A DNA stretch of 64,000 bases from a virus. Below, piece by piece: positions 1 to 64,000 of this stretch; positions within the stretch are counted from its first letter, which is position 1; the number at the start of each line of letters is the position of its first letter. The notes under the pieces were generated by a model. It was given only the letters and a program-made list of their open reading frames with translations, did not search any database and had not been told where the DNA came from. The DNA lies in IMG/VR virus record IMGVR_UViG_3300046492_000458, positions 1-64,000 of that record, one strand, 5' to 3'. The position numbers were made by a program, and so were the translations under genes.

Positions 1-809
1 CCCCGCACTGGGATCCGGACCTGGCCGGGCGGGCGCTGGGGGATGAGGGGCTGTCGCTGGATGCGTGGTCGTCGTCGTCTGAGGATGGCGGGGAGCCGCA
101 GAAGGACCGTCTGGCGCGGGAGCGGGCTGCGAAGGCGGTGTGCGCCCGGTGTCCGATCGTGGACGCCTGCCGGGTGTACGCGAACGCGGAAACTGCGGAC
201 GGGAAGCTGACGGAGCCGGATGGGATCTGGGGCGGGGAGTTGGCTCTGGACCGTCATCGAACACTGATTGCCCGCCGTACGAACGCTCCGCTGCCTGCCC
301 GGAAGGATTTGGCGGAGGCGCGCACCGTACAGAAGCAGGCGGTGTTGGCGGCGTTGGCGCGGGAGACGGATGAGGAGCTGGTGGCGTACCGGGCGGGCAT
401 GGATGTCCGGACGGCGAACTGGAACCGGTCGGTGTTGTGCACGCTGCTGGGGTTGAACAAGGAGACTGCGACCCGGGAGCAGCTGCTGCAGGTGGCGGCC
501 GCGCATGATCTGCTGCCGCGCCGGTGCCGGATTGTTCCGGATGGCCAGTGGCCGGTGGCGGCGGCGCCGACGACGGACGGGGCCCGGCAGCGCCGGATTG
601 CCGCGGGCGCCCCGCAGCAGCTGGTGCTCAACCTGTGGCCGGGCCAGCCGGCCCCGCGTCGCGGGCCGAGGCCGCGCCACACCCCGTCCGCCGCGGCCTC
701 GGCGCGCCGCTCCCCGCGTCCGAGACTCCGCCTCGTCGCTCCGTACGTCGCTGAGCCGCTTCCCTTCCCCACCACCATCCGTACCGCACGCCTGGAGGCC
801 GCAGCATGA
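1..809 (+). CDS. WhiB-family regulator, 5' end cut by the window
   Basis: The frame is open from base 3, so the start lies outside the window. The visible part carries a CxxCxxxxxC cluster (CARCPIVDAC, about residues 46-55 of the visible reading) and the turn GIWGG about 20 residues later. This is the hallmark of WhiB-like iron-sulfur DNA-binding regulators; the first of the four cysteines must lie upstream. The C-terminal 120 residues are longer than in a usual WhiB protein and are rich in Arg, Pro and Ala, with one short helical stretch ending in LLGLNKETATREQL that could be helix-turn-helix-like. It overlaps the next gene by ATGA. WhiB proteins are common on actinophages and plasmids. The family call is firm; target genes are unknown. 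Confidence 0.8.
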   Translation, partial: PHWDPDLAGRALGDEGLSLDAWSSSSEDGGEPQKDRLARERAAKAVCARCPIVDACRVYANAETADGKLTEPDGIWGGELALDRHRTLIARRTNAPLPARKDLAEARTVQKQAVLAALARETDEELVAYRAGMDVRTANWNRSVLCTLLGLNKETATREQLLQVAAAHDLLPRRCRIVPDGQWPVAAAPTTDGARQRRIAAGAPQQLVLNLWPGQPAPRRGPRPRHTPSAAASARRSPRPRLRLVAPYVAEPLPFPTTIRTARLEAAA

Positions 810-1246
810 GCCAGATCCCCACCCCGTCGTCTTCCGTCGCCTCCACCAGCTCGAGCGCCTCGGCCGCCGAGCCGCCGGCCGGGTCGGCGGTGGACTTCGT
901 GCTCGCCGGGCGGGCGGTGTCGACGGGCGCGCATATCGCGGGGCTGATCGCGGCCGCGCAGTTGGACACGGTGGGCACGCCGCGGAAGCTTCCGGCGGAC
1001 TTGTTCCCGGGGGTGGATCCGGCGGTGGTGCAGGAGATTTGGGATCGGGCGCTCGTGGTGGGGGTGCGGGCGGGCCAGTTGATGAACGCGCCGCGGTTCA
1101 ACCGGGACAAGCTGGCGCGTCTCCAGGGGCAGTTGACGGAGGCGGGGTTCCTGGCGATGGGCGGGATGGCGGGCCAGTCGCGGGTGGCGGCGGAGCGGGC
1201 CCCGGAGTGGCATCCCGCGGACGGCGAGGACGGCCGTGAGCACTGA
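806..1246 (+). CDS. Hypothetical protein, 146 aa
   Basis: ATG overlaps the stop of the WhiB-like gene (ATGA) and has a GGAGG about 6 bases upstream. A Ser-rich, probably disordered N-terminus (residues 1-27) precedes a helical domain (VDFVLAGRAVSTGAHIAGL..., residues 29-130). No cysteine cluster, signal peptide or catalytic motif is visible, and I do not recognise the family. Overlap with the WhiB-like gene implies co-translation. Confidence 0.65.
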   Translation: MSQIPTPSSSVASTSSSASAAEPPAGSAVDFVLAGRAVSTGAHIAGLIAAAQLDTVGTPRKLPADLFPGVDPAVVQEIWDRALVVGVRAGQLMNAPRFNRDKLARLQGQLTEAGFLAMGGMAGQSRVAAERAPEWHPADGEDGREH

Positions 1247-1459
1247 ACTCCGGTGTGACAAGTCGGACTAGAGACACGGGGGAAGAGGGTGGGACAAGTG
1301 GCAGGGTCAACGGATAGGCTGCGCCTAGCACCAGACGACCATTCAGGTCAGGCTGGGGCTCACAAGACAATAGGAACGGCCCCGCAGTATCCCGGTGCAG
1401 CGAACACCAGGTGCGGGGCCGGGCCGACACCACGACCCTTGCGAAGTAGAGGTGCCGAC

Positions 1460-1576
1460 ATGGCAGAGCGTACCCGGACACCCGGGCAATCAGACAGTCG
1501 AACCCCGGACACCGCCGTGAAGATCACACCGGCGATGCAGACGGGTCCTGTCACTTCAACCCACAGCACACGATGA
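1460..1576 (+). CDS. Small hypothetical protein, 38 aa
   Basis: A short reading frame beginning MAERTRTPGQ, with GAGG about 7 bases before the ATG; its stop overlaps the ATG of the next gene. The overlap and the ribosome-binding site are the only support. A longer in-frame GTG at 1289 exists, but the extension looks like non-coding sequence. It may simply be a translated leader of the gene at 1573. Confidence 0.35.
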   Translation: MAERTRTPGQSDSRTPDTAVKITPAMQTGPVTSTHSTR

Positions 1577-2247
1577 GCCCCCGGGGCTATGCCGCCCGTC
1601 CGTATGACGAGTGGTCCCCCGACGAGCAGGACACCACCGTCGTCACGGCCGCCGAGATTGTCCCCGGCACCGTGGTGGCGTGGAACTACAAGCCGCTGCT
1701 CATCGTCCGCACCGAGGAAATCAACCTCGCCAACTGGAAGACCAGCTTCGTCCAGGCCTGGCAGGCAGCCGGTGAGCCTGACCATGAGACGTGGAACGGT
1801 CGCCCGCTGTACATCCATAACCGGACCGACCGCACCAAGGACCCGCTGAAGGTGGGGACCGCCCCGGCGTCCTGGAAGTACCTGGTTCTCCCCAAGCACT
1901 ACGCGGTGTGCAGCCACTGCGGCGACCTGCCGCCCTGCCGCGAAGTGTTCATGGACCGCGTGATGGCCATCGAGGGTAAGCGGATTGACTTCGAGATGCG
2001 GCTGGTCCACGGCGCCTGCCACGGCTGCGGCCAGGCCGTAACGCCCCGGGAGCACAGCATGTTGTTCCCGGGAGACAACCTGATTCGTCCCGACCTCGGG
2101 TCCAACACCGCCGTGTTCCACACGCGGCACAGCTGCCTGCCGCTCGCCCTGGCCTACCAGGAGCGGTGGCTGGCCGCCGATGACTCCCGTACCCCGCGCC
2201 TCGGGGACGGTGCTCGACAACCACGAAAGAGAGACCAGATGACGTAG
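1573..2247 (+). CDS. Hypothetical zinc-binding protein, 224 aa
   Basis: ATG start overlapping the previous stop. The protein has CSHCGDLPPC (around residues 116-125) and CHGCG (around 152-156), a layout that suggests one bound zinc ion. It is otherwise a compact alpha/beta sequence with several Trp residues (WNYKPLLIV, WKTSFVQAW). I do not recognise the family. A 229-base untranslated gap separates it from the Rep-like gene downstream. Confidence 0.7.
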   Translation: MSPRGYAARPYDEWSPDEQDTTVVTAAEIVPGTVVAWNYKPLLIVRTEEINLANWKTSFVQAWQAAGEPDHETWNGRPLYIHNRTDRTKDPLKVGTAPASWKYLVLPKHYAVCSHCGDLPPCREVFMDRVMAIEGKRIDFEMRLVHGACHGCGQAVTPREHSMLFPGDNLIRPDLGSNTAVFHTRHSCLPLALAYQERWLAADDSRTPRLGDGARQPRKRDQMT

Positions 2248-2476
2248 CGCTTTCTGGGCGGGAGATTCCTCGACCGCCTGGCCGCGTCCCGGACTGGTGC
2301 GCCAAACACCTCCGGGCCTCTGCGGCCCTCGTACCACGGATCAGCACGCCAATGCCGATCTAAGGCCCGCCGGGCGCCAACCCGAGCGAGCGGACTAACA
2401 GGTTCTCCACGAACCACTTCACCGCCACCGAGGGCTTTTGCGTTCCCGCAAGGCCATCAACGAAGGCAGGTACATA

Positions 2477-3958
2477 GTGCAGCACCGCACCCCTTCTTGT
2501 CAGCTTGGCAACTCCACCGTGGGCGATTCGCGAGGAATCTCCCCCCGGTCGGGTGGCACCCCGTGCACCGAATCCACCCCGGACACGCACGCCCCTACTG
2601 TCGAAATCGAACGCGCGTACGACTACAGTGCAGGTCAGACCGGTCGTGGCGCGCGCCTGCTGGTGACCGCAGCTAGCCAGTGGCTGCACGCCACGACCGG
2701 CCGCATCGCCACATGCGCCCACTCCTGGATGCAAGCCGTCCACTGGGTCGCCGGGAGCGGCCTCTACACGCCCTCCCGCAGCCACGGCCCGCGGTGGGGT
2801 GCAACGACCCTCGCCATCGCGCAGGAGATCGCCGCGCTGAAGGAGTGCCGGCCCGGGATCGACTACCTGATGCGGAAGCTGAAGGCGTCGGAGCGCACCA
2901 TCCAGTACCACCTGTCGATGCTCCGCGAGGCCGGGCTGCTCGTGTACCGGGTGAAGGGCACCCGGCTCTCCTCGCAGCCGAACCAGGCGTCCGTGTTCGA
3001 GCGGGTCATCCCCCTCGAGTTCGATGAGGCGCTCGGGATCCGCACCGTCGGTGCAGGGGTGCAACGGCGCCCGGTCGGGGCCGCCCCGGAGCACCGGAGC
3101 CTGCTCGGGAAGCTCGCGAAGAAGGCCGCCCGGAAGACCCGCCGCCGCCCCCGTCGGACCCCTGTTTCGGGTCGGGCGCGTTGCACCCCAATGGAGGGTG
3201 GTACCTCAGCGTCTTCTTCTGCGGCTAACACTTACTCCCCCCCTGAGAGCAAGCTCGCAAGCGGGGAAGCGAAGTCCCCCACCCAGAAGAAGTCCAACCG
3301 CGGGCCGAAGAAGCTGAACAAGACCGGCCGCCGCTACCAGCTCGCCCGCGAACTCATCCAGCTCGTGCCGTGGCTCAAGGACGCATCCATCCCCCGGATC
3401 GCCTGGATCATCCGCCACGCCGCTGATGCCGGGTGGACGGCCCTCGAGGTCCAGGCCATCGCAGAGCAGGAACGCCCGATCCTCGCCGCCCAGGTGCGCC
3501 GCCCGTCCGGGCTGCTCGCCGACCGACTCGGCAACCTCCACCTGCTGTACACCACCCCCGAGCGCCGCAAGACCGCCGTACTGGCGTGGCAGGAGTCCCG
3601 CGTGCAGGAGCAGGCCCGGCACACCGGCTACGACGAAGTCCACGGCGGCGACCGGCGCCCGGCCAGCGTGAGCGTGCAGGATCTCGTCCGGGAAGCGTTC
3701 CGCCGCAACCAGGAGATCGCCGCGGGCCCGGTCCCCGCCGGGGAGTGCTGGGACATCACTGAGGACACCCGCACCGAACTCGAGGACCTGGACCGCGAAC
3801 TGATCAAGGCGGTCCGCGCCGAAGCATCCGCCGACCTGTCGCTGATCACCAGTGCCCTCGCCAACGGCATGACCGAGCGGGACGCCCGCCGCCTGTACAC
3901 CAACTGGCTCGTCGACCAGGCCCTCGCCGCCGACCGCCGACTCACCCCCGCCTTCTGA
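2477..3958 (+). CDS. Winged-helix replication-initiator-like protein
   Basis: About 493 aa. GTG 2477 is chosen because AGGCAGG lies 6 bases upstream; a TTG at 2438 would extend it but has poor spacing. Around residues 85-175 (SGLYTPSRSHGPRWGATTL, then an ERTIQYHLSMLREAGLL helix-turn-wing) is a winged-helix DNA-binding domain of the type found in actinobacterial plasmid replication/HTH proteins. A basic Lys/Arg-rich linker follows (about 215-300), then a second helical domain containing RYQLARELIQLVPWL and a C-terminal Asp/Glu-rich helix. It is followed by a small gene and a DciA-like gene, which supports a role in replication start. It could instead be a transcriptional regulator; the family call is from memory. 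Confidence 0.6.
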   Translation: MQHRTPSCQLGNSTVGDSRGISPRSGGTPCTESTPDTHAPTVEIERAYDYSAGQTGRGARLLVTAASQWLHATTGRIATCAHSWMQAVHWVAGSGLYTPSRSHGPRWGATTLAIAQEIAALKECRPGIDYLMRKLKASERTIQYHLSMLREAGLLVYRVKGTRLSSQPNQASVFERVIPLEFDEALGIRTVGAGVQRRPVGAAPEHRSLLGKLAKKAARKTRRRPRRTPVSGRARCTPMEGGTSASSSAANTYSPPESKLASGEAKSPTQKKSNRGPKKLNKTGRRYQLARELIQLVPWLKDASIPRIAWIIRHAADAGWTALEVQAIAEQERPILAAQVRRPSGLLADRLGNLHLLYTTPERRKTAVLAWQESRVQEQARHTGYDEVHGGDRRPASVSVQDLVREAFRRNQEIAAGPVPAGECWDITEDTRTELEDLDRELIKAVRAEASADLSLITSALANGMTERDARRLYTNWLVDQALAADRRLTPAF

Positions 3959-3969
3959 CAGGAGTCCCG

Positions 3970-4206
3970 ATGGCACCCGCCGACGAACTTCGTGCCGCAG
4001 CCCAGACCCTCCGCGATGTCGCCCCTGAGATCACCGGTCGCCTGGCTGGACTCGCCGACCCGGTCGCCGAATGGCTGGAGCACGAAGCGGAGATCGATCG
4101 CACCGCCCACCTCTACACCGAGCGCGAACCGTGCGCCTGGTGCGGAAGCCCGGCCAACCATCACGCCCTCACCGTGGCCCGCGCCCTCTTGGGAGGCCAG
4201 TCGTGA
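3970..4206 (+). CDS. Small zinc-knuckle-like protein, 78 aa
   Basis: ATG with a good AGGAG 6 bases upstream; its stop overlaps the GTG of the DciA-like gene. It is mainly acidic helix (EITGRLAGLADPVAEWLEHEAEID) followed by CAWCG...NHH, a possible CxxC/His metal site near the C-terminus. The position between a Rep-like and a DciA-like gene suggests a part in the same replication operon; the function itself is not recognisable. Confidence 0.65.
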   Translation: MAPADELRAAAQTLRDVAPEITGRLAGLADPVAEWLEHEAEIDRTAHLYTEREPCAWCGSPANHHALTVARALLGGQS

Positions 4207-4994
4207 CCGACACTCCGCAGTTGTCCGGCCGGGACCTCGCCCGGCAGGCCCTCGCCGCCTACAAGAGCACCGCCCGAACCGCACCCACCAACACCCCGAG
4301 CCGACCCAAGACGCGGCGCACCGCCCGTACCGGCTCCGGCCGCGACCCCATCAGCCTGGCCTCCGCCATCGCTGGTCTCGGTGCCGACATCCACCTCGAA
4401 GCGGGCGTCGCCGGCGGCAGCGTCATCGACCAGTGGCCCACCCTGTGCCCGCAGTACGACGGCTTGGTGCAGCCCATCCACTACGACGAGAACACCGGCC
4501 GCCTGGACCTCCGCCCGGGCAGCCACTCCTACGCCGCGCAACTCCGCCTCCTCGGCGGCCAGCTCGCCAAGCAGATCAACGACAAGATGGGCCGCCCGGT
4601 CGTCCGGACGATCCGCGTGCTGCCGGTCGGGAACGTCGCCACGGCAGAACAGCAGGCCGCGGCACCGGAGTCAGCCGCCCCCGAGGCGCCCGTGCGGACC
4701 CGGGAGACCGCATCGGCCGGCTACCGGCGCACCCTCGAAGCACACCAGGCGGCCCAGGCCGACGGCGAGCCCACCAACCCGTACGTCGTCGACGCCATCG
4801 AGCGCCAAGACCGGATGCTGGCCGACCCCCACAACCGGGAACCGGAGACCGCGTTCACCGATGCCGTCGCCGAGCTCGAGCGGCTCACCGCCCCGACCGT
4901 GGATCGCGCCGAGATGATCCGCCGGGCCGCGATCGCCCGCAAGCGCGGCGGCAGCGATGCGGCACCGGTACGCCGCGCCTTCGACGTCGCATGA
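4203..4994 (+). CDS. DciA-like (DUF721) protein, possible replicative helicase loader
   Basis: 263 aa from a GTG overlapping the previous stop. Residues about 5-20 (GRDLARQALAAYKSTAR) and 45-140 match the layout of actinobacterial DUF721/DciA proteins: RDP.SLASAI, then VIDQWPTLCPQYDGLVQPIHYD, then L.L.PGSHSYAAQLRLLGGQLAKQIND..GRPVVRTIRVL. In bacteria lacking DnaC/DnaI, DciA helps load the DnaB helicase. The C-terminal 110 residues are an acidic, probably disordered tail not usual in chromosomal DciA. Placement two genes after a Rep-like gene fits a role in recruiting host helicase to the plasmid or phage origin. Family call is from sequence recall; activity is inferred. Confidence 0.72.
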   Translation: MTDTPQLSGRDLARQALAAYKSTARTAPTNTPSRPKTRRTARTGSGRDPISLASAIAGLGADIHLEAGVAGGSVIDQWPTLCPQYDGLVQPIHYDENTGRLDLRPGSHSYAAQLRLLGGQLAKQINDKMGRPVVRTIRVLPVGNVATAEQQAAAPESAAPEAPVRTRETASAGYRRTLEAHQAAQADGEPTNPYVVDAIERQDRMLADPHNREPETAFTDAVAELERLTAPTVDRAEMIRRAAIARKRGGSDAAPVRRAFDVA

Positions 4995-5437
4995 ACACCG
5001 CTACCGCGCACCTTGCGCTCATCCTGCTGACCAGCTCGAGGAAGTGGCCCGATCCGCAGTTTCTCGAGGACACGCTCCTCGACGTGTGGCACGACGCCCT
5101 CCAAGACGGCTACGACGGCATCGAGCTGATGCACGGCACCGCCGAAGGCGGAGACACGATCGGCGACGCATGGGCCATCCGCCATGAAGTTCCCCGTCGT
5201 CGCCGGCCCGCCGACTGGAACGGCCCCTGCGCGCCCACCTGCCCGCCGGGACACCGGCGCATCAACCGCCGCGGCCTCGAGTACTGCCCCCTCGCCGGAC
5301 ACCGCCGCAACCAGGGGATGGTCGACGAGGGCCCCCTTCTGTGTGTGGCCGCCTCGTACCAGAACTCCAGCGGCACAGCGGACTGCATGCGCCGGGCGAA
5401 GAAGGCCGGGATACCCGTCCTTCGGATCACCGGCTGA
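4991..5437 (+). CDS. SLOG (DUF2493-like) nucleotide-binding protein
   Basis: 148 aa, ATG overlapping the DciA-like stop. LILLTSSRKWPD near the N-terminus and ELMHGTAEGGDTIGDAWAI around residues 36-54 match the SLOG/YspA-type Rossmann motifs (a G/S-S-R strand-loop and an HG...G.D...WA loop). The C-terminus, ADCMRRAKKAGIPVLRITG, is typical of the last helix and strand. SLOG domains bind nucleotides or ADP-ribose-like ligands and occur in stress and conflict systems. The middle contains extra CxxxCPPGH...C residues that may bind metal. Role on this element unknown. Confidence 0.7.
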   Translation: MNTATAHLALILLTSSRKWPDPQFLEDTLLDVWHDALQDGYDGIELMHGTAEGGDTIGDAWAIRHEVPRRRRPADWNGPCAPTCPPGHRRINRRGLEYCPLAGHRRNQGMVDEGPLLCVAASYQNSSGTADCMRRAKKAGIPVLRITG

Positions 5438-5505
5438 GCGGAGGGAACACCCGGCAAGATCTGCGGGAGCCTGTTCGCGATCACCCCGCACGAACGGAGC
5501 CGCCC

Positions 5506-5652
5506 ATGCTGGACACCCTGCCGCACCCTGCGCTCGAGGACACCGACGCGCCCGCCGAGTTCACCCCCGAGTGGCACCGGCAGCAGGACCGCGAGGAACG
5601 GGCCTGGCTGGACGACTTCGCCCGCGCCCAACACCTCGTCACCGCCGCCTGA
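5506..5652 (+). CDS. Small acidic hypothetical protein, 48 aa
   Basis: ATG with CGGAG about 8 bases upstream. Acidic and helical in its second half (WHRQQDREERAWLDDFARAQHL). No recognisable family. It lies co-directionally after the SLOG gene with a short gap. Confidence 0.45.
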   Translation: MLDTLPHPALEDTDAPAEFTPEWHRQQDREERAWLDDFARAQHLVTAA

Positions 5653-5660
5653 GGAGCCCG

Positions 5661-5813
5661 ATGCCGCAGACCGCCACCCCGCCCCACGTTTCCGCCTCGC
5701 CTCGGCAGGTCGGGCCAGCGCCCGCGTGGGAGCGGCACAAGCTGTTCCAGGAGCCCGCCTACACGACGGTCCTCGAGGAGCCCGCGGAGGACGAAGAAGA
5801 CGGGGAGTGGTGA
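5661..5813 (+). CDS. Small acidic hypothetical protein, 50 aa
   Basis: ATG with GAGGAG 6 bases upstream. Pro/Thr-rich start and very acidic end (EEPAEDEEDGEW). Its last codons run into the first parS-like palindrome, so it is the last gene of the rightward operon before the partition locus. No family recognised. Confidence 0.45.
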   Translation: MPQTATPPHVSASPRQVGPAPAWERHKLFQEPAYTTVLEEPAEDEEDGEW

Positions 5814-5876
5814 CCACGTGGTCACCACCTTTGGGTCAGACAGACGACAAGGTGGTGACCACGTGGTCACCACCTT
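5807..5876. repeat. Two long perfect palindromes, putative parS centromere
   Basis: Two copies of GGTGACCACGTGGTCACC extended by further palindromic bases: the first spans 5807-5828 (22 bp) and the second 5849-5876 (28 bp, flanked by AAGGT/ACCTT). Their centres are 45 bp apart, close to four helical turns. There is no loop, so these are protein-binding DNA sites rather than terminators. They sit directly beyond the 3' end of the parB-like gene, which points to a centromere bound by that protein. Confidence 0.75.
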
Positions 5877-5900
5877 GAGACGTCGACACCATCGCGCCCG

Positions 5901-6824
5901 CTAGGCCTGCTCCTCCAGGTTCCCGGCCAGCTCTTCCAGCAGTTCACGCACCGCGCTCTCGAGTTCCTCCGCCTCCCGACGCGCCCGGGCGAGGTCGGTC
6001 TCCGCCAGGGCGCGGATCCGTTCCACCGCCTTCAGTGACTCGCTCGGCGTGAGCACCTTCGGCCCCGTCTTCTTCTCCGCCTCCTGGGTGAGCTCCTTCG
6101 GCGGGCCGTAGCCGAGGAAGTTTGCGGCATCCCGCAGCGTCTTGTCGATGACGTTGCCGTGCCGGGCCGCCTCCAGCCACGTCTCCCGCACCGCCTCGGT
6201 GCCGTGCGTCTCGAGGATCGGCACCAGAATCCGCAGGGGGCGTTCCTTCAGCTCCTGGGTGGTGATGTCCTCGAGTGCCTGCGCCACCGGCATCACTCGG
6301 ATGATGTTGTTGGCCTGGTGCTTCTTGATGCCGAAGCGGGCCTCGGCGAGCTCCCCGAACGTGTCGTGTCCGGCGACCTTGTGCAGCTCCTCCACCTTCA
6401 TCGCCCGCAGCCGGAGCCCGAGCCCGATCAGTTTCTGCTGTTCGGCCCGTTCGTGGTTGGCGCGGGCCGCGTACTGCACGGCGAGGATGCCCCGCGCATA
6501 GAACTCCAGCCGGGTGGCCGGGTCGTCGCTGTCCGGCTCGGTGAAGTCCGGCATCGGCAGGTACCCGGTCGCCGCGGTCCTGACGGCCGGCACAGATTCC
6601 GTTCCCGCCGATTCCGTCTCCGCGGGCTCCGCTACGGCCAGAACGGCGGCCGGGGGTGCGGCAGGTGCCGGGACCTGCGCCACCACAGCCGCGGGCGCGG
6701 CATGCTGCTCGCGTAGCTTGCGCTGGCTGTCCTCCCACTGCCGCAGCTGGTCCTCGCGGGACTGGTCACCGCTTCCGCCGGAGCCGACGACCGGGATGAC
6801 GGGGGCGACCTTCTTCGAGCTCAC
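5901..6824 (-). CDS. parB: ParB-like centromere-binding protein
   Basis: 307 aa, GTG start overlapping the parA stop. The N-terminal 100 residues are Ala/Pro-rich and likely disordered. Residues about 105-215 are helical and contain TFGELAEARFGIKKHQANNIIRVMPVAQALEDI, a plausible helix-turn-helix. A C-terminal coiled coil follows (KAVERIRALAETDLARARREAEELESAV). It lacks the GERR box of chromosomal ParB, so it is the plasmid-type partner of ParA. The palindromes at 5807-5876 lie 25 bases beyond its stop. Identity rests mainly on operon position after parA and on the HTH plus coiled coil. Confidence 0.7.
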   Translation of the reverse strand: MSSKKVAPVIPVVGSGGSGDQSREDQLRQWEDSQRKLREQHAAPAAVVAQVPAPAAPPAAVLAVAEPAETESAGTESVPAVRTAATGYLPMPDFTEPDSDDPATRLEFYARGILAVQYAARANHERAEQQKLIGLGLRLRAMKVEELHKVAGHDTFGELAEARFGIKKHQANNIIRVMPVAQALEDITTQELKERPLRILVPILETHGTEAVRETWLEAARHGNVIDKTLRDAANFLGYGPPKELTQEAEKKTGPKVLTPSESLKAVERIRALAETDLARARREAEELESAVRELLEELAGNLEEQA

Positions 6825-7966
6825 GCCGCCAACTCCTTGGCCAGGGCGCGCATGACCTGCGCCTGACCGGAGTCAGGGGCGTGCTCGAGCAGCGGGATCT
6901 GGTAGTCGGATGCCTCGCGGCCCTCGATGGCGTCCTTCAGGGTGGCCAGCACACCGGGTGTGGTGAGCTCGCTCCACCCGTCGTAGAAGGCGCGGGTGAC
7001 AACGCCCTTGCGGGAGTCGTAGGCGTTCACGACGAACCCGAGCTGGTCGACGACCGCTCCGGTCATCCGGCTGTGGGTGTCGATCTGCTCGTTCAGCATC
7101 TCGTAGGCGTCGAACGAGGAACGGTCCGACCAGACGGGCATCAGGATTCCGGAGTGGTCGATCAGCTCGCCCGGGCGACGCTGGACGTAGTTGATGGCGA
7201 GGTCTATCGCCAGCCCCAGGTTCGGAGGGCCGTCCAGGACGATGACGTCGTAGGAGTCCTCGACGGGGGCGAGCGCGCGGGCCAGGCAGGTGTCGCGGCC
7301 GACCTGGAGGAGCGCCAGCTTGGCGTCCATCAGGAAGGCGTCCTTGCTCGCGGGCAGAACGTGGAGACGGCCGCCGAACCGTTCGTGGGGGAGCGCGACG
7401 AGGGAGCGGGCCAGGTGCTTGTCGGCCTCGCCGAGCATGTGCGTGAGGAGACTGTCGGACCCGGTGGGAAGGCCAGGGATCTGCAGGCGGCTGGTGAGGT
7501 GCCCTTGGGGGTCGTAGTCGACGAGGAGAACGCGCAGGCCGGCCTCCGCCATGGCCTGGGCGAGTCCGGAGGCCACGAACGTCTTGCCGACACCACCCTT
7601 CTGGTTGCCCACCAGGATCCGCTTCACGGGCTGGGCGACGAGGCGCTCGTCGGGGGATGGGTGGGCCTTCAGCCACAGGGTGATGGCCTGGGCCATGCCC
7701 TGGACCTTCGTCAGACTGCGGGAATCGCACTCGCTTGCGAACCGGTGCGGGCCCCCAGCGGGAAGGAACACGCCCCACGACTTCGATCCCCTGGTCTCGA
7801 TGTCCGGGGAGCCCGGGGTGTCGTACCAGAGACTGAGGGCGGAGGCGACGGCGTCCTGCATGTTCAGCCCGTGCTCGGCTGCCCTGATGCGCAGGTCACG
7901 GCGTAGCTCAGGAGTCAGGTTAACGAGCAACTTTTCGCGCGCTTCTTCGGCGCCTGGGTGGGTCAT
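6821..7966 (-). CDS. parA: ParA partition ATPase with an N-terminal DNA-binding-like extension
   Basis: 381 aa. The deviant Walker A motif GNQKGGVGKT is at about residues 118-127, followed by LLVDYDPQGHLT (Walker A' region) and VIVLDGPPNLGLA (Walker B). This is a ParA/Soj ATPase that segregates plasmids by interacting with ParB. The first 60 residues (LTPELRRDLRIRAAEHGLNMQDAVASALSLW) look like a ribbon-helix-helix or HicB-type element and could mediate autoregulation. ATG 7966 is preferred to a TTG at 7975. A TAATTT -10-like hexamer (7972-7977 on the complement) is so close to the ATG that the message may be leaderless. Confidence 0.93.
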   Translation of the reverse strand: MTHPGAEEAREKLLVNLTPELRRDLRIRAAEHGLNMQDAVASALSLWYDTPGSPDIETRGSKSWGVFLPAGGPHRFASECDSRSLTKVQGMAQAITLWLKAHPSPDERLVAQPVKRILVGNQKGGVGKTFVASGLAQAMAEAGLRVLLVDYDPQGHLTSRLQIPGLPTGSDSLLTHMLGEADKHLARSLVALPHERFGGRLHVLPASKDAFLMDAKLALLQVGRDTCLARALAPVEDSYDVIVLDGPPNLGLAIDLAINYVQRRPGELIDHSGILMPVWSDRSSFDAYEMLNEQIDTHSRMTGAVVDQLGFVVNAYDSRKGVVTRAFYDGWSELTTPGVLATLKDAIEGREASDYQIPLLEHAPDSGQAQVMRALAKELAA

Positions 7967-8691
7967 GGCGAGCAAATTACCAGGCGATCATGTTTTGTGA
8001 GGCGCACGTGGCGCGGCCCGACCGCCTGCGCCACCCGAACGGGCCTGCCAGGCAAGGGAGATGGCTCGGGAACACTTTGCCCGCGAGGTAAAGAGCGGGG
8101 CCTCGTCATGCGCCGACCAGATTCGGTCGAATACGTGCCGGATGACGGGGTTTATCTGTCACCCACCTGAGTGATCCCTGTGCAAGCCCCTTCCCGGAGT
8201 GCATATATGCGCCTTGGGTGGGGGGTGCTGCCGGTCCCCACGGCCGGCGGCTGCACGGCCGGGGACAGCCCCTTGTGGATCGCAGCCCTCCGGGGGCGGC
8301 CCGGCCGCGCTGGGCACCCGGCCCGTACAGAAACCGGGGGAACGCATCTACCTGCGTGGGGAGTTCCCGGATTAGACTGCCGTCAACGAACGGGCATGCC
8401 CGGGAGGAACCGATCGGCCCCTCGAAGTGCCTGACCATTTGGCGCCCGCAGGGGCTGTTCCCGTATCTGGATGTAGCCTCTCCGTCACCCTCTGGCCAAA
8501 ACCGTATCGAATGCATGTCAGTAGGTGGTCAATACCCGGCAGTGTCTTACCGACCGCCTGGTATCGATGCCACAGTGACAAGTCCGAGCGTCTGGACTGG
8601 CAGCCGGACGTGCGGGGGGCCCGGGCGGAGCCGACACCGACCGGGCGTACGAGGACCCTTCCCACTTCTGCCGGAGGAGCGGAGACGCCCC
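7967..8691. other. Divergent intergenic region upstream of parA
   Basis: About 725 bases with no convincing gene. It contains the parA promoter region, a short AT-rich palindrome GCATATATGC near 8198, and an imperfect inverted repeat between about 8335 and 8371 (CCGGGGGAAC / GTTCCCGG) followed by a TAGACT -10-like hexamer near 8374. These could form a rightward regulated promoter for the gene at 8692. Nothing in it resembles an RNA gene. Confidence 0.4.
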
Positions 8692-9060
8692 ATGTCCGCA
8701 GCAGAGCCCCTTGACCCCGGGCCGGACGGTGGCCACGGCCCCGGTACCGTCATTTCGTTTCGTCAGGGCCCTTCCAAGCGCCGACGCAGGCGCAGGGAGG
8801 ACACCGTGCCGAACCCCAGGGAACCAAGCGACCCGTCAGCGTCCCCGCACCAGAATCTCGCCAACAGTGTCGAGGCGCGCTTCCTGAAGTGCGAGCGCAC
8901 TCTCACCGACCCGGATACCGCAGAGGCCTACCAGATCACGCTGGACCTGGTGAGCACCATGCTTGCGGGCGCCCACGTGAACGGGGTCGTGGACGATGAG
9001 CAGCGCCGGGAACTCCACGCCATGATTGACGGGATGAAGGCGGCGCCCGGCCTCCTGTGA
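8692..9060 (+). CDS. Hypothetical protein, 122 aa
   Basis: ATG with GGAG about 8 bases upstream. A basic patch (KRRRRRREDTVP, around residues 26-37) precedes a helical acidic domain (SVEARFLKCERTLTDPDTAEAYQITLDLVSTMLAGAHVNGVVDDEQRRELHAMIDG). The layout of basic arm plus helical bundle suggests nucleic-acid or protein binding, but no family is recognised. Confidence 0.55.
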   Translation: MSAAEPLDPGPDGGHGPGTVISFRQGPSKRRRRRREDTVPNPREPSDPSASPHQNLANSVEARFLKCERTLTDPDTAEAYQITLDLVSTMLAGAHVNGVVDDEQRRELHAMIDGMKAAPGLL

Positions 9061-9153
9061 AATTGTCTGAATATGCCGGGGGTTGTTTCATCTTCACAAG
9101 ATGACCACCCCTCAACACTGATGCAACCAGCAATGGTTCTTTCTAACGGAACG

Positions 9154-9182
9154 TTCACGTCCCCTCACTCACATGCCATAGT
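9154..9182 (+). promoter_or_regulatory. Putative promoter, TTCACG-17-CATAGT
   Basis: TTCACG and CATAGT are separated by 17 bases, with TG one base before the -10 (extended -10). The string CATGCCATAGTGGG recurs with one small change on the other strand near 27360. The predicted start is about 100 bases before the gene at 9292. A small inverted repeat CATCTT/AAGATG sits upstream at 9090-9104. Confidence 0.4.
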
Positions 9183-9291
9183 GGGGCGTCCGGAAACAGC
9201 CCGGAATCACGCTTTCCGGCCACCGGCGCGCGCCCCGACATATGTACGGACGTCCCGCGCCCCGGGGGCCGCCCGAGGGGACGGGGACACC

Positions 9292-9828
9292 ATGGGCCGC
9301 GACACAGAAGACGCCGCATCTCGGCTCCACCTGCTGGCCACCCACTACCGCGAACATCCCCAGACCGGCCCCTCCGAACGCCGCTCCCCCAGCGTCACCC
9401 CCGGCGCCCCCCTCAACCTCGGCATCGTCGACTACATGTCCCGCTGCGTCGACGAAGTCGTCCAGCATGCCCGTGACGAGGCCGCCGGCGACATCGGACC
9501 GCTCCCGGCCCGCGTCCGCGACGTCTACGCCTGGTGGGAGGAACAGACCGAGGACGCCCCCGCTGAAGTCCGCCAGCGCCGCGACATCGTGATCTACCGT
9601 CAGAGCCTCGAGCACGCCATCGCGCTCGGCGACCACGACGTCGTCTGCGCGCACCCCTGCCCCCGCTGCACGACATGGGGCCTGCAATGGCAGCCCTATA
9701 CGCGGCGGGCCATGTGCCTGAACATCGACTGCCGTGGACGCGACGGAATGTCGTCGGCATGGACCCTGGCCCGCCTGGCTACTCAGTACGTGACGCAGAA
9801 AGAAATCTTGAAAATCCGCGCAACCTGA
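9292..9828 (+). CDS. Hypothetical zinc-finger protein, 178 aa
   Basis: The ATG has only a weak GGGG-rich ribosome-binding site. The protein has a helical middle (DYMSRCVDEVVQHARDEAAG, VYAWWEEQTEDAP) and a C-terminal treble-clef-like CPRCTTWGLQW...CLNIDCRGR, around residues 123-150. A partly similar arrangement, zinc protein then small HTH protein, recurs in actinophage genomes, and the next gene here is such an HTH gene. Function unknown. Confidence 0.65.
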   Translation: MGRDTEDAASRLHLLATHYREHPQTGPSERRSPSVTPGAPLNLGIVDYMSRCVDEVVQHARDEAAGDIGPLPARVRDVYAWWEEQTEDAPAEVRQRRDIVIYRQSLEHAIALGDHDVVCAHPCPRCTTWGLQWQPYTRRAMCLNIDCRGRDGMSSAWTLARLATQYVTQKEILKIRAT

Positions 9829-9949
9829 CTGCCAGTCCGCCTGTCTACAGAACAACAACCGCACACAAAGCACACGAACGGATTCCTCGAATCCGCCCGT
9901 CATCGGCCGCCGGAGCTGCGAACTGTGGCCGTCGATCATGGGAGGCCGC

Positions 9950-10180
9950 ATGGCCATCACGTCCGCTGTCCCGAACATCGCCGGCATCCCCGATCCGGTA
10001 ACTCTCGATGAGGCTGTCGCGCTGTTCCAGCGAACCGGCCATCCGGCCCCGAAGAGCACCCTGGAGAACTGGATCCGCCAGGAGGGCATCAAGAAGGTCC
10101 GCCGCGGCAAGACCAACTACTTCTCGTACACGGCCCTGTTGAAGATCCACGCCGTGAAGATCAGAGCCCGCGACGCCTGA
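9950..10180 (+). CDS. Small MerR/excisionase-like HTH protein, 76 aa
   Basis: ATG 9950 is preceded by GGAGG at 4 bases spacing. VTLDEAVALFQRTGHPAPKSTLENWIRQEGIKKVRRGKTNYFSYTALLKIH shows a winged-HTH of the MerR/excisionase type, in which a helix pair is followed by a Arg/Lys-rich wing. Such proteins bind DNA as recombination directionality factors or small repressors. No integrase is in the window, so a regulatory role is likelier. A terminator follows at 10201. Confidence 0.65.
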   Translation: MAITSAVPNIAGIPDPVTLDEAVALFQRTGHPAPKSTLENWIRQEGIKKVRRGKTNYFSYTALLKIHAVKIRARDA

Positions 10181-10200
10181 ACGCCCCGTCCCGCCAGTGA

Positions 10201-10237
10201 AGCCCTTGCCCCCAGACCTGTGGGGCAGGGGCTTTTC
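10201..10237 (+). terminator. Rho-independent terminator
   Basis: AAGCCCTTGCCCC pairs with GGGGCAGGGGCTT across a short loop and is followed by TTTTCTC. It closes the transcript of the HTH gene and insulates the promoter that begins 16 bases further on. Confidence 0.8.
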
Positions 10238-10252
10238 TCATCCCCTCGCACT

Positions 10253-10289
10253 CTTGTATTGCGTACGTAATAGAAGATGGGTTACGGTG
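10253..10289 (+). promoter_or_regulatory. Conserved promoter/operator, copy 1
   Basis: The palindrome-like TATTGCGTACGTAATA is at 10258-10273. It contains the -35 TTGCGT (10260-10265); an 18-base spacer leads to -10 TACGGT (10284-10289). A 28-base block is identical in copy 2 and, on the other strand, in copies 3 and 4, while the flanks differ, which marks it as a selected regulatory element. It fires rightward into the gene run starting at 10357. Confidence 0.85.
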
Positions 10290-10356
10290 GTCACACAGCC
10301 CAGGACCCGCCCCAACAGGCAGTCCTCGCACCCTTCCTGACCTCCCGGAGCCCGCC

Positions 10357-10690
10357 ATGGCCGTGATGACGCACGCCCGAAAGGCGCCCACCAGCGTCGA
10401 CTACCGCGACCTCACCGACGCCCAGCAGGCCCGCCTCGACCACGTCCTCGAACTCGCCGACAGCACCAGCGACGCAGGCGAATACAACGCCCTGATGCTC
10501 GGCGTCGCCGCCCTCGCCGGCATCCACATCGCCTACGGCGGGCGAAGTCCTCCGCTGCTCCTGCACTTGCGTCTGCCCGGTCGTCTTCGACAACGCCGAC
10601 CCGGACGCCCGAACCATCGAAGAGTCCTGCGGCTTCAACCTGCCGATCCGACAGTGCCCCACCTGCGCCGACCGGCACCCCGCCGCCTGA
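10357..10690 (+). pseudogene. First gene of the rightward run, apparently frameshifted
   Basis: From ATG 10357 the frame reads MAVMTHARKAPTSVDYRDLT... to IHIAYGG (about residue 62) and then becomes Arg/Pro-rich nonsense. One frame over, sensible protein continues to a TGA at 10688-10690 with a cysteine cluster (CSCTCVCP ... CGFN ... CPTCADRH). Removing one G in the GGG at 10540-10542 joins the two. Either a sequencing error, a real pseudogenising insertion or a programmed frameshift explains this. The intact product would be about 110 aa with a zinc-ribbon C-terminus. Confidence 0.6.
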
Positions 10691-10706
10691 AAGGGAGGAG
10701 ATCCCG

Positions 10707-10874
10707 ATGAACGAGCCGACAAAGATCGACATGTCCGCCCCCAACGGCGAGGCAATCCGAGTGACATCCGAGAGCGGTGGCCACCTGGAGCTACACGACT
10801 CCACCCGGCCCGACGTCGCCCCGATCGTCCTGGACGACTTCCTGATGGCCGTTATGCGCGGCGAAGTCGCCTGA
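10707..10874 (+). CDS. Small hypothetical protein, 55 aa
   Basis: ATG preceded by AAGGGAGGAG, a strong ribosome-binding site. It reads MNEPTKIDMSAPNGEAIRVT and ends FLMAVMRGEVA. Acidic, beta-rich, family not recognised. The good ribosome-binding site is the main support. Confidence 0.5.
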   Translation: MNEPTKIDMSAPNGEAIRVTSESGGHLELHDSTRPDVAPIVLDDFLMAVMRGEVA

Positions 10875-10947
10875 CACCCGCCAACTCCCCGGCCGCGCAC
10901 GACCACGCTCTGCGCGCGCCGGGTGAACACCACCAGGGGAGACCCGC

Positions 10948-11568
10948 ATGCTCAGCACCGGCCGCATCCTCCGCAAGATGGCCACCGTCATCAACACCGA
11001 CGGCCTCCACACCGGAGAACAGTTCGGCCACCGCGGCGTCATCGACCAGTTCGACATCTGCGCCCTCGCGTACATCGTCGCCGAGGACAAGCCCGCCCCC
11101 GACGTCTTCTTCACCGACCAGGCCGCCTCCATGGAGCTCCTGGAGCGCAGCGAGCCCGCCATGCAAGCCCTGCGCGTTCTCTCCGCCTCCATCGCCGACT
11201 ACGAAGTCCCCGACACCGCAGGCCAGCCCGACGTCATCGAGCACGTCTTCAACTGGACCGCCGCCCCCGGCATCGGCCAGAAGACCCCGCCCACCACAGC
11301 CGAGATCGTCGGCCGCCTCATCCGCGCCTCCGAGACGCAGAAGCCCGACACCTACTGCACCGGCGACCGCTGCGCCGACTGCACCCCCGATGAGGAGTGC
11401 TGCGAAGCCACCTGCGGCTGCTGCCCCCGCGTCGACGAGCACGACCACTGTCGGCTCGCCCCCGGCAGCGAAGAGGACTCCAAGTACTGCGACCAGCACG
11501 GCGAGGGCTGGCTGTTCGACCGCTCGCCCGAGGCGGAGCGCAAGTACGAGCTGCTGCGCCGCGCCTGA
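10948..11568 (+). CDS. DUF6197-like protein with C-terminal cysteine cluster
   Basis: 206 aa, GGGGAGA upstream of the ATG. Residues 1-130 have a layout like DUF6197: an LRKMATVI helix, FDICALAYIV, then DVIEHVFNWTAAPGIGQKTPPTTAEIVGRLIRASE (compare the usual W-N-D..GRT..EV..L..A ending). The second half has eleven cysteines (TYCTGDRCADCTPDEECCEATCGCCPR ... KYCDQH), which should bind zinc. Two further genes here (19240, 46321) share the N-terminal layout. Function unknown. Confidence 0.65.
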   Translation: MLSTGRILRKMATVINTDGLHTGEQFGHRGVIDQFDICALAYIVAEDKPAPDVFFTDQAASMELLERSEPAMQALRVLSASIADYEVPDTAGQPDVIEHVFNWTAAPGIGQKTPPTTAEIVGRLIRASETQKPDTYCTGDRCADCTPDEECCEATCGCCPRVDEHDHCRLAPGSEEDSKYCDQHGEGWLFDRSPEAERKYELLRRA

Positions 11569-11603
11569 CCACCATTCCGCTGACACCGAAACGGACTCCC
11601 GCC

Positions 11604-11909
11604 ATGACGACCATGACCTTCGCCCCGGCCGACAACGCCTTCGCCCGCGACCCGTTCTACGCCCTCGGAGTCGCCGACGCCTACGACGAATACCAGGCCG
11701 GCGAGACCATCGACACCCTCAAGCGGCGCGCCAACGAGCTTCTGGACGCCGAGTACCCGAAGACCCAGAACATCCAGCCCGCCGAGCTGTACCGCCTCGG
11801 CTACGCCACCAGCATCGCCGGGATCCTCAACGGACACATCGCCACCGTCAACGCCCAGGCCGACGTGTCCCAGAAGTGGTGGGCGCGCAAGAACGGGCGC
11901 AAGGCATGA
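11604..11909 (+). CDS. Hypothetical protein, 101 aa
   Basis: ATG with only a weak ribosome-binding site. Helical protein (DPFYALGVADAYDEYQAGETIDTLKRRANELLDAEYP) ending in a basic KWWARKNGRKA tail. The stop overlaps the ATG of the next gene, so the two are translationally coupled. No family recognised. Confidence 0.6.
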   Translation: MTTMTFAPADNAFARDPFYALGVADAYDEYQAGETIDTLKRRANELLDAEYPKTQNIQPAELYRLGYATSIAGILNGHIATVNAQADVSQKWWARKNGRKA

Positions 11910-12055
11910 GGGCCCGGGTAGCTCAGATCGCGTTCACCCTCACCCTGATCGCCGCCGCAGTCCTCGCCGCCCCCGGCCGCGCCCACCCCACCGCCCCGGC
12001 CACCGTCCGGCCCGCCTGGACGACATCCGCGCCCGCGGCGGTGAAGGCGCGGTGA
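11906..12055 (+). CDS. Small secreted or membrane peptide, 49 aa
   Basis: ATGA overlap with the previous stop. The start MRARVAQIAFTLTLIAAAVLAAPGRAH reads as a short signal peptide or membrane anchor with a possible cleavage after APGRA; the rest is Pro/Ala/Thr-rich. Next to it lies another tiny membrane protein, so the pair may act together in the envelope. Confidence 0.5.
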   Translation: MRARVAQIAFTLTLIAAAVLAAPGRAHPTAPATVRPAWTTSAPAAVKAR

Positions 12056-12180
12056 CCTGGCCGGACGGCATCGCCGCCGCCGTCCTCACCGCAATCGCAC
12101 TCCTCATCACCCGCCACCAGCACAAGCCCCGGAGCACCACAGCCCCACCCAAGAACCCGCAGGACGGAGAACAGCAATGA
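12052..12180 (+). CDS. Small single-pass membrane protein, 42 aa
   Basis: GTG overlapping the previous stop (GTGA), and its own stop overlaps the next ATG. One membrane helix (GIAAAVLTAIALLI) is followed by a basic, Pro-rich cytoplasmic tail (TRHQHKPRSTT). The overlap on both sides is strong support that it is translated. Function unknown. Confidence 0.5.
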   Translation: MTWPDGIAAAVLTAIALLITRHQHKPRSTTAPPKNPQDGEQQ

Positions 12181-12812
12181 CCACCAGAACACGCGCTGCG
12201 CAGGCCACCACCCCCGCACCGGCCCCGAAGCCCACCGCCAAGAAGACGGCCGCGAAGCGCACCAGCACCCGGCCGGCCCGCAAGACAGCTCCGAAGCCCG
12301 CCAACCGGCCCGTGTCCCTCGCCAAGCGCCCGCGTGTCTCCCTGGTCAAGCCGCCTGCCCCGCTCCTCGTCCGCAAGTCCGAGTTCATCACCGAACTGCA
12401 GATCGCCGCCTACTACGCCGCCCGTACGCACAACCTGCCCGCCGGCCTCATCCGCGACTGGCAGGAACGCCCCGACGGCACCGTCACCCGCTCCTTCCCC
12501 TCCGGAGCCCTCCTCGCCTACACCCCCGACGGCAACTCCGCCGCCCCCTTCCACACCTTCACCCCCTGCGCCCAAGGCGCCCACCACTGCGAACCCATCC
12601 ACACCCCCAACGGCCTCCGCGCCGCCGTCGCCCACGCCGTCCACTGCCACACCCGCCACTACACGCCCAAAGCGCTGGCGCTCGTCGACGGCATCCAGGC
12701 AGCGAAGAAGACCACCGCGGACACCGAGCCGCTCTCCGTCACCACCATCGCCGCCGGCCTCGCCGCCCGCGCCGCCGACACCGAGACCCCGAAGGGACAC
12801 CCCGAGCCGTGA
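12177..12812 (+). CDS. Hypothetical protein with Lys/Ala-rich N-terminal arm
   Basis: 211 aa, ATGA overlap. Residues 1-60 are a basic Ala/Pro/Lys arm resembling histone-H1-like tails (KPTAKKTAAKRTSTRPARKTAPKPA), likely to bind DNA or RNA. Residues 65-170 form a folded domain with FITELQIAAYYAARTHNLPAGLIRDWQERPDGTVTRSFPSGALLAYTP and a His/Cys-rich stretch (CAQGAHHCEPIH). Family not recognised; it ends with a helix that overlaps the next gene. Confidence 0.6.
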   Translation: MTTRTRAAQATTPAPAPKPTAKKTAAKRTSTRPARKTAPKPANRPVSLAKRPRVSLVKPPAPLLVRKSEFITELQIAAYYAARTHNLPAGLIRDWQERPDGTVTRSFPSGALLAYTPDGNSAAPFHTFTPCAQGAHHCEPIHTPNGLRAAVAHAVHCHTRHYTPKALALVDGIQAAKKTTADTEPLSVTTIAAGLAARAADTETPKGHPEP

Positions 12813-13228
12813 CCGAGACGACGCCCGGCTTCGCGGCCGCCCTCGCCGCAGCCGAACACCACGCCACCATGCAGGCCCTCCGAGATCCCGCCTACATCGC
12901 CCAACTCGTCGCCCAGCTCGAGCAGGCCGTGGAGTTCCACATCCCCTGCCCTGGCCATCCCTACGGGCACCACGCCGACCTCCGCGTCAAACGCCGCCTC
13001 GACGGCCGCGCAGACGGATGGGCCGTCCTCAACGACAACCCCGGCAACGAACACGCCTGGACCGGCACCCAATGGATCTACCGCGGCGAACTCTCCCGCG
13101 AGCAGATCTACCGCTACGACCGCCAGACCGCCCTCGACGAAGCCACGCGCATCGCACCGCTCGAGATCGCCGCATTCCTCAAGCACGTCGGCCGCCTCCG
13201 CGCCGAACACCAGGAAGGAACCGCCTGA
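12809..13228 (+). CDS. Hypothetical protein, 139 aa
   Basis: GTG overlapping the previous stop. It contains an HHATMQALRDPAYIAQLVAQLEQAVEFHIPCPGHPYGHHADLRV segment and a WAVLND...TGTQWIYRGELSREQIYRYD segment. No motif allows a family call. The stop abuts the DUF5131 gene (TGATG), so the two are coupled. Confidence 0.6.
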   Translation: MTETTPGFAAALAAAEHHATMQALRDPAYIAQLVAQLEQAVEFHIPCPGHPYGHHADLRVKRRLDGRADGWAVLNDNPGNEHAWTGTQWIYRGELSREQIYRYDRQTALDEATRIAPLEIAAFLKHVGRLRAEHQEGTA

Positions 13229-14340
13229 TGGCCACCGACACCAGCATCGAATGGGCTGACAAGACATGGTCACCGATCATCGGCTGCGACCGGGTAAGCC
13301 CCGGATGCGACTCGTGCTACGCGATCAGCACCGCCCGGATCCGCGAGGGCAACCCGCACCCGCGAATCGCTGCGGCGTTCGCCGGCACCACCCAGCGCAC
13401 CGAAGCGGGCGTCGACTGGAGTGGTCGGATCAACCTCCTCGCCGACCGCCTCACCGAGCCGTTGCGATGGAAGACGTCCCGGAAGGTGTTCGTCAACTCT
13501 CTCTCCGACCTCTTCCACAAGAACGTCCCCGACGACTTCATCGCCAAGGTGTTCGCCATCATGGCGCTCACCCCCCAGCACTCCTACCAGCTGCTGACCA
13601 AGCGGCACGCACGGATGCGGTCCGTCCTGAACGACCACTGCACGTGCGGAAACGGCCACGTCCCCGGCGTCCACTTCCGATCCGCCATGGCCTGGGCCGT
13701 CTCGAAGGCCAACCCCGAGCGCATCCCCGGCGTACCCGACGACGCCGAACAGCGCGTCTACAACGCCCCGTGGCCCCTGCCGAACCTCCACCTCGGCGTG
13801 TCCGTCGAAAACCAGCACTGGGCCAACATTCGCATCCCCGCCCTCCTCGACACCCCGGCCGCCGTCCGCTGGATCTCCGCCGAACCCCTCCTCGGCCCGA
13901 TCCGCCTCAGCGCCTCCTGGATCCCCATCCCCGCCGACTACCGGCCTGTGGAACTCGCCGACATCCTCGGCATCGGGCAGCCGGAACGTCTGAACTGGGT
14001 TGTTGCAGGCGGGGAGTCCGGTCCGAAAGCCCGCCCGGCACACCCCGACTGGTTCCGCTCCCTCCGCGACGAATGCGCCGCCGCAGACGTCCCCTTCCTG
14101 TTCAAGCAGCACGGCAACTGGATTTCCCGGGACGACCTCGACGCCGACGCGAGGGCCTCCGCCTGGAACGAGAAGCGCGTCCTCTACGTCCACCCCGCCG
14201 ATGGCCGCACCCAGACCCACGGCCAGTGGGGCATCAACGACCACCTCGAGGGATGGGCCTGCGTCCAGCGCGTCGGCAAGAAGAACGCCGGCCGTGTCCT
14301 GGACGGTCGTACCCACGACGCGTTCCCCACGGTCCCGTGA
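13228..14340 (+). CDS. Phage Gp37/Gp68 family protein (DUF5131), three-Cys radical-SAM-like
   Basis: 370 aa. MATDTSIEWADKTWSPIIGCDRVSPGCDSCYA carries the family's C-x6-C-x2-C cluster, followed by KVFVNSLSDLFHKNVPDDFI, PQHSYQLLTKRHARM and WISAEPLLGPI, and ending with VAGGESGPKARPAHPDWFRSLRDECAAADVPFLFKQHG, all typical of phage Gp37/Gp68 proteins. The cysteine cluster is of the kind that binds an iron-sulfur centre in radical-SAM enzymes. The family is often seen with a partner called TcmP; none is visible here. Substrate unknown. Confidence 0.88.
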   Translation: MATDTSIEWADKTWSPIIGCDRVSPGCDSCYAISTARIREGNPHPRIAAAFAGTTQRTEAGVDWSGRINLLADRLTEPLRWKTSRKVFVNSLSDLFHKNVPDDFIAKVFAIMALTPQHSYQLLTKRHARMRSVLNDHCTCGNGHVPGVHFRSAMAWAVSKANPERIPGVPDDAEQRVYNAPWPLPNLHLGVSVENQHWANIRIPALLDTPAAVRWISAEPLLGPIRLSASWIPIPADYRPVELADILGIGQPERLNWVVAGGESGPKARPAHPDWFRSLRDECAAADVPFLFKQHGNWISRDDLDADARASAWNEKRVLYVHPADGRTQTHGQWGINDHLEGWACVQRVGKKNAGRVLDGRTHDAFPTVP

Positions 14341-14558
14341 ACGGCTTCCTCGCGGGCTGCTACCTCAAGACCGTCTTCCCCAGCCGCCGCACCGGACGCC
14401 GCAGAGCCCGGCAGATACGCGGCGAAGGCGGCCCCCGCCTCAACGACTACCGCTGCCGCTACTGCCTCGGCGTCCACATCGGACACAGCCACGGCGAAGC
14501 CACACACCTCCGCACCGGCCGCCACGGCCCCTTCCCCGTCCAGGAGTACGCCCAATGA
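14337..14558 (+). CDS. Small zinc-binding protein, 73 aa
   Basis: GTG overlapping the DUF5131 stop (GTGA). A basic N-terminus is followed by YRCRYCLGVHIGHSH, a CxxC/His cluster likely to hold zinc. Its stop overlaps the RusA start. The coupling between DUF5131 and rusA suggests a nucleic-acid role, but no family is recognised. Confidence 0.5.
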   Translation: MNGFLAGCYLKTVFPSRRTGRRRARQIRGEGGPRLNDYRCRYCLGVHIGHSHGEATHLRTGRHGPFPVQEYAQ

Positions 14559-15103
14559 CGCTCACCGATACCGCCCCCGCCATAGACCGGCAACTCTGCC
14601 TCACCATCGTCGTCCACGGCGACCCGGCCCCCCAGGGATCAAAGCGCTACGCCGGTCACCGCCGAAACGCCCGCTCCGGACGCGTCAGCGCCGTCCTCCT
14701 CGAACAGTCCACACGGGTCAGGCCCTGGCGGGAACGCGTGCACGCTGCCGCCCTGGCCGCCATACGGGAGTACCCGACCTGGAAGCCCCTCGACGGACCC
14801 CTCTCCGCAGACATGATCTTCGCCGTACGGACCAAACCGCAGTCCAAGCCCGTCTGGTGGCTCAAGGCCCTGCCCTGGTCCAAATACCTCTGGTGGCGCC
14901 CCGCATCATCCCCCGACCTCTCCAAGCTCCTCCGCTCCACCGAAGACGCCCTCACCACCGCCCGCGCCTGGAAGGACGACGCTCGAGTCGTCGAATACGG
15001 CCAACTCGCCAAGTACTACGCCGGCGACCCCAGCCACCCCGACGTCCTCACCGAACCTGGCGCGATCATCCGCCTCTACACCCTTCCCGGAGCCAACCGA
15101 TGA
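14555..15103 (+). CDS. rusA: RusA-family Holliday junction resolvase
   Basis: 182 aa, ATGA overlap with the previous gene. LTIVVHGDPAPQGSKR at the start, LDGPLSADMIFAVRTKP in the middle and the acidic catalytic region PDLSKLLRSTEDALTTARAWKDDARVVEYGQLAKYY (about residues 118-155) match RusA nucleases, which cut four-way junctions during phage recombination and packaging. The key Asp residues of the PDxxKL and DDA segments are present. The position beside WhiB, SSB and DUF5131 genes indicates the early phage replication/recombination block. Confidence 0.85.
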   Translation: MTLTDTAPAIDRQLCLTIVVHGDPAPQGSKRYAGHRRNARSGRVSAVLLEQSTRVRPWRERVHAAALAAIREYPTWKPLDGPLSADMIFAVRTKPQSKPVWWLKALPWSKYLWWRPASSPDLSKLLRSTEDALTTARAWKDDARVVEYGQLAKYYAGDPSHPDVLTEPGAIIRLYTLPGANR

Positions 15104-15561
15104 CCGCCACCGCGACCGAAACGCGCCTCCCTATGAGTCCTGCCGCGCCCGACACCGATTGGCGGACGGGCGCCGCCTGCCGGTACGTCGACCCCGACCT
15201 GCACTTCCCGACGGCCCACACGCCCGGCTGGCTGGAGCAAATCGATGATGCCAAGCAGGTCTGCGCTGGGTGCCCGGTAAGGAAGGCCTGCCTCGAGTGG
15301 GCGTTGAAGACCGGGCAGTCGGCCGGAGTGTGGGGCGGTCTGTCGGAACGTGAGCGCAAGGGCCTGCGCCAGCCGAGGGCAACATCCCTGGACAAGTGCC
15401 TGAGCCAGCGGGCATGGATTGAGAAGCAGCTCGACGCGGGGGTCACTCAGAAGTCGATCGCAGGCCAATTGGGCGTCGACAAGACGGCGGTATCGAAGGC
15501 AATCAGGCAGTTCAACGCAGAGCGGGAGCAGGCTGCTGCCGCACAGGGGGTGACGGTGTGA
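15100..15561 (+). CDS. WhiB-family regulator fused to a C-terminal HTH
   Basis: 153 aa. Cys27, Cys55, Cys58 and Cys64 form the C-x27-C-x2-C-x5-C iron-sulfur cluster of WhiB proteins, followed by GVWGG at residues 76-80. After a basic linker the C-terminus contains RAWIEKQLDAGVTQKSIAGQLGVDKTAVSKAIRQF (about 105-140), a clear helix-turn-helix. Chromosomal WhiB proteins normally act through sigma factor and lack such a domain, so this fusion may bind its own DNA site. Overlaps both neighbours. Confidence 0.85.
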   Translation: MTATATETRLPMSPAAPDTDWRTGAACRYVDPDLHFPTAHTPGWLEQIDDAKQVCAGCPVRKACLEWALKTGQSAGVWGGLSERERKGLRQPRATSLDKCLSQRAWIEKQLDAGVTQKSIAGQLGVDKTAVSKAIRQFNAEREQAAAAQGVTV

Positions 15562-16523
15562 CGAGGCGTCCCCCGAACAGCCGGGTACAGCACGGCAACG
15601 GGTCGTGCGCGGACTACGGATGCAAGCGGACCGAGTGCTTGGAAGCCCGCCGCAACCGCAGGAAGCGAAACAAGTTTCTTCTGGCCACGGGCCGTCCTGG
15701 CGATGTGGCCTCTGACCGGTCCGCTGCTCGCCTTCAGGCGTTTCGGCACGCCGGGTTGCTGGACAAGGAGGTCATGGCGCTGGTGGGCATTGCGCGTACC
15801 ACGTACTACCGGGCCTTGCGTGGCGAGCCCATTACGCGGGACTCGGAGCGAAAGATCATGTCGGTTCCTGTGCCGTCCCCCACCGGGATCATCACTACGA
15901 CGGCGATCGTGGACCGGGTTGGAACCCGCCGGCGGATTCAGGCTCTGATCTGGCTGGGCTGGCCGCAAGAAGTGCTGGAGGCGCGTCTGGGTGTCCATCC
16001 TGGCTGGATTGACCGGACCTTCCGACGTTCTGGGGTGCGGCTGACTGTGGCAGCCCGAGTGGGCCAGTTGTACAACGACCTGTGGTCGGTCCGTCCGGAG
16101 AATCAGGGCGTAGACGCGGAGCGCGCAGAAGAGACCCGCCAGTATGCGCGGAGTCTTTCCTGGAACGGCCCGCTGGCGTGGGACGACGAGACGATCGACG
16201 ACCCGAAAGCGCAGCCGCTCACGGACGTGGTGGAGCCGGTCGCGACCGAGGGCGGGAACGTCGCGGACCGGTGGCTGCACGGCGAGTCCGTCATCCTCCG
16301 CTCAGAAGACCGTAAGCAGGTCTTGCAGCACCTGTTCGAGTGGACCAACGACACCCCGGAAGAGATCGCCGCCCAGCTGGAGATGACGGTCGACGCGGTG
16401 TGGCAGACGTGGTCCCGCATCAAGAAGAAGGCCCGCCAGGAGGGCCGTACCGAGCCGTGGCGGCGCGTGTACGTGCCGCGTGAACGAGACCTGAGGCAGA
16501 ACCAGATGGAGGAAGCAGCATGA
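15558..16523 (+). CDS. Multi-HTH DNA-binding protein, 321 aa
   Basis: GTG overlapping the WhiB-like stop. The N-terminus has a CADYGCKRTEC cluster followed by basic residues, then LLDKEVMALVGIARTTYYRALRG (HTH, around residues 68-90), WLGWPQEVLEARLGVHPGWIDRTF (a second HTH, around 132-155) and DTPEEIAAQLEMTVDAVWQTWSRIKKKAR (a third, around 265-295). Several HTH units in a row recall sigma-like or terminase-small-like proteins. Likely a regulator or DNA-binding partner of the WhiB-HTH protein encoded just upstream. Confidence 0.7.
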   Translation: MTRRPPNSRVQHGNGSCADYGCKRTECLEARRNRRKRNKFLLATGRPGDVASDRSAARLQAFRHAGLLDKEVMALVGIARTTYYRALRGEPITRDSERKIMSVPVPSPTGIITTTAIVDRVGTRRRIQALIWLGWPQEVLEARLGVHPGWIDRTFRRSGVRLTVAARVGQLYNDLWSVRPENQGVDAERAEETRQYARSLSWNGPLAWDDETIDDPKAQPLTDVVEPVATEGGNVADRWLHGESVILRSEDRKQVLQHLFEWTNDTPEEIAAQLEMTVDAVWQTWSRIKKKARQEGRTEPWRRVYVPRERDLRQNQMEEAA

Positions 16524-17026
16524 GCACCACGATGACCTTGACCGGCCGGTTGACCGCGTCGCCTGAGCTTCGTTTCAGCGCGCAGGGAATGGCTGTAGCG
16601 GCGTTCACCATCGTTACGTCGCGGCGGGTGAAGGACCCGGCCTCTGGCGAGTGGTCCGACGCGGATACTACGTACTGGGACTGCAAGGCCTTCAAGCAGC
16701 TCGCGGAAAACATCTGTGAGTCCCTGGACAAGGGAATGGAGGTGGTCGCGGTGGGCCGGGCCGTGCAGGAGTCGTGGGAGGACAAGCAGTCCGGCCAGAA
16801 GCGTTCGAAGATTGCGGTCCGTATCGATGCGATCGGTCCGTCGCTTCGATCCGCCACGGCGAAGGTGACGAAGGCTTCGGGGAACTCGGGGCAGGGCCAG
16901 GGCCGGCAGGAGTTCCAGCAGGCCCGTCAGCAGCAGTCGGCGGGGTCGGGTGATCCGTGGGGTGCGGCGGCGCAGTCGGCGGGTCAGGCCGCGGGGTCGT
17001 GGGCTGGGGACGAGCCTCCTTTCTGA
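16520..17026 (+). CDS. ssb: Single-stranded DNA-binding protein
   Basis: 168 aa. Residues 1-112 form the OB fold (TLTGRLTASPELRFSAQGMAVAAFTIVTSRR ... YWDCKAFKQLAENICESLDKGMEVVAVGRA). A Gly/Gln/Ser-rich linker follows, ending in the acidic tip GDEPPF that recruits repair and replication proteins. This is a complete SSB. It is the last gene of the run headed by promoter copy 1 and is followed by a terminator, fitting early replication expression. Confidence 0.95.
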   Translation: MSTTMTLTGRLTASPELRFSAQGMAVAAFTIVTSRRVKDPASGEWSDADTTYWDCKAFKQLAENICESLDKGMEVVAVGRAVQESWEDKQSGQKRSKIAVRIDAIGPSLRSATAKVTKASGNSGQGQGRQEFQQARQQQSAGSGDPWGAAAQSAGQAAGSWAGDEPPF

Positions 17027-17045
17027 CCTGGTGAGGGCGTACGCA

Positions 17046-17076
17046 GAGGGGTCTGGCCTTCGGGTTGGGCCCCTTT
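17046..17076 (+). terminator. Terminator after ssb
   Basis: AGGGGTCTGGCC, loop TTCG, GGTTGGGCCCCT followed by TT forms a stable hairpin allowing G-U pairs. It separates ssb from the next promoter copy 20 bases downstream. Confidence 0.7.
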
Positions 17077-17095
17077 CGTGTGTGATCCTCCCGCA

Positions 17096-17132
17096 TCTTG
17101 TATTGCGTACGTAATAGAAGATGCCCTAGAGT
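17096..17132 (+). promoter_or_regulatory. Conserved promoter/operator, copy 2
   Basis: TATTGCGTACGTAATA at 17101-17116 with -35 TTGCGT (17103-17108), 18-base spacer and -10 TAGAGT (17127-17132). The 28-base core is identical to copy 1. It fires rightward into the gene run beginning at 17172. Confidence 0.87.
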
Positions 17133-17171
17133 GGACACACCGCACCAACCACCACCGTCCCTGGGGGACAC

Positions 17172-17708
17172 GTGAACCTGCGCCTTGTTGACCCGAACGG
17201 CCACACCGTCCCGGACTCCCTCCGCGAGAACGTGACCGCACAAGACGAAGAGAAGGTCAGCCAGGAACTCCTCACCGTCGCCGCCGCCAAGCACGCTGAA
17301 GAGTGGGCTGACTTCGGCTACAGGGTCCGTTATTACCGCATCGTTGCCGACCGACCCCACACCAAGCCCGTCCCCCCGACCGCCGACTTCCACGTAGCCG
17401 TGTCCCGCTTCATAGCGCTGCTCGAGTCCCGTCCTGGCCAGCGTGTCCCCGCCAGCAAGGGCCGGCGGCTGGCTTGGGAGGCCGTATACGGCGATCTGTG
17501 GACCCCGGATCGAGTCGGCGAGGTGCCCCCTGAGGGCCGACCCGCGCTTCGGGCCGTCGTGTCGCGAATCAATCGGCAGGCGTTTCCCGGCGGGGCGCGG
17601 GCTGCATCCGTAACTGCCGCCCACGTCAGGTCTCTCTGGCCGGACAGCTCGGCCTACATGACCCGGCAGGGCGAGCCCGACGACCCCAGCGACCACTACG
17701 ACCAGTAG
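17172..17708 (+). CDS. Hypothetical protein, 178 aa
   Basis: GTG start 40 bases after promoter copy 2, preceded by GGGGGA. VNLRLVDPNGHTVPDSL, a helical part (AAAKHAEEWADFGYRVRYYRI) and a C-terminal half with WEAVYGDLWTPDRVGEVPPEG and ASVTAAHVRSLWPDSSAY. As first gene of the run it may be an early regulator. No family recognised. Confidence 0.6.
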   Translation: MNLRLVDPNGHTVPDSLRENVTAQDEEKVSQELLTVAAAKHAEEWADFGYRVRYYRIVADRPHTKPVPPTADFHVAVSRFIALLESRPGQRVPASKGRRLAWEAVYGDLWTPDRVGEVPPEGRPALRAVVSRINRQAFPGGARAASVTAAHVRSLWPDSSAYMTRQGEPDDPSDHYDQ

Positions 17709-17719
17709 AGCCACCAGCG

Positions 17720-17824
17720 GCCTCCCTCCCCCCTCGGGAGGCCCTCCCCGGCCTCCGCCCCCTCGGAGGCCACCCCCCCCCAGGGTCCTGCCCCGCCCCC
17801 CCCGGAACCTCGGGGCAGGACCCC
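17720..17824. terminator. Three consecutive stem-loops
   Basis: Stems at 17720-17744 (GGCCTCCC/GGGAGGCC), 17751-17772 (GGCCTCCG/CGGAGGCC) and 17784-17824, the last with a perfect 13-bp stem GGGTCCTGCCCCG/CGGGGCAGGACCC. There is no T-tract. They lie between the first gene after promoter 2 and the rest of the run, so they may attenuate or protect the transcript rather than fully terminate it. Confidence 0.6.
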
Positions 17825-17859
17825 ACACCCCCCGGCCGACGCCTCACGGAGGACCGAAC

Positions 17860-18147
17860 ATGCAGAACGCCACCGTCATCACCCTCCCTGCCCGCATCGT
17901 CCGAGCCCTCCGCCAGTCGCTTCCCGCAACAACCGCCGGGCCGGAGATCGAGCTGGCCCTGCAGAACGCCCAGATGGACGCGGACACCGGCACCCACACG
18001 GTAGCCATCCCGTCCGGCCTGGTCTTGACGGTGCGCGGCCTGCTCCACGACACCGAGCAGCAGATGAGCAAGGAGGAGCCGGGGCACCGCATGCGGGTGT
18101 ACCGGCGCCTGTTCGACAAGGCGGCGCAGCGCCTGCTGGCCGCGTAG
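17860..18147 (+). CDS. Hypothetical protein, 95 aa
   Basis: ATG with GGAGG 7 bases upstream. Mixed helix and strand, with GTHTVAIPSGLVLTVRGLLHD then a basic C-terminal helix (GHRMRVYRRLFDKAAQRLLAA). No family recognised. It starts just after the triple hairpin. Confidence 0.6.
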   Translation: MQNATVITLPARIVRALRQSLPATTAGPEIELALQNAQMDADTGTHTVAIPSGLVLTVRGLLHDTEQQMSKEEPGHRMRVYRRLFDKAAQRLLAA

Positions 18148-18167
18148 GCGAAGTGAAGGAGCCCGAC

Positions 18168-18314
18168 ATGGACAACGAACAGGACTGGACCGAGACCGCT
18201 ACCGCTGAGGAGTTGGCGGACAGCCAGGCGCAGATGGACGCGCTGCGGCAGGCGCTCAGTCTTCCCCTGCCGGGGGCCCCCAACGTTCCGGCCGTAGGCC
18301 CTGGAACCAACTGA
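18168..18314 (+). CDS. Small acidic hypothetical protein, 48 aa
   Basis: ATG with AAGGAG 5 bases upstream. Reads MDNEQDWTETATAEELADSQ then DALRQALSLPLPGAPNV. Acidic amphipathic helix with a Pro-rich end. Family unknown; supported by its ribosome-binding site and codon use. Confidence 0.5.
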   Translation: MDNEQDWTETATAEELADSQAQMDALRQALSLPLPGAPNVPAVGPGTN

Positions 18315-18420
18315 CCGACAGTCCCACCCCCCACCACGATCGGGCCGCCCACCCAGACATCGCAGCCCGCGGTGGGCGGCCCTCACCCTTATGCGGACCC
18401 GAACTGCCGGAAGGCGCACA

Positions 18421-18834
18421 GTGAAGATCACCCTGGACCTGCCCGAGTCGGTGAAGTCCTTCGACGCGCCGTACGGCTGCCTCTGGTGTGGAACCGCGCA
18501 GGACTGTCACGGCCGTCGCTGGGCGCCTGCTCTCAGTGACACGCACACCTGGGAGAAGCCGGACCAGGCAACCATCCTGGGCCGGATGCTGCGGCGTCGC
18601 AGTGCCCGCCTGACCGCGGAGCCTGCGAAGTACCACGCCGCCACCGCGTGGGCTGCGGACCACACCGGTGAGAGCGCGGACCCGTACTGCGCGGACTGCA
18701 AGACCGACGTCTGCCACCCGTGGCTGCGCATCCAGGCCCGTCTGGACGAGCAGCGTTGGGGGATGCCGCGCCGCATCCGACGCGGGCGTACGGCTGTCGG
18801 GTTCGGCTGGGGAGATGGCGAGTCGCCGTGGTGA
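18421..18834 (+). CDS. Hypothetical zinc-binding protein, 137 aa
   Basis: GTG 18421 is used because GGAAGG lies about 7 bases upstream. Two cysteine pairs (CLWCGTAQDCH near residue 20 and YCADCKTDVCHPW near 92) suggest one or two zinc sites. Basic C-terminus (MPRRIRRGRTAVG). No family recognised. The next frame begins inside its last codons. Confidence 0.6.
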   Translation: MKITLDLPESVKSFDAPYGCLWCGTAQDCHGRRWAPALSDTHTWEKPDQATILGRMLRRRSARLTAEPAKYHAATAWAADHTGESADPYCADCKTDVCHPWLRIQARLDEQRWGMPRRIRRGRTAVGFGWGDGESPW

Positions 18835-18920
18835 CCGCGTTCCTGCTTCACGCCTCGCACCCTCCACTTTCCCAGACCTCGCGGATGAACCCGCCCCTAC
18901 GTCCGAAGGGCACCCCATGA
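18831..18920 (+). CDS. Coupling micro-ORF, 29 aa
   Basis: A GTG overlapping the stop of the preceding gene opens a frame VTAFLLHASHPPLSQ whose stop overlaps the next ATG. A near-identical start (GTGACCGCGTTCCTGCT) recurs at 19611. It probably carries ribosomes between genes rather than making a functional protein. Confidence 0.3.
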   Translation: MTAFLLHASHPPLSQTSRMNPPLRPKGTP

Positions 18921-19243
18921 ACACCCTCGCCGCCCTGCCCGCCCCATTCACAGCCAGGGTCACCAACCACCTCGCCCGCCTGGGCTGGGCAGCCACTGCC
19001 ACCCCCGACTACATCGAGGTCCGCATCCCCATCGAGGCCACCGGCCAGCAGGCTGCCGCGAAGCGCGGTGACCGCCTGTACGTGTGGCCGGCACCGGACG
19101 GTATGCGGTGGGAGATCCGGCCGCCTGGTGCCGTGCCAGGCCGCGGCGAGGTGCTGGCATTGCAGGGCCCGCACCACGTGTACCTGGTCGCGGAGGTCGA
19201 CCACCTGCTGAAGCCCCTCCATGAAGGGGAGTGCAAGCGGTGA
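18917..19243 (+). CDS. Hypothetical protein, 108 aa
   Basis: ATG 18917 near the end of the micro-ORF. Beta-rich domain: ARLGWAATATPDYIEVRIPIEATG, GDRLYVWPAPDGMRWEIRPPG, LQGPHHVYLVAEVDHLL. Looks like a compact strand-turn-strand protein. No family recognised. Confidence 0.6.
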   Translation: MNTLAALPAPFTARVTNHLARLGWAATATPDYIEVRIPIEATGQQAAAKRGDRLYVWPAPDGMRWEIRPPGAVPGRGEVLALQGPHHVYLVAEVDHLLKPLHEGECKR

Positions 19244-19614
19244 TCGTTCAGAACGTATCCGCGCCCACCACGCCTACCGACGCGGAGATCGCCGACGCCT
19301 GCGATAGGGCCCGCGCCCACATCGTCAGGTTCGGGTTCTACAAGCACTACCTGTTCAACACCCGGCAATTCAGGGACGGCACCCCGCCGGACCGGTGCGC
19401 GGTGGACCTGGACGGTGCGATCAACGTGGCCATGCACGGCACCCCCCTGCACCTCGGACGCGACCCGTTCACCCGGGCCGTAGTGGTGGCAGTCCTCGCG
19501 CGTACCAATGCGCCTTCCCTGGCCACCTGGTGCGACTACAAGGGCAACGGCACAGCCAAGGCGATCGCCCTGCTCCGTGACACCGCGGGCCGGCTGCGCA
19601 GGCGGACGCCGTGA
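19240..19614 (+). CDS. DUF6197-like protein, 124 aa
   Basis: GTG overlapping the previous stop. ACDRARAHIVRFGFYKHYLFNTRQF, CAVDLDGAINVAMHG and LATWCDYKGNGTAKAIALLRDTAGRLRR follow the layout of DUF6197: an opening helix, a C.l.GAI core and a W.D..G...A...LL..A ending. Related in outline to the proteins at 10948 and 46321. Function unknown. Confidence 0.55.
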   Translation: MIVQNVSAPTTPTDAEIADACDRARAHIVRFGFYKHYLFNTRQFRDGTPPDRCAVDLDGAINVAMHGTPLHLGRDPFTRAVVVAVLARTNAPSLATWCDYKGNGTAKAIALLRDTAGRLRRRTP

Positions 19615-19706
19615 CCGCGTTCCTGCTCTACCCACTGGCGGTCTGGCAGCTCACACCCCGAACCCTCCACCACCTCTACCGATGCGCGCGAAAGGCCGCC
19701 ACGTGA
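19611..19706 (+). CDS. Coupling micro-ORF, 31 aa
   Basis: GTG overlapping the stop of the gene before; the frame VTAFLLYPLAVWQLT ends at a TGA that overlaps the GTG of the methyltransferase. Its first 17 bases repeat those at 18831. The Trp- and Leu-rich content could span a membrane, but coupling is the simpler explanation. Confidence 0.3.
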   Translation: MTAFLLYPLAVWQLTPRTLHHLYRCARKAAT

Positions 19707-20458
19707 AGCCCTACTGGAAAGACACCGACACCGGGATAGCCCTGTACCTGGGCGACATGCGGGAAGTCCTGCCCGAGCTCGGAGTGCAGGCCGACTTGAT
19801 CGTGGCCGATCCACCGTATGCGGAAACCAGCCTCGCCTGGGACCGGTGGCCCACCGGTTGGCCGGCCCTCGCGGCTGCCGCCGCATCGTCGATGTGGTGC
19901 TTCGGCTCGATGCGCATGTTCCTCGACCGCGGACCGGAGTTCGCCGACTGGAAGCTCAGCCAGGACGTCGTGTGGGAGAAGCACAACGGCAGCGGATTCG
20001 CCACCGACCGCTTTCGCCGCGTCCACGAGATCGCCACCCACTGGTACCGCGGCAACTGGGCCAGCATCCACCGCGACGTCCCACGACTGCCGTCCACCTA
20101 CAACAGCAAGGGCCGCACCGTCAGCGCCCGCGCTGCCCGGCCCCCGCACACCGGGGACATCGGCGGCGCCACCTACAGCGACGACGGACTCCGCCTCGCA
20201 CGGTCGGTGCTGTACGCGAAGTCGATGCAGCGGGCTGCGATCCATCCGACGGAGAAGCCGGTAACCGGGCTTCTGGAGCACCTCATCGCCTACGCCTGCC
20301 CCGAAGGCGGCCTGGTCATCGACCCGTTCGCCGGAAGCGGCAGCACCTTGGACGCCGCCCGCCAGGCCGGACGCCGGGCGATCGGCATCGAAGCCCACGA
20401 ACCCTACGCGGAAGCCGCGGTGCGCCGTCTATCGGCGTTGACGCTGCCCGCCGCGTGA
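19703..20458 (+). CDS. DNA methyltransferase (DPPY class, N4/N6)
   Basis: 251 aa from GTG 19703, which overlaps the micro-ORF stop. DLIVADPPYAE (residues 31-41) is the catalytic DPPY motif; IDPFAGSGSTLDAARQAGRRAIGIE near the C-terminus is the AdoMet-binding motif, so the order is catalytic motif first. IHPTEKPVTGLLEHLI is typical of phage orphan methylases. No restriction enzyme gene is adjacent, so it may protect the element from host cutting or mark its replication. Recognition site unknown. Confidence 0.88.
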   Translation: MKPYWKDTDTGIALYLGDMREVLPELGVQADLIVADPPYAETSLAWDRWPTGWPALAAAAASSMWCFGSMRMFLDRGPEFADWKLSQDVVWEKHNGSGFATDRFRRVHEIATHWYRGNWASIHRDVPRLPSTYNSKGRTVSARAARPPHTGDIGGATYSDDGLRLARSVLYAKSMQRAAIHPTEKPVTGLLEHLIAYACPEGGLVIDPFAGSGSTLDAARQAGRRAIGIEAHEPYAEAAVRRLSALTLPAA

Positions 20459-20508
20459 TCCCGCACCATCCACCACCTCTACCGCTCCCTCACCCGCAGG
20501 AAGGCCTC

Positions 20509-20955
20509 ATGACCGATCCCGAGACTGTCGCCACCGAGAAGGACCACGCCGTGAAGGCCTGGTACCTGTTCACCAACCACCGCAACTTCAGGGCCCGCGT
20601 GCCCGACTGGCGTGAGACGAAGGCTCCGGACGGCTCACCGCGGCTGGTTGCTGAGGTGGTCGGCCCGGGTGCCGCGCATGCTCTGCGCCTGTTCGCGTCT
20701 GAGTACCCGCTTGTTCTGGGCGGCGTCGGCGATCAGCGGCCGGGGTTCGACTACAGCACGCCGGGCCGTGTGACGTGCGTGTGGCGGCGCCACGGCGTGT
20801 GGATCGAGCTGTGGCATCCCGACATCGTGACGGCGGTCCTCGAGCCCGCGCGTACCCCGTCCCGGCCGCCCGTACGGCGCATGTTCACGCGGCCCTCCGG
20901 CCGGCTCCCGTTCACCCGACGCTCTAAGACCCCGAAGGAGACCACCACGCCATGA
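20509..20955 (+). CDS. Hypothetical protein, 148 aa
   Basis: ATG with GGAAGG 6 bases upstream. VKAWYLFTNHRNFRARVPDWRETKAPDGSPR, VVGPGAAHALRLFASEYPLVLGG and GRVTCVWRRHGVWIELWHPD give a beta-rich core, followed by a basic Pro/Arg tail. No family recognised. Its stop overlaps the next gene. Confidence 0.6.
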   Translation: MTDPETVATEKDHAVKAWYLFTNHRNFRARVPDWRETKAPDGSPRLVAEVVGPGAAHALRLFASEYPLVLGGVGDQRPGFDYSTPGRVTCVWRRHGVWIELWHPDIVTAVLEPARTPSRPPVRRMFTRPSGRLPFTRRSKTPKETTTP

Positions 20956-21473
20956 CGACCGCCCTTGAGGATCACAAGCCCGAGCCATGGTTCTGGGAAG
21001 CAGGCGCCACGGAGTGCCCCCACGGGGCCGAGCCGAGGTACGAGTTCTTCGGCGACGCCTGGGATGCCTGGCGGGAACGACACCCGTCCAGCGACAGCGG
21101 ACCGATCTGCCTCGATGCACCAGCAGGCGAGGCGTGCGGCGCCTGCTCCGAGGAGTGCGGCGAGATGGTGCCGTGGGCCTCCTGCCGTGCCAGGAAGCGT
21201 TCCCTGCGCGACGGAGAGTCGAGGCAAGCTCCTCTCACTCACACCCCGGTCACCGTTACTGGAGGCGACCTGGAGTGCCTGGAGAAGGAGTGCGACGACT
21301 TCGTCGACGAAGACGGCAACGAGATCCCCGGCAAGGAGACCTGCTCGCACCTGAGCGAGATGGAGATCTGCGAGGCCTGTACCGGGCCGTGGGGAAAGGG
21401 CGAGTTCCCGCCTGTCGTCGCTTGGACGGACTGCGCTAAGCGTCTCGCCAGGGCGGGGGCGCATTCCGCATGA
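20952..21473 (+). CDS. Cysteine-rich hypothetical protein, 173 aa
   Basis: ATGA overlap. It has ten or more cysteines in repeated C..C pairs (CGACSEECGEM, LECLEKECDDFVDEDGNE, ETCSHLSEMEICEACTGPWG), all consistent with several zinc ribbons on an acidic scaffold. Function unknown. Confidence 0.6.
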   Translation: MTTALEDHKPEPWFWEAGATECPHGAEPRYEFFGDAWDAWRERHPSSDSGPICLDAPAGEACGACSEECGEMVPWASCRARKRSLRDGESRQAPLTHTPVTVTGGDLECLEKECDDFVDEDGNEIPGKETCSHLSEMEICEACTGPWGKGEFPPVVAWTDCAKRLARAGAHSA

Positions 21474-22015
21474 CGAGCACCCTCGAGGACCTGGCCGTCA
21501 TCGGCCGCCGTGTCGAGTTCGCGTACTACCGCAGCCTGCACGACGACTCCGAAACCCTGTACCTGCCGGGCATCATCACCGCCATCACCGACGACCCGGC
21601 CAGCCTGCGGGTCCGCCTGGACGGGCAGCGCTCCAACCTGCCCCTCCGCCCCGACTACGAGGGCCTGCGCTACCTCGAGCAGGTCGTGCCCGTCCCCGAC
21701 CTTCCGATGGGACGCTTCATCCCCACCGTCGACGACCTGGAAGGTGTATGGGAAGGCGTCCCGCTCTGTTCCATCGGTGAGGACGGTGACCTGATCGTCC
21801 TCACCGGCGACCGAGCGAAGGCCATCGCCGCGGCCCGCACCTACCTGGACGAGATGGGCGGCGTGGACCTCGACTACGTCGACTTCGACGACATCCGCGC
21901 GCACTGGGCGGTCTTCGAGTGGCAGCCCGAGGGCGCCGAGTGCCCGTGGCTCGTCGACTGGGACGCCGCCGAGGGCGACGACCAGGCCATCCGCATCCAC
22001 TACCTGCCCGCCTGA
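21470..22015 (+). CDS. Hypothetical acidic protein, 181 aa
   Basis: ATGA overlap. Two small beta domains seem present: GRRVEFAYYRSLHDDSETLYLPGIITAI...LRVRLDGQRSN (a barrel-like start) and CSIGEDGDLIVLTGDRAKAIAAARTYLDEM. The end is strongly acidic (DYVDFDDIRAHWAVFEWQPEGAE). DNA-mimic or regulator roles are possible but unproven. Confidence 0.6.
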   Translation: MTSTLEDLAVIGRRVEFAYYRSLHDDSETLYLPGIITAITDDPASLRVRLDGQRSNLPLRPDYEGLRYLEQVVPVPDLPMGRFIPTVDDLEGVWEGVPLCSIGEDGDLIVLTGDRAKAIAAARTYLDEMGGVDLDYVDFDDIRAHWAVFEWQPEGAECPWLVDWDAAEGDDQAIRIHYLPA

Positions 22016-22029
22016 GGAGGCAACCCCGC

Positions 22030-22545
22030 ATGACCGCCACACCCGAGACCGAGACCGACATTGAGATCCCGCAGACTCCCGAGCAGCTCCTCACCGACCT
22101 CGGCGAGCTCCACACCCGCACTCTCGTCTCCCCGCTTCCCAAGCATCCGGCCGCCATGGGCTGGCAGGCCATCGCCGGATCCATGACTGCCGGCTTCGCG
22201 CGAGCCCTGCACGCCCTGAACGAGGTCGACCCGGGCAAGGCTGCGGAGATCACCGTCTGGTTCCAGGGCCCGTTCGAGGACGGACCGGACCCGGAAGAGC
22301 ACACGGACTGGCTCGAGCGGAACGTCGCGAAGGACCTGGACGAGATGGAGCAGTGGGTGAAGGACGGCCGCCGTCTGGCGGAGTCGTCCAAGGCCTCCAC
22401 CGAGGCCCGCGAGGCACCGGACGTCCAGGCCGCAGCGCGCTGGCGTGCTGTGGAGCCGCTCATCACCGAGGCGCACGAGAAGGACACCGCCTTCATCGAC
22501 ACCGTCGACCTGGCTGCCGCGGCAGGCCTGGGCGGTGGCGAGTGA
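22030..22545 (+). CDS. Hypothetical helical protein, 171 aa
   Basis: ATG with GAGGAGG about 10 bases upstream. Mostly helical and acidic: LLTDLGELHTRTLVSPLPKHPAAMGWQAIAGSMTAGFARALHAL, then KDLDEMEQWVKDGRRLAESS and AARWRAVEPLITEAHEKDTAFIDTVDLAAAAGL. No family recognised. Confidence 0.6.
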   Translation: MTATPETETDIEIPQTPEQLLTDLGELHTRTLVSPLPKHPAAMGWQAIAGSMTAGFARALHALNEVDPGKAAEITVWFQGPFEDGPDPEEHTDWLERNVAKDLDEMEQWVKDGRRLAESSKASTEAREAPDVQAAARWRAVEPLITEAHEKDTAFIDTVDLAAAAGLGGGE

Positions 22546-22883
22546 CCACAACACCCAAGTTGAAGCCCCTCGCACCGCTCGCCCGCACGATCGCCGACAT
22601 CGTCCGCGACACCCCGATCCGGCTCGGCAGTCCTGACGGGGCGGCCGACCTGGTAGCCCAGCTGACGGTCAACGTGGCCGCCTACGCCGGTGCGCAGACC
22701 CTGCCGCTCATCGACGCTCTGCGCACCGTGTACAGCTCCATGGAGGCTTCCCGGCCTGACGAGTGGGCGATGGAGTGGCTCGGTGACGTGTGGTCGACGC
22801 TGCCACTGGATGTGCGGGCCGTTGCTGGTGACGAGGACGCTGCTGCCGAACTCGCCGCCCTGGCCTTGGAGCCGGTTCGATGA
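22542..22883 (+). CDS. Hypothetical protein, 113 aa
   Basis: GTG overlapping the previous stop. Helical: LAPLARTIADIVRDTPIRLGSPDGAADLVAQLTVNVAAYAGAQTLPLIDALRTVYSSM. Ends in an Ala/Glu-rich helix overlapping the next gene. No family recognised. Confidence 0.58.
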   Translation: MTTTPKLKPLAPLARTIADIVRDTPIRLGSPDGAADLVAQLTVNVAAYAGAQTLPLIDALRTVYSSMEASRPDEWAMEWLGDVWSTLPLDVRAVAGDEDAAAELAALALEPVR

Positions 22884-23326
22884 CCGCCCCGGTGCAGGTG
22901 GGCCCGTCGCCTCAGGGTGGCGGGCCCGTCCCGTCCAAGCAGAAGAACCTGCCGACCCTCGAGCAGCTCCTCATCCTGGTTGCTCGTGCTGAACGCAAGG
23001 GCGGTCTGGACTACATCGAGGGACGCCGGCTGCGTGACGGCATCCTGCAGTTCGCCGAGAGTCGGTCGGATGAGACGGACGAGGCGGAGCTGCGCAGGAA
23101 GTACTTGAACGCGCGCCAGCGGGCGTGGAAGTGGAAGCGGCGGGCTACCACGCAAGGTGTGGGGCCTGTCGGGCCGGCCGACCTTCAGCATGCCCAGCCG
23201 GTTGACGTTCGCGCCGAGGACTCCGTGCGTCGGGTGACAGAGCTGGCCACACGGTGGATGCACATTCCGGCGAAGCGCCAGGCAGGCCTTTCCGTGCTGG
23301 CCGCTCTGTCGGAACGGCAGCCGTAG
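22880..23326 (+). CDS. Hypothetical coiled-coil protein, 148 aa
   Basis: ATG overlapping the previous stop. TLEQLLILVARAERKGGLDYIEGRRLRDGILQFAESRSDETDEAELRRKYLNARQRAWKWKRRA forms a basic helical hairpin; the C-terminus has a second helix (RVTELATRWMHIPAKRQAGLSVL). Possible nucleic-acid binding. Family unknown. Confidence 0.58.
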   Translation: MTAPVQVGPSPQGGGPVPSKQKNLPTLEQLLILVARAERKGGLDYIEGRRLRDGILQFAESRSDETDEAELRRKYLNARQRAWKWKRRATTQGVGPVGPADLQHAQPVDVRAEDSVRRVTELATRWMHIPAKRQAGLSVLAALSERQP

Positions 23327-23424
23327 CCCGACTCAGTCAACGCAGCGTGACGAAATTCCGTTGAAAGTCTCCTCCGCCCCCAGGCGGGCAACTACCCACC
23401 GTCACACCAACCCTGGGAGGGCTG

Positions 23425-23652
23425 ATGCCTCCATGCCTTCGCATCCTGTTCGATCAGATCGGTCTCATCGTCGCCCTCGCCGGGGCGTTCGCCGGCGTGT
23501 GGATAGCCGTCACCGGTACGTACCGGCCGCCGATGTGGGTGAACCCGGTCGCCGCGGCCGGGGTGATGGGCCTGGCCACCGTGCTGGAGGCCATAGCCCG
23601 CTCCCGCCGTCCCCGGGTTGTCCCGGCCCGGCATCGGAGGACCGTCCGATGA
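23425..23652 (+). CDS. Small two-helix membrane protein, 75 aa
   Basis: ATG with GGGAGGG about 7 bases upstream. Two membrane helices (IGLIVALAGAFAGVWIAVTG and VNPVAAAGVMGLATVLEAIA) are followed by an Arg-rich tail (RSRRPRVVPARHRRTVR), implying a positive-inside C-terminus. Small phage membrane proteins of this type may affect superinfection or lysis timing; nothing here decides which. Confidence 0.6.
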   Translation: MPPCLRILFDQIGLIVALAGAFAGVWIAVTGTYRPPMWVNPVAAAGVMGLATVLEAIARSRRPRVVPARHRRTVR

Positions 23653-23846
23653 TTCGTATCCCGTGCCCGGTCTGCCACCGCGAGGTCGGCCTGTCCGCCC
23701 GCGGCCTGCTTTACCGGCACGGCGACTGCCCGAAGTCCGGGAGGCCGATCGGCCGTATCTGGCCCACCCGGCACCACGGGCGTCGTGTCCGCACGATCCC
23801 CGGCCCGGACACCTGGAACCCCTCATCCCTTGAAGGAGCAGCATGA
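23649..23846 (+). CDS. Small zinc-ribbon protein, 65 aa
   Basis: ATGA overlap. IPCPVCHREVGLSARGLLYRHGDCPKSGR holds a CxxC...H..C metal site, then a very basic tail (PTRHHGRRVRTIPG). Likely nucleic-acid binding. The stop overlaps the next ATG. Confidence 0.55.
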   Translation: MIRIPCPVCHREVGLSARGLLYRHGDCPKSGRPIGRIWPTRHHGRRVRTIPGPDTWNPSSLEGAA

Positions 23847-24652
23847 CCGACCAACCAGCGACCGAAGCGACCGAGCTGGACAAGGCGCGCCGCTACCTCC
23901 GTCCGGTGGCGGCCACGATCATCTCTGACGATCCGGATGGTGTGCACCTGGCCGTTTACTCGTGGCTGCCGATGTTCGACGAGTGGGCCACCGGTCCCGG
24001 CCTGTGTGGGGAGTCGATGCGCCAGGGGGCCCTGCCGGAGGGCACGGAGGTGACATGCCCGCGGTGTCTGGAGTGGCAGCCGAAGTATGAGCGGATGCTG
24101 GCGCCTGGCTATCGGCCGGAGGAAGACGACGCGGACGTCCTGCGGCAGCGCCTTGAGGAGTCCCAAGAGGAGACGAGGAAACTCAGGGAGCGTCTCCGAC
24201 TGACCACCGATGAGAAAATCGCGGATCTGGCCCGTCCGACCATCGACCTTCTCTATACGGAGATCGACCGCCTGAAGGCGGAGGTGGCGGCGGCCCGCAA
24301 GTTCGCGGGGGAGATGCGGGACTTCTGCTCCCCGCATGGTGTGTCTGTCGGCTACGCGGACCGGCTGCTCGAGGCCATGGACCGGGCGAAGGCGGCGGAC
24401 CCCGGCCCGCCAGGAACCGTCCGCGGGGCTGTTCCGGCCGAGTATGTACGGCTGAAGGGCCAACTCGAGGCCGATCTGCGCAAGATGACCGCCTGCGCTG
24501 CGCAGCCCCCGAAGCCGGGCGCGGAGGAGGGCCGGGTCGCGCAGGGAGGCATCGCTGCGGGCATCCGGACCTCCCTGGCGTGGGCCATCCACTGCTTCGA
24601 GGGCTCTGCGGCGCGGGAAGCGTTCCTGAAGAGGCTGGAGGGCGACCGGTGA
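23843..24652 (+). CDS. Coiled-coil hypothetical protein, 269 aa
   Basis: ATGA overlap. A start of unknown fold with CGESM ... CPRCLEWQPKYERM is followed by a coiled coil (VLRQRLEESQEETRKLRERLRL and LLYTEIDRLKAEVAAARKF, about 100-165) and a C-terminal helical part. A structural or scaffold role is possible. No family recognised; it overlaps the NERD nuclease gene. Confidence 0.6.
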   Translation: MTDQPATEATELDKARRYLRPVAATIISDDPDGVHLAVYSWLPMFDEWATGPGLCGESMRQGALPEGTEVTCPRCLEWQPKYERMLAPGYRPEEDDADVLRQRLEESQEETRKLRERLRLTTDEKIADLARPTIDLLYTEIDRLKAEVAAARKFAGEMRDFCSPHGVSVGYADRLLEAMDRAKAADPGPPGTVRGAVPAEYVRLKGQLEADLRKMTACAAQPPKPGAEEGRVAQGGIAAGIRTSLAWAIHCFEGSAAREAFLKRLEGDR

Positions 24653-25299
24653 GCGCCCCGCAGAACTCGGCGGCCGCGAAGGCTAAGGCGATCCGTGAGC
24701 ATGCCCGGCGGGGCGTGTGGCGGCGTGTCACCGCGTGGGCGGGCCTGAACCCGGCCGCGGCCCGCGCGGACGCCAAGGCGGCCCTGTGGGCGCACGGAGC
24801 CCAGGGCGAGGCCGCCACCGAAGCCCTCCTCGCACCCCTCGTACAGGCGGGCTGGACGATCCGGCACGACCTCCGATTAGCCGGGGCCCGGTGGAACGTG
24901 GACACGGTCCTCGTCTCCCCGTGCGGGACGGCAGTGGTGGTGCTGGACACGAAGGCATGGCGCCGGAACTGGCCCACCAGGCTGGTCCGCGGCCGGGTGT
25001 ACTGCGGAGACGAGGACCGGCACGGCCAGGTGGAGAAGGTCGCCGGATACGCGGAGCGGATATCCCGGGCGCTCGGCCTGCCGGGGGTGAAGGTGCTTCC
25101 ACTACTGGTGGTGCACGGCTCCCCGGTGGCCGGCGGGCACCTGGACGTCCGGATGCCCGGGATGACGGACCCGGTGTACGTGCTTGGCCCGGACTGGCTG
25201 GTCCCGACGCTGGCGGCCGCTCCGAAGGCCCGGGATCCTCGGCGTGCGGCCGCGGTGGCCGCGAGGGTGGACGCGGTACTTCACCCGTACAGGGAATGA
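24649..25299 (+). CDS. NERD-domain nuclease-like protein
   Basis: 216 aa, GTG overlapping the previous stop. GEAATEALLAPLVQAGWTIRHDLRLAGARWNVDTVLVSPCGTAVVVLDTKAWRR (about 47-102) has the NERD pattern: a G-E opening helix, an N-x-D strand and a D-T-K core as in PD-(D/E)xK nucleases. The rest, GQVEKVAGYAERISRALGLPGVKVLPLLVVHG, completes the fold. It carries a TTA leucine codon at 24877-24879, rare in Streptomyces and read only by the developmentally expressed bldA tRNA. Last gene of the run; a terminator follows. Confidence 0.8.
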   Translation: MSAPQNSAAAKAKAIREHARRGVWRRVTAWAGLNPAAARADAKAALWAHGAQGEAATEALLAPLVQAGWTIRHDLRLAGARWNVDTVLVSPCGTAVVVLDTKAWRRNWPTRLVRGRVYCGDEDRHGQVEKVAGYAERISRALGLPGVKVLPLLVVHGSPVAGGHLDVRMPGMTDPVYVLGPDWLVPTLAAAPKARDPRRAAAVAARVDAVLHPYRE

Positions 25300-25345
25300 G
25301 GCGTACGGTGCTGGTGCACCACATTGGGGGGCGCCCATACGAAGG

Positions 25346-25385
25346 CGGCCCGTCGTTCTCCGGAGCGGCGGGCCGTCTTTTTTTG
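25346..25385 (+). terminator. Rho-independent terminator after the second rightward run
   Basis: CGGCCCG pairs with CGGGCCG and is followed by TCTTTTTTTG, the longest T-tract in the window. It ends the run headed by promoter copy 2. Confidence 0.88.
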
Positions 25386-25402
25386 TGCCTACACTCGAAC
25401 AC

Positions 25403-25744
25403 ATGCACGATGATCTGCCGCCTGACCTGCCGCGACTCGAAGCGATCGAGACGTACCTGGCGCTCACTCTCGCGCGGGTGCGGGAGAAGAAGGCGGACCT
25501 GCAGCGCCGGGAGCAGGAGCGGCAGCGCGGTGCGGAGGCGCGGCCGCCGACACCGGACTGGCTGATCGAGCAGGCGCTGAGCCGGGACACGCCGCCCGTG
25601 TACGTGCACGTGGGCGGCTGCCACATGACGGGGAAGCGCTCGAAAGGCGTGAGGCGGGAAGCGGCGTTGCGAGCCCTGGTGGAGGGTGTGCCCGCGTGTT
25701 CGCATTGCCGTCCGGACTCGGAGCTCGGCTACCTCGAGGGATGA
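25403..25744 (+). CDS. DUF6233 family protein, 113 aa
   Basis: ATG 25403. LPPDLPRLEAIETYLALTLARVREKKADLQRREQER, then PPTPDWLIEQALSRDTPPVYVHVGGCHMTGKRSKGVRREAALRALVEGVPACSHCRPDSELGYLEG, is the pattern of DUF6233, a common small Streptomyces family of unknown role with a His/Cys-containing C-terminal half. A TACACT -10-like hexamer at 25390-25395 is only 7 bases before the ATG, so the message may be leaderless. Flanked by terminators on both sides, it is an independent transcription unit. Confidence 0.75.
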   Translation: MHDDLPPDLPRLEAIETYLALTLARVREKKADLQRREQERQRGAEARPPTPDWLIEQALSRDTPPVYVHVGGCHMTGKRSKGVRREAALRALVEGVPACSHCRPDSELGYLEG

Positions 25745-25748
25745 CGTG

Positions 25749-25811
25749 CCACAGCCTCTCATCCATCGACGGATGAGAGGCTGTGGTCCGCATCTCTTGG
25801 AACTGCGGACC
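25749..25811. terminator. Two strong hairpins between convergent genes
   Basis: A perfect 16-bp stem CCACAGCCTCTCATCC with loop ATCGAC (25749-25786) is followed by GGTCCGCA/TGCGGACC (25785-25811), with GTTTCGTG after it. It lies between the rightward DUF6233 gene and the leftward RHH gene and can serve as a bidirectional terminator. Confidence 0.8.
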
Positions 25812-25822
25812 GTTTCGTGCGT

Positions 25823-26302
25823 TCAGAGGCCGGCGACGATCAGGCGGCGGAGCATCTCTGCGCGGCTGACCCCTTCCTGCGCGGCGCGGTCGTCGACCTT
25901 CTTGATGTCGTCGGGGTCAAGGCGGGTCTCAACCTTGGGCCCCACCGTGGGCCTGCCTCCAAGGCTCGGACCGGATTCGTCGGGGGCGTCAGGGAAGTGC
26001 TCGGCCAGCACGGACTCCGCTTCGTCGCCTCCGCTCTTGATGACCCAGTCGCGGGCCTCGTCGTCGGTGAGGAAACTCCAGCGGTCGGGCCCGTTGAACT
26101 CGCGCCTGGCGTCACAGTGTTCAACCCAGCGTCCGCCCTTGGTGCGGTACAGGTCGGAGCGGGTGGTCTGGAGGCCGGACACCTTGCCGCGGTGGTTGCT
26201 GCCGTCCCAGTAGCTGTCCTCTTCCAGGATGTGGGTGGCGGCGTCCAGATCGAAGTAGCCCAGTCGGATGCCGTCGGCGTCGTGGATGGTGATGCGGTTC
26301 AT
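25823..26302 (-). CDS. Ribbon-helix-helix-like DNA-binding protein, 159 aa
   Basis: ATG overlaps the stop of the upstream gene (26302). The N-terminal 100 residues are beta-rich (ITIHDADGIRLGYFDLDAATHILEED ... WSFLTDDEARDWVIKSG). Residues 118-159 (PTVGPKVETRLDPDDIKKVDDRAAQEGVSRAEMLRRLIVAGL) match a MetJ/Arc ribbon-helix-helix: strand, helix, turn, helix. Probably a repressor co-transcribed with the HTH protein upstream; their shared operator may be the inverted repeat at 27181-27217. Confidence 0.7.
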   Translation of the reverse strand: MNRITIHDADGIRLGYFDLDAATHILEEDSYWDGSNHRGKVSGLQTTRSDLYRTKGGRWVEHCDARREFNGPDRWSFLTDDEARDWVIKSGGDEAESVLAEHFPDAPDESGPSLGGRPTVGPKVETRLDPDDIKKVDDRAAQEGVSRAEMLRRLIVAGL

Positions 26303-27150
26303 CAGTAGTCGCCCTTCAGTGAGGTGATGTAGGTGGAAGCCTCGGCCTTGGACAGTTCTTCGATTCCAGCGCGGTCGGTGGGGCCCTGGAAGAATCCGCC
26401 GCCCTCGCCGGTGCGGGCCCGCACGGTCAGGAGCTGGAGGATGTAGTCGACCTGTCGGGCGGTGGCCAGCTCGCCCTTGGTGCGGCGGGCCTCGGCGAGC
26501 TGCTCTTCGCGGGCCTCGCGGACGGTCGCTTCGGCGGCGGCGATGGCGTCCTTCTCCGCCTTCTCCGCGATGCGCTGTTCGGCGCCCGCGGCATGCTGAT
26601 TCGCCCACTGGATGAGGATGTCCACGACGGTGGTGCCGGCGGGGGTGTTCTTGCCTTCGGCGGTCCAGTCGGCTTCGATCCGCATCCGCAGGTCGCTCGG
26701 GTCGCCTTTGGTGGATCCGGTGACGACCCAGTAGGTGGTGCGGTCTATGCGGCCGGCGCGGGGCAGGGCCTTTTCGATGCGGAAGCCGTCGGGGGTGTTC
26801 TCGTAGAACTTGGCGTAGAACTTGGCGAGGTCCTCGGTGAAGAAGGGCTCGCCGTGGATGCGCAGGTCCTTGCCGGGACCGTATCCGGCAGGGGTTCCGT
26901 CGGTGCGGACGATGGAGTACGTGGTGCGGGCTTTGCCGTACTGGATGGTGCTTCCTTCTTCGACGCGGTACTTCGGCTCGTCGGTCATGCGGGCCTTCCT
27001 CTGGCCGATGGCAATGCGGGCGGCGAGGGAGGCGATGTCGATGATCCAGCGGCCGGCCTGCTTGACGGCGGCGACGGCTCCGACGCGGCACCAGGTGCGG
27101 ATGGTGGCGACGGTGACGTTGGCCTGGGTGGCTGCGGCGGTGGTGTTCAT
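26302..27150 (-). CDS. HTH protein with coiled-coil domain, 282 aa
   Basis: The first 45 residues (ATQANVTVATIRTWCRVGAVAAVKQAGRWIIDIASLAARI) are a MerR-like winged HTH. The middle is beta-rich (KYRVEEGSTIQYGKARTTYSIVR, IHGEPFFTEDLAKFYAKFYENT). Residues 195-240 (AEQRIAEKAEKDAIAAAEATVREAREEQLAEARRTKGEL) form a coiled coil. ATG with GGAGGGG upstream. It is transcribed from a strong promoter flanked by GCATGC inverted repeats, and its HTH is the natural candidate for autoregulation. Confidence 0.7.
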   Translation of the reverse strand: MNTTAAATQANVTVATIRTWCRVGAVAAVKQAGRWIIDIASLAARIAIGQRKARMTDEPKYRVEEGSTIQYGKARTTYSIVRTDGTPAGYGPGKDLRIHGEPFFTEDLAKFYAKFYENTPDGFRIEKALPRAGRIDRTTYWVVTGSTKGDPSDLRMRIEADWTAEGKNTPAGTTVVDILIQWANQHAAGAEQRIAEKAEKDAIAAAEATVREAREEQLAEARRTKGELATARQVDYILQLLTVRARTGEGGGFFQGPTDRAGIEELSKAEASTYITSLKGDY

Positions 27151-27180
27151 CAGGTTCCCCTCCCTGCAAGCGGATGTTTC

Positions 27181-27221
27181 CGCATGCGTTAACTATGACA
27201 GACGGTTAACGCATGCGTCAA
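27181..27221 (-). promoter_or_regulatory. Promoter with 12-bp inverted-repeat operator
   Basis: On the minus strand -35 TTGACG (27216-27221) and -10 CATAGT (27192-27197) are 18 bases apart. CGCATGCGTTAA (27181-27192) and TTAACGCATGCG (27206-27217) form an exact 12-bp inverted repeat with 13 bases between, flanking the -10 element and touching the -35. This is a textbook repressor site. It drives the HTH/RHH pair. Confidence 0.85.
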
Positions 27222-27233
27222 CCGTTTTGAGGG

Positions 27234-27356
27234 GAAACAAAGAGCCCCGACCCAGAAGGGCCGGGGCTAACCCCGCATCGGCGGGGACAACTCGAAGTAC
27301 TGAACTGGAACACCCCCGCAGCAGCGGGGAGCAAGGCCGGTGTGTCGCGCACCAGA
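27234..27356 (-). ncRNA. Putative small RNA with two CRISPR-repeat-like hairpins
   Basis: Reading leftward: a candidate extended -10 (TGCCATAGT on the complement of 27363-27371), then a unit at 27335-27307 with stem CCCCGC/GCGGGG between TTGCT and GGTGTTCC arms, 12 linker bases, a second unit at 27294-27265 with the same stem between CGAGTTGT and TTAGCC arms, and finally a terminator AGCCCCG/CGGGGCT (27268-27243) followed by CTTTGTTT. The second unit's 3' arm overlaps the terminator stem. Stem and arms resemble type I-E CRISPR repeats of actinobacteria as I recall them. No open frame of note lies within it. RNA identity is inferred. Confidence 0.5.
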
Positions 27357-27399
27357 CCGCCCACTATGGCATGCGGCACTGACAACGCCCTCGGACATG

Positions 27400-27435
27400 C
27401 CTGTGGCCCGGTCTCCCCAGAGACGCGGGCCACAG
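27400..27435. terminator. Hairpin downstream of the peptide gene
   Basis: CCTGTGGCCCG and CGGGCCACAGG form an exact 11-bp stem with a 14-base loop. It lies 140 bases beyond the stop of the leftward peptide gene and before the small RNA, so it may end or process that transcript. There is no clear T-tract. Confidence 0.55.
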
Positions 27436-27578
27436 GGTTCCCCGGGCGGCAATGCGGATTGCGGCCGGGAGGTGTCGGCTGGTGCCGCCACGGGGGACGT
27501 ACACGGCACCAGCGCCACGGCGAGTCTCCCACGCCACGTCAGGCGGACGGGCCGGTTCAGGCAGGGATCCGCGTGCCT

Positions 27579-27803
27579 CTATCCCCAGGTGGTGTCGAGG
27601 GGCGTGATGGTCGGCAGGTCGACGGGAAGGGTGACGGGAAGGTCGACAGGCTCGCTGCCCCACGTGGTGTCGTCCGCGGTGTCGGAGGCGCCCCAGGTGG
27701 TGTCTATGCGGGGGGCGGCGACGGTGTGGGTGATGACGGCGCCGGTCGCTGCGGCGGTGGCGAGGGTGAGGCCGGCGACGATGCAGCGGATGCGCTTGCT
27801 CAC
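27579..27803 (-). CDS. Secreted small peptide precursor with three DTTWG motifs, 74 aa
   Basis: GTG with AAGGGA 8 bases upstream. The first 30 residues (basic KR.R start, then IVAGLTLATAAATGAVITHTVAA) are a Sec signal peptide with likely cleavage after VAA. The remaining 44 residues contain DTTWG three times (PRIDTTWGAS, ADDTTWGSEP and the last five residues, DTTWG). The repeats and the exact C-terminal ending recall pheromone precursors cut into several copies. I recall similar DTTW peptides near LuxR-type genes in Streptomyces but cannot confirm. It is divergent from the LuxR-type gene at 28085. Confidence 0.7.
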   Translation of the reverse strand: MSKRIRCIVAGLTLATAAATGAVITHTVAAPRIDTTWGASDTADDTTWGSEPVDLPVTLPVDLPTITPLDTTWG

Positions 27804-28084
27804 GGGCGGGTCCCTTCTTGGGTTGTCCGGGGAACGATAACGGGGCGCCGTCCCGGTTTCCTCGTGCTCCATGTCCGCTGCGAATCCCGTTGCGTGTGGC
27901 GCGCTTTCTGGCAGTAGGCGCGTGTGGTGCGTGGGGAGGACGTGGAGTACGAGCGCCGGGGGACGCCCCGCAACTAAACTGCCGTAGAGTCTTTTCATCC
28001 TCAACCTTTGTGTGCTGCGTATCTACGCATTGCGTGTAAGCGCAGTGCAGGGCCGTATTTTTGACGGGGGATCAAGCTTTGGCC
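27804..28084. promoter_or_regulatory. Divergent control region between peptide and LuxR-type genes
   Basis: 280 bases serving both directions. Leftward, TATCGT near 27829 is a -10 candidate for the peptide gene. Rightward, overlapping inverted repeats stand at 28016-28041: TGCGTATCTACGCA (28016-28029), ACGCATTGCGT (28025-28035) and a third TGCGT half-site running into GTAA. TTGCGT at 28030-28035 has the same hexamer and 18-base spacing to a weak -10 (CGTATT) as the four conserved promoters. Confidence 0.55.
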
Positions 28085-29176
28085 ATGCATTTCGGATCGA
28101 GTGATCAGGGATTCCTGTCTGCTGATGATGTTCAGGTGTTTGGCCTGATCGCGGACGGTGGAGGGGTGCCGGAGGGGTGTGCGGATTCCGTTGCCCGGTT
28201 GGCCGACCTGGGGTTTGTGAAGATCGATTCCGGGGGTGGGGACAGACCAGTCGCCCTGAATCCCGAGGACATAAAGCAGCGCACCCTCGAGGCATTGCTC
28301 ACCGAGGCCGCCGAACGGGTCGCCAAAATGCGCACCTTGCACCTGATGTCGGAACAGCTGACCAAGGAGTTCGACCGCGGCCGCTCCCTGGCCGGCGGCG
28401 GCAGCGAGTACATCGACGACGCCGCAGTAGTGAACACCCGACTCGATGACCTGCTCAACTCCGCCCGCACGGAAATCCTCGCCGCCCAGCCCGGCGGACC
28501 CCGAACCAAGGAACAGCTGGAACGGTCAGTGGACCGCGACCGGGCCGCCCTCAACCGGGGGGTGTCCCTGTGCACCCTGTACCGGGACAGCGTCCGTCAG
28601 TCCTCCGCCATGGCCTCCCATATCGGGATGATGACCGGTCACGGGGCCGAGTACCGCACGCTGGTCGCCCCGTACGAGCGGGCCATCGTCATCGACCGCC
28701 GGCACGCGTTCGTGTCGGACTACGTGGTGGAGGGCTCACCCGCGCACGCGGCCTGGCATGTGACAGACCCTGCGGCGATCGGCTTCATCGTGGGCGCGTT
28801 CATGAACGCCTGGCAGCTCGCCCAGCTGTGGCGGGGAGAACCCAGGACGGAAGTCGCGGTCGAGTGGGACGGTGATACGCGCGGCGGGCACCCGGACGTC
28901 GACACCGTGTCAGGCCCGAGTGCCGGCTTGCGGACGACACCGTTGGAGCGGGTGATCCTGCGGGACATGGTCGACGGAATCCAGCAGAGCAGGACGGCGG
29001 CCCGGCTGGGCATCAGCCTTCGAACCCTGACGGATCACGTGTCGGTGTTGAAGACAAAGTTCGGTGCGGTGTCGCCGGCGCAGCTGGGCTGCAAGTTCGC
29101 CTTGGCGCCCGACTACCACTTCGATGACAGCGCCCCATTGGCCGACGTACCCAAGACCGGCCAGCCGACGGCCTGA
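28085..29176 (+). CDS. LuxR-type transcriptional regulator with TrmB/PLD-like sensor part
   Basis: 363 aa from ATG 28085 (a TTG at 28061 is possible). Residues 15-45 (SADDVQVFGLIADGGGVPEGCADSVARLADLGFVKI) form a winged-helix-like start as in TrmB-type proteins. A long helix follows, then an EYRTLVAPYERAIVIDRRHAFVSDYVVE region like the PLD-like ligand domain. The C-terminus (TTPLERVILRDMVDGIQQSRTAARLGISLRTLTDHVSVLKTKFG, about 284-330) is a LuxR/NarL helix-turn-helix. Streptomyces has many such orphan regulators. Next to a secreted peptide and central to four outward promoters, it is the best candidate for a master switch. Confidence 0.8.
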   Translation: MHFGSSDQGFLSADDVQVFGLIADGGGVPEGCADSVARLADLGFVKIDSGGGDRPVALNPEDIKQRTLEALLTEAAERVAKMRTLHLMSEQLTKEFDRGRSLAGGGSEYIDDAAVVNTRLDDLLNSARTEILAAQPGGPRTKEQLERSVDRDRAALNRGVSLCTLYRDSVRQSSAMASHIGMMTGHGAEYRTLVAPYERAIVIDRRHAFVSDYVVEGSPAHAAWHVTDPAAIGFIVGAFMNAWQLAQLWRGEPRTEVAVEWDGDTRGGHPDVDTVSGPSAGLRTTPLERVILRDMVDGIQQSRTAARLGISLRTLTDHVSVLKTKFGAVSPAQLGCKFALAPDYHFDDSAPLADVPKTGQPTA

Positions 29177-29180
29177 ACGG

Positions 29181-29699
29181 TCAGGACGGCCGTTTCCTGG
29201 TCGCGTTGGACGGCTGCACGCCCTTCAGCACGGCCAGCTCCCGCTGAACCTCGGTGAGCCTGGCGAGGTATTCGGCGGCCTGCGCTTGCCAGTCCGGCGC
29301 AGCGCCCGCTCGCACCCGCCCGGTCATGAAACGGTCCCAGCCCTCCAGGGCGTGCTCGAGGTCCCGGATGCGGCCGCGGAGGCCTTCCCGGTCCCGGTCC
29401 TTCCGCAGCTCGGCCACCTCGGCCTCGAGGCGCCGCACGTCCGCCGCGGTCCGGGCCTTCTGCCGCTCCCGTCCCTTGTCGTAGCCGCGGCCGAACGCCG
29501 CCCGCCGTTCCTCCCGCGGGCACTCCGCAATCCACGACATCAGGGCCTGGGCGGCATCCCGGTGCTCTTGTGCGCGCTCGGGGTCTTCCTGCTCGAGCTC
29601 GGCGATGCCGCGGTAGTCGTACTCGCGGGACAGCCGGTCGGCCAGGAGCGCCTCCCGGTCCGGTTCCGGCCCATCATCGGCGGGCTGTTGCGCGGTCAC
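29181..29699 (-). CDS. Coiled-coil hypothetical protein, 172 aa
   Basis: GTG overlapping the stop of the gene upstream. Long helices throughout (DPERAQEHRDAAQALMSWIAECP, KARTAADVRRLEAEVAELRKDRDREGLRGRIRDLEHALEGWDRFM, YLARLTEVQRELAVLKG). A structural or scaffold-like protein. Last gene of the leftward run started at promoter copy 3; it converges on the LuxR-type gene with a 4-base gap, so the two transcripts probably overlap. Confidence 0.6.
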   Translation of the reverse strand: MTAQQPADDGPEPDREALLADRLSREYDYRGIAELEQEDPERAQEHRDAAQALMSWIAECPREERRAAFGRGYDKGRERQKARTAADVRRLEAEVAELRKDRDREGLRGRIRDLEHALEGWDRFMTGRVRAGAAPDWQAQAAEYLARLTEVQRELAVLKGVQPSNATRKRPS

Positions 29700-30523
29700 G
29701 TTTCCTCCAGGCTGAGGCTGCTGATGGCACGCAGGCGGCCGCGGCGGACCGGCTGTGCGTTGTCCAGGGCCGGCCAGTCGTCAGCTGCCAAACCGTAGCT
29801 CGGGGGCTCCCAGCGGGGCCGGTAGTGCCGGTACACCTTCTCCCAGTCCGCGTTGAAGTAGCACGGCAACAGACCGCCGGTGTTGGGGATCGGCTCGGGG
29901 GCCTGCTCGTTCTGCTCCCGGACCTGCTCGGTGACGCGGTCGGCGTGGTCCTTGTGCCGCTTGCAGAACCAATGCGCAGTCACCCATCCGGTCCGCGGGT
30001 CCTTCTCCAGGACGCGGTGATGCGATGCGGCGCCGCATACGCCGTCTTCAGTCCGCCAGTCCCTGGGGGGCGTGTAGTTCGACAGCGACTCTTCTTTCAG
30101 AGCTGCCAGTTCTGGTGGCAGCGTGTACGGACGGATGGGGACGGGTGCGTCAGGGTCTGGTACGTACGGTACGGCCGGGTGTGGCCGATAGGGGCGCAGT
30201 CGCGGCGCCTCGCACGCCGGGACCGTGACGTGAGTGCAGCGTTCCTGCGCTTGGTCGGGGAGTTCGTAGCGGGGCGCGTCGTTGGCCACCAGCCGGTCGT
30301 AGCGGGCCTTGCGGTAGCCCTCCGTCCCCAGCTTCCGCCGGGCCACTTTCAGCGCGCTGACGCCGTGCTCACGCTTGGCGAGGTCCACCGCGTACGCGAC
30401 GGCCAGGAGGAGCTCGCGGGCTTCATGACCCACGCGCTCGTCTTCGTAGATCGCCGCCACGAGTTCGGGGAACGATCGCTTCGGTCGTTGTTCTGCGGCC
30501 GGGGCGGGTACGGAGTGCAGCAC
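29696..30523 (-). CDS. Hypothetical protein with cysteine/His site, 275 aa
   Basis: The N-terminal 80 residues are helical and basic (KRSFPELVAAIYEDERVGHEARELLLAVAYAVDLAKREHG), followed by a Pro-rich linker and a domain with DGVCGAASHHRVLEKDPRTGWVTAHWFCKRHKDHADRVTEQV (C...HH...C..H), likely to bind zinc. Family not recognised. Overlaps the coiled-coil gene downstream. Confidence 0.62.
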   Translation of the reverse strand: MLHSVPAPAAEQRPKRSFPELVAAIYEDERVGHEARELLLAVAYAVDLAKREHGVSALKVARRKLGTEGYRKARYDRLVANDAPRYELPDQAQERCTHVTVPACEAPRLRPYRPHPAVPYVPDPDAPVPIRPYTLPPELAALKEESLSNYTPPRDWRTEDGVCGAASHHRVLEKDPRTGWVTAHWFCKRHKDHADRVTEQVREQNEQAPEPIPNTGGLLPCYFNADWEKVYRHYRPRWEPPSYGLAADDWPALDNAQPVRRGRLRAISSLSLEET

Positions 30524-30524
30524 G

Positions 30525-30887
30525 TCAGGCCCCCTTCTTGCTGCGGCCGCTGTACCAAGGCAGGGCCAGGCCGTCGTTCTCCGCTCGAGGAACGAGGTGG
30601 ACGTGAAGGTGAAACACGCTCTGCGTCGCTTCCCGGCCGCGCGAGGTGATCAGGTTCATGGGCTGATCGGTCTCGGCTGCGAGTTCGGATGCCCGGTAGG
30701 TGGTGGTGGCGGACACAACCGGGTCGTCGGCGAAGTCGGTGACGTGCTCCCGCGGGATGACGAGGACGTGGCCGGGGACGACAGGGCCGCGCGGCACGAT
30801 GGCGATGACGTCGTCCCACTCGCGGATGAACGTGGCGGGCGCACGGCCTGCGGAGATCTCGCAGAACGGGCAGGGCTGCTCAGGCAC
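30525..30887 (-). CDS. HIT-family nucleotide hydrolase/transferase
   Basis: 120 aa from GTG 30887, which overlaps the region just past the upstream stop. CPFCEISAGRAPATFIREWDDVIAIVPRGPVVPGHVLVIPREHVTDF and the histidine triad FHLHVHLVPRAENDG (about residues 92-106) are diagnostic. HIT proteins cleave nucleotide phosphoramidates or dinucleotides such as Ap4A. On a phage-plasmid it may adjust nucleotide signals during infection; this is inference. Confidence 0.92.
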   Translation of the reverse strand: MPEQPCPFCEISAGRAPATFIREWDDVIAIVPRGPVVPGHVLVIPREHVTDFADDPVVSATTTYRASELAAETDQPMNLITSRGREATQSVFHLHVHLVPRAENDGLALPWYSGRSKKGA

Positions 30888-30889
30888 GG

Positions 30890-31822
30890 TCAGTCCTCCT
30901 TCGGCTTGTTGGCGTCTTCGATCTGCTTGGCGACCTTGATGGCGTTGGCGATCCACCAGCGGTGGTGGTTGGCCTGGATGGTCTGGTCGGTGGGGATGTC
31001 GTGCTGCTTTGCGAGGTCCCACAGGCCTTGGTCGCCGGCGCAGTCGATGTCGTTGTGGACGTGGCCGGGGGTGTCGTCTTCGCAGTTCGCGCCGACGAGG
31101 ATCGCGTAGAGGAGGGCGTCGACCTTGTCGGCGGTCCAGTCGCGGGAGTCGAGGGTGATACGGGTACGGAGGGCTTCGAGGGCGGTCTTCGCGCCGAGGA
31201 GGGCGGGGACGGCGGTCGTGTAGGCGAGGAAGCAGGACCGGGCGAAGTCTCGGAGGTCCTCGTGGTCGGCTTCGGCGTCCCACAGCCGGTCGTACAGCTC
31301 GGCGAGCGTGGCCTCGGTGTGCTCGGTGAGGGGGATCCGGTGCTCGGGGTCGGTGATCGGCGGGGCGGCTGGCAGCTTGCCGTCCACGGTGAGGAGGTGC
31401 TGCTCCCACAGGGCGCGCAGGACGCCGTGCCAGGTCTGCGGGGCTGGCGTCCACCCGCAGGCGCAGTCGACGCTCCAACGGTCGCTGGGCAGCTTCAGAC
31501 GGCGGGGAAAGTGGTCGGTGACCAGCTGCTTGTGGTCGGGGCAGATGTGGCCGCCGGCGGGAAAGACGCTGCCGGAGCCGAGTGTGGACCAGCCCTTCCC
31601 GGACCATTCGGGCCGCGGCGGGGTCTCACCGGTCATGGTGGAGACCGCGTCGTACTGGCGCATGCAGCCGGGCACCAGGCAGGTTCGGAGGGATGGCTGG
31701 TTCAGGATCGCTTCGCTGATGGCGTCGTCGACGGCTTGTTCGGGGCTGGTTCCGCGGTTCGCTGCGTCGGCCGCGCCAATCAGGTCCAGGAGCAGGTCCC
31801 GGGCCTCGGTCTTCCCACTCAC
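30890..31822 (-). CDS. Hypothetical protein with zinc-ribbon segments, 310 aa
   Basis: GTG start. CLVPGCMRQYDAVSTMTGETPPRPEWSG...GGHICPDHKQL holds C...C...C..H metal ligands around residues 48-100, and SVDCACGWTPAPQTWHGVLRALWEQHLL follows. The C-terminal half is helical and acidic (LYDRLWDAEADHEDLRDFARSCFLAY, DKVDALLYAILVGANCEDD). No family recognised. Confidence 0.62.
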   Translation of the reverse strand: MSGKTEARDLLLDLIGAADAANRGTSPEQAVDDAISEAILNQPSLRTCLVPGCMRQYDAVSTMTGETPPRPEWSGKGWSTLGSGSVFPAGGHICPDHKQLVTDHFPRRLKLPSDRWSVDCACGWTPAPQTWHGVLRALWEQHLLTVDGKLPAAPPITDPEHRIPLTEHTEATLAELYDRLWDAEADHEDLRDFARSCFLAYTTAVPALLGAKTALEALRTRITLDSRDWTADKVDALLYAILVGANCEDDTPGHVHNDIDCAGDQGLWDLAKQHDIPTDQTIQANHHRWWIANAIKVAKQIEDANKPKED

Positions 31823-32397
31823 GGGGTGGTCCTTTCGGGGCAGGTGGGGTGCTGGCGTTGCGCGTCGCCGATGGCGACCGGGTAGTCGTAGCCGCCGAGG
31901 AGCGGGCGGGAGCTCTCTCCGCGGGCCGGGCAGGACCGGCACTGCCAGTACTCGCCGTTCCGGTCACGCTGCAGGTCGAACTTGTCGTAGAACGGGAGCA
32001 ACTCGGCGGCACGGCGGGTGTAGATGGTGGTGCGCTGCTTGTAGTCCTTGTAGGTGGCGCAGTCCGGGGCTGGGCCGTCGATGTGCTCGTTCCAGGCCGG
32101 CAGGTAGTCGGGGTGCGTTCGGTAGAGGCGGGCGAGGCCGCGCATGGTCTGGCAGGGGACTCCGCTTCCGGAGACCGTGCAGGTGATGCACCGGCCTGCG
32201 GAGTCTCCGCGGGAGTCGATCCAGATGTTGTGGTCGGCGGCGATGAGGTAGAGGGAGTCGATGCGGTTGAGCTCGGCGGCCTGGCTGTCGCCGGGCGGCA
32301 TCTGTTCGGCGGCGGTCTGGGATTCGGCGAGGCGGGCGTACACGAAGTCCTCGCAGTGGAACTCCCACCGCCAGGCGGGATCGTCCGGGCCGGTCAC
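31819..32397 (-). CDS. DUF6221-like hypothetical protein, 192 aa
   Basis: GTG overlapping the upstream micro-frame. EDFVYARLAESQTAAEQM at the start and PCQTMRGLARLYRTHPDYLPAWNEH in the middle follow the DUF6221 pattern (F..aRL.E.e..A..., ...C.tlRlLA..Y..HPDY...W). A second part, YWQCRSCPARGESSRPLLGGYDYPV, adds a CxxC pair. Compare the clearer DUF6221 gene at 53397. Function unknown. Confidence 0.55.
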   Translation of the reverse strand: MTGPDDPAWRWEFHCEDFVYARLAESQTAAEQMPPGDSQAAELNRIDSLYLIAADHNIWIDSRGDSAGRCITCTVSGSGVPCQTMRGLARLYRTHPDYLPAWNEHIDGPAPDCATYKDYKQRTTIYTRRAAELLPFYDKFDLQRDRNGEYWQCRSCPARGESSRPLLGGYDYPVAIGDAQRQHPTCPERTTP

Positions 32398-32492
32398 GGT
32401 CGGGTCCTCTCGGGTGGGGTGCGGGTGCCGGGGTGGATCCAGTCGACGGTCGCGAGGTATGTGAGCCCCCACACCACTCCGGCGATACACAC
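32394..32492 (-). CDS. Putative single-pass membrane micropeptide, 32 aa
   Basis: A GTG opens VCIAGVVWGLTYLATVDWIHPG, one membrane helix with a basic, Pro-rich tail, and its TGA overlaps the GTG of the next gene. Coupled start and stop support it; the ribosome-binding site is weak. Confidence 0.35.
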   Translation of the reverse strand: MCIAGVVWGLTYLATVDWIHPGTRTPPERTRP

Positions 32493-32500
32493 GGCGGGGA

Positions 32501-32716
32501 TTACGGGGTGGTCGTCCCCTCTGCCGTGGCGGTAGAGCAGGTGCAGGGCTGTTCCTCGAGGTCTTCGCAGACCATGCAGAGTTGTTCGTCCTGGTCGACT
32601 TCGGGAGTGTTGGACACGTCTTCGCCGCAGAGCGCGAGGTCAGGGTTGCAGCAGTACACGTGGGTCAGGTCCAGGCTGGTACTGGGTGTGGTGGGTGCGG
32701 GTGCGGTGTCGAGCAC
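32501..32716 (-). CDS. Small cysteine-rich protein, 71 aa
   Basis: HVYCCNPDLALCGEDVSNTPEVDQDEQLCMVCEDLEEQPCTCST contains eight cysteines in pairs, likely a two-zinc knuckle in an acidic protein. One of several such proteins in the leftward run. Function unknown. Confidence 0.5.
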   Translation of the reverse strand: MLDTAPAPTTPSTSLDLTHVYCCNPDLALCGEDVSNTPEVDQDEQLCMVCEDLEEQPCTCSTATAEGTTTP

Positions 32717-32734
32717 TGGGCGCTCCTGTCGTCG

Positions 32735-32962
32735 CTATAGAGACCAGAGGGTCGGCTGATATTCGAAAAGGGCCAGGGCGTCTTGCCCGGGGAGGGCGTC
32801 TGGAGCGTGGGGCACGGGTGCGGGTCGGCGGGATCGGCGTGAGGTGGGCCCGGTCAGGCGGCGGGCGCAGACCGGGCCGATGTCGCCGCTGCTGCGGGGC
32901 AACGGGCGGTGGCATTCCCGGCACCGCTTGACGTCGCTCATCCGGTCGTCCGTCCCATTCAC
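32735..32962 (-). CDS. Small zinc-ribbon protein (DUF6011-like), 75 aa
   Basis: GTG overlapping the upstream stop. KRCRECHRPLPRSSGDIGPVCARRLTG has the C..C.RPL....S...G..C pattern seen in DUF6011-like ribbons, common in phages and plasmids of actinobacteria. The tail (YQPTLWSL) is short. Possibly nucleic-acid binding. Confidence 0.55.
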   Translation of the reverse strand: MNGTDDRMSDVKRCRECHRPLPRSSGDIGPVCARRLTGPTSRRSRRPAPVPHAPDALPGQDALALFEYQPTLWSL

Positions 32963-33492
32963 GCCTCCTTGGCGGTTGGAGCGGTCGGGAAGATGTCCGG
33001 GTGCGCGGCCTTCCAGTCGAGCCAGTGCTGCATGGGCCCGTCGCCGATGGTGTGACTGCGATCCATGACCTGTTCCAGCGTGAGCGGCGCGGGGGCGCCT
33101 CGGTCGGGGTGGTTCGGCCCCATGGGTACGTAGGTAGGCCCGTAGATCCAGGAGCAGCGGCGAAAGCCCCAGTCGTCGTTGGCGTACTTGATGAACACTG
33201 TCGTGTTGCAGCCAGAGTCGACGTCGAGCGGGCGTTCCAGCAGCTTGCCCTTGTACCAGTCGTTGAAGAAGTAGTTCTTGTACTCCTCGATGAAGCTGGC
33301 GATCATCGCGGCTTCGGCGTCGGTGGGGCGTTCCTTGCTGCCCCAGCTGTAGCGGCTGGTGTCGACGTCGATGTAGGCGGCGATGTACTTCCAGCCCGGA
33401 TTGAAGCTGTCGACGACTGGGATCCGTAGCGCGGTAAGGGGATCGTCCTGCTTGGCGTCGGTGCCGAACGGCCACGCGGTGGTGTCGGTCAC
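32959..33492 (-). CDS. Hypothetical protein, 177 aa
   Basis: GTG start coupled to the upstream stop. Aromatic-rich beta protein: PVVDSFNPGWKYIAAYIDVDTSRYSWGSKERPTDAEAAMIASFIEEYKNYFFNDWYKGKLLERPLDVDSGCNTTVFIKYANDDWGFRRCSWIYGPTYVPMG. It resembles a ligand-binding or capsid-like fold more than an enzyme; family not recognised. Confidence 0.6.
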   Translation of the reverse strand: MTDTTAWPFGTDAKQDDPLTALRIPVVDSFNPGWKYIAAYIDVDTSRYSWGSKERPTDAEAAMIASFIEEYKNYFFNDWYKGKLLERPLDVDSGCNTTVFIKYANDDWGFRRCSWIYGPTYVPMGPNHPDRGAPAPLTLEQVMDRSHTIGDGPMQHWLDWKAAHPDIFPTAPTAKEA

Positions 33493-33674
33493 GCGGACTT
33501 CCTTCCTGCTCGTTCCTCGCGGATGCGGCGTCGGATCGGCAGTTCGAACGCCCACAGTTCGTCTGCTGTCATGCCGGTGTCCCTGAGCTGCCAGCGTGTG
33601 TCAGTGAGGGCGATTCCCCGCCGTATGCGGCCTTCGAGTTGGCGCAGCAGCTTCTTCCGGGCGGCGGTGGCCAC
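33489..33674 (-). CDS. Small basic hypothetical protein, 61 aa
   Basis: GTG start. ARKKLLRQLEGRIRRGIALTDTRWQLRDTGMTADELWAFELPIRRRIREERAGRKSA: two basic amphipathic helices, suggesting nucleic-acid binding. Overlaps the next gene. No family recognised. Confidence 0.5.
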   Translation of the reverse strand: MATAARKKLLRQLEGRIRRGIALTDTRWQLRDTGMTADELWAFELPIRRRIREERAGRKSA

Positions 33675-33676
33675 GG

Positions 33677-34420
33677 TCAGGCCTCCTTGCCGGGCTGGGA
33701 CACGGCGGCGCCGAGGCACTGGCACGGGGGCCGCACGATGCCTGCCTCCGACGTCATGACCACGCCACAGCGGCGCCCTCGCCCCATGCAGGCGCGATGC
33801 CCGCACTGGCTGCACCCGCCCTGCGTCTCGGGCTGCTGCGCCTCGCCGGCCATGCGGCTCGGGCTGGTCCCGCAGTCCCGCTCGCACAGTTCGTGGTCGC
33901 CCTCGGCGTGGGCCATCAGCCGCTCGTGCGTGTCGCACGGCTCACCGCCCGGCTCGCAGCCTCCGGCGCTGCACGGGGTGGCCACGTACTCGGCCTCGTC
34001 TGCCTTGCGGAGGAACGTCTCCATCAGGGCGAAGGCCCCGCCAGCGTGGTCGTTGAGGGCGCGTGCCGTGTACGCGGCGCCCGCCTCGTCGCACTCGTCG
34101 GCGGCCTCGCGCAGGAGAACGGCCCGTACGGAACGCGGGTGGTGCTCGATGGCGAGCTTGCCCATCCAGTCTGGCCATTCGTCGGTGTCCCCGATGCGGT
34201 ATTCCTGGTCAACGGGCGCGTCGGTGAGTTCGCCGTCCTCGCAGACCCAGGAGCCGTACAGGTGGGCGTGGATGCCGTCTTGCCGGTAGGTGAAGATGAC
34301 GAGGCCGGGCCGGATACTGCCGCTGTCCCATTTGTACTTCACGTCGGGCTTGCCGGTGAGGAGCAGTTCGACGGACTGGGAGGCGACGGTCACGGTGGCC
34401 TCGGTGGGCTGGTCGGTCAT
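33677..34420 (-). CDS. Hypothetical protein with C-terminal cysteine region, 247 aa
   Basis: ATG start. Beta-rich N-terminus (VTVASQSVELLLTGKPDVKYKWDSGSIRPGLVIFTYRQDGIHAHLYGSWVCEDGE), then helices (VRAVLLREAADECDEAGAAYTARALNDHAGGAFALMETFLRKADEAE), then a Cys/His-rich tail with CELCERDC-like and CSQCGHRACMGRGRRC segments. Several zinc sites are likely. Unknown family. Confidence 0.6.
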   Translation of the reverse strand: MTDQPTEATVTVASQSVELLLTGKPDVKYKWDSGSIRPGLVIFTYRQDGIHAHLYGSWVCEDGELTDAPVDQEYRIGDTDEWPDWMGKLAIEHHPRSVRAVLLREAADECDEAGAAYTARALNDHAGGAFALMETFLRKADEAEYVATPCSAGGCEPGGEPCDTHERLMAHAEGDHELCERDCGTSPSRMAGEAQQPETQGGCSQCGHRACMGRGRRCGVVMTSEAGIVRPPCQCLGAAVSQPGKEA

Positions 34421-34516
34421 GAGACGGCTCCAGGGGCGGGGAGGCGGGTCCAGGTCCAGCCTGGCGTGGATCGGGCACGGCATTGCCCCGGCCTGAGTGG
34501 CCGGGGCAGGGGGCGG

Positions 34517-34810
34517 TCAGGTGTTCAATTCGCGGCGTGTGGTGACCGAGTACGGCTCGAGGGTGAGAACGTCGCAGCCGCCGGTGAGGAGGATGGAGCC
34601 GTCCTCTGCCGGGGTGACGTGGCGGATCCCGAACGACTGGTCGATCTTCTGGGCTTCGGTGACGAAGTCGCCGTGCGCGAGGTCGCGGTCCAGGTAGACG
34701 CCGACGATGCGGGCGCCTTCGCAGGCCTCGCCGATGGAGAGGATCCATACGGTCGGGCCGGCCGGTGCCGTGTGCTGGGCTGCCGTGGCGGCGAGTTCGA
34801 TGTCGGCCAT
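34517..34810 (-). CDS. Hypothetical protein, 97 aa, first gene of leftward run
   Basis: ATG 34810 lies about 32 bases downstream of the -10 of promoter copy 3. MADIELAATAAQHTAPAGPTVWILSIGEACEGARIVGVYLDRDLAHGDFVTEAQKIDQSFGIRHVTPAEDGSILLTGGCDVLTLEPYSV is a small alpha/beta protein. Family unknown, though the strand pattern is well formed. Followed after 96 bases by the next gene. Confidence 0.62.
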   Translation of the reverse strand: MADIELAATAAQHTAPAGPTVWILSIGEACEGARIVGVYLDRDLAHGDFVTEAQKIDQSFGIRHVTPAEDGSILLTGGCDVLTLEPYSVTTRRELNT

Positions 34811-34841
34811 CGGGTTCCCCCTGGGGTGTGGTGTGGGGGCC

Positions 34842-34877
34842 AGTCTAGCCATCTTCTATTACGTACGCAATACAAGA
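34842..34877 (-). promoter_or_regulatory. Conserved promoter/operator, copy 3
   Basis: On the minus strand TATTGCGTACGTAATA (34857-34872) contains -35 TTGCGT (34865-34870) and lies 17 bases from -10 TAGACT (34842-34847). The 28-base core is identical to the other three copies. It fires leftward into the run 34810 to about 29181. Confidence 0.87.
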
Positions 34878-34977
34878 GATGGGGAAGGTGGCCCACGACT
34901 CGGCAGGGCCCGCCATCTACCGCCCGCACGCCTCCCGCGGGATCCTCAAGGAACCCGACAACGCGAACCGAGGGACG

Positions 34978-35106
34978 GTGGACGCCGTGAACTGCACGAA
35001 GTGCGGAGGCGCCGGACAGCAAGGCCCTGACGGCTCGTGGCTGTGCCCTCTGTGCGGCCCCATCTCCGGTACCGCGCCCGCCCCGACGGTAGGGTGCCGC
35101 CCATGA
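34978..35106 (+). CDS. Small zinc-ribbon protein, 42 aa
   Basis: GTG with GAGGGA 3-4 bases upstream; an in-frame ATG at 34879 would make it longer but overlaps promoter copy 3. NCTKCGGAGQQGPDGSWLCPLCGP is a CxxC...CxxC ribbon. Its end overlaps the next small zinc protein. Translation level uncertain. Confidence 0.45.
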   Translation: MDAVNCTKCGGAGQQGPDGSWLCPLCGPISGTAPAPTVGCRP

Positions 35107-35303
35107 CAGCCACCCCACCCCCGCGCACGCCGGCTGCGGAGTTCCTGAGCGGGCAGGAGATCACCACGACGGACTGCCGCGGCTGCGGTACGCAGATCTC
35201 CGGCGTTAATGGGCGCTATTCCTGCATGTGCGGCTGGGTGAACCACTGGTCAGAGGGCCACACCGAGCTGCCGACCGCCGCGGACGACGACAACGCGGCA
35301 TGA
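35103..35303 (+). CDS. Small zinc-ribbon protein, 66 aa
   Basis: ATG overlapping the previous frame. TTDCRGCGTQISGVNGRYSCMCGWVNHWSEGH is a CxxC...CxC ribbon. Co-directional pair with the gene at 34978, running against the leftward neighbours. Function unknown. Confidence 0.48.
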   Translation: MTATPPPRTPAAEFLSGQEITTTDCRGCGTQISGVNGRYSCMCGWVNHWSEGHTELPTAADDDNAA

Positions 35304-35348
35304 AGACGCCCCCGGACCATCGCCCGGGGGCTGCGGTGAGACTCCCGC

Positions 35349-35579
35349 TCAGGACCCTGGGCGGAGCGTGTACTCGGGGCAACGTGTCGGATCCCCCCAC
35401 GACTGGGTGTGCGGCTGATCAGATCCGCACCACGGGCACGGCAGCACCGGGCTGAATGCCGCGCCTTCAATGCCGCAGTGCCCGGCATCACCGAACTGCT
35501 CCGAGTGGAAGATCGTGACGGCCTGCCGGCCGCAGGTGCACAGCTCGCCGGGTTCGGCGGGGCGCTGCTGGTCAGGCAT
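35349..35579 (-). CDS. Small zinc-binding protein, 76 aa
   Basis: ATG start. GELCTCGRQAVTIFHSEQFGDAGHCGIEGAAFSPVLPCPWCGSDQPHTQSW contains C.C...H...C...CxxC, a likely zinc site. Last gene before the zinc-ribbon pair on the other strand. Family not recognised. Confidence 0.52.
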   Translation of the reverse strand: MPDQQRPAEPGELCTCGRQAVTIFHSEQFGDAGHCGIEGAAFSPVLPCPWCGSDQPHTQSWGDPTRCPEYTLRPGS

Positions 35580-35645
35580 GGATGCTCCAGGACGTTGTCG
35601 GCGTGCCGCCCAGTCTTGCATCGGCAACCGACAGCCCGGGCTGGA

Positions 35646-36944
35646 TCAGGCGACCTCGGCTTCACGGCCGCTATCCGCCGCCATCTCCCGCAGCCGTTCC
35701 ACGACCGCCCGGCAATCCGAGACCGCCCGATGGTCTCCGCCGTACAGGGGCTGCCACGCGTAGTTCCCCCAGTAGTCGGACCAGTCCCCGTACCAGTCCG
35801 AGTAGGGGATCATCGCGTCCTCGAACCGAACGCTGTTCAGCCAGGATGCCGCGGAGGCTTCCGGGTCGGTGTGGCCGGCCTGCCGGTAGTGCACGGTCAG
35901 CTCGTGTCGGAGTCGGGCGGTGTCGTACGGCGAGTTGTAGATCAGGCAGCGGCGGCCGGCCAGCGCAGCAGTGAGACGCACAAGGATCTCCGCGAACGAG
36001 GGAGCATCGGCAACCTCCTCGTCGGTGATCCCGTGAATGTCAGTCGCGTCTGAGGGAATCGGCTGCCCCGGGTTGACGAGCGTGTCCAGCAGAACGTCGC
36101 CAGCCACGGTGATGACCGCGATGTCGACGATCCGCGCATCGTCCTCGAGTCCCGTGGTCTCCGTGTCGAGCAGCACCACCGTCGGGTCGTCCAGCGCGGC
36201 CGCGGCCCACTCGGACAGCTCCCGCACCTGCCGCACCCGGGCCGCCTCGGCGTCCCGTTCCGCCTGGATACGCCGCTGCTCCCGCTCGGCGCGCTCGCGT
36301 TCGTCCCGCTCCTTGCACGGCGGGCACCACCGCGGCGACCATCCCCACGACCGGAGAGCCTGCGCGGCATCCTCATCCCACCCGGCGGCGATCTCTTCGT
36401 CCGTCGCGGTCACTGTCGTGCAGTCCCGGCCGGGGCACGTCCGGCGCCACACGGCCAGGCGTTCCCCCTCGGCCTGCTTACGCAGCGCGTAGTGGATCCG
36501 GCAGTGCTCGCACGCCCACCAGCCGTGCACATCCTTCGGAAGCGCCGCTCCGGCCTGACGGCGGCACCGGTGGCAGGTACGGGCCTGCCGGTCCTGCGCC
36601 TCCTTCTGCGCCCGGCTACGGCAGTCCTCACACCGCTGGTACACCACGTAGCCGCGGACCTCGCGGCACTCCGGGCAGGTACGGCGTGCGGTCATCGCCT
36701 GCTGCTGCTTCCCCGACAGCGGCCGCATCTTCGCCGCGCCGGCCGGGTCGTACAGCGGGAACTCTCCCCAACCGTGACCCCGCCGGTACACCCGCAGAAG
36801 TGCGACCGGCTCCTGGCCGTCGGCGGGCTTGAGACGCTGCTCCTTCAGCTGCGTCATGGTCCGCAGGTGCTTCAACGCCTCCGGGACCTCCTTCCGTTCG
36901 TAGACGGGCAGAGACTCCGGCTTGGCAGACGTGGACGCGGTCAC
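35646..36944 (-). CDS. DnaQ-like 3'-5' exonuclease with N-terminal zinc-ribbon array
   Basis: 432 aa from GTG 36944. Residues about 254-425 carry the DEDD exonuclease motifs: VLLDTETTGLEDDARIVDIAVI (Exo I), DIHGITDEEVADAPSFAEIL with CLIYNSPYDTARLRHEL (Exo II) and GGDHRAVSDCRAVVERL (Exo III, H..xD). Residues about 85-215 hold at least four CxxC pairs (CPECREV, CEDCRSRAQ, CHRCRRQA, CEHCRIH, CPGRDC) and a coiled coil (ERERAEREQRRIQAERDAEAARVRQVREL) links the two. Such exonucleases proofread or trim DNA ends; the zinc array may direct it to particular DNA or to partner proteins. Confidence 0.87.
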   Translation of the reverse strand: MTASTSAKPESLPVYERKEVPEALKHLRTMTQLKEQRLKPADGQEPVALLRVYRRGHGWGEFPLYDPAGAAKMRPLSGKQQQAMTARRTCPECREVRGYVVYQRCEDCRSRAQKEAQDRQARTCHRCRRQAGAALPKDVHGWWACEHCRIHYALRKQAEGERLAVWRRTCPGRDCTTVTATDEEIAAGWDEDAAQALRSWGWSPRWCPPCKERDERERAEREQRRIQAERDAEAARVRQVRELSEWAAAALDDPTVVLLDTETTGLEDDARIVDIAVITVAGDVLLDTLVNPGQPIPSDATDIHGITDEEVADAPSFAEILVRLTAALAGRRCLIYNSPYDTARLRHELTVHYRQAGHTDPEASAASWLNSVRFEDAMIPYSDWYGDWSDYWGNYAWQPLYGGDHRAVSDCRAVVERLREMAADSGREAEVA

Positions 36945-37127
36945 GGGCACCTCCAGGCAGGTCGACGGTCGTAGAGATAGCACAGCGCACGCCACTGACA
37001 ATGCCGGGCGAACAGGGCGCCATGTGGTGCTGCTGGTGGGCGCTGAGGCGTTGAGCTGGCCTTGAGCGCCCGTGCGCCCCCGCAGACACCCTCCCGACGG
37101 TGTCGGGTACGTCGCACGGTCGAACGC

Positions 37128-37358
37128 ATGGGGGCTACAGGGGAGTTTGAGTGTGTGGGCCGCGGCGACGGCAGCAGCTGCCCGCACGGGGCGGTGCTGA
37201 CCGTGGATGCCGGGATCGAGTACCGGTGTGACGACTGTCGGCAGTACTGGGACCTGGACGCTACGGAACCGGGACGTCGGATGGTGGAGGACGATTCGCT
37301 GACCCGGCCGATGGGGGATCCGGGGGAGGCCGGCCACGGGAGCGGCACCGCGGCGTAG
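37128..37358 (+). CDS. Small zinc-binding protein, 76 aa
   Basis: ATG start, weak ribosome-binding site. MGATGEFECVGRGDGSSCPHGAVLTVDAGIEYRCDDCRQYWDLD holds C...CPH...CxxC, a probable zinc ribbon. It runs against its leftward neighbours, so it is less certain. Confidence 0.42.
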   Translation: MGATGEFECVGRGDGSSCPHGAVLTVDAGIEYRCDDCRQYWDLDATEPGRRMVEDDSLTRPMGDPGEAGHGSGTAA

Positions 37359-37410
37359 ACGTCAGAACCCCGAAAGTCCGGCCACCAGAGGTGGCGATGG
37401 CCGGGCCAGA

Positions 37411-39003
37411 TCAGGCGATGTCGCCGAACAGGGCAACGCTGTACGGCTCGCTGAGACGCTGAACGCACAGCTGCGCGTAGGGCTCGTGCTGCTCGATGCC
37501 GATTGCCGTCATGTCCTCGCGGAGGGCCGCGGCCAGCGTGGTCCCGGAGCCGGCGAACGGATCCAGGACAGTCCCTCCGGGCGGGGTGACGAGCCGTACC
37601 AGCCACTGCATCAGCGCGAGCGGCTTGACTGTGGTGTGCGCGGTGCCGTCGGCGAGGCGGGGGCGCTCGGACGCGCGGGCCTTGGCCTCGTACCGGAAGA
37701 TCGGAAAGTACCTAGAGGCCCCGCCCTCGTCCTGGTGTTTGACGTATGGCACGCGGCCCTTGCACTCGCCGTAGGTGTCGGTGAAGCGAGTACCTGGTTC
37801 GTTACCTGAAAGGTTCCCGCCTGTCCGACGAATGCCGCTCTGCGCGTCCATCTCCGCGACAGGGCACCCGGACTGGCAGTGCCCGCCGTCGATGCAGTCG
37901 GGACCGTGGCCGAGAAGGACATTGGTCGGCCAACGGCCCGTGTCGGTCTCGCCTGCGGCCCGGGAGCCTTGCAGCCCGTCCCCGTAGACCTCGTTGCCAC
38001 TGCGCCGGTTGGAGACCCTACGGGGGCGAGCGCCGGACTCGACGCGGCAGCCGTCGATGTTGATCGCCCCGGTGCCGTGTTCCAGTACGTTCGCGACGGT
38101 CGTGTCGAAACCGGTGGACTTGCGGGCCAGGATGATCGGCTCGTGCGCCGGGCGAAGCTGGGTGTTCCAGCCGTGCCACTTTCGGGCCGCGTCGGTAGCG
38201 GGGGCCGTCAGGTCGTAAGCGCCGGCGCTGACGGGGGCGAGTTGCACGTCGGACTCGCCACGCACCCGGAAACCCTGGCCGATCACCTCCCGCCGGGCCC
38301 ACGCCTCACCGATCTCACCCTTGCGGCCATTCAACTCGGCCACGAGCGGGCGGATCTCGGCATCGTCGAAGCCGAGCAGATCGCGCAGGCGGTCCCACTG
38401 CTCAGGTGTCGGCACGATTGCGGCCTTACCTGCGAGCGTCGTCCAGTGGCTAGCCATGCCGTTGAAGCCGAAGGTGTCGTCGATCTGTCGGTGAGAGAGC
38501 CCGGCGGCATTGCGGGCGGCGGCCAGGAAGGCGGTCACCTGCAGGACTTGCGCCCGATCGTCGCGCCGCTTGTCGATGGCCTTGCCAATGTTCTGCCCCT
38601 TCGGCATCCCGGACCCGTAAATCCAGTGCAGGGAGTCACGGATCTCGAAGCCGGCGAGGCGAATCGCCATACCCATCAGGTCGGCAGTGCGCGGCGCCGC
38701 GAACGCCACAAGGTGGCCGCCAGGCTTGAGGACGCGCCAGCATTCATCCCACGCGGCGGGCGGCGGCACGAACCGGTCCCACGAGCGGCCCATGAAGCCA
38801 GCACCCTCGGGGACGTAGGCGCGGTCACCGGACAGCCAGGCGGCGAGGGCTTCGGCTATGACCCGCGGGTGGTGGTCGGCGAGCCCGTACGGCGGGTCGC
38901 AGACCACGGCGTCGACCGAGTTGTCGGCGAGGGTGGGGAGGATGTCGAGGCTGTCGCCGAGGTGGAGGGTGACGCCGTCGGCGCTGTAGTAGGGGTCGGG
39001 CAT
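37411..39003 (-). CDS. DNA methyltransferase with an inserted HTH-like region
   Basis: 530 aa. VDAVVCDPPYGLADHH (residues 31-46) is the catalytic DPPY motif and VLDPFAGSGTTLAAALREDMTAIGIE near the C-terminus is the AdoMet site. This gives the same order as the smaller methylase at 19703, but the protein is twice as long. LKPGGHLVAFAAPRTADLMGMAIRLAGFEIRDSLHWIYGSGMPKG follows the phage/plasmid N6-adenine or N4-cytosine methylase pattern. Between about residues 155 and 220, AARNAAGLSHRQIDDTFGFNGMASHWTTLAGKAAIVPTPEQWDRLRDLLGF looks like a helix-turn-helix inserted in the target-recognition part. No cognate nuclease is nearby. Confidence 0.88.
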   Translation of the reverse strand: MPDPYYSADGVTLHLGDSLDILPTLADNSVDAVVCDPPYGLADHHPRVIAEALAAWLSGDRAYVPEGAGFMGRSWDRFVPPPAAWDECWRVLKPGGHLVAFAAPRTADLMGMAIRLAGFEIRDSLHWIYGSGMPKGQNIGKAIDKRRDDRAQVLQVTAFLAAARNAAGLSHRQIDDTFGFNGMASHWTTLAGKAAIVPTPEQWDRLRDLLGFDDAEIRPLVAELNGRKGEIGEAWARREVIGQGFRVRGESDVQLAPVSAGAYDLTAPATDAARKWHGWNTQLRPAHEPIILARKSTGFDTTVANVLEHGTGAINIDGCRVESGARPRRVSNRRSGNEVYGDGLQGSRAAGETDTGRWPTNVLLGHGPDCIDGGHCQSGCPVAEMDAQSGIRRTGGNLSGNEPGTRFTDTYGECKGRVPYVKHQDEGGASRYFPIFRYEAKARASERPRLADGTAHTTVKPLALMQWLVRLVTPPGGTVLDPFAGSGTTLAAALREDMTAIGIEQHEPYAQLCVQRLSEPYSVALFGDIA

Positions 39004-39085
39004 CCGGGGCTCCCGCAGGTTGGTGGGTGGGCGCACCTTCACGGTGCCGTGGAATCTGTCGCGCGTTCCCCCCGCTTACGAGGGA

Positions 39086-39115
39086 GGGCCCACCCGGGGG
39101 GTGACGGGTGGGCCC
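39086..39115. terminator. Perfect inverted-repeat hairpin
   Basis: GGGCCCACCC and GGGTGGGCCC form an exact 10-bp stem with a 10-base loop between the membrane micropeptide gene and the methyltransferase. There is no T-tract. It could weaken leftward transcription from promoter copy 4 before the methyltransferase. Confidence 0.6.
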
Positions 39116-39118
39116 TGG

Positions 39119-39280
39119 CTAGAGGCGGATGGCGAGTAGGGGGCTTGCCAGTGCGGTGAGGGCGCCGGCGTCTTCGGATTGTCCTCCCATGGTGCGGATG
39201 AGGAAGTAGAGGGCGGTGAGGGCGAGGGCTTGCAGGTAGGGGGTCGGGTTCTGGTCGATGTGGGGGCGGTCGTCGGTCAC
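39119..39280 (-). CDS. Small single-pass membrane protein, 53 aa
   Basis: VTDDRPHIDQNPTPYLQALALTALYFLIRTMGGQSEDAGALTALASPLLAIRL: one membrane helix in the middle. GTG 39280 has GGAG 8 bases upstream; a GTG at 39331 is also possible. It is the first gene after promoter copy 4. Function unknown. Confidence 0.5.
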   Translation of the reverse strand: MTDDRPHIDQNPTPYLQALALTALYFLIRTMGGQSEDAGALTALASPLLAIRL

Positions 39281-39415
39281 TTCGGGGCTCCAGGAGGGCG
39301 TGGTGGGGGCTTGTCGGGGATGCTGTGGCACGCCCGTCCTGGAGTTTGGGGAGGGTCCGGGGCCGGCCGATCCTGGCCTGCTAGCTGTGTTCAGCCGGTC
39401 CCGGGTACGTGTAAG

Positions 39416-39452
39416 ACACTAGCCCATCTTCTATTACGTACGCAATACAAGA
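39416..39452 (-). promoter_or_regulatory. Conserved promoter/operator, copy 4
   Basis: On the minus strand TATTGCGTACGTAATA (39432-39447) contains -35 TTGCGT (39440-39445), followed after 18 bases by -10 TAGTGT (39416-39421). The core matches the other copies exactly. It starts the leftward run 39280 to about 35349 and lies just after the replication gene. Confidence 0.87.
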
Positions 39453-39468
39453 TGGGGTGTGGTGCCCA

Positions 39469-40608
39469 TCACGCCCGAACTTCGCGGCGCTCCCGGCTCC
39501 GCTGGCACTGGGGGCACATCTCTTCGCCCTCCTTCAAAGGGCGCCCGCACAACCCGTCGTTGCCCTGGCACTCACCCAGGCGGACCCGCGGAACGATCGT
39601 CTCGGGATCCCAGGCCGCTGGAGTCGGCGTCGGCGTGTCCTTTGGCGCCCAGTCAGCCTTGAACTGCCCGACATGCGGCACAGGACCGGACAGAGCATCC
39701 CGCAACCTGCGGGCAACGATCGCGCCCACCGTCGTACGGATCGGATCGGGTAGCGGCCGCCCTGCGATGACCTGCCGGACCTGCTCCCGTGTCCAGCCCT
39801 GCATCAACATGCCGGCCACAGCCAGCCCTTGATCCTGGAGCGTCTTTCCCGTCAGGAGGAACTCCGGCTGCTGGGCACCGATCGCCTGAAGCAGATCGAC
39901 GCCTGGATTCCTTCCGATCTGATGGGGGACCGCTGAACCGTCCGTCCCTCCGTCCTTCCCGCTGCCAGCATCTGCCGCGGAAGGAAGGACGGGTTCTAGG
40001 TCCGGTTCATAAGGACTGGTTCGGGGGTCTTCAAGTCCCCCCGTTTGGGACTGAGAGTCCCCCCGTGGAGGACTGACAGTCCCCCCGCGGCCCCGCATGG
40101 GCCCCACGTCACGAGTGGACTGAGAGTCCCCCCGTTCCTCGGGCGGCTCGGCGGCGACGGCTTCGACCTCTTCAACCTGCGCCGTGGAGCGCTTCCTGCC
40201 CTTGTCGCTGCGGGTCTTCTTGGCTGGCGGAGGTGCGATCGGGGGACGGTTCTCGGGGGTCAGAGGCGTCTTGCCCCTTTCCCTCCGCTCCTTGTTGATC
40301 CGCTCGATGTTCGGGAACCAGTCGTACGGGATCAGCAGGTCCCACACGGGCGGCCGGCGGTCGGCACGGATGTACTCAGCCGCCTTCGGATCCCCAGGGC
40401 CGATCAACTTGCGTGCAGCGAGACCGGTCAGCGTGCGCTGGACGGTCTTTGGGTCCACAGTCGTCCGCTTCGCCACCGTTGAGCGGGCAGGGAAGGCGGC
40501 ACAGCCATCCGAATCGGCCTTCTCGGCCAACATGACCAGGATGGCGAACTCGTTGACGTTGGCGATCGGCGCGTCGCTCGTAGCCCAGAGGACAGCTTCG
40601 AAACTCAT
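39469..40608 (-). CDS. O-like replication protein with winged-helix domain
   Basis: 379 aa. Residues 1-105 (SFEAVLWATSDAPIANVNEFAILVMLAEKADSDGCAAFPARSTVAKRTTVDPKTVQRTLTGLAARKLIGPG) form a winged helix like that of phage O and plasmid replication proteins. The middle 100 residues are charged and disordered, and the C-terminal part has GLAVAGMLMQGWTREQVRQVIAGRPLPDPIRTTVGAIVARRLRDAL (DnaD-like or helicase-loader-binding helices) and a CxxC...C zinc ribbon (CGRPLKEGEEMCPQCQRSRE). The iterons at 40034-40134 lie within the disordered part, as in lambda O. An initiator role is therefore probable. Confidence 0.7.
   Translation of the reverse strand: MSFEAVLWATSDAPIANVNEFAILVMLAEKADSDGCAAFPARSTVAKRTTVDPKTVQRTLTGLAARKLIGPGDPKAAEYIRADRRPPVWDLLIPYDWFPNIERINKERRERGKTPLTPENRPPIAPPPAKKTRSDKGRKRSTAQVEEVEAVAAEPPEERGDSQSTRDVGPMRGRGGTVSPPRGDSQSQTGGLEDPRTSPYEPDLEPVLPSAADAGSGKDGGTDGSAVPHQIGRNPGVDLLQAIGAQQPEFLLTGKTLQDQGLAVAGMLMQGWTREQVRQVIAGRPLPDPIRTTVGAIVARRLRDALSGPVPHVGQFKADWAPKDTPTPTPAAWDPETIVPRVRLGECQGNDGLCGRPLKEGEEMCPQCQRSRERREVRA
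40034..40134. repeat. Iterons inside the replication gene, putative origin
   Basis: GGACTGAGAGTCCCCCCG occurs at 40048-40065 and 40117-40134, as GGACTGACAGTCCCCCCG at 40070-40087, and in part as AGTCCCCCCG at 40034-40043. Each full copy contains the inverted pair GGACT/AGTCC. The copies are read in all three frames of the enclosing protein, so the DNA sequence and not the amino acids is being conserved. Spacings are 22 and 47 bases. This resembles the lambda origin, where iterons sit inside gene O. Confidence 0.75.
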
Positions 40609-40845
40609 CAGAAGCCTCCAGCCGTGCGAGTGATCACGCTGAGGGTACTTGCGGGCGATGTGCCAACTGCGGGTAGTCTCGACACCGAGATGCCTACTCT
40701 CACGTGGTTGCTCTCACTGACCCAGCGGGCTGCGATCCGCTGGTCGAACTTGGACGGCCGGTATGAGGCGCTGCGACCTCTAGCCGGCCGTTCGTGTATC
40801 CGGGGCGATGAGGCTGCGATCTCAAAGCCCGGGTGACCGGTGTTG

Positions 40846-41106
40846 CTACTTGCGGCCGCGTCCGCCGCGGCGAGGGCCGTCCTTGAACATCTCGATGAAG
40901 ACGCCGGTCTCCATCGTTCGCGTCTTCCCGGCCATCACGTACGGCATCTGGCCTGGCCCGTCGCCGAATCTCCACCAGTCGGGGTTCGCGCGGGCGAGGT
41001 ATCTGAGTCCGTCGGGGGTGATGCTGTCGACCAGTTTCAGTTCCACAAGCAGCGCGGCGCCGGTTGTGAACGTGACGAACGGGGGCAGGTCGTCTTTCAT
41101 CGGCAT
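40846..41106 (-). CDS. Small basic hypothetical protein, 86 aa
   Basis: ATG 41106 (another at 41100). MPMKDDLPPFVTFTTGAALLVELKLVDSITPDGLRYLARANPDWWRFGDG, then a basic end (FKDGPRRGGRGRK). The LVDSITPDGLRYLARANPDWWRFGDG stretch could be a small winged-helix. It lies between the replication gene and the GntR gene and may regulate or assist replication. A 14-bp palindrome CCGGGTTAACCCGG (41237-41250) is in its upstream region. Confidence 0.5.
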   Translation of the reverse strand: MPMKDDLPPFVTFTTGAALLVELKLVDSITPDGLRYLARANPDWWRFGDGPGQMPYVMAGKTRTMETGVFIEMFKDGPRRGGRGRK

Positions 41107-41236
41107 ACACCGGTGACGGAAACTTCGGTCGAACGCGAGAATGTCGATAGCATCGACACGTGCAGGTCCTTCCTCCAAGTGGGGCGATCTGTGCTGCCGG
41201 GTCGTATTCGCAGTACGCCGGCGCGGGAACGGTCGG

Positions 41237-41250
41237 CCGGGTTAACCCGG
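41237..41250. promoter_or_regulatory. Palindrome CCGGGTTAACCCGG
   Basis: A perfect 14-bp palindrome, extended imperfectly by GGC.../...GCC, in the 197-base gap between the GntR gene and the small gene at 41106. Likely a protein-binding site upstream of the replication genes. Confidence 0.5.
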
Positions 41251-41303
41251 TTCGGCCGTTTCTGCTGCTCAGGGCGGGTCAGTCATCTGCTTCCACTCCT
41301 CAG

Positions 41304-42032
41304 TTACTCGTCGTCCGCTTGCCATAGGCCGACGGAATAGATGTCCTCCCAGTACTCCAACGGCCCATCCTCGTCGTGGAACACGTTCACCAGGACGAGA
41401 ACAGGTACGGGAACGTCCTCAGGTACTCGGACTTCCAGAAGGTCCAGCTCGTTCTGGGAGGCGAATCGAGCGGTTCGCCGCTCCGGCGACTTGGTGACCG
41501 TGCGCCCGGTCCGCTCCGTGTAGATCTCCTGCCAGAACCGGCCCATCGGCTCGGTGCTCAGCAGCTCCGGGACAGCGCTCAGCGCCCGGACATGGATGCA
41601 GGACAAGGCTGCGATCGTAGGAGTGTTGTCCCGCACGAATACCCGGGTGCGCAGCACGATCTCGTCGTGCAGATCGATCTCGAGCGCGTCCGCGACTGCC
41701 GCGTCTGCTGACCGGAGAGCTGCGGTGTGCTTGATGGACTTCTCCTTGTAGCCGTACGGGTCACCCGTGCGGCCAATCCTCTTCAGGCGTGCGGCGGCCG
41801 TCGTGGCGACGCGGGGGCGTTCGGCCACCACCGTGCCGACGCCGGGCTTGGCCACGGTCAAGCGTTCTGCCTTCAGGAGTTGGAACGCCCGGTTCGCCGT
41901 GGCGATCGCGACATCGAACTCCTCGCAGACCCTGTTCATGGACGGCATCTTGTCGCCAGGGGTGAGCGTGCCGTCCGCGATGAGCCGTCGGTAGTGGGTG
42001 GCGATCTCGGCATATCCAGCCTTGCCGCTCAT
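41304..42032 (-). CDS. GntR/HutC-family repressor (KorSA/TraR-like)
   Basis: 242 aa. Residues 1-70 (YAEIATHYRRLIADGTLTPGDKMPSMNRVCEEFDVAIATANRAFQLLKAERLTVAKPGVGTVV) are a GntR winged helix; residues 85-240 form the HutC/UTRA ligand-binding domain (IVLRTRVFVRDNTPTIAALSCIHV ... GRFWQEIYTERTGRTVTKSPERRTARFASQNELDLLEV). In Streptomyces conjugative elements such proteins (KorSA, TraR, KorA) repress transfer and replication genes. Its own promoter has a tight inverted repeat, suggesting autoregulation. Confidence 0.88.
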   Translation of the reverse strand: MSGKAGYAEIATHYRRLIADGTLTPGDKMPSMNRVCEEFDVAIATANRAFQLLKAERLTVAKPGVGTVVAERPRVATTAAARLKRIGRTGDPYGYKEKSIKHTAALRSADAAVADALEIDLHDEIVLRTRVFVRDNTPTIAALSCIHVRALSAVPELLSTEPMGRFWQEIYTERTGRTVTKSPERRTARFASQNELDLLEVRVPEDVPVPVLVLVNVFHDEDGPLEYWEDIYSVGLWQADDE

Positions 42033-42066
42033 GTGCCCGCCCCTTTCTTCATCGTCGTCTTGGTGT

Positions 42067-42090
42067 GAGCACTATAGTAGTGCTCTACTA
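42067..42090 (-). promoter_or_regulatory. Operator and promoter of the GntR gene
   Basis: Two overlapping inverted repeats: GAGCACTATAGTAGTGCTC (42067-42085) and TAGTAGTGCTCTACTA (42075-42090). The minus-strand -10 TATAGT lies inside the first. A weak CGTCAG -35 is about 17 bases upstream of it. Such AGTAG-type repeats are typical binding sites for GntR repressors of actinobacterial plasmids. Confidence 0.7.
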
Positions 42091-42152
42091 GCCCTGACGG
42101 GTAACGCACCGAGGAGTCCCAGGGGGGATGGCATGGCGATTCCGAACGTGGA

Positions 42153-42413
42153 TCATCCACTCGCATCCCCGTCCTGCTGCTTCTCCTCCAAGTCCGTACG
42201 CCGGCCCGGCTGGAGGACCCGCGTGTCGAAGTACTCGTCGACCGCATCGGTCGGGTACTTCAGGCGCGTCGTACCCGGCTCGATCACGGGCGTCGGGAAC
42301 TTCGGGTCGGAGCGGGCGATGCGGTGGACGCGCTGGCGGCTCAGCCCGCGATGCTCCGCAATCTCCGGAATGGTCATCAACTGCGGGACCTCCTTGTCTC
42401 TCTCGTCGCTCAA
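42153..42413 (-). CDS. AlpA/excisionase-like HTH protein, 86 aa
   Basis: TTG 42413 has GGGAG 7 bases upstream; ATG 42377 after AAGGAGG is an alternative (74 aa). MTIPEIAEHRGLSRQRVHRIARSDPKFPTPVIEPGTTRLKYPTDAVDEYFDTRV is a MerR/AlpA winged-helix. Such proteins regulate excision or transfer. It is transcribed away from the transfer operon; the region between holds a TTGACA promoter. Confidence 0.7.
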   Translation of the reverse strand: MSDERDKEVPQLMTIPEIAEHRGLSRQRVHRIARSDPKFPTPVIEPGTTRLKYPTDAVDEYFDTRVLQPGRRTDLEEKQQDGDASG

Positions 42414-42442
42414 TGAATCTCCCTCAGTATGGACGAACCCTG

Positions 42443-42471
42443 TTGACAATGTCCACCAGGTGGAGGACTCT
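42443..42471 (+). promoter_or_regulatory. Putative promoter of the transfer operon
   Basis: Perfect -35 TTGACA (42443-42448) with a weak -10 (GACTCT, 17-base spacing, or TCTAGT at 20). A 13-bp palindrome TCCACCAGGTGGA (42452-42464) sits in the spacer, where a bound repressor would block RNA polymerase. The HTH protein encoded on the other side or the GntR repressor could bind there. A CCCCGG/CCGGGG stem-loop (42493-42521) follows in the leader. Confidence 0.5.
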
Positions 42472-42600
42472 AGTACCAGCAAAACAACACGACCCCGGGC
42501 CAGCTCATCGCCAGACCGGGGCCGTGCGTCCCGGACGGTGTTCCCGCACCGAAAGGGACTTGGAACCGTCCTACCTGCGCTATCAGGAGGCCAGATCCGC

Positions 42601-42822
42601 ATGCAGGATCTCACGGCAAGCATTCCCATGGCACCGCACCCCGGTGACTTCGTCCACCAGGCGGCGCCGACCATCCTCGAGACGTTCCCCGCTGGTTCCC
42701 CGTACGGCAGCTGGCCGGCTGATGCGTTCGCCGCCGCCCGCCGCAACGAGGGCATCAACGCCGAGGTCGTCATGAACCTCGCCACCGACTCCTTCCTCGT
42801 CGTCGTGAAGGCCGGTGCGTGA
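42601..42822 (+). CDS. Small hypothetical protein, 73 aa, first gene of the transfer operon
   Basis: ATG with AGGAGG about 9 bases upstream. SIPMAPHPGDFVHQAAPTILETFPAGSPYGSWPADAFAAARRNEGINAEVVMNLATDSFLVVV: small alpha/beta protein. The stop overlaps the next start. Family not recognised; position suggests a role in transfer control. Confidence 0.55.
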   Translation: MQDLTASIPMAPHPGDFVHQAAPTILETFPAGSPYGSWPADAFAAARRNEGINAEVVMNLATDSFLVVVKAGA

Positions 42823-43229
42823 TGGCTGACCGTGACTACACGAACGAAGAGATGCGGCTGCTGGAGATGTACCACCAGCTCATCGCCCTCAGCGACGACA
42901 AGGACGTGGCGGGCAGGTTCATCCTCCTCGGCACCAACGGGGCGATCGTCGCGCACGGTTCCCTCGCCGCCCGCGACATCGAGGCCGCCACTCTCGCGCT
43001 CGCCGCGCTCAACGAGGCGAAGGCCGCCACGGAGGAGTCCACCGGACACGCCGTGTACGCCTCCCTCCCGAAGGTGCCGATCGACCAGGACCTCGAGAAC
43101 GAGCTTGAGGAGTACTGCATCAGCCTCGACACCGACCACCTGTTCGGCTTGGCCGCGCAGGACCAGGCCGCCGCGGTCGCCGAGTTCGACCAGATCACCA
43201 GCGATGTCGAAGGCGACGGGACCCTGTGA
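42822..43229 (+). CDS. Hypothetical protein, 135 aa
   Basis: ATG 42822 overlaps the previous stop (a GTG lies one codon earlier). NEEMRLLEMYHQLIALSDDKDVAGRFILLGTNGAIVAHGSLAARDIEAATLALAALNEAK is alpha/beta; the C-terminus is helical and acidic (DLENELEEYCISLDTDHLFGLAAQDQAAAVAEFDQI). Unknown family, coupled on both sides. Confidence 0.6.
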   Translation: MADRDYTNEEMRLLEMYHQLIALSDDKDVAGRFILLGTNGAIVAHGSLAARDIEAATLALAALNEAKAATEESTGHAVYASLPKVPIDQDLENELEEYCISLDTDHLFGLAAQDQAAAVAEFDQITSDVEGDGTL

Positions 43230-43645
43230 TGGCCGCGCACCCGGGCACGCACGTGCACCCCGCGGACAACGCGGTCCCGCCCCTGAACGACGACCTCGCC
43301 GGCCTCCTCGACGACCTGGTCGGTTTCCACCGCGGGCTGGACCTCATCGCCGACGGCGTACGGCTCCTGGCGCTGGACCGGCTGACGATCCCCCAGACGC
43401 AGACCGTCGTCACCATGCTCGCCGGTTCCACCGACCCGGCCGGCACGCAGATCGACGTGGCCGCCCTTATCGCCGCCCTCGTCGCCCGGCTCCTCAACGC
43501 CGACGAGAACCCGGCCCTCCGCACCCTCCCCGCCGACACCCAGGACCAGGCCCGCACCGCGGGCGCCGACTTTGCCGACCACGACGCCTACATCACCCCC
43601 CGCTCTGACATCGCCAAGACCGTCTACGACCTCAACCCGATCTGA
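43229..43645 (+). CDS. Hypothetical protein, 138 aa
   Basis: ATG overlapping the previous stop. LNDDLAGLLDDLVGFHRGLDLIADGVRLLALDRLTIPQTQTVVTMLAG and DVAALIAALVARLLNADENPALRTLPADTQDQA are helical. The end YITPRSDIAKTVYDLNPI is a short strand-helix. No family recognised. Confidence 0.58.
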   Translation: MAAHPGTHVHPADNAVPPLNDDLAGLLDDLVGFHRGLDLIADGVRLLALDRLTIPQTQTVVTMLAGSTDPAGTQIDVAALIAALVARLLNADENPALRTLPADTQDQARTAGADFADHDAYITPRSDIAKTVYDLNPI

Positions 43646-43738
43646 CCGCGCCCGGTGCCGGGTCAGCCACCACGGTGGCCCGGTGCCGAGTACGGCCAGC
43701 ACCATCCCGTCCCGCACCACCGGAAGGAGCACCACCCC

Positions 43739-43864
43739 ATGAAGAAGCAGCTCATCCGCCTGTGGCACCTGGTCGCGAACTCCGGCCAGTGCAACGTCTG
43801 CTCCGGCTGGTTCGACAACTGGCCCGGCGGCACCTGCGCCGCCTGCATCAACAACGGCTACTGA
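43739..43864 (+). CDS. Small zinc-knuckle protein, 41 aa
   Basis: ATG with GGAAGGAG about 9 bases upstream. MKKQLIRLWHLVANSGQCNVCSGWFDNWPGGTCAACINNGY: basic helix followed by CxxC...CxxC. Translation is well supported by the ribosome-binding site. Confidence 0.55.
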   Translation: MKKQLIRLWHLVANSGQCNVCSGWFDNWPGGTCAACINNGY

Positions 43865-43907
43865 CCCACCCCGACCACCCGCCTGCACCACCCGGAAGGA
43901 GCCCGCC

Positions 43908-44063
43908 ATGGCCGCCACCACCGACCAGACGACCACCACCACCGACGAGCCGCTGAACGGCCCCAAGTTCCGTGCCACCCACGGTGCAGAGGAGTGGAGC
44001 CCCGCCGAGATCGACGCCCAGCAGATCCTCGCCGAACTCGCCGCCTACGCCCCCGCCGCCTGA
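43908..44063 (+). CDS. Small hypothetical protein, 51 aa
   Basis: ATG with GGAAGGAG about 7 bases upstream. Thr-rich N-terminus (TTDQTTTTTDEP), then KFRATHGAEEWSPAEIDAQQILAELAAYAPAA. Unknown. One of a series of very small genes with the same leader pattern of CC.GGAAGGA. Confidence 0.5.
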   Translation: MAATTDQTTTTTDEPLNGPKFRATHGAEEWSPAEIDAQQILAELAAYAPAA

Positions 44064-44087
44064 CCACCGGAAGGACACCCGTACCCC

Positions 44088-44297
44088 ATGGCCAACGACC
44101 ACGTCCGCAACGCGACCCTCGCCCTCATCCCCCGCGACGGCTTCAACCGGCCCAGCGCCGGCCAGCTCCACGAGGCCGAAGTCCACGCCGCTCTCGCCAA
44201 GGCCGTCGAGCTGGGCCGGATCGCCGACGCGCTCGAGTCCCTCGCCGCCACCACCGCACTCGCGGACCTCGAGCCCGCCATCCACCACAGCCACTGA
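44088..44297 (+). CDS. Small hypothetical protein, 69 aa
   Basis: ATG with GGAAGGA about 9 bases upstream. RNATLALIPRDGFNRPSAGQLHEAEVHAALAKAVELGRIADALESLAATTALADLEPAIHH: helical. Family unknown. Confidence 0.5.
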   Translation: MANDHVRNATLALIPRDGFNRPSAGQLHEAEVHAALAKAVELGRIADALESLAATTALADLEPAIHHSH

Positions 44298-44340
44298 CCC
44301 CAGCCCATCCGCCCGAACCCACCGGAAGGACATCGATCCC

Positions 44341-44649
44341 GTGCTCGCCACCCTCTTCGCCCGCCGCCCCCAGCAGGACACCCCGACCCCCGAGACCCCC
44401 GCCACGGACACCGGCGCCGCAGAGACCAACCAGAACCAGCAGCCGGACCGTCCCGAGAACCTGCAGATCAGGTTCCAGACGGTCGGCGGATCCTACGTCG
44501 ACGTCACCGGAACCGAGTACCTCCAGGACAACCGGTGGCAGTGCCACGGCTGCAAAGCCACCTCGGAATTCCCCCAGCATGACTGGCTCAGCTTCATGCG
44601 CAGCAAGGCGAACAAGCACGCCAACGAGTGCCGCGCCATCCACCTCTGA
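44341..44649 (+). CDS. Small zinc-finger protein, 102 aa
   Basis: GTG with GGAAGGA about 11 bases upstream. A disordered Pro/Thr/Gln stretch, then a beta segment (LQIRFQTVGGSYVDVTGTEYLQDNRWQCHGCKATSEFPQHDWLSFMRSKANKHANECRAIHL) containing C..C...H...H...C, a likely zinc site. In Streptomyces transfer clusters such proteins occur beside DUF2637 genes; role unknown. Confidence 0.6.
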   Translation: MLATLFARRPQQDTPTPETPATDTGAAETNQNQQPDRPENLQIRFQTVGGSYVDVTGTEYLQDNRWQCHGCKATSEFPQHDWLSFMRSKANKHANECRAIHL

Positions 44650-44680
44650 CGATCCCACTCCAGGAAGGACACCGATCCCG

Positions 44681-46324
44681 ATGACCGCCACCCCGGCCCC
44701 CGGCACCGAGCCGACCCGCCCCGCCGTGGACGGCACCCTCGCGCCCACCGCGCCGGGGCAGCCCCCCATCACGCAGCCCCTCACCCGCACCCAGAAGACC
44801 CTCACCGGCGTCGTCGTCGGCGCCGTCCTCATCATCGCCACCCTCGGCTTCATCGGCTCCTACAGCGCCGTCACCCACCTCGCCATCCGCAAGGGCTTCG
44901 GCGAGTTCGCCCACGCCTTCCCCATCGCCGTCGACGCCGGCATCATCGCCTTCCTCGCCCTCGACCTCCTCCTCACCTGGCGCCGCATCGGCTTCCCCCT
45001 CCTCCGCTACACCGCATGGGGCCTCACCGCCGCCACCATCGCCTTCAACGCCGTCGCCGCCTGGCCCGACCCCGTCGGCGTCTCCATGCACGGCGTCATC
45101 CCCGTCCTCTTCGTCATCGCCGTCGAAGCCGCCCGGCACGCCATCGGCCGCATCGCCGACATCACCGCCGACAAGCACCTCGAAGGCCCCAACGCCTCCC
45201 GCTGGCTCCTCAACCCGGCCGGCACGTTCATCCTGTGGCGCCGCCAACGCCTGTGGAAGATCCGCCTGTGGGACACCGTCCTCGAGCTCGAGCGGGAGCG
45301 CCGCATTTATATCGGGCAGCTCCGCGGCACCTACGGCCGCGGATGGCGCCGCAAGGCCACCGCCGACCAGCTGCTCATCCTCCAGCTGTCCAAGGACGGC
45401 ATGAGCGTCACCGAGGCCCTCGCGCTCCCCGCCAAGGAGGCGGAGAAGCAGCGCGCCGAGGAGGACCGCATCAAGCGGAACCGGGAGCGCGCCGAAGCCG
45501 ACCGCCGCCGCCAGGCCGAGAACGAGCGCCGCGAGCAGAAGGAAGCCGACGAAGAGCAGGCCCGCCGCATCGAGGAGGAGCGCCTCGAACTCGAGCGCAA
45601 AGCCATCCAGGTCCAGCAGGAGAAGGACGAGGCCAACCGGCAGAAGCTGCTCGCCGACGCCCAGACCCGCGCCGACCTCGCCGAGATCCAGCGGCAGCAG
45701 CAGGAGAACGAGGCCGAAGCCGACCGCCGCCGCCAGGCCGCCCAGGACGAAGACGACCGACGCCGGCGCAACGAGCAACTCGAGCACACCCGCCTCATCA
45801 CGGCCGAGCAGGAGAAGGCTGCCCGAGCCGCTCAGGTTCGCCGCGAGAACGAAGAGCGCGCCCGGAAGGAAGCCGAGAAGAAGCTGGACGCCAGCACCCG
45901 CGCCGTCGAGATGCTCCGCCGCGCGGACAGTGCCAGTGCCAAGCAGGCGGCTGCCAGCCGCACTACCAGCCCTGCCAGTGCCAGCGCCGCACCTGCCACC
46001 CCGGCTGCCAACACCACGACTGCCAGTGCCAGCCCGGCACCTGCCAACGCCCCCCACCCTGCCAGTGCCAACAGCCCGGCTACCAACGCCAGTCCTGCCA
46101 GTGCCAGCGCTGCTACCACCTCTGCCAGCACTACCAACCCGATTGCCACCGACCACGTCGTCGCCACCTACCAGCTGCTGCAGGAGAAGGACGGCAAGGC
46201 CCCGTCCGACGCCAGGCTCGGCGAAGCCCTCGGCGTCTCCCGCTCCCGTGCCCAGCAGCTCCGCACCCAGGCCATCAACGACGGCCACCCCGAGCTGGCA
46301 AAGCCCCTCCGGATCGCCTCATGA
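44681..46324 (+). CDS. DUF2637 membrane protein of the transfer/spread cluster
   Basis: 547 aa. Residues 40-160 hold four membrane helices typical of DUF2637 (LTGVVVGAVLIIATLGFIGSYSAV, FPIAVDAGIIAFLALDLLLTW, YTAWGLTAATIAFNAVAAW, VIPVLFVIAVEAARHAIGRI), followed by WLLNPAGTFILWRRQRLWKIRLW. From about 250 to 410 is a long charged coiled coil (KEAEKQRAEEDRIKRNRERAEADRRR...), then an Ala/Ser/Pro-rich stretch (AASRTTSPASASAAPATPAANTT) whose codons form TGCCAGTG repeats, and a C-terminal HTH (DARLGEALGVSRSRAQQLRTQAI). DUF2637 proteins neighbour traB in Streptomyces conjugative elements and are thought to help intramycelial spread. Confidence 0.85.
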   Translation: MTATPAPGTEPTRPAVDGTLAPTAPGQPPITQPLTRTQKTLTGVVVGAVLIIATLGFIGSYSAVTHLAIRKGFGEFAHAFPIAVDAGIIAFLALDLLLTWRRIGFPLLRYTAWGLTAATIAFNAVAAWPDPVGVSMHGVIPVLFVIAVEAARHAIGRIADITADKHLEGPNASRWLLNPAGTFILWRRQRLWKIRLWDTVLELERERRIYIGQLRGTYGRGWRRKATADQLLILQLSKDGMSVTEALALPAKEAEKQRAEEDRIKRNRERAEADRRRQAENERREQKEADEEQARRIEEERLELERKAIQVQQEKDEANRQKLLADAQTRADLAEIQRQQQENEAEADRRRQAAQDEDDRRRRNEQLEHTRLITAEQEKAARAAQVRRENEERARKEAEKKLDASTRAVEMLRRADSASAKQAAASRTTSPASASAAPATPAANTTTASASPAPANAPHPASANSPATNASPASASAATTSASTTNPIATDHVVATYQLLQEKDGKAPSDARLGEALGVSRSRAQQLRTQAINDGHPELAKPLRIAS

Positions 46325-46527
46325 CTAGCACTGGCAACTGGCAGCCCACTGCCAATCGACCCGACCGACACCTGCCAGCACTGGCAGAGGAAGACGCGAT
46401 GGCAACCACCGACTGGCACACCCCTAGCACCCAGGAGCCCCGGCTGGCAGACCCGGCCGGGGTGCCAACCCGCGTCCGCCCCACCCCTGCTGGCAGCCGG
46501 CCACTGGCAACTCCGGTCCTGCCAGTG
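45931..46527. repeat. TGCCAGTG repeat cluster with orientation switch
   Basis: TGCCAGTG occurs on the plus strand at 45931, 45973, 46021, 46060, 46096 and 46520; its complement CACTGGCA starts at 46329, 46379 and 46502. Many shorter TGCCA/TGGCA half-copies lie between. Inverted pairs occur at 46372-46387 (CTGCCAG/CTGGCAG) and 46501-46528 (CCACTGGCA/TGCCAGTGG). Left of about 46150 the plus orientation dominates; right of it the complement does. The repeats force rare codons (AGT Ser, GCA Ala). This resembles the short direct repeats bound by Streptomyces TraB at clt sites. Confidence 0.7.
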
Positions 46528-46926
46528 GCACCCGACTGGCCGTCCCGCTGGCACCTCCTCGTCCCCCGCGGCGTACGCAACCTGGCAGAAGCGTGGGGGC
46601 TGTGGCAGAACCCGACCCCGCTCATCCCCTCCGACCACCTCACCCAGACGTTGGCCGTCCTCGAGCGCTATGGCTGGGCCCGCTCCCTCGACTTCAGCCC
46701 CACCGGCCGGATGTGCATCCGCGGCGGTCAGACCCTCCTCGAGCACACCGGACACGTCACCCCCGCCAACCGGGCCCGCGCCGTCGACTACATGCAGCAA
46801 ACCCTCCGCGAACACGGCGTCCACGAACCGTTCTTCGCCTGGAACGACCACACCGGCCGCACATTCCCGCAGGTCAAGCACCTCATCACCGCATCCGCCC
46901 ACGCCGCACGAAAGAACGGAGAATAA
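46321..46926 (+). CDS. DUF6197-like protein, 201 aa
   Basis: ATG overlapping the DUF2637 stop (ATGA). Residues 1-80 are low in structure and carry the right half of the repeat cluster. Residues 85-195 (VRNLAEAWGLWQNPTPLIPSDHLTQTLAVLERYGWARSLDFSPTGRMCIRGGQTLLEH ... FFAWNDHTGRTFPQVKHLITASAHA) match the DUF6197 outline of a helix, RMCI.GG, and a final WND..GRT..V..L..A. Compare 10948 and 19240. Function unknown; possibly transfer regulation. Confidence 0.6.
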   Translation: MTSTGNWQPTANRPDRHLPALAEEDAMATTDWHTPSTQEPRLADPAGVPTRVRPTPAGSRPLATPVLPVAPDWPSRWHLLVPRGVRNLAEAWGLWQNPTPLIPSDHLTQTLAVLERYGWARSLDFSPTGRMCIRGGQTLLEHTGHVTPANRARAVDYMQQTLREHGVHEPFFAWNDHTGRTFPQVKHLITASAHAARKNGE

Positions 46927-46929
46927 GCC

Positions 46930-47508
46930 GTGACTCCCGAGGAATTCGACCAGGAATTCGGCCCCGAATTCACCCCGCAGCCCACCATCGATCCCACCCC
47001 ATACGGCTTTTCCCCGCACGCCGTAAAGCCCGTGAAGACCGGTCTCACGCCGCGCGGAAAGGTTGCCCTCGCTATCAGCGCGGCCGCGATCGCCACGGGC
47101 GGCATCGTTGGTTACCAGGTGTATTCGGCAGACCAGGCCCAGAGTGAAGCCAAGGCGCAGGAAATCGCCTACAAGAAAGACCTTCTCGAGCTGGAAAAGC
47201 TGAAGGTGCAGAGCCAGGTCAACAAGACCCAGGACAGTGCTACCAGCGTCCGGCAGAAGCAGGTCGATGCCTGCGTCGCGAACAGCAAGGACCTCGTCGG
47301 CAAGTCCCTGAACAGCAGCTACCGGGACATCGTGGAGGCCTGTCAGGCCCAGTACACGGGCAGCGGCAGCGACGCCGACATGCAGACCGCGGCGTCCTCA
47401 CATGCCACCTCGGGCGGCGTCAACAGCGGGGTCTTCCTCGTGGGAGGCGTCTTCGTCGTCGGCCTCGTCGTCCTCGTCAGGAAGGGCACCAGGAGCAACG
47501 CAGCGTAG
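46930..47508 (+). CDS. Two-pass membrane protein of the spread cluster, 192 aa
   Basis: GTG start, weak ribosome-binding site (GAGAAT). VALAISAAAIATGGIVGYQVY (about 40-60) is a first membrane helix, a soluble part with coiled coil follows (EIAYKKDLLELEKLKVQSQVNKTQDSATSVRQKQVDACVANSKDLVG), and GVFLVGGVFVVGLVVLVRKGT is a C-terminal helix. Similar in layout to Spd-type proteins that bridge cell compartments. Family not certain. Confidence 0.62.
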   Translation: MTPEEFDQEFGPEFTPQPTIDPTPYGFSPHAVKPVKTGLTPRGKVALAISAAAIATGGIVGYQVYSADQAQSEAKAQEIAYKKDLLELEKLKVQSQVNKTQDSATSVRQKQVDACVANSKDLVGKSLNSSYRDIVEACQAQYTGSGSDADMQTAASSHATSGGVNSGVFLVGGVFVVGLVVLVRKGTRSNAA

Positions 47509-47546
47509 TTACTCCCGCCGACCCTTCCGACGGAAAACAGCAAGAT

Positions 47547-47592
47547 CCCCCCACGCCAGAACCTCATGATCGGTCTTCCTTCTGGCGGGGGG
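47547..47592 (+). terminator. Large hairpin within the transfer operon
   Basis: CCCCCC...GCCAGAA pairs with TTCTGGC...GGGGGG across a central loop of about 18 bases, between the membrane protein gene and the low-complexity protein gene. No T-tract, so it may be an internal attenuator or a protective stem. Confidence 0.5.
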
Positions 47593-47626
47593 CGTCCGGG
47601 AGGAACTACCCACAGTAAGGATTGAG

Positions 47627-49393
47627 ATGGCAAGCGACACCGCGCCGGCAGCCGTCCCCGACCCGATCGGCCAGCCCGCGACCGACACCTCAACCGGCCC
47701 GGCCACCGGGCCGGTTACCGGCCTGCTCGCCCCCATCGAACCCGCCCGGCCCACCTCTGCGGCCTTCAACCTGGACCCGTCCGCCGTCGCCCCCGACGCC
47801 GCCGGAAGCGTCGATCAGGCCCCCGCCAGCGCCTCCAGCTCCACCTACCAGAACGACACCGACATCACGGGCGCCAAGGACGGAAAGAACAGCAGCAACA
47901 AGCAGCAGACCGGAGTGATGCGCGCATTTGCACTGGCTGCTATCGAGCGGTGGAAGAAAGGCGCCGACGCACGCAACAAACGCCTCGACATTCAGAAGGC
48001 GAAAGCAAGTGCACACCAGACGAAGGAATCCCGCACCGTCAACCGGTCCGAAAAGTTTGCGGGCGGGTCCACGAATTCCGGCACGGCGTCCGGTAAGTCG
48101 CTGGATTCCAAGACGCACAAGGGTGCGGGCGGCTCCGGAAACGGCGGATCGAAGAACGGTTCGCAGAAGAACGGCGGGTCGAAGAACAGCAGCTCAGGCA
48201 ACGGTTCGGGGGGCGGTTCCCGGTCTGGCGGACGTTCCGGCAGTGGTGGCGCGTCGGGATCGGGAGGGTCCGCCGGTGGCCGCGGCTCGAGCGGAGCGTC
48301 CGGCCGCGGCGCCGCTGGGAACAGCAACAGCGGAACCTCCCCCAAGACTTCGAAGACCGACTTCAAAGGCCACAGCGGGTCCTCCCAGAACGGCACCGAC
48401 AGCAAGAAGAACGGCCGCAAGGACGCGGCTGGCACCAAGACGGACACGGCGACCTGCGGCGACTCCTCCGGGATCAGCCTGACCAAGGACAAGAAGAGCA
48501 AGAACCGCGACAACAAGTCCGACGCCCGGAAGAACGGTCGTACCGACACCACGGACGCCAAGGGCAGCAGCAAGGACACCACGTCCGGCAGGACCAGCAA
48601 CGGCAAGGGCGCGGACGCGGTCGGGTCTTCCGCCAAGCCGTCCAACGCCGGCGACACCAAGACCGGCAAGACCCGAAAGAGCAGCAAGGACAGCAACCCG
48701 GCCGCCAGCGGCACGCCGATCAACACCCAGCCGTCCCGCGAAGCCGGATACCGCGACGGATCCCGCACCGCCAAGGCCACCGCCCACGTCAAGGCCTACC
48801 GCGACGGCTTCAAAGACGGCCACCACGACACCAGCAAAGCCGCCGAACGAGAGAAGCAGCGTCTCGACGAGGCGCACGAGGCACGCAAGCAGCAGCGAGC
48901 AAAGGACCAGCCCGTGACCGCCTCCAGCGCCGACCACCAGCCCCAAGGCCCCCAGCCCATCGACGTCAAAGAGGTCACCGACACCCACGTCACCCTCGAC
49001 AGCGGGAAGACCTACACCCGCGGCGAGGTCCGCAACCTCAAGCAGTACGAACGCCGCATGGCCGTGAAGGCCACCAACATGGGCAAGGCCGCCGAAGGCA
49101 CCCGCCAGCTCGAGGCCCACGCCGAACAGCAAGCCGACAAGGCCTTCAAGTTCCTCGAGATGGCCAAGACCGTCGAAGGCGGCGACCGGTTCGTCGGCAT
49201 CCTCACCCGCCTCCACGAGGCCGCCACCATCCAGATCCGCGAAGCCCAGGAACTCCACAAGCGAGTCGTCCGCGCAGCTGAGAACACCCGCGTCGTCCTC
49301 GTCAACGTCGAGATCCGTTACGGCGGGATCTACAAGGCCGTCTGCGAAAGCCCCCTGACCAAGCCCGCCGAACTCAACTGGTACAGGAAGTAG
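47627..49393 (+). CDS. Low-complexity Gly/Ser/Lys protein of the spread cluster, 588 aa
   Basis: ATG with a weak AAGGAT ribosome-binding site. Residues 1-90 are Pro/Ala-rich. From about 150 to 370 it is almost entirely Gly, Ser, Asn, Lys, Asp and Thr (GGSKNGSQKNGGSKNSSSGNG, SGGRSGSGGASGSGGSAGGR), highly charged and disordered. Residues 405-588 fold into a helical domain with IDVKEVTDTHVTLDSGKTYTRGEVRNLKQYERRMAVKATNMGKAAEGTRQLEAHAEQQADKAFKFLEMAK and INVEIRYGGIYKAV-like strands. The ordered end resembles companion proteins of the DUF2637/TraB clusters. A scaffold role at the transfer site is possible. Confidence 0.72.
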   Translation: MASDTAPAAVPDPIGQPATDTSTGPATGPVTGLLAPIEPARPTSAAFNLDPSAVAPDAAGSVDQAPASASSSTYQNDTDITGAKDGKNSSNKQQTGVMRAFALAAIERWKKGADARNKRLDIQKAKASAHQTKESRTVNRSEKFAGGSTNSGTASGKSLDSKTHKGAGGSGNGGSKNGSQKNGGSKNSSSGNGSGGGSRSGGRSGSGGASGSGGSAGGRGSSGASGRGAAGNSNSGTSPKTSKTDFKGHSGSSQNGTDSKKNGRKDAAGTKTDTATCGDSSGISLTKDKKSKNRDNKSDARKNGRTDTTDAKGSSKDTTSGRTSNGKGADAVGSSAKPSNAGDTKTGKTRKSSKDSNPAASGTPINTQPSREAGYRDGSRTAKATAHVKAYRDGFKDGHHDTSKAAEREKQRLDEAHEARKQQRAKDQPVTASSADHQPQGPQPIDVKEVTDTHVTLDSGKTYTRGEVRNLKQYERRMAVKATNMGKAAEGTRQLEAHAEQQADKAFKFLEMAKTVEGGDRFVGILTRLHEAATIQIREAQELHKRVVRAAENTRVVLVNVEIRYGGIYKAVCESPLTKPAELNWYRK

Positions 49394-49398
49394 CCCCC

Positions 49399-49779
49399 AT
49401 GGCAGACACCCGCTACGAACAGTTCCTCCGGCTCGTCACCGACTTCGGCAACGAGATCATGGCCGACGCCGAAGCCCTCCGCGGCTGGTCCCAGTTCATC
49501 GACGGCGAATCCCGCGACACCGCCCACGTCGCCGACATGATCTCCGCGAAGCGCGTCGACAAGGACACCGTCGGCGAAACCCAGGAACTCGCGAAGATCA
49601 TGCTCGGGGTGTCCGAGCAGGCCATCCAATACGCCTCCGCCGGGGACACCACCACCCGCCTCGCCCGAGCCAGCCACGACGAAGCCGTCAACAGCCACCA
49701 GGCCATCAGCGAGCAGGTCAACGCCTCACCCGCAGTCGGCATCCACGACGTCGACAACGACTGGCTCACCCAGGAATAG
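49399..49779 (+). CDS. Helical companion protein of the transfer cluster, 126 aa
   Basis: ATG with AGGAAG upstream. Helical throughout: YEQFLRLVTDFGNEIMADAEALRGWSQFIDGESRDTAHVADMISAKRVDKDTVGETQELAKIMLGVSEQAIQYA. Positioned between the low-complexity protein and TraB; small helical proteins at this position recur in Streptomyces transfer clusters. Exact role unknown. Confidence 0.65.
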   Translation: MADTRYEQFLRLVTDFGNEIMADAEALRGWSQFIDGESRDTAHVADMISAKRVDKDTVGETQELAKIMLGVSEQAIQYASAGDTTTRLARASHDEAVNSHQAISEQVNASPAVGIHDVDNDWLTQE

Positions 49780-49828
49780 CCCCGCTACGCCCGCCCCCGA
49801 ACCCGCCGCACCCTCGAAGGAATCCCCG

Positions 49829-52120
49829 ATGAGCATCAACGCGAACACCACCAGCCAGCCCGCCGCCAGCACCACAGAACGCCGTATCGCCAGCATCACC
49901 AGCGCCGCCCCCATCGTCATCGGCATGGGCTCCCCCTTCCTCGACGGCAGCGCCGCCTTCCTCACCACACTCGCCTACGGCAGCGTTGCCGCCCTCACCA
50001 CCGCCAACTACATGAACCGGCTCCCACCCGGCCTGCAGAACCATCTCCCGGCCGCCGACATCCTCCGCGCCCACCGCACCCCCCTGGCCATCTCCACCCT
50101 CACCAGCGGCATGGCACTCGCCCTCGGCGTCCTCCAGGGCCCCGATGGCGCCGACGCCCTCCTGGCCGGCTTCCTGACCCCGCTCAGCGTGCCAGGCATC
50201 GTCTCCCTCGGCTGGTGGGCCGCCGTCGGCTTCGTCCCCCTCAAACTCCGCAAGGTCCTCGGCCGCGTCCGCATCCCCAAGCAGCCTGCTCCCGCGGCCG
50301 ATGCACCCAGCCCCACACCCGAACCCCTCACCCCCGCAGAGCAGATCGCCTACCGCTGGCACCAGATCGTCTCCAACCGGGAAACCGGCACCCACAGGGG
50401 CCAGAACATCGAGATCCGCACCCTGTCCACGATGCGCTGGCAAGGCACCATCACCGCCCCCGCAGGCCAGTCCGTCACCGTCACCGCCGACACCGTCTCC
50501 AGCGCCTACCAGTCCACCCCCTACCAGGTCCGCGCCGCCTGGATCCGCTTCGAGGACGGCGCCCACTCCGGCGAACGCCACATCACCGTCAACCTGGTCC
50601 CGCCCCTCGAACTCGACACCAACACCCTCCAAGGCGCCTGGCGCAAGTGGGCCGCACGCTCCGGCGGCGTCATGGCCGGCACCCACCTCGAAGACGTCCA
50701 GACCGACCCCAACACCGGCGGCGAAGTCGCCCACGTCACCGCAGGAGAGAACCTCGACAAGCTGCCCGTCCCCGACCGGGCCGCCCTCGCCGGCGCCCTC
50801 CGTACCAACACCCTCCTCTGCTCCTACGCCCCCGTCCCCGGAGACCCCCGCCGCGGCATCATCCGCCTGATGAAGCACAACCCCCTCAAGAAGGGCGTCC
50901 CGTTCCCCGGCACCCACGTCCTGAAGATCTCCAAGGGCGGCTACGTCCAGATCGGCCAGCACGTCTCCGGATTCCCCGCCCGCATCCAGTTCGTCGACCC
51001 CAAACTGGGCGCCAAGCACCTCTTCATCGCCGGGGTCACCGGATCCGGCAAGGGCGGCCTCATCCAGATCGTCGCCCTCGCCGACCACGTCAACGGCCAC
51101 GCCATCATCTACGCCGACCCCAAGGGCTCCTCCAACCCAGACGTCGAAGAGATGGCCTGCTACCCCGGCCTCGGCGAAGACGGCTGCATGGGAGCCCTGC
51201 GCGTCGCCTACGCCCTGCTGCAGTGGCGGATCGAAGAGTCCGCGCGGCTGAAGATGAAGAACTTCATCGCCACGCCCGAACGCCCCTGGGTCCGCGTCAT
51301 CCTCGACGAAGCCCACGTCCCACTGTCCGAACTGGTCCAGTACCGCAAGGAAGCCCGGATCATCGTCGAAGCCCTGGCGGCCAAGGCCCGCTCGCTCGGC
51401 ATCATCCTGACCGTCGTCAACCAGGCCGTGAACGCCGACAAGCTCGGCGGCTCCACCGCCTTGCGAACCAACGTCATCCAGGGCGGCTCCCTCGTCATGC
51501 TCCGCACCGACTCCGACCAGAGCAACCTCGTCACCACCGGCTTCGAAGGCGTCGACCCCGGCCAGATCCCCGCCGCCTGGGACGTCGACCGCCCGCTCAT
51601 CTACGACGAGAGCATCGCCCTCCAGGACCCCGAATCCACCTTCGGCCTCGGCTACACCCTCGGCCCCGGCGGAGCCGCCGAAATGATGCGCGACTTCATC
51701 CTCGAGTCCGCCGCCCCCTACATCGACGAGACCGCCATCGCCTACCCCGCCGACTGGCCCGACTGGGACAACCGGCACGAGATCGCCCAGACGTCCATCC
51801 TCGGCGACGACGAAGACGAGGGCATCGTCATGGAAAGCAGCACCGGCGGCAGCGCCACCCTGGCCGGCCCGCCGAAGGAACCCACCGCCGACGAGAAGAT
51901 CCTCGCCGTCCTCCAGGACGCCGCCGACCCGATGGGCGAAGAGGTCATCTACACGCACAAGGACGACATCGAGAAGCTCGCCGCGCTCACCACCTCCACC
52001 CTTGAGAACCGGCTTTCACGGCTGGTCAAGGAGGGGCGAATCCACCGCATGCCCGGCAGCGGCCAGGCCGTCCGCGGTAAGTACGGCCTCGGCCCCACCC
52101 CGAACGACGCCGCCGCCTGA
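49829..52120 (+). CDS. traB: FtsK/TraB-type conjugative DNA translocase
   Basis: 763 aa. Residues about 25-130 contain membrane helices (AAPIVIGMGSPFLDGSAAFLTTLAYGSVAALTT, GIVSLGWWAAVGFVPL). The motor carries Walker A GVTGSGKGG (about 402-410) and Walker B WVRVILDEAH (about 487-496), then IILTVVNQAVNADKLGGSTALRTNV with an LRTDSDQSN motif typical of FtsK-like translocases. The C-terminal 80 residues (DEKILAVLQDAADPMGEEVIYTHKDDIEKLAALTTSTLENRLSRLVKEGRIHRMPGSG) form a winged helix like the DNA-reading gamma domain. Such proteins move double-stranded plasmid DNA between mycelia. The Walker A ends in KG rather than the usual K-S/T. Confidence 0.9.
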   Translation: MSINANTTSQPAASTTERRIASITSAAPIVIGMGSPFLDGSAAFLTTLAYGSVAALTTANYMNRLPPGLQNHLPAADILRAHRTPLAISTLTSGMALALGVLQGPDGADALLAGFLTPLSVPGIVSLGWWAAVGFVPLKLRKVLGRVRIPKQPAPAADAPSPTPEPLTPAEQIAYRWHQIVSNRETGTHRGQNIEIRTLSTMRWQGTITAPAGQSVTVTADTVSSAYQSTPYQVRAAWIRFEDGAHSGERHITVNLVPPLELDTNTLQGAWRKWAARSGGVMAGTHLEDVQTDPNTGGEVAHVTAGENLDKLPVPDRAALAGALRTNTLLCSYAPVPGDPRRGIIRLMKHNPLKKGVPFPGTHVLKISKGGYVQIGQHVSGFPARIQFVDPKLGAKHLFIAGVTGSGKGGLIQIVALADHVNGHAIIYADPKGSSNPDVEEMACYPGLGEDGCMGALRVAYALLQWRIEESARLKMKNFIATPERPWVRVILDEAHVPLSELVQYRKEARIIVEALAAKARSLGIILTVVNQAVNADKLGGSTALRTNVIQGGSLVMLRTDSDQSNLVTTGFEGVDPGQIPAAWDVDRPLIYDESIALQDPESTFGLGYTLGPGGAAEMMRDFILESAAPYIDETAIAYPADWPDWDNRHEIAQTSILGDDEDEGIVMESSTGGSATLAGPPKEPTADEKILAVLQDAADPMGEEVIYTHKDDIEKLAALTTSTLENRLSRLVKEGRIHRMPGSGQAVRGKYGLGPTPNDAAA

Positions 52121-52122
52121 CC

Positions 52123-52472
52123 GGCCCGGGGGGAAGCGCCTCAGACAAACCCCCGCCCGTACGCCACCATCAGAACTGCACGGCCCGGAGCTCCGGAAGC
52201 GTCCCCCCGCCCCAAGCACCGCAAGCCGCGCAACACCCAGCTCGGACCAGCCCACCCCAGGCCCCCGAGCACAACGGCCCCGCCAGTCATCCCCAGACCG
52301 GCGGGGCCGACCCATACCCGCACACGGGACCGCCCGGGGGGAAGGCAGCTCAGACAAACCCCCCAACCTGCGACAGCATCAACACCAAGCCGAAGTGCTC
52401 CGGCCGCGTCCGCCCCAAGCACCCAGGCACACCACGGCCCCGCCCGCCCAACTTCCCCGGGCAGCGGGGCCG
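52123..52472. repeat. Tandem duplicated structured non-coding unit behind traB
   Basis: Two imperfect copies, 52123-52308 and 52331-52472. Each begins GCCCGGGGGGAAG, then CTCAGACAAACCCCC (G-run pairing with C-run), contains CCGCCCCAAGCACC and ends with a GGCCCCG.../...CGGGGCC hairpin. No gene lies across it. It directly follows traB, the position of clt in several Streptomyces plasmids, so it may be the TraB recognition locus; two copies of a structured RNA are an alternative. Confidence 0.7.
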
Positions 52473-52495
52473 GCCCGCAGACGAGGGAGCCGAAC

Positions 52496-53203
52496 GTGCA
52501 CGACCAGCCCACCGCGCTCGAGGAATACGACTGGCCGACCTGCAGCACTCCCCAATGCGGGCGGCAACTCTGGATCACCGAAACCGGACGCCAGGCCTGC
52601 CGCCCCTGCGAAGACGCCACCAGCCGCCGCATCACCGAACTCCCCGCCCTGTTCCGGCAGCTCAACACCACAGCCGCCCTCATGCGCGGCGCCAGCCGGA
52701 TAGGCGGCGGCAACTCCGGCAGCAAAACCCCGCCCATCCCGCCCCGGCTCGAAGTTCTCGCCCTCGTCGGCCCCGGCGGCGTCGCAGCCCGACTCCGGGA
52801 CATCGAGGACTCGTGGCGCAACGCGCTCGACTGGCCCATCGCTCCGTGGCGCGGCAGCCCGGCGCAGGCCGTCCCCGCCCACGCCAAGTTCCTTGCCGAC
52901 AACCTGCTGTGGGCATGCGGGTCCTACGAATCCGTCGGCCAGGACATCGACGACCTCCGTAAACTCCACGGCGAATGCACCGCCATCGTCAACAACGAAC
53001 GCCGACCCGGACGCGTCGCCATCGGCCTATGCCCCACCCGCACCAACGACACCCTCTGCGGACAGCCACTCACCGCCACAGCCGCCTCCCACCGCGTCCG
53101 ATGCGGCACCTGCGGAAGCCGCTGGGAAACCCTCGGAGAGTGGCGCCAGCTTCGCACCGCACAAGAGCAAGTGCTCGCTGAAACGGCAGGAGTCGCGGCG
53201 TGA
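52496..53203 (+). CDS. Hypothetical protein with terminal zinc ribbons, 235 aa
   Basis: GTG with GAGGGAG 6-7 bases upstream. N-terminal WPTCSTPQCGRQLWITETGRQACRPCEDATSRRI (C...C...CxxC) and C-terminal GLCPTRTNDTLCGQPLTATAASHRVRCGTCGSRWETLGEW are paired zinc ribbons. The middle is helical (LEVLALVGPGGVAARLRDIEDSWRNALDWPI). Proteins with this layout are common next to Streptomyces transfer genes. Function unknown. Confidence 0.65.
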   Translation: MHDQPTALEEYDWPTCSTPQCGRQLWITETGRQACRPCEDATSRRITELPALFRQLNTTAALMRGASRIGGGNSGSKTPPIPPRLEVLALVGPGGVAARLRDIEDSWRNALDWPIAPWRGSPAQAVPAHAKFLADNLLWACGSYESVGQDIDDLRKLHGECTAIVNNERRPGRVAIGLCPTRTNDTLCGQPLTATAASHRVRCGTCGSRWETLGEWRQLRTAQEQVLAETAGVAA

Positions 53204-53400
53204 CCGGCCGCTCCCTCCCGGTGCTGCAGCCCACACTCCGCATGTGGCAGATCCTCCGCCACTGCTACCGCGGCGAAGACCCCGTCGCCGTCCTCGGACG
53301 CGGCCTCGACATGCTCGCCCAAGCCGACGGCCACCTCCACCCCGGCGGCAGCATCAAAACCGGGATCGGCGGCAGGCCCACAGTCAGAAGGCAGCCGTGA
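53200..53400 (+). CDS. Small hypothetical protein, 66 aa
   Basis: GTG overlapping the previous stop. SLPVLQPTLRMWQILRHCYRGEDPVAVLGRGLDMLAQADGHLHPGG: helix-turn-helix-like small protein. The stop overlaps the GTG of the DUF6221 gene. Unknown. Confidence 0.5.
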   Translation: MTGRSLPVLQPTLRMWQILRHCYRGEDPVAVLGRGLDMLAQADGHLHPGGSIKTGIGGRPTVRRQP

Positions 53401-53762
53401 GCGAGATCGCCGACTTCCTGCGGGCCCGGTACACGGAAGATGGCGCAGCGATCCGCGCCAACTGGAATGCCAGCGGCATCACTTCGCAGCGGTATCAGGG
53501 CACCCCTATCGACCCGACGCGGCTCCTTGCCGACCTCGACGCCAAGCTCGCCCTCATCGACGACCTGCTCGCCGAGGGCCATCAGACGGTCGATGACGAG
53601 TGGTACACCTGCCCCGCCGTCGTCGACCAGCAACTGGGTTTCGAGTCGGGACGTGGCGGCCCCTGTGGCTGCGGACGTGACAGGCGCGTCAACCGGCGAC
53701 TCGCCATCCTTGCCCTGCCCTACGCCGGATACCCCGACTACCGGAACGAGTGGGCGCCGTGA
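53397..53762 (+). CDS. DUF6221 family protein, 121 aa
   Basis: GTG overlapping the previous stop (GTGA). EIADFLRARYTEDGAAIRANW, DPTRLLADLDAKLALIDDLLAEGH and the ending RRLAILALPYAGYPDYRNEWAP match DUF6221, a common small Streptomyces family of unknown role. It carries CGCGRDRRV before the last segment. Confidence 0.78.
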   Translation: MSEIADFLRARYTEDGAAIRANWNASGITSQRYQGTPIDPTRLLADLDAKLALIDDLLAEGHQTVDDEWYTCPAVVDQQLGFESGRGGPCGCGRDRRVNRRLAILALPYAGYPDYRNEWAP

Positions 53763-53832
53763 ACGAGCAGCCCAAAGCCGCCGCCGATCACCGATGAACA
53801 CAGCGGCCGAGAGGTGCCCAGGAGAGACGGGC

Positions 53833-53861
53833 TTGACAGATCGCCCATCTGTAAGTCACAT
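53833..53861 (+). promoter_or_regulatory. Promoter with inverted repeat in the spacer
   Basis: Perfect -35 TTGACA (53833-53838), 17 bases, -10 TCACAT (53856-53861). The inverted repeat ACAGAT/ATCTGT (53836-53852) lies between the two hexamers, so a bound repressor would occlude the promoter. The start is only about 35 bases before a strong hairpin, implying attenuation. Confidence 0.55.
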
Positions 53862-53897
53862 TCTTGATCGTGGCACACGAGTCACAACACGCTCCTT

Positions 53898-53935
53898 AAG
53901 CCCCCGCCGTGAACACACCGGTCGGGGGCTTTCTC
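53898..53935 (+). terminator. Attenuator-like terminator
   Basis: AAGCCCCCG pairs with CGGGGGCTT and is followed by TCTC. Located just after the promoter at 53833 and just before the gene at 53954, a premature terminator or leader attenuator. Confidence 0.75.
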
Positions 53936-53953
53936 GTACCACGAGGAGGTGAC

Positions 53954-54235
53954 GTGGTCGCCTACCCCAACCCAGACGGCATAGAAATCCACTTCGCCCA
54001 ACTCGAAGGCAGCCGCGACCTCGGCGACCTCTGGGAAGCCGCCCGCACCGCAGGCGTAAAACCCGGCACCATCCGCGTCTGGATGACCAGAGGAAAGATC
54101 GAACCCGTCCTCGACGGCCCAGCCGGCCAGTACTTCCACCTCCCCACCATCCGGCAAGCAGCAGCAGGCGGCGCCAAACACCGCCCCGCCGACCCCGCCG
54201 CAAACAGCCGCGGACCCCACGCCCGCGCCGCCTGA
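53954..54235 (+). CDS. Small HTH-like protein, 93 aa
   Basis: GTG 53954 after GAGGAGG (4-base spacing). VAYPNPDGIEIHFAQLEGSRDLGDLWEAARTAGVKPGTIRVWMTRGKIEPVLDGPAGQYFHLPTIRQAAAGGAK contains a MerR-like helix (LWEAARTAGVKPGTIRVWMTRGKI) followed by a wing. The tail is Ala/Pro/His-rich. Probably the regulator of this operon. Confidence 0.6.
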   Translation: MVAYPNPDGIEIHFAQLEGSRDLGDLWEAARTAGVKPGTIRVWMTRGKIEPVLDGPAGQYFHLPTIRQAAAGGAKHRPADPAANSRGPHARAA

Positions 54236-54409
54236 TCTCCCTGCGGTGGGCGCCGCAGGGACGGGCCTCGAAGCGCACCGCGCTCGGCCCACGTCCGCCC
54301 GGCCCTTGGGAAGGGGACCGGGCGGACACAAACCCCGAACGTCCCGCCGCCCAATCGGACCCCCGCCGAGGGCGGCGGGACTCGCCAACACCCCCACACC
54401 AGGAGAACC

Positions 54410-54649
54410 GTGCGCCGCCCCCTCATCACCGCCCTGTTCGTCGCCGCGTTCCTCGTCGGACCCGTCGCCTGCACCCACGACAACCCCAGCCCCGCACCCA
54501 GCACCACGACGGCAACACCGAGCAAGCCGCCGAGCACGGCGCCATCCACGACACTCCAGCCGACCCCGCCCGTGTCGCCTTCGCCCACGCCCACGCCGAC
54601 CACTGCACCGAGCGCGCCGAACCCCACACCCAGCGCCACCACGCCATAG
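54410..54649 (+). CDS. Small lipoprotein with Pro/Thr-rich tail, 79 aa
   Basis: GTG with AGGAG 5-6 bases upstream. RRPLITALFVAAFLVGPVAC is a signal peptide ending at a Cys that fits a lipobox loosely, so the protein would be lipid-anchored at the outer membrane face. The mature part (STTTATPSKPPSTAPSTTLQ...) is a disordered, probably glycosylated stalk. It lies just before the secreted GH16 gene, and the pair may act together at the surface. Confidence 0.65.
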   Translation: MRRPLITALFVAAFLVGPVACTHDNPSPAPSTTTATPSKPPSTAPSTTLQPTPPVSPSPTPTPTTAPSAPNPTPSATTP

Positions 54650-54662
54650 ACCTGGGGGTGCC

Positions 54663-55487
54663 ATGCGCCGCATCCTCACAACCGCCGCACTCGCCGCCGG
54701 CCTCCTGCTCGCCAGCCTCACCGCACCCACCGCGGCCGGCAGCACCCCGACCTGGCACCTACGCTTCACCGACGGATTCAACACCCCCGTCGCCAAGGGC
54801 CGTTTCACGGACTGCAATCACGCCGTGGACACCCCGAAGGCGTACTGCGGCGGCCTCACCGGCACCGTCCGCGCCAGCTGGTGGGCGTACCCCGCGGGCT
54901 GGCCCGACACCGCCACCCAACGCCACTATCCGGTCGGCGGCTACTACGACCCCGCCACCACCCTGTGGATCTCCGGTGGACAGCTCCACATCCGCATGTG
55001 GCGCGGCGCCTCCGGCCCCGTCCACTCCGCGACCGTCGTCCCCAAGGCCCTGATGGGCCAGCGGTACGGCCGGTACGAGGAACGATGGCGCGTCTCCAAG
55101 GCCGCGACCGGCTACAAGAGCGCGCACCTGCTCTGGCCCGTGACGGACAGCGCCTGCCCCAACTGCGAAATCGACTTCCCCGAAGGTAACTGGACGGGCA
55201 GCGTCAACGGCTACGCCCACCACCTCAACAGCATCGGCGGCGACCAGGACGCCTACGACGCCCGCGCAAAGTGGACCGACTGGCACACCACGGTGATCAC
55301 CTGGCAGCCCGGCAGCGTCACCCTGGCCATCGACGGGCGCACGGCCGGCCACAGCACCACGGCCGTCCCCAACACCGCCATGAGCTGGGACATCCAGAAC
55401 GAGACCGCCCTCGAAGGGCCAGCCCCGGCACCGAACACCAGCGCCCAGATGGACATCGAGTACGTTAAGGGCTGGTCGTGGAGCTGA
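54663..55487 (+). CDS. Secreted GH16-type beta-glucanase-like enzyme, 274 aa
   Basis: ATG 54663. Residues 1-25 (RRILTTAALAAGLLLASLTAPTAAG) are a Sec signal peptide. The catalytic centre EIDFPE at residues 169-174 matches the family-16 motif with nucleophile and acid/base glutamates. WHLRFTDGFNTPV, GRYEERWRVSKA, SAHLLWPVTDSACPNCEIDFPEGNW and WHTTVITWQPGSVTLAIDGR are typical flanks. Family 16 cleaves beta-1,3/1,4 glucans, agars and related polymers. On a phage-plasmid it could open host or fungal polysaccharides or alter the lysogen's surface. Substrate unknown. Confidence 0.85.
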   Translation: MRRILTTAALAAGLLLASLTAPTAAGSTPTWHLRFTDGFNTPVAKGRFTDCNHAVDTPKAYCGGLTGTVRASWWAYPAGWPDTATQRHYPVGGYYDPATTLWISGGQLHIRMWRGASGPVHSATVVPKALMGQRYGRYEERWRVSKAATGYKSAHLLWPVTDSACPNCEIDFPEGNWTGSVNGYAHHLNSIGGDQDAYDARAKWTDWHTTVITWQPGSVTLAIDGRTAGHSTTAVPNTAMSWDIQNETALEGPAPAPNTSAQMDIEYVKGWSWS

Positions 55488-55500
55488 CGTCGGAGGAAGC

Positions 55501-55686
55501 ATGACTACGCGCTATGTGCTGCTGCTGTGGCACCTGGACCGCTCCGGCATCCAGCAGGCTTTCGGGCCCTACGACAGCGAGGCTGAAGCCGAACGCGCTC
55601 GCGACGGACTCAAGACGTGGCCCGCACTCAACGCCGCCACAAACGCCGACTGCTGGACCATTCAGCCCTGCACGGCAACAGCTTGA
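55501..55686 (+). CDS. Small hypothetical protein, 61 aa
   Basis: ATG with GGAGGAA about 5 bases upstream. TTRYVLLLWHLDRSGIQQAFGPYDSEAEAERARDGLKTWPALNAATNADCWTIQP: ferredoxin-like or ACT-like small alpha/beta fold. Unknown. Confidence 0.52.
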   Translation: MTTRYVLLLWHLDRSGIQQAFGPYDSEAEAERARDGLKTWPALNAATNADCWTIQPCTATA

Positions 55687-55689
55687 CCG

Positions 55690-56193
55690 TCAGCCCAGCG
55701 ACGCGGCGAACTTCCCCGCCTTCGCTTCAGCCGACGACACGGTGACCTTCCCCCGGTGCGAGATCTCCACCTGGTAGAACTTCGAGCCCTCCGGGACACC
55801 CGGCACCTTCACGGCGAACACGCACGGAGCCGTCGAATCCTCGCTGGCGTATCGGCCAGCACCCAACGCGCCCGTACCGAGAACCTTCCCCTCAGCGTCG
55901 TACACCGTTACCCCGGCGCCCTGACGGATGTCGCCATAACCGTCCGACCCGCCGCACGCCTTGTGGTCGAAATCCAGCGCCGTCGGATCGGTCAACGTCA
56001 TCGACCCCCGCAGCGTGAACGTCTTCGGCGCGCTCGATCCGCCGTCGGACAGGCCCCACACCAAACCCACGGCGCCCGCCCCAACGACAAGACCGGCAAG
56101 CCCGGTCACCAGCGGACGCGGCCAACGCCTCCCTGCAGCAGGCGGATTCTCGGGCAACGGCGGCACGGCAGGCGCATCGGTCAGCTCAGACAT
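55690..56193 (-). CDS. Membrane-anchored extracytoplasmic protein, 167 aa
   Basis: ATG 56193 (MSELTDAPAVPPLPENPPAAGRRW). A Pro-rich cytoplasmic start and one membrane helix (LVTGLAGLVVGAGAVGLVWGL, about 28-48) precede an extracellular beta domain with two cysteines (FTLRGSMTLTDPTALDFDHKACGG ... TAPCVFAVKVPGVPEG). It faces the opposite way from its phage-gene neighbours. Proteins of this layout are common in Streptomyces; a superinfection-exclusion role is possible but unsupported. Confidence 0.62.
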   Translation of the reverse strand: MSELTDAPAVPPLPENPPAAGRRWPRPLVTGLAGLVVGAGAVGLVWGLSDGGSSAPKTFTLRGSMTLTDPTALDFDHKACGGSDGYGDIRQGAGVTVYDAEGKVLGTGALGAGRYASEDSTAPCVFAVKVPGVPEGSKFYQVEISHRGKVTVSSAEAKAGKFAASLG

Positions 56194-56270
56194 GCCGCGA
56201 ATGATGACAGCCCACACACAAGGCGTACACGCCAACGACCAGATCGTGACCAGCGCGGAAGGAGTTGACG

Positions 56271-56717
56271 GTGCCGTCCATCGTCCAGAACATCGCCCTC
56301 GGCAAGGTCGCCTACTACGCGTCCCTCCCCGCCGCCAACGACGCCCTCATCGCCGTGCCCATCGAAACCGCAGGCATCGTCTCCGATGCAACCATGCGGG
56401 ACTACCACGACCTGCAGACCCTCCTCGCCGGCGCGAGCAACGAGCAGACGACCATGGGCCGCAAGACTTTGTCGGGCGTGACCGTGACCGTCGACGACAC
56501 CAACGACCGCGTGGCTGTCGACTCCGCAGACATCGTCTGGACAGGTGCAACGGGCAACCCGATCAGCGCGATCGTCATCTGCTACGTGCCCGACAACACC
56601 GCACCGAACGACGCGACAACGATCCCGCTGACGAAACACGATTTCGCTTTGACCCCCGACGGCAGCGATATCGCAGCAACTGTTGCGGACTTCTACCGCG
56701 CCAACAGCGCCGCCTGA
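56271..56717 (+). CDS. Virion-associated-like protein, 148 aa
   Basis: GTG 56271 with AAGGAG 7 bases upstream. VQNIALGKVAYYASLPAANDALIAVPIETAGIVSDATMRDYHDLQTLLAGASNEQTTMGRKTLSGVTVTVDDTNDRVAVDSADIVWTG... is a beta-rich protein of the type found among actinophage structural genes, often called minor tail or decoration proteins. No catalytic motif. Followed closely by two more such genes. Confidence 0.65.
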   Translation: MPSIVQNIALGKVAYYASLPAANDALIAVPIETAGIVSDATMRDYHDLQTLLAGASNEQTTMGRKTLSGVTVTVDDTNDRVAVDSADIVWTGATGNPISAIVICYVPDNTAPNDATTIPLTKHDFALTPDGSDIAATVADFYRANSAA

Positions 56718-56743
56718 CCCCGGCCGCCCGGGAGGGATGAACC

Positions 56744-57592
56744 ATGGCGCTCATCTCCACCCTCGTCGACGACTTCAACGACGGCATCGTCGACCCCGCG
56801 AAATGGCCCAACAGCTTCGGCACATACTCGGAGGTCGGCGGCCGCGCCCGCGTCTCCTGCGACACCGGCTTCAACGCCTACAGCTCAGCCCTCGCGTACA
56901 CGCTCGCCGGATCCTCGATCTACCTGCGCGGCTACCCGCCCGCGGCAGGAGGCGCCACCACCGAAGCGTGGGCGCAGATCCTCATCAAGTCGAGCACAGG
57001 CGGCACGGACCTCGGCTTCGAGCTGAGAGCGTTGACCGGCGAACTCGTCATGTTCTCCCGCACCGGATTCTTCGACGCCGCAGCCGTGAACATCCCCTAC
57101 TCGCCAACCGCTCACGCGTGGCTCCGAGTACGGGAAACAGGCGGCACGGTCTCCTGGGACACCAGCCCCGATGCCGCGACCTGGACCACCCGGCGCACCC
57201 TCGCCAGTCCGGCATGGGTCGCCGACGCCAATCTTGAGTTCCAGCTCATCGCCCACCGCGACAGCGGCACCGCCGACTTCGCCGAGTTCGACAACGTCAA
57301 CATCACCGGAACCCGCGTCGCCCTCGGTACGGCCGGCGAGACGGACACCGCGCGGACGCTCGGCGCCCGGAAGACGAAGCTCCCGCCCCTCGCGACCGGC
57401 ATCGAGACGGCCGTCGCACTGGGCCGACGCAAGACCCACACCCTCACGCCAGCAGCCGAGATCGCGACGGCCGTAACCCTGGGTTCCCGCGTGGGTGACG
57501 ACGACATCGACGTCACCATCGGCCAGCCCTACAGCCCATGGACCGCAGGCCAACCGACAGGCGCGTCGTGGTCCGTGGGCGAACCGCATTGA
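56744..57592 (+). CDS. Putative tail-fibre-like protein with lectin-like fold, 282 aa
   Basis: ATG with GGGAGGGA about 8 bases upstream. VDDFNDGIVDPAKWPNSFGTYSEVGGRARVSCDTGFNAYSSALAYTLAGSSIYLRGYPPAAGGATTEAWAQILIKSSTGGTDLGFELR is a concanavalin/LamG-like beta sandwich. The C-terminal 80 residues contain three short repeats (ARTLGARK, AVALGRRK, AVTLGSRV), frequent in Streptomyces phage structural proteins. Host binding is a reasonable inference. Confidence 0.68.
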   Translation: MALISTLVDDFNDGIVDPAKWPNSFGTYSEVGGRARVSCDTGFNAYSSALAYTLAGSSIYLRGYPPAAGGATTEAWAQILIKSSTGGTDLGFELRALTGELVMFSRTGFFDAAAVNIPYSPTAHAWLRVRETGGTVSWDTSPDAATWTTRRTLASPAWVADANLEFQLIAHRDSGTADFAEFDNVNITGTRVALGTAGETDTARTLGARKTKLPPLATGIETAVALGRRKTHTLTPAAEIATAVTLGSRVGDDDIDVTIGQPYSPWTAGQPTGASWSVGEPH

Positions 57593-57604
57593 GAGGTGGT
57601 GGAC

Positions 57605-57904
57605 ATGCAACTGCCCGCCACCACCACCGAATACGTCCGCATCCCCGTCACCCCACCTGCCGGAGTCAACATCACCGGCACCCCACCGAAGCTCGCGTTC
57701 CTGCCCACCTCGAACCGCGGCAACCCGACGGTCACCGACTGGCAGACCGGGACGTGGGCCAACGGCACCGAGGCGCGGCTCCTCGTCGGACCCGACAGTG
57801 GCGCGCTCACCCTGGCCGCAGGCGACTACCGCGTCTACGTGTCCTTCGACCCACCCGGCTCCGAGAACATCGTCCGCCTGTCCGGCTACCTCGGCATCAC
57901 GTAG
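57605..57904 (+). CDS. Small virion-like protein, 99 aa
   Basis: ATG with GAGAGG 8 bases upstream. MQLPATTTEYVRIPVTPPAGVNITGTPPKLAFLPTSNRGNPTVTDWQTGTWANGTEARLLVGPDSGALTLAAGDYRVYVSFDPPGSENIVRLSGYLGIT is an Ig-like beta sandwich typical of phage structural or head-decoration genes. No other clues. Confidence 0.6.
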   Translation: MQLPATTTEYVRIPVTPPAGVNITGTPPKLAFLPTSNRGNPTVTDWQTGTWANGTEARLLVGPDSGALTLAAGDYRVYVSFDPPGSENIVRLSGYLGIT

Positions 57905-57916
57905 AGGGAGGATCGC

Positions 57917-58153
57917 GTGAGGAAGCGCAAGCCGCCGCACCGGCAGCCACGCGGGCCACGCGCCACACTCCCCACCGCGCGACCGCAGACACCAGGCCCG
58001 CCATGCGGACCCAACCTGCACCCCGAGATCAGCAGCGACCCGTGGTGGACCCACAACCACAACCTGTGCGGATGCTGGCACCAACACGACGAATGCCCCT
58101 GCGATCTCGTCGCCCACGTACCCGCCCACCTCGCAGCAGGCTGCACCTGCTGA
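57917..58153 (+). CDS. Small Cys/His-rich protein, 78 aa
   Basis: GTG with GAGGGAGG 6 bases upstream. Basic N-terminus, then PWWTHNHNLCGCWHQHDECPCDLVAHVPAHLAAGCTC, dense in Cys and His and likely to bind zinc. Just before an HNH gene. Confidence 0.52.
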   Translation: MRKRKPPHRQPRGPRATLPTARPQTPGPPCGPNLHPEISSDPWWTHNHNLCGCWHQHDECPCDLVAHVPAHLAAGCTC

Positions 58154-58172
58154 CCGCAGCGAGGAGGCCGCC

Positions 58173-58559
58173 ATGCCACGACGAACCGGCTGGCGCGTCT
58201 GCTCAACACCGCGATGCCCCGAGTTCACGGACAAGGGCGGCAAGTGTGACGGCTGCCGATCCGAGGCAGAGCAGCGACGTGGCACGGCACGGCAACGCGG
58301 ATACGGCAAGCAACACGAGCAGCGCTTCAGACCCGGCGTGCTGGCCCGCGATCCACTGTGCGTCTGTGCCGAGGAGAGCCACGGTCACGGCTCACCCTGC
58401 GGCCAACGATCCGTACACGCCGACCACTGGCCACTCAGCCGACGCGAGCTCACAGCCCAAGGCCTGGACCCCGACGACCCGAAGCACGGACGCGGACTGT
58501 GCCAGAGCTGTCATGCCAAGGAGACCGCCGTTGCCCAGCCGGGAGGATGGAACCAGTGA
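58173..58559 (+). CDS. HNH endonuclease near the packaging genes, 128 aa
   Basis: ATG start. An N-terminal zinc ribbon (CSTPRCPEFTDKGGKCDGCRSEAEQRRG) is followed by RGYGKQHEQRFRPGVLARDPLCVCAEESHGHGSPCGQRSVHADHWPLSRRELTAQGLDPDDPKHGRGLCQSCHAKET, the phage HNH type (A-D-H, then N/H and CxxCH). Such HNH proteins next to terminase are needed by many siphoviruses to cut concatemers during packaging. Confidence 0.82.
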   Translation: MPRRTGWRVCSTPRCPEFTDKGGKCDGCRSEAEQRRGTARQRGYGKQHEQRFRPGVLARDPLCVCAEESHGHGSPCGQRSVHADHWPLSRRELTAQGLDPDDPKHGRGLCQSCHAKETAVAQPGGWNQ

Positions 58560-58945
58560 CCGCGCTCGGCATCCTCCTCGCTCACCTGGTCGGCGACTAC
58601 CTGACCCAGTCCCACTGGATGGCAACCGAGAAGACCAAGCGCTGGTGGCCAGCATGGGCGCACGCCATCACCTACGGCCTGCCGTTCATCCTCATCACGA
58701 GGTCAGTGCCGGCTCTCGTTGTGATCGTCGCGACTCATGCAGTCATCGATCACTACCGGCTTGCTCGGCACATCGTCTGGGCCAAGAACTTCCTCGCCCC
58801 AAAGGCCTACTGGCACCCATGGTCAGAGTGCTCGGCGACGGGCTACCACCAGGACCAGCCGGCCTGGCTCGCCGTCTGGCTGATGATCATTGCCGACAAC
58901 ACCATGCACCTGGTGATCAACGCGGCGTCGGTGCGGTGGCTGTGA
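58556..58945 (+). CDS. DUF3307-like membrane protein, 129 aa
   Basis: GTG overlapping the HNH stop. LLAHLVGDYLTQSHWMATEKTKRWWPAWAHAITYGLPFILITRSVPALVVIVATHAVIDHYRLARHIVWAKN has the DUF3307 signature (HL.GDY..Q..WMA..K...W.A..H...Y.). Several membrane helices, ending in MIIADNTMHLVINAASVRWL. DUF3307 proteins occur on phages and conjugative elements; role unknown. Confidence 0.75.
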   Translation: MTALGILLAHLVGDYLTQSHWMATEKTKRWWPAWAHAITYGLPFILITRSVPALVVIVATHAVIDHYRLARHIVWAKNFLAPKAYWHPWSECSATGYHQDQPAWLAVWLMIIADNTMHLVINAASVRWL

Positions 58946-59150
58946 TGGTCACTCCCGGTGACGGAGGCTTGATCATCCCCACCCGGGGGACGGTCCAAGG
59001 TGATTCACTCTGGACCGCCGGGGAGGGACACAAGGTGTGCGTCAAATTCAAAACTTTCAGAGATCAACTTCGCCTTGATCGTTAGTCACGTACCGTGACA
59101 GTCCGGAGCAAGATCGGGAACAGTGGGCGGCCCGCGATCGTTGAATTGAC
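58946..59150. promoter_or_regulatory. Intergenic region with inverted repeats
   Basis: About 205 bases without a gene. GATCAA/TTGATC at 59062-59080 and GTCACG-TAC-CGTGAC at 59085-59099 are exact inverted repeats, and GGTCCA/TGGACC lies near 58992-59016. The second repeat is 50 bases before the HNH gene and may be an operator for it and the late genes. Confidence 0.5.
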
Positions 59151-59843
59151 GTGAGCAACTCCCGTCTCTGCCGCGGCTGTCAGCAGCCGTTCCCTATCGG
59201 TGCGCGCGAGCGCAACCCGCGTGTTTGGTGCAGCGACTCGTGCCGCCGGTGGGCGGGTCTTCATCCGGGCGAAGTACGATCCACGCAGCGAACCTGCATG
59301 GGGTGTAAGGCCGACATCTCCCATCGGCCGATGCAAGCCAAGTGGTGCTCGAAGCGCTGCTTCGAGACCGTCAAGGGGACGCGGCGAAGTACGCCACTGC
59401 TGGGCGCCATCTGCGCTCTCGCGGAGTGCGGAGCCCCTTTCCAGCCGAAGCAGGAAGGGCAGCGCTGCTGCTCGGAGAAGCACGGCAAGCTCCAATACAA
59501 CCGCGAGTCGCGCGCCGACGGACGTCAGAAGTCCTCGGTGTGGAACGACAAGCGCCGCGACAACTACCACCGCCGCCGGGCCTTGAAGAAGGCCACGGCA
59601 ACTGGCGAACCGGTGCTGTTCGCGGAGATAGCGGAGCGGGACCGCTGGCGTTGCTCCCTCTGTAAGAAGGTCGTGAATCCGGCGGTGAAGTGGCCGGACC
59701 CGAAGAGCCCGAGCCTGGATCACGTGGTGCCGCTCTCGAAGGGCGGCGCGCACGATCCCTCGAATGTCGCCTTGGCGCACCTGGGGTGCAACACGGCGAA
59801 GAACAACCGTGGCGGCGGCGAGCAACTGATGCTGATCGGCTAA
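59151..59843 (+). CDS. HNH endonuclease with zinc fingers, 230 aa
   Basis: GTG start. SRLCRGCQQPFP, WCSDSCRRW, CMGCKADISHRPMQAKWCSKRCFET and CALAECGAPFQPKQEGQRCCSEKH are four cysteine pairs (residues 5-120). The HNH core is SLDHVVPLSKGGAHDPSNVALAHLGCNTAKNNR near the C-terminus, with CSLCKK before it. Probably a free-standing homing-type or packaging endonuclease. Just upstream of the terminase genes. Confidence 0.85.
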   Translation: MSNSRLCRGCQQPFPIGARERNPRVWCSDSCRRWAGLHPGEVRSTQRTCMGCKADISHRPMQAKWCSKRCFETVKGTRRSTPLLGAICALAECGAPFQPKQEGQRCCSEKHGKLQYNRESRADGRQKSSVWNDKRRDNYHRRRALKKATATGEPVLFAEIAERDRWRCSLCKKVVNPAVKWPDPKSPSLDHVVPLSKGGAHDPSNVALAHLGCNTAKNNRGGGEQLMLIG

Positions 59844-59898
59844 GCACCGTGCGGGAGGATATGGCAGCCTCCCTGCGTTTCGCCTGCAGTACGACACC

Positions 59899-59924
59899 GG
59901 AGCCCCCGCATCGTCGGGGGTTCC
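59899..59924 (+). terminator. Hairpin after the HNH gene
   Basis: GGAGCCCCCG pairs with CGGGGGTTCC across a short loop, allowing G-U and A-T ends. No T-tract. It separates HNH from the late packaging genes. Confidence 0.6.
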
Positions 59925-59997
59925 GCCATGTCTGGACCGGCTGTGCGCAAGGCCAGCCGGGTGTGATCGCCGCAATGGCGTGATCAAGGAGTTCGAC

Positions 59998-60177
59998 ATG
60001 CAGTGGTTTCTGCTGGGTACGGCGCTGTGGCTTGTGCTGGGCGCCCTTTCCTCGGTGACCTCGGTCGGTAAGGAGAGGAAGCCGATCTCTGGAGGTACGG
60101 CCGCCGTAGGAGTGCTGATCCATGGGGCGTTGGCCGCCGGGCTGATCGTCGCTGCAGTGGGGTGGTCGCATGCCTAG
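59998..60177 (+). CDS. Small two-helix membrane protein, 59 aa
   Basis: ATG with AAGGAG 6 bases upstream. FLLGTALWLVLGALSSVTSVG and GGTAAVGVLIHGALAAGLIVAAVGW are membrane helices. The stop overlaps the terminase small subunit start. Could be a holin-like or spacer protein; nothing decides. Confidence 0.55.
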   Translation: MQWFLLGTALWLVLGALSSVTSVGKERKPISGGTAAVGVLIHGALAAGLIVAAVGWSHA

Positions 60178-60643
60178 CGGCGGTGCGCGTGCACGCTCCG
60201 GTCCTGCCCCTGACCCGACTGCGCTGCGGCGTGACCGGGATGCCGGCGAGTGGACGATCCTGCCTGCGGAGGGCCGACAGGGCGCAACGCCCGAGTGGCC
60301 GCTGACCGAGCAGACGATCCGTGAAGCCGACCTGTGGGGCGCCTTGTGGCGGAAGCCACAGGCGATCATGTGGGAGCGGTATGGCCAGGAGTTCGAGGTG
60401 GCGCTGTACGTGCGCCGCTTCTCCGAGGCCGAGTTGATGGACTCCCGGGTGAATCTGTCGACGCTAATCCGGCAGATGGCGGACTCGCTGGGTCTGACGA
60501 CGCCGGGGATGCGGGCGAACCGGTGGCGGATCGCGGTCGATGAGGTCGCGGAGCGCCGTGAGGGGGCCGGGAAGCAGCAGCCGGCCACGCGGCGCGCGGC
60601 TCGGGATCGTTTCAAGGTCGTGCCCGGTGACGGGGGCGAGTGA
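60170..60643 (+). CDS. Phage terminase small subunit
   Basis: 157 aa, start overlapping the previous gene. SGGARARSGPAPDPTALRRDRDAGEWTILPAEGRQGATPEWPLTEQTIREADLWGALWRKPQAIMWERYGQEFEVALYVRRFSEAELMDSRVNLSTLIRQMADSLGLTTPGMRANRWRI is the usual Streptomyces phage small-terminase pattern. It recognises the packaging site and hands DNA to the large subunit, whose gene overlaps its end. Confidence 0.85.
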   Translation: MPSGGARARSGPAPDPTALRRDRDAGEWTILPAEGRQGATPEWPLTEQTIREADLWGALWRKPQAIMWERYGQEFEVALYVRRFSEAELMDSRVNLSTLIRQMADSLGLTTPGMRANRWRIAVDEVAERREGAGKQQPATRRAARDRFKVVPGDGGE

Positions 60644-62264
60644 GCAGGTCGTCCAGTGGCCCACGCTCGGCTTTCTGATCGCGGACTGGGTTGAGGCGCA
60701 CTGCGTCATCCCGGACGGGTTCTCTGCTGGTGAGCCGTATGTTCTGACGGACGAGATGCTGTGGTTCTTCCTGAACCACTACCGGGTGAAGCCCGGGGCG
60801 ACGCGCGAGCGCTCGATGTTGTCGCCAGCGTCGGCGTTCCATTTCCGGCGTAGCCAGCTGGTCCGTCCGCAGAAGTGGGGCAAGGGACCGTTGACTGCCG
60901 CGCAGGTCTGCGTGGAGGGTGTCGGGCCTGCCGTGTTCGCCGGTTGGGCGGCTGGCGGCGAGGTCTACGACTGCCGGGTTCACGGCTGCGGCTGTGGCTG
61001 GGTGTTCGAGTACGAGCCGGGCGATCCGATGGGTATGCCGTGGCCGACGCCGCTGATTCAGATCACGGCGTTCTCGGAGGAGCAGACCGACAACATTTAC
61101 GGCGCCCTCAGGCCGATGATCGACAAGGGTCCGTTGTCGGAGCTGATTCCGAAGACGGGCGAGGAGTTCATCCGCCTTCCGGGTGGCGGCCGCGTCGACA
61201 CGGTGACGTCGTCGGCCCAGTCTCGCCTCGGCCAGCGCGTGACGTTCGTGCCTCAGGACGAGACTGGCATCTGGACGACTGAGAACAAGATGCAGAAGGT
61301 TGCCGATACGCAGCGGCGTGGCCTGGCGGGTATGGGTGGCCGGTCGACGGAGACGACGAACGGCTGGGACCCGTCGGAGAACAGCGTGGCGCAGCGGTCG
61401 TTCGAGGCGAAGGTCCAGGACATCTTCCGGGACTTTCGCAAGGCGCCGGCCGATCTGAACTACGCCAAGAAGACGGACCGTCGGAAGATCCATAAGGCGG
61501 TGTACGGCGACTCCTGGTGGGTCGACCTCGACGCGATCGAGGCCGAGGCCGCGGAGTTGCTGGAGCGTGACCAGGCGCAGGCGGAGCGGTTCTTCGGGAA
61601 CCGGATCACGGCCGGTACCGGTACATGGCTGGCCCGGGATCGTTGGGATCTGCGGGCGGTACCCCGTGAAGTCCCGGACGGTACGCCTGTTGTCCTCGGC
61701 TTCGACGGCTCGGACATCGACGACTGGACCGGCATCCGCGCCGAGACGCTGGACGGCTATCAGTTCACACCGGTGTACAGCTCGCTGGAACTGCCGACTA
61801 TCTGGGATCCAGCCGAGTGGGGCGGTCAGACGCCGCGGCTTGAGGTAGATGCGGCGGTGGATGAACTGATGCGTCGCTATCGGGTGGTGCGCATGTACTG
61901 CGATCCGCCGTACTGGCCAACCGAGGTCGATACCTGGGCGGAGCGGTACGGCGAGAAGCGCGTGGTCCGCTGGTACACGCACCGGGATGTTCAGACGCAT
62001 GCGGCCTGCGAGCGCCTGTTGACGGACGTGACAAAGGCCGACAGCGGATTCACGCACGACGGTTGCGAAGACACATCGGCGCACGTGGGGCACGCGCGGA
62101 GGGCGGCCCGCACCGCTGGCCGCTACGTGCTCCGGAAGGCCGCGCCCCATCAAAAGATCGACATGGCGATGGTGTCCATCCTCGCCCACGAGGCGGCGGG
62201 CGACGCAATCGCAGCTGGCCAGGCCCGGCCGAAGGTTTCCCGGAAGACGACTGTGATGCGCTGA
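60627..62264 (+). CDS. Phage terminase large subunit
   Basis: 545 aa from GTG 60627, overlapping the small subunit by 17 bases. RSQLVRPQKWGKGPLTAAQV (about 76-95) is the Walker A region, VTFVPQDETGIWTTENKMQKV (about 205-225) the Walker B and coupling region, and VVLGFDGSDIDDWTGI (about 354-370) with MYCDPPYW the nuclease centre. ATP-driven packaging and cutting of phage DNA is the known role. It starts the head-gene order terminase, portal, minor head. Confidence 0.94.
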   Translation: MTGASEQVVQWPTLGFLIADWVEAHCVIPDGFSAGEPYVLTDEMLWFFLNHYRVKPGATRERSMLSPASAFHFRRSQLVRPQKWGKGPLTAAQVCVEGVGPAVFAGWAAGGEVYDCRVHGCGCGWVFEYEPGDPMGMPWPTPLIQITAFSEEQTDNIYGALRPMIDKGPLSELIPKTGEEFIRLPGGGRVDTVTSSAQSRLGQRVTFVPQDETGIWTTENKMQKVADTQRRGLAGMGGRSTETTNGWDPSENSVAQRSFEAKVQDIFRDFRKAPADLNYAKKTDRRKIHKAVYGDSWWVDLDAIEAEAAELLERDQAQAERFFGNRITAGTGTWLARDRWDLRAVPREVPDGTPVVLGFDGSDIDDWTGIRAETLDGYQFTPVYSSLELPTIWDPAEWGGQTPRLEVDAAVDELMRRYRVVRMYCDPPYWPTEVDTWAERYGEKRVVRWYTHRDVQTHAACERLLTDVTKADSGFTHDGCEDTSAHVGHARRAARTAGRYVLRKAAPHQKIDMAMVSILAHEAAGDAIAAGQARPKVSRKTTVMR

Positions 62265-62282
62265 CGATGACGGGGGTGACCT

Positions 62283-63668
62283 GTGGCCCTCGACCTCGAG
62301 CCGGATGCCTGGCTGAAGCGGCTGATTGCGGCGCACGACAACGACCTGCCGCAGCTGCGGTTGATGGACAGCTACTACGAGGGCACGCAGCCTCTGTCGT
62401 ATCTGGCGCCGGAGATCCAGTCGGAGCTGTCGGACCGGATGCGGCAGCTGGTCATCAACTGGCCGCAGCTGGTCGTCGATGCGCTGGATGAGCGGCTGGA
62501 CGTCGAGGGTTTCCGGTACGCGGACTCGGAGACGACGGCCGAGGATCTGTGGTCGGTGTGGCAGGCCTCCGACATGGACGAGGGCAGTCAGCAGGCCCAC
62601 GTTGACGCGCTGGCGCTGAAGCGCTCCTATGTGATCATCGGTGCGAACGAGACCGACGAGTCGACGCCGATCATCACGGCCGAGTCCGCGCTGGAAGTCT
62701 TCGCCGAGCGGGATCCGCGGACGCGTCAGGTGATGGCGGCGATCAAGCGGTGGGATGAGCCCGCGGCGGCCGGGTCCGCTCCGGTGAAGTGGGCGACGCT
62801 GTATCTACCGAAGAAGCGGTGCACGTTCGAGCAGCAGAAGGGCGTCTGGGTCGAAGTCGACCGGGACGAGCACAACGTGGGCCAGGTGCTGGTGGTACCG
62901 CTGGCGAACCGGCCGCGGCTTCGGCATCTGGACGGCACGTCTGAGCTGCGTTCGGTGATTCCGATCTCGGACGCGGCATGCAAGATCGCCTCGGACATGA
63001 TGGTGTCTGCGGAGTATCACGCGATGCCGCGCCGGTGGGCGACGGGCATGTCCCGGGATGATTTCGCCGACGAGAACGGGCAGCCGCTCGGCGCAATGTC
63101 GTCACTGGCGGGCCGTCTGTGGGTGAACGAGGGCGAGAGCGTCAAGTTCGGCCAGTTCCCCGAGGCGCAGCTCTCGAACTTCCACGAGACGATCAACGTT
63201 CTTGCCCGGCTGGTGGCCGCCCTGACAGGCCTGCCTCCCGCGTTCCTCGGCCTGGCCACCGACCAGCCGCCGTCGGCGGATGCGATCCGTGCGTCGGAGG
63301 CCCGCCTGGTGAAGCGTGCGGAACGCAGGCAGCGGGCGTTCGGTGAGGCGTGGGAGAGGGTGATGAGGCTCGTTCTGCTCGTGCGGGACGGCGACTTGGA
63401 CCCGCGGACCCGCAAGCTGGAGACGGTCTGGCGGGACCCGGCGACGCCGACCTACGCCCAGAAGGCGGACGCGGTCGTCAAGCTGCACACCAGCGGCATT
63501 CTGCCGACGGAGCAGGCCTGGGAGGACCTCGGCTACTCGGCGGTGCAGCGGGACCGGATGCGGGGCATGCAGGATGAAGCCCTGACCCGTATGACCGCGA
63601 TGGATCTACAGCAGCTGTCTACGGCCCAGCCGGAGCCGCAGCCCTTCGAGGCCCCTCCGGGAGGCTGA
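62283..63668 (+). CDS. Phage portal protein (SPP1 gp6-like)
   Basis: 461 aa, GTG start. RLIAAHDNDLPQLRLMDSYYEGTQPLSYLAPEIQSELSDRMRQLVINWPQLVVDALDERLDVEGFRYAD is the SPP1-gp6 family opening; the C-terminus has LARLVAALTGLPPAFLGLATDQPPSADAIRASEARLVKRAERRQRAFGEAWERVMRLVLLVRDG, typical of portals. It forms the dodecamer through which DNA enters the capsid, and it follows terminase as expected for a siphovirus. Confidence 0.94.
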   Translation: MALDLEPDAWLKRLIAAHDNDLPQLRLMDSYYEGTQPLSYLAPEIQSELSDRMRQLVINWPQLVVDALDERLDVEGFRYADSETTAEDLWSVWQASDMDEGSQQAHVDALALKRSYVIIGANETDESTPIITAESALEVFAERDPRTRQVMAAIKRWDEPAAAGSAPVKWATLYLPKKRCTFEQQKGVWVEVDRDEHNVGQVLVVPLANRPRLRHLDGTSELRSVIPISDAACKIASDMMVSAEYHAMPRRWATGMSRDDFADENGQPLGAMSSLAGRLWVNEGESVKFGQFPEAQLSNFHETINVLARLVAALTGLPPAFLGLATDQPPSADAIRASEARLVKRAERRQRAFGEAWERVMRLVLLVRDGDLDPRTRKLETVWRDPATPTYAQKADAVVKLHTSGILPTEQAWEDLGYSAVQRDRMRGMQDEALTRMTAMDLQQLSTAQPEPQPFEAPPGG

Positions 63669-63669
63669 C

Positions 63670-64000
63670 GTGGCCGTTGTGACGCAGGCGCACCAGGAGG
63701 TCGCCGACGCCTACGGGCGGGCCCAGCAGCGGGCTGTCATTCAGACGACGGTCACGCTCGAGCGGCTGTGGAAGGAACTCGCGGCCACGGACCTTTCGCG
63801 GTCCTGGTTGGGAGGCTTGGGTGCGGCGATGGTCCGGGCTGTTTCCGTCGGCCAGCTGGTCGCGGCATCGACGGGTCAGCCGTACATCGAGGCGATGGTC
63901 CGGATGGACGGGCTGTCGAGCGACTACCTGGAGCAGGCGGCGCGTGTGGATGCCCGGTCGTTTTCGGGTGTCGCTGCGGACGGCCGGACGCTGGACTCGC
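63670..64000 (+). CDS. Minor head/maturation protein, 3' end cut by the window
   Basis: GTG 63670 one base after the portal stop. VAVVTQAHQEVADAYGRAQQRAVIQTTVTLERLWKELAATDLSRSWLGGLGAAMVRAVSVGQLVAASTGQPYIEAMV is the opening of the minor-head or capsid-protease-associated proteins that follow portals in actinophages. The frame stays open to the window edge. Domain assignment is by position and helical pattern. Confidence 0.7.
   Translation, partial: MAVVTQAHQEVADAYGRAQQRAVIQTTVTLERLWKELAATDLSRSWLGGLGAAMVRAVSVGQLVAASTGQPYIEAMVRMDGLSSDYLEQAARVDARSFSGVAADGRTLDS

Follow-up and report, generated by a model that had tools for sequence, protein, structure and literature searches.

Gene content of the record

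Our study examined a stretch of 64,000 nt (hereafter the window) of the IMG/VR record IMGVR_UViG_3300046492_000458, which originates from soil, is linear and measures 65,644 bp as a whole. The sequence-only reading had described parAB, rep, a DUF2637-to-TraB cluster and terminase and portal genes on one segment, and each of these was located by profile matches or by position. The single 65,644-bp record carries rep and dciA, parAB, and a cluster running from a GntR-type regulator to traB, followed by genes for the terminase, portal, protease and scaffold. Its nearest full-length relative was G002 (NZ_KQ948479.1), a contig from S. olivochromogenes DSM 40451 that measures 93,191 bp.

The probable replication initiator is a Rep-like helix-turn-helix protein (2438–3958, + strand; the true start is probably further in), which gave weak PHROG matches to replication initiators (E 5e-4) and was 59–74% identical to genes of three plasmids and 39% identical to its counterpart in G002. 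This gene was absent from G003, G007 and both chromosomal-prophage genomes (NBC_01549 and S. natalensis). It is followed by a gene for a DciA-like helicase-loader protein (4071–4994, +; Pfam DciA, E 7.6e-6) and by a parS candidate (5807–5873, +), which consists of two identical 22-bp palindromes, GTGGTGACCACGTGGTCACCAC, at 5807–5828 and 5852–5873. The double palindrome was found in 0 of 100 shuffles, the S. chartreusis plasmid CP108843 carries it with the same sequence and the same spacing, and the palindrome adjoins parB in 8/8 further loci. The parA gene (6821–7975, −; AAA_31, E 2.7e-25) was 87–91% identical to genes in two plasmids. The gene directly downstream (5901–6824, −) was assigned to parB by position, had no match in Pfam or NCBIfam, and was 72–73% identical in two plasmids. 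A single-stranded DNA-binding protein is encoded at 16520–17026 (+; Pfam SSB, E 8e-25). Plasmid replication and partition genes are found with virion genes on one replicon, the combination by which a phage-plasmid is recognized. A defence-system search with ten proteins returned only methyltransferase-type matches, all for 37411–39042.

The transfer cluster is flanked by a divergent gene for a GntR-type regulator (41304–42032, −), which occupies the same place in relatives. It contains genes for a DUF2637 membrane protein (44681–46324, +; Pfam, E 1.1e-37; start inferred), a DUF6197 protein (46399–46926, +; Pfam, E 3.8e-17; possible start 46321), a protein that is syntenic in relatives and had no family match in Pfam, NCBIfam or PHROG (47627–49393, +), and a TraB-like FtsK-type DNA translocase with Walker A and B motifs and a C-terminal winged helix (49829–52120, +). 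The translocase matched the NCBIfam plasmid_TraB model at E 1.9e-6, but with 26.6 bits, which is below the cut-off of 800. Two motifs, G[VT]TGSGKGG (Walker A) and a hydrophobic-DEA sequence further downstream (Walker B), were present in 21/21 homologous TraB rows aligned; NBC_01483 was set aside from this count and from the traB tree because its translocase is not homologous. An AlphaFold model of the whole TraB had a mean pLDDT of 42, whereas the last 84 residues were modelled as a winged helix at a pLDDT of 87.6. The best Foldseek matches of this C-terminal model were winged-helix regulators, none at E ≤ 0.001, and a PDB sequence search with TraB gave no match. A search of 50,697 phage records with TraB also gave no match, indicating that pZL12 is either outside that collection or too distant.

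A repeat array upstream of traB

Upstream of traB, the hexamer CTGGCA is repeated 22 times, in either orientation, over a stretch (45931–46587) that spans the 3′ end of the DUF2637 gene and the beginning of the gene after it; this array could be a transfer site (clt). This array was the best-scoring 700-bp hexamer cluster in the whole record (1e-28.9), and nine copies of the octamer CACTGGCA fall within 600 bp. A location test based on octamers, which preceded the hexamer scan, was heterogeneous, with 6/16 elements at p < 0.05 (Fisher p 3.6e-5).

The array might instead be an operator for the GntR-type regulator, or have arisen from low-complexity coding sequence, a reading to which we give substantial, though less than even, weight. 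Of 20 traB elements, only 13 had the hexamer array as their highest-ranking cluster at that position and 7 did not; in two of the 13, the plasmids of S. tubercidicus and S. europaeiscabiei, it is a coding repeat lying almost wholly in one strand and frame. In the window, however, the copies occur in both orientations (10 forward, 12 reverse) and in several frames, with 11 beyond the DUF2637 stop, and the rare serine codon AGT is enriched in the array (7/19, versus 10/295 in nine other genes). A non-phage plasmid also carries an array at the same place, whereas three phages lacking traB have none. No simple agreement was seen between the array word and the sequence or type of the TraB winged helix. 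In five elements without a big array, four copies of GGGCGCA form a compact, constantly spaced set, which could be either an alternative form or conserved coding sequence.

Virion block and extent of the element

Identity to G002 shifts from 70% over 49090–52116 to 89% over 52121–53442, placing a junction between the transfer cluster and the virion block at 52121–52496, directly after the traB stop. The gene at 52496–53203 is the first of the block held in common with temperate-phage relatives. Further along are genes for an HNH endonuclease next to the terminase (59151–59843, +; Pfam HNH, E 7.4e-9), the terminase large subunit, TerL (60540–62264, +; PHROG, E 8e-154; 90% identical to an S. natalensis prophage), an SPP1-type portal protein (62283–63668, +; SPP1_portal, E 1.2e-50; 93% identical to the NBC_01549 prophage) and a head maturation protease (63670–64000, the gene extending to 64707 of the record, +; PHROG, E 2.2e-63). 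A scaffold gene follows, and protease and scaffold lie mostly in the 1.6 kb past the window.

From the traB stop onward, the virion block is unrelated to that of pSLE1-type relatives, and the pSLE1-type terminase/portal/capsid operon was not found in the record. The portal is 82–93% identical to those of temperate phages without traB or parA, some of which reside in long chromosomal contigs. Two portal relatives, one on a 2.4-Mb and the other on a 0.53-Mb contig, have TerL, portal, protease, scaffold and capsid in order, and no traB or parA was found in G009 (the S. natalensis record) or in other long relatives. A portal at 82–95% identity was present in 11/18 portal-bearing records (the window and two identical copies excluded), and among these 11 only G002 carried traB; traB was tested in 20 of 57 IMG/VR portal loci. 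A pSLE1-type portal occurred in 6/20 records searched and a PBSX terminase in 1/20, neither ever alongside a window-type portal. In the traB tree, which included L068 without a virion label, there were five changes among four virion types, and the window's type fell in two separate places; this is compatible with a swap of either the virion block or traB. Of 91 conserved ORFs, 65 were in common with G002 and 49, 41, 35 and 27 with four plasmids; G003, G005 and G007 had only 17–18, mostly from 52.5 kb on.

Homology to G002 places approximately 30 kb as absent from the record, giving an expected ~95.6 kb for the whole element. The absence of an integrase, mentioned by the sequence-only reading, holds for the segment, as no Phage_integrase or Resolvase match was found in the 65,644-bp record. 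It does not hold as a trait of the element: with ~30 kb missing, the lack is uninformative, the gap region in G002 carries an integrase, and a Phage_integrase match was present in 18/27 related records. The combination of functions had also been thought rare, which our data contradict, since a pSLE1-type portal was found in 34 plasmid records (33 of them 84.8–94.1 kb) and at least 23 plasmid records have both traB and a virion gene (23/60 among the best 60 of 152 traB rows).

Discussion

It is probable that the record represents 65.6 kb, and so most, of a temperate Streptomyces phage-plasmid that is ~95 kb long and of the pZL12/pSLE1 kind, with a virion block from another siphophage lineage and with both transfer and virion function predicted. 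The rep, dciA, par and tra backbone is homologous and syntenic with pZL12/pSLE1-type phage-plasmids, as judged through pSLE1-type relatives, which bears out the proposal that this is a pZL12-like phage-plasmid carrying a Streptomyces transfer cluster. Right after the traB stop this backbone is joined to the virion block of a siphophage lineage that is found elsewhere in temperate phages without rep, par or tra functions, including chromosomal prophages. On sequence comparison, the element is a capsid-swapped member of the pZL12/pSLE1 kind, and the virion block is its unusual part.

The closest relatives differ between the two parts of the record, which is linear and probably a fragment, as would be expected if a pZL12-like plasmid contig had been misjoined to an unrelated phage contig at 52.1 kb. 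Such a chimera is nevertheless very improbable, as the junction recurs in two other assemblies from different metagenomes (G001, 99.99% over 16.6 kb; G013, 100% over two overlapping stretches) and the isolate contig NZ_KQ948479.1 shares the arrangement, which is a strong argument against misassembly. Less remote, though still unlikely, is a remnant, in which a plasmid has captured phage head genes, makes no virions and moves by conjugation as its only route. No capsid, tail or lysis genes of this element lie within the 65,644-bp record, and the related pSAM1 is described as expressed yet with almost no packaged reads in one medium (PMC11302927). However, the head genes seen all have open reading frames and show high identity to their counterparts in other phages, and G002 has an unbroken terminase-to-tape-measure series. 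Slightly less probable again is an ordinary phage-plasmid in which the traB cluster has lost DNA transfer and taken on a different function, for example in segregation. TraB is divergent by profile score and its transfer role is a prediction, but the Walker motifs are kept in all 21 homologous rows aligned, the cluster is kept in plasmids both with and without virion genes, and pZL12 is cited as depending for its transfer on a major tra gene together with the genes next to it (PMC3583192).

For a capsid-swapped phage-plasmid, the lysogen would replicate by means of Rep and be maintained by ParA and ParB acting on the double palindrome. TraB would act as a membrane-anchored FtsK-type motor with a C-terminal winged helix; it would bind the hexamers that lie within and beyond the DUF2637 gene and pump double-stranded DNA into an adjacent hypha. 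After induction, terminase would package DNA through the SPP1-type portal and virions would be released. The virion block may have been replaced in one piece when the element recombined with a resident phage or prophage. By likeness to pZL12, the element could plausibly spread in virions or through the mycelium.

More speculatively, these elements may be a Streptomyces conjugative plasmid chassis (rep, parABS, traB and its own array) with interchangeable capsid–tail blocks taken from chromosomal prophages. If this were true, the element could go on spreading by conjugation during the fitting of a new virion block, and capsid exchange would be made possible by the two transfer routes together. 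The array would then be a predicted clt for these large plasmids, none being described in the open-licence literature searched. In the elements compared here, the plasmid and transfer genes are conserved and the virion genes vary, and the group has conjugation genes of its own. The collection strain S. olivochromogenes DSM 40451 would allow both transfer routes of a single element to be measured in parallel, and the short DNA array and the parS candidate offer directly testable sites.

pZL12 is reportedly a large Streptomyces plasmid with replication, par, tra and phage particle genes, and with both a plasmid and a lytic phage cycle. It is of the same ~90-kb kind as pSLE1, through which we placed it; the terminase and portal of pSLE1 are unrelated to those of the window. 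pSLE1 (S. leeuwenhoekii, 86 kb) resembles the window in its order of GntR, small genes, DUF2637 or analogue, and traB (46% identical), but differs in its virion block and parAB. The same transfer gene order is found in pSAM1 (S. ambofaciens, 90 kb; traB 70%) and CP108843 (91.6 kb; traB 81%), whereas their virion blocks are different. G002 has the same virion block, as a single contiguous phage-like block at ~32.7–65 kb in an otherwise phage-plasmid-like contig, and most of the backbone, but its traB (56–57%) and Rep are divergent and its parAB and TerL are of other types. Head genes ordered as in the window are found in the prophages of Streptomyces sp. NBC_01549 (portal 93%) and S. natalensis (portal 83%), and in Streptomyces phage Kromp (portal 59%).

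The Tritonibacter mobilis phage-plasmid A3R06 likewise combines a plasmid backbone with differing phage head and tail genes, and one head/tail set is also found in an integrated prophage (Nat Commun 2023;14:2049). Those elements differ in being 40–50 kb in size and in belonging to Roseobacter, and no word beginning 'conjugati' occurs in the main text of that paper. According to a review (PMC11652158), it is not known whether decoupling of this sort is restricted to A3R06-related elements. The elements described here constitute a second group with decoupling of backbone and virion genes, unrelated to A3R06.

Gene content and extent of the record

The sequence studied, bases 1-64,000 of a linear 65,644-bp IMG/VR virus record that is probably a fragment, had a GC content of 65-71 % throughout and no tRNA genes. 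Profile matches and gene order recovered every gene named in the sequence-only reading, with parB assigned by position only. parA (6821-7975, minus strand; AAA_31 match, E 2.7e-25) is followed directly by the gene in the parB position (5901-6824, minus strand), and a helix-turn-helix, Rep-like protein with weak matches to replication initiators (2438-3958) is followed by a DciA-like gene. A GntR regulator (41304-42032, minus strand) faces a transfer cluster containing a DUF2637 gene, a DUF6197 gene and a TraB-like translocase (49829-52120), and a terminase, an SPP1-type portal, a head maturation protease and a scaffold gene lie in series from 60.5 kb to 65.5 kb. The window also encodes a DNA methyltransferase (37411-39042, minus strand), in which two separate stretches match N6_N4_Mtase and residues 171-233 match a helix-turn-helix family, and a WhiB-type regulator (14857-15561, E 8e-24), with a second, weak and partial WhiB match at 138-809. 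Several relatives likewise have annotated WhiB genes.

Profile searches found neither Phage_integrase nor Resolvase in the 65,644-bp record, which agrees with the earlier description of a segment lacking an integrase, but this absence need not extend to the element itself. The window ends map to positions 77,268 and 47,301 of the nearest full-length relative, G002, so that approximately 30 kb appears to be missing and the whole element would span approximately 95.6 kb. The G002 integrase (frame at 69.3-70.5 kb after turning G002 to the window direction) falls inside this gap, and 18 of 27 related records had a Phage_integrase match, 15 of them above the cut-off.

Mosaic structure and probable exchange of the virion block

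The possibility that the segment was a chimera of two contigs was weighed using two near-identical copies, G001 and G013, which match 44,220-65,302 (two pieces, 99.96 and 99.99 %) and 48,542-65,265 (100 %), respectively. As the transfer/virion junction recurs in both and in the isolate contig NZ_KQ948479.1, a false join is unlikely. At 48653-48674 the window and G001 differ by 22 bp, probably through repeat copy number.

When turned to the window direction, G002 matches phage-plasmids at 1-31.8 kb and 65.6-93 kb, and temperate phages at approximately 32.7-65 kb (TerL 97 %, capsid 92 %, tape measure 82 %). DNA identity between the window and G002 is 70 % in traB (49090-52116) and 89 % from 52121, immediately past the traB stop; the two differ in traB (56-57 %) and Rep (39 %), and also in parAB and TerL. 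A gene at 54246-55487 (89 % in G002), with a weak glycosyl hydrolase 16 match slightly below the cut-off, possibly encodes a virion-associated product. The terminases of the window (60540-62264) and G002 (turned, 42313-43932) are only approximately 31-32 % alike within virion blocks that are otherwise 88-95 % identical, the former being 90 % to a Streptomyces natalensis prophage and the latter 96 % to a prophage of Streptomyces sp. NBC_01549; the terminase gene has itself been exchanged.

A maximum-likelihood traB tree of 22 rows required five changes among four virion types and placed the window and G002 in different, well-supported positions. Shuffled virion labels required as many changes, which indicates little association of virion type with traB, and the tree is compatible with either traB or the virion part having moved. 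The pair NBC_01435 and NBC_01369 (records NZ_CP109494.1 and NZ_CP109578.1) have traB clusters 87-91 % identical in DNA with different portal types, which points to recent exchange.

Blastp of the window genes from TerL onwards found no match in three of the plasmids compared and only 29-41 % in a fourth, NBC_01369. The best named phage for the portal was Kromp (58.8 %), whose head genes occur in the same order. A related portal was present at 57 IMG/VR loci, and traB in 4 of the 21 portal-matching records tested (the window, G001, G013 and G002). Ten relatives (G003-G010, G014 and G015) carried the portal at 82-93 % without traB or an AAA_31 ParA match, and DUF2637 above the cut-off was restricted to G000 and G001. 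The TraB-bearing records G021-G025 and G027 had a pSLE1-type portal, and G026 a PBSX terminase. Searching a genome collection for the portal returned five loci: NZ_KQ948479.1 of Streptomyces olivochromogenes DSM 40451 (93,191 bp; length and match coordinates equal to those of G002), a 2.41-Mb contig of NBC_01549 (93 %), a 0.53-Mb contig of S. natalensis (83 %) and a further two loci with 33 % identity. Both long contigs carry TerL, portal, protease, scaffold and capsid genes in order, and we read these loci as integrated prophages; the window Rep is absent from both genomes. The sequence establishes the gene content, the module boundaries, the repeats and a virion block in common with chromosomal prophages. 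We infer that Rep would replicate the element, ParABS would partition it, TraB would transfer double-stranded DNA, the terminase and portal would package it, and the virion block would have been exchanged by recombination.

Candidate transfer and partition sites

The Walker A and B motifs of TraB were kept in 21/21 homologous rows. Its last 84 residues were predicted to form a winged helix, and Foldseek ranked winged-helix regulators highest for this model, although no match reached E <= 0.001. In Streptomyces, TraB uses 8-bp repeats to assemble at clt, and the DNA that it transports is double-stranded (PMC4170104), whereas for theta plasmids such as pZL12 the transfer requirement is given only as tra and adjacent genes (PMC3583192). 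Scanning the whole record for hexamers in 700-bp clusters, with no location given beforehand, placed the strongest cluster at 45,901 (CTGGCA, 22 copies against 0.45 expected, 1e-28.9); the second best was a poly-C run (1e-11.1). Forward and reverse copies both occur, spread over several frames and with 11 lying past the DUF2637 stop, and 9/12 copies of the octamer CACTGGCA lie at the cluster, compared to a maximum of 5 per such span in 20 simulated sequences.

The top cluster occupied the same place in 13 of 20 traB elements, with the word differing between elements (elsewhere among the 13, GGCTCA in four and CGCATC in three). Eight of these clusters, counting that of the window, were clear, whereas three were doubtful and two were coding repeats. 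In the remaining seven the array was not the top cluster, and three phages without traB gave no cluster above 1e-10.2. A packaging site is disfavoured, as a non-phage plasmid of Streptomyces zaomyceticus also has such an array. The array word showed no correspondence with the TraB winged-helix sequence, and we regard the CTGGCA array as a candidate clt and no more. In five elements without a large array (L116, at 5059-5145, L118, L119, L070 and NBC_01369), GGGCGCA recurs four times with fixed spacing, a reversed copy being followed by others at +22, +70 and +80; this set is either a compact transfer site or conserved coding sequence.

Just beyond parB, a 22-bp palindrome occurs at 5807 and again 45 bp further on, at 5852; none of 100 shuffles produced such a pair. 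The Streptomyces chartreusis plasmid CP108843 has the same two sites, and NBC_01483 shorter variants. A palindrome with the same half-sites lies just beyond parB in all eight further IMG/VR loci found with this parB, six having two that fit the pattern used and two having a single one accompanied by an imperfect site or a half site. We propose these palindromes as a candidate parS, and the 5901-6824 protein, which had no Pfam or NCBIfam match, may represent an undescribed ParB type.

Comparison with known phage-plasmids

By megablast, the backbone matched nothing but Streptomyces plasmids, many of 84-94 kb and including pSLE1, which its authors describe as highly homologous and syntenic with pZL12 and as carrying two putative integrase genes (PMC4487206). 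Annotated relatives share one gene order, which runs from GntR through small genes, DUF2637 (or its analogue) and a few others to traB and then the virion genes. By tblastn, a pSLE1-type portal was found in 34 plasmid records (33 of 84.8-94.1 kb) and TraB in 152. Among the best 60 of these 152, 19 had a pSLE1-type portal, three a PBSX-type terminase and one an SPP1-type portal, such that TraB and a virion gene occurred together in 23/60. The combination of plasmid, transfer and virion genes, called rare in the sequence-only reading, is therefore that of a sequenced family.

Phage-plasmids with conjugation genes reportedly date back to pZL12, and the exchange of phage genes on a plasmid backbone has been published for Roseobacter phage-plasmids (PMC10090143). 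As far as the literature searched shows, what is new here is virion exchange in a traB-bearing Streptomyces group, the occurrence of one virion block in both plasmid and chromosomal form, and a candidate parS together with a hexamer array as candidate clt.

Follow-up and report, generated by a model that had tools for sequence, protein, structure and literature searches.

The stretch of DNA analysed here (the window) comprises 64,000 of the 65,644 bases of an IMG/VR virus record, with 83 window genes called by our own script. That the locus lies on a mobile element was part of the original prediction and is borne out by the terminase, portal, SSB, ParA and DUF2637 genes of the record; head genes (terminase, portal), partition genes (ParA) and a DUF2637-type plasmid gene being all present, the element is a Streptomyces phage-plasmid of the ZL12/pSLE1 type. 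A circular Streptomyces plasmid of 88 kb, similar in gene order, has a DciA protein 82% identical to that of the window, and the DciA of the plasmid-phage ZL12 is 48% identical. Relatives are mostly of 83-95 kb, so the record may be incomplete. Features are listed in Table 1. The region separating the rep operon from the parA gene pair, which converges with it, contains two perfect 22-bp palindromes, GTGGTGACCACGTGGTCACCAC, at a spacing of 45 bp. Their half-sites match nine times in the window and at most five times in shuffles, and the two palindromes are a likely partition site. Two WhiB-like genes, one of them long and divergent, are also carried by the element (138-809 and 15100-15561).

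Table 1. Features of the rep-dciA region and of the phage and partition parts of the element.
Feature	Position	Strand	Remarks
CTTGTCAGCTT, conserved block 5' of rep, phage-plasmids only	2496..2506	+	alignment; possible promoter/operator
rep, Rep-like initiator, 431 aa	2663..3958	+	likely start GTG 2663; N-terminal winged helix, disordered linker, C-terminal helical domain
GGGGTGCAACG copy 1	2796..2806	+	inside rep
GGGGTGCAACG copy 2	3056..3066	+	inside rep
Conserved DNA segment in rep linker, candidate replication origin	3161..3286	+	about 126 bp, 42 codons
GGGGTGCAACG copy 3 (CGTTGCACCCC on the + strand)	3179..3189	-	first box of the conserved segment
78-aa ORF between rep and dciA	3970..4206	+	without family match
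dciA homologue, 263 aa	4203..4994	+	GTG start; PF05258, fold match, profile alignment
DUF721 (KH-like) domain of DciA	4356..4619	+	PF05258 match
Element-specific C-terminal tail of DciA	4620..4991	+	conserved PVxTRExAxxGY stretch
SLOG-family gene (YspA/DUF2493)	4991..5437	+	PF10686, 43.3 bits, cut-off 28.2; ATGA overlap with dciA
22-bp perfect palindrome GTGGTGACCACGTGGTCACCAC, copy 1	5807..5828		parS-like
22-bp perfect palindrome GTGGTGACCACGTGGTCACCAC, copy 2	5852..5873		parS-like
Probable ParB-type partner of ParA	5901..6824	-	position only; no Pfam match
ParA partition ATPase	6821..7975	-	AAA_31, 89.8 bits; PHROG ParA-like, 2.9e-33
Large terminase	60627..62264	+	phage part of element
Phage portal protein	62283..63668	+	PF05133, 173 bits

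The genes rep, the 78-aa ORF, dciA and the SLOG gene form a tight operon, with an 11-bp gap followed by two 4-nt overlaps; dciA begins within the GTGA that it shares with the preceding ORF, behind a likely ribosome-binding site (GGGAGG, 4190-4195). As predicted, dciA is the second gene behind a Rep-like gene of the winged-helix kind. The helix-turn-helix matches of Rep are weak: HTH_5 is found below its cut-off (E 0.001), and the PHROG replication-initiator and O-like matches are weak too, the O-like ones being short (E 1.4e-3 and 0.024). The model of Rep is poor (pLDDT 64, with linker residues 163-204 mostly under 50), and a fold search with this low-confidence model gave a top E of 2.8 and no solved relative. 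Both the weak initiator label and the poor model count against the interpretation given below. Rep homologues are present in 162 of 72,556 plasmid records. Using a profile built from 11 Reps, a Rep gene was found on the same strand and at most 900 bp upstream of dciA in 41 of 47 distinct element loci, the other six being plasmid copies (L016, L020) or short loci.

The Rep and DciA cassette is common to phage-plasmids and to otherwise dissimilar linear plasmids. The linear plasmid pFRL2 matches only 5 of the 83 window genes at E 1e-3 (Rep, DciA, the SLOG protein, a WhiB gene and DUF2637), so that the cassette is the main thing that the two kinds of element have in common, and Rep, DciA and the SLOG protein are grouped together in both. 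pFRL2 also encodes its own DnaN sliding clamp (39320-40453), a further host replication gene on an element, and another linear plasmid (L020, 1-4828) carries a pair of dciA genes separated by about 3.7 kb, with the Rep studied here next to neither. The SLOG gene is adjacent in 12 of the 47 loci, and in 4 of the 47 a second DUF721-like piece precedes SLOG, in frame or beside it. In one of these (L081, 1435-2184, the same element as L031 and L045) a DUF721 core is fused to SLOG (YspA) directly 5' of a full-length dciA, and both domains are above the Pfam cut-offs (DciA 32.1 bits, YAcAr 50.8 bits), while in L011 this is true of the SLOG part alone. The L081 fusion is a possible second, nucleotide-sensing loader subunit. 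A DnaB_C profile search of the window's own record gave no match, which makes recruitment of the host DnaB plausible; matches above the cut-off were obtained in 4 of 16 element records, which may use their own helicase, and none in the other 12, the window's included. Four related phage-plasmids (L055, L056, L057 and L058) have their own DnaB-type helicase besides DciA.

Regarding the protein encoded at 4203-4994, sequence and fold model agree that it is a true DciA/DUF721 protein, as had been predicted. The profile search by which the original prediction proposed to check this point gave a significant PF05258 match (E 5.7e-6, 26.9 bits with a cut-off of 24), covering residues 52-139 and profile positions 2-89 of 89; dciA is the sole match in the whole record (E 4.3e-8), and the NCBIfam DUF721 equivalog model stays far under its cut-off (32.5 of 246 bits). 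PF05258 is also the sole Pfam match at E up to 1, the AAA+ domain that characterizes DnaC and DnaI being absent. In an AlphaFold2 model derived from 28 sequences, the core (residues 71-144) was predicted with a pLDDT of about 95, and its top structural match was Deinococcus radiodurans DciA (7ykm; Z 9.3 over 77 residues, Foldseek E 1.7e-3; Foldseek, VIA), followed by Vibrio cholerae DciA with DnaB (8a3v; Z 8.2, Foldseek E 1.9e-2). Domain I of DnaA (4tps) ranks after the DciA structures, in agreement with the reported resemblance of DUF721 to the DnaA N-terminus (PMC5720831). No DciA was found in a PDB sequence-profile search with the element-type proteins, so that the likeness to the solved structures is visible by fold comparison alone.

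Alignment with hhalign showed that the element protein is colinear with the chromosomal DciA of Streptomyces over residues 5-147 (probability 99.7, 35% identity), the N-terminal extension of actinobacterial DciA being kept, so that the two share the N-terminal helix and the DUF721 domain. The core residues are conserved. The aromatic residue tested in mycobacteria, W113, reads as Tyr in the window DciA according to the alignments, which counts against the interpretation given below. After residue 147 the element protein continues into a tail of about 117 aa, in which the PVxTRExAxxGY stretch is kept among 18 element proteins and which is missing from the chromosomal proteins read, these ending soon past the domain. 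The tail was described as long and acidic, and this holds for residues 140-263 as a whole (pI 5.2) and for residues 140-225 in particular (pI 4.5), but not for the last 38 residues, which are basic (pI 11.5). For comparison with the highly basic character expected of DciA, the whole protein has a pI of 9.2 and its N-terminus one of 11.8.

Element-type DciA was detected in 196 of 72,556 plasmid records (193 bear the name Streptomyces), in 2 of 50,697 phage records, both ZL12, and in 18 viral-contig and 10 genome-contig loci. No chromosomal-type DciA was confirmed in viral contigs with search patterns that reach close relatives only. PF05258 is found in 148 of 150 Streptomyces genomes, 23 of which have at least two matches (counted by eye from the table), among them two known element carriers (G015 and G017), and in 249 of 296 genomes of the phylum, where five have at least two matches; two of these five (G017 and G090) are also in the 150-genome Streptomyces sample. 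A strong match of the chromosomal kind (87-93 bits) is present in all ten genomes carrying an element copy. The host thus has its own DciA and the element copy is in principle unneeded, a fact that weighs against a role in replication of the element. The gene gyrB was found within 1.5 kb of dciA in 45 of 45 Streptomyces chromosomal loci, in 10 of 22 other actinobacterial loci and in none of 71 element loci, a number that includes redundant ones. The window dciA does not occupy this housekeeping place beside gyrB and is a second, element copy.

A DciA tree was built with 114 rows and 141 columns, from which row L083 had been dropped because of low coverage and the duplicates L001 and L026 excluded. 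All 47 element rows group in a single clade (SH-aLRT 99), which has a long stem branch (0.48) and within which there are a phage-plasmid branch of 33 rows (support 98) and a linear-plasmid branch of 13 rows (support 92). A quick tree placed this clade beside the Streptomyces chromosomal clade, with support 0 for the joint group, and a tree in which the elements were joined to 38 of the 45 chromosomal rows exceeded the free search by 13 log units and was not rejected (p-AU 0.68). Of these results, we rely only on the monophyly of the elements. A transfer from chromosome to element would fit the single element clade among the actinobacterial DciAs, and the donor may have been a Streptomyces chromosome or that of another actinobacterium. 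With respect to the original prediction, the proposed reverse direction of transfer is thus compatible with the tree, and the novelty that it implied for a mobile DciA is not supported: one instance of dciA mobility, in Streptomyces, was already mentioned by Brézellec in 2016 (PMC5109545), and many plasmid copies among the matches listed already bear the annotation 'DciA family protein'.

Besides the protein-coding features, part of the rep linker is under an unusual constraint at the DNA level. The excess of identical synonymous codons among 31 rep genes was mostly between 0 and 0.2, and rose to 0.44 between 3146 and 3290. With the four divergent Reps removed (27 genes), codon identity of the segment 3161-3286 was 0.828, while other 42-codon stretches had a mean of 0.62 and a maximum of 0.694 and 200 codon shuffles reached at most 0.504. 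Its mean GC content is 0.634, versus 0.715 in the remaining rep, and is lower in all 27 genes. At residues shared with the window, third-position agreement was 0.88 in the segment, 0.70 in the part of rep before and 0.66 in the part after; for the five linear plasmids alone, the values were 0.88, 0.62 and 0.56, respectively. Plain DNA identity of the segment was above that of both flanks in 18 of 26 pairs, indicating that the signal is mainly at synonymous sites. No such peak was observed when the dciA codon alignment was treated in the same way (maximum 0.17). The encoded protein is predicted to be disordered, and the spacing of the segment is constant in phage-plasmids and linear plasmids alike. 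A synonymous-type excess of 0.25-0.32 also extends over 2480-2560, ahead of the likely start of rep. An overlapping gene was discarded as the cause of the constraint, frame +2 being open in none and frame +1 in 18 of the 27 genes, as was an antisense gene, the frames being open in 8, 10 and 6 of the 27. RNA structure was likewise rejected, with none of 13 predicted pairs changed on both sides, and an Rfam search of the segment gave no matches.

By blastn, the segment is present in 97 of the 72,556 plasmid records, which all belong to Streptomyces or Kitasatospora. In large plasmids with a Rep protein of about 39-58% identity, the identity of the segment is about 80-87%. The box TTGCACCCNAATGNAGG was found in 34 viral-contig stretches, 20 of them in a Rep frame and 14 elsewhere, chance matches being expectable in a collection of such size; DciA follows 18 of the 20 Rep-frame stretches, and the other two end within 1 kb. 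Among seven segment-bearing plasmids inspected, chosen from the 60 matches listed, a DciA or DUF721 protein lies behind Rep in four, while three have Rep and the segment without an intact adjacent DciA. Remnants of DciA were detected in two of these three, by profile in L185 (E 2.7e-6) and by eye in L179, and none was established in L182. In these plasmids DciA may be dispensable, or the replicon may be dead. The four divergent Reps, including that of ZL12, have another linker, which counts against the interpretation given below. In these ZL12-type genes (L007, 10187-11572, and L011, L034 and L043), the DNA of the different linker also looks conserved among the four.

With regard to repeated motifs, GGGGTGCAACG occurs three times in the 64 kb, every copy in rep, and in 8 of 21 rep regions examined the GTGCAAC cores of copies 2 and 3 are inverted relative to each other at a distance of 121-123 bp. 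One short inverted repeat (columns 79-87 with 97-108) hardly varies. Repeat and k-mer searches revealed no iteron array in or around rep, which counts against the interpretation given below. Its conservation makes the segment 3161-3286 a candidate replication origin. The origin of pFRL2 has been published as a 2.2-kb HindIII fragment (PMC3212956); this fragment is absent from the pFRL2 sequence, where there is a HindIII site just behind dciA, and the published clone is not placeable.

In phage lambda, the origin lies within the initiator gene O, and the gene for the helicase loader, P, follows. The cassette described here resembles this layout in having an initiator gene followed by that of a loader, in the constraint at the DNA level within the initiator gene and, if the candidate is correct, in an origin inside that gene. 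There are differences as well: lambda O carries iterons within its gene, versus three GGGGTGCAACG copies here with one pair kept in some relatives. As regards the lambda O family, the window Rep gives the short matches mentioned above, and its low-confidence model no fold match. P is unrelated to DciA, so that the cassette would be O-P-like in its working and not a member of that family. P and DciA use a common loader site on DnaB, P covering the back of the ring and DciA sitting at its edge (PMC9912922). DnaC shares this LH-DH site, and DciA from V. cholerae and DnaC from Escherichia coli are interchangeable in vitro (PMC9912922), which makes a DciA in the place of P mechanically sensible. 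Replicons of the pSLA2/SCP1 type, in which rep1 with its iteron is accompanied by the helicase gene rep2 (PMC13152386), are also two-gene central replicons of Streptomyces linear plasmids; here the second gene encodes a loader instead of a helicase.

These facts lead us to propose, with moderate confidence, that 2663-5437 is a phage-plasmid replication cassette that works like lambda O-P, in which a captured DciA takes the place of P and recruits the host DnaB. Rep would bind its own origin, most likely 3161-3286, through its winged-helix half and melt or mark it. DciA, made from the same message and translationally coupled within the Rep operon, would bind the host DnaB through its N-terminal helix and DUF721 domain like the chromosomal protein (both halves of Mycobacterium tuberculosis DciA bind DnaB; PMC5720831), the extra tail would tie it to Rep or to the origin, and DnaB would be loaded there rather than at oriC. 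In this manner the element probably steers the replication helicase of its host to its own DNA. A wider version, which we regard as somewhat less than an even chance, is that Streptomyces elements independently built an O-P-like replicon with an origin in the linker and a captured DciA tied by its tail to Rep, with one cassette serving circular phage-plasmids and linear plasmids; in part of the family, the SLOG protein, which in some cases is joined to another DUF721 core, would act as a nucleotide-sensing switch.

The segment in rep could alternatively be regulatory (an operator for Rep, an attenuator or the site of another protein), with the origin elsewhere and DciA still aiding replication. 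The lack of a detected iteron array, the second conserved block upstream of rep and the nearly invariant inverted repeat would suit such a role, which we nevertheless consider unlikely, because the position within the gene, the constant spacing, the lower GC content in every gene and the absence of covariation fit a DNA site for an initiator better than an RNA element.

Other explanations concern DciA itself. It could act on the host, titrating or diverting DnaB during phage growth or topping up the supply of loader, as might be thought from the chromosomal-kind copy in all ten host genomes and from the six of 47 loci, some of them plasmid copies, without a Rep neighbour; the tight operon with Rep, and its conservation in linear plasmids that have a MOBF relaxase and are not known as phages, make this improbable. 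Slightly less probable still is that it is a DUF721 paralogue which has lost DnaB binding and serves as a cofactor of Rep or, with the SLOG protein, in nucleotide-dependent control. The long stem branch, the change from Trp to Tyr, the new tail and the SLOG genes and fusions described above could be read in this way, but the N-terminal helix and the DUF721 domain are colinear with the chromosomal protein and the core residues are kept. A replication cassette with a DciA that recruits DnaB is the reading we prefer.

As for earlier knowledge, the only statement on a mobile dciA found in the open-access literature is that of Brézellec (PMC5109545), which very likely refers to the same phenomenon, dciA on a Streptomyces element; it consists of one sentence and Supplementary Fig. 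4, and the text itself gives no cassette, origin or plasmid count. ZL12 (pZL12) and pSLE1 are elements of the same kind, with the order Rep-like gene, small ORF, DciA-like gene, and then ParA and ParB. In ZL12 the gene is labelled 'putative Tra3-like', and its Rep is 25% identical to that of the window. From the chromosomal DciA encoded in the dnaA-gyrB region of Streptomyces and other Actinobacteria, the element copies differ in lying in a Rep operon and not before gyrB, in the conserved tail and in forming a separate clade. No report of an origin inside rep was found in the open-access literature, and an earlier report of the replicon is possible in key Streptomyces plasmid papers beyond that scope. 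In the same literature we found no description of the Rep and DciA cassette or of its occurrence in two dissimilar kinds of element, nor of the tail, the link with SLOG and the DNA segment within rep.

Phage loaders of the DnaC/DnaI type have replaced bacterial DciA at least seven times (PMC5109545), whereas in the present case an element has taken up the ancestral loader itself into what is probably its replication cassette. If this is true, the elements provide small and exchangeable replicons where both the initiator and the DNA site at which DciA acts are defined, and the mechanism of loading by DciA, still unsolved, could be tested outside its essential chromosomal context. An origin within the gene would also explain the replication of some 97 plasmid records of Streptomyces and Kitasatospora, and could be of use for vectors.
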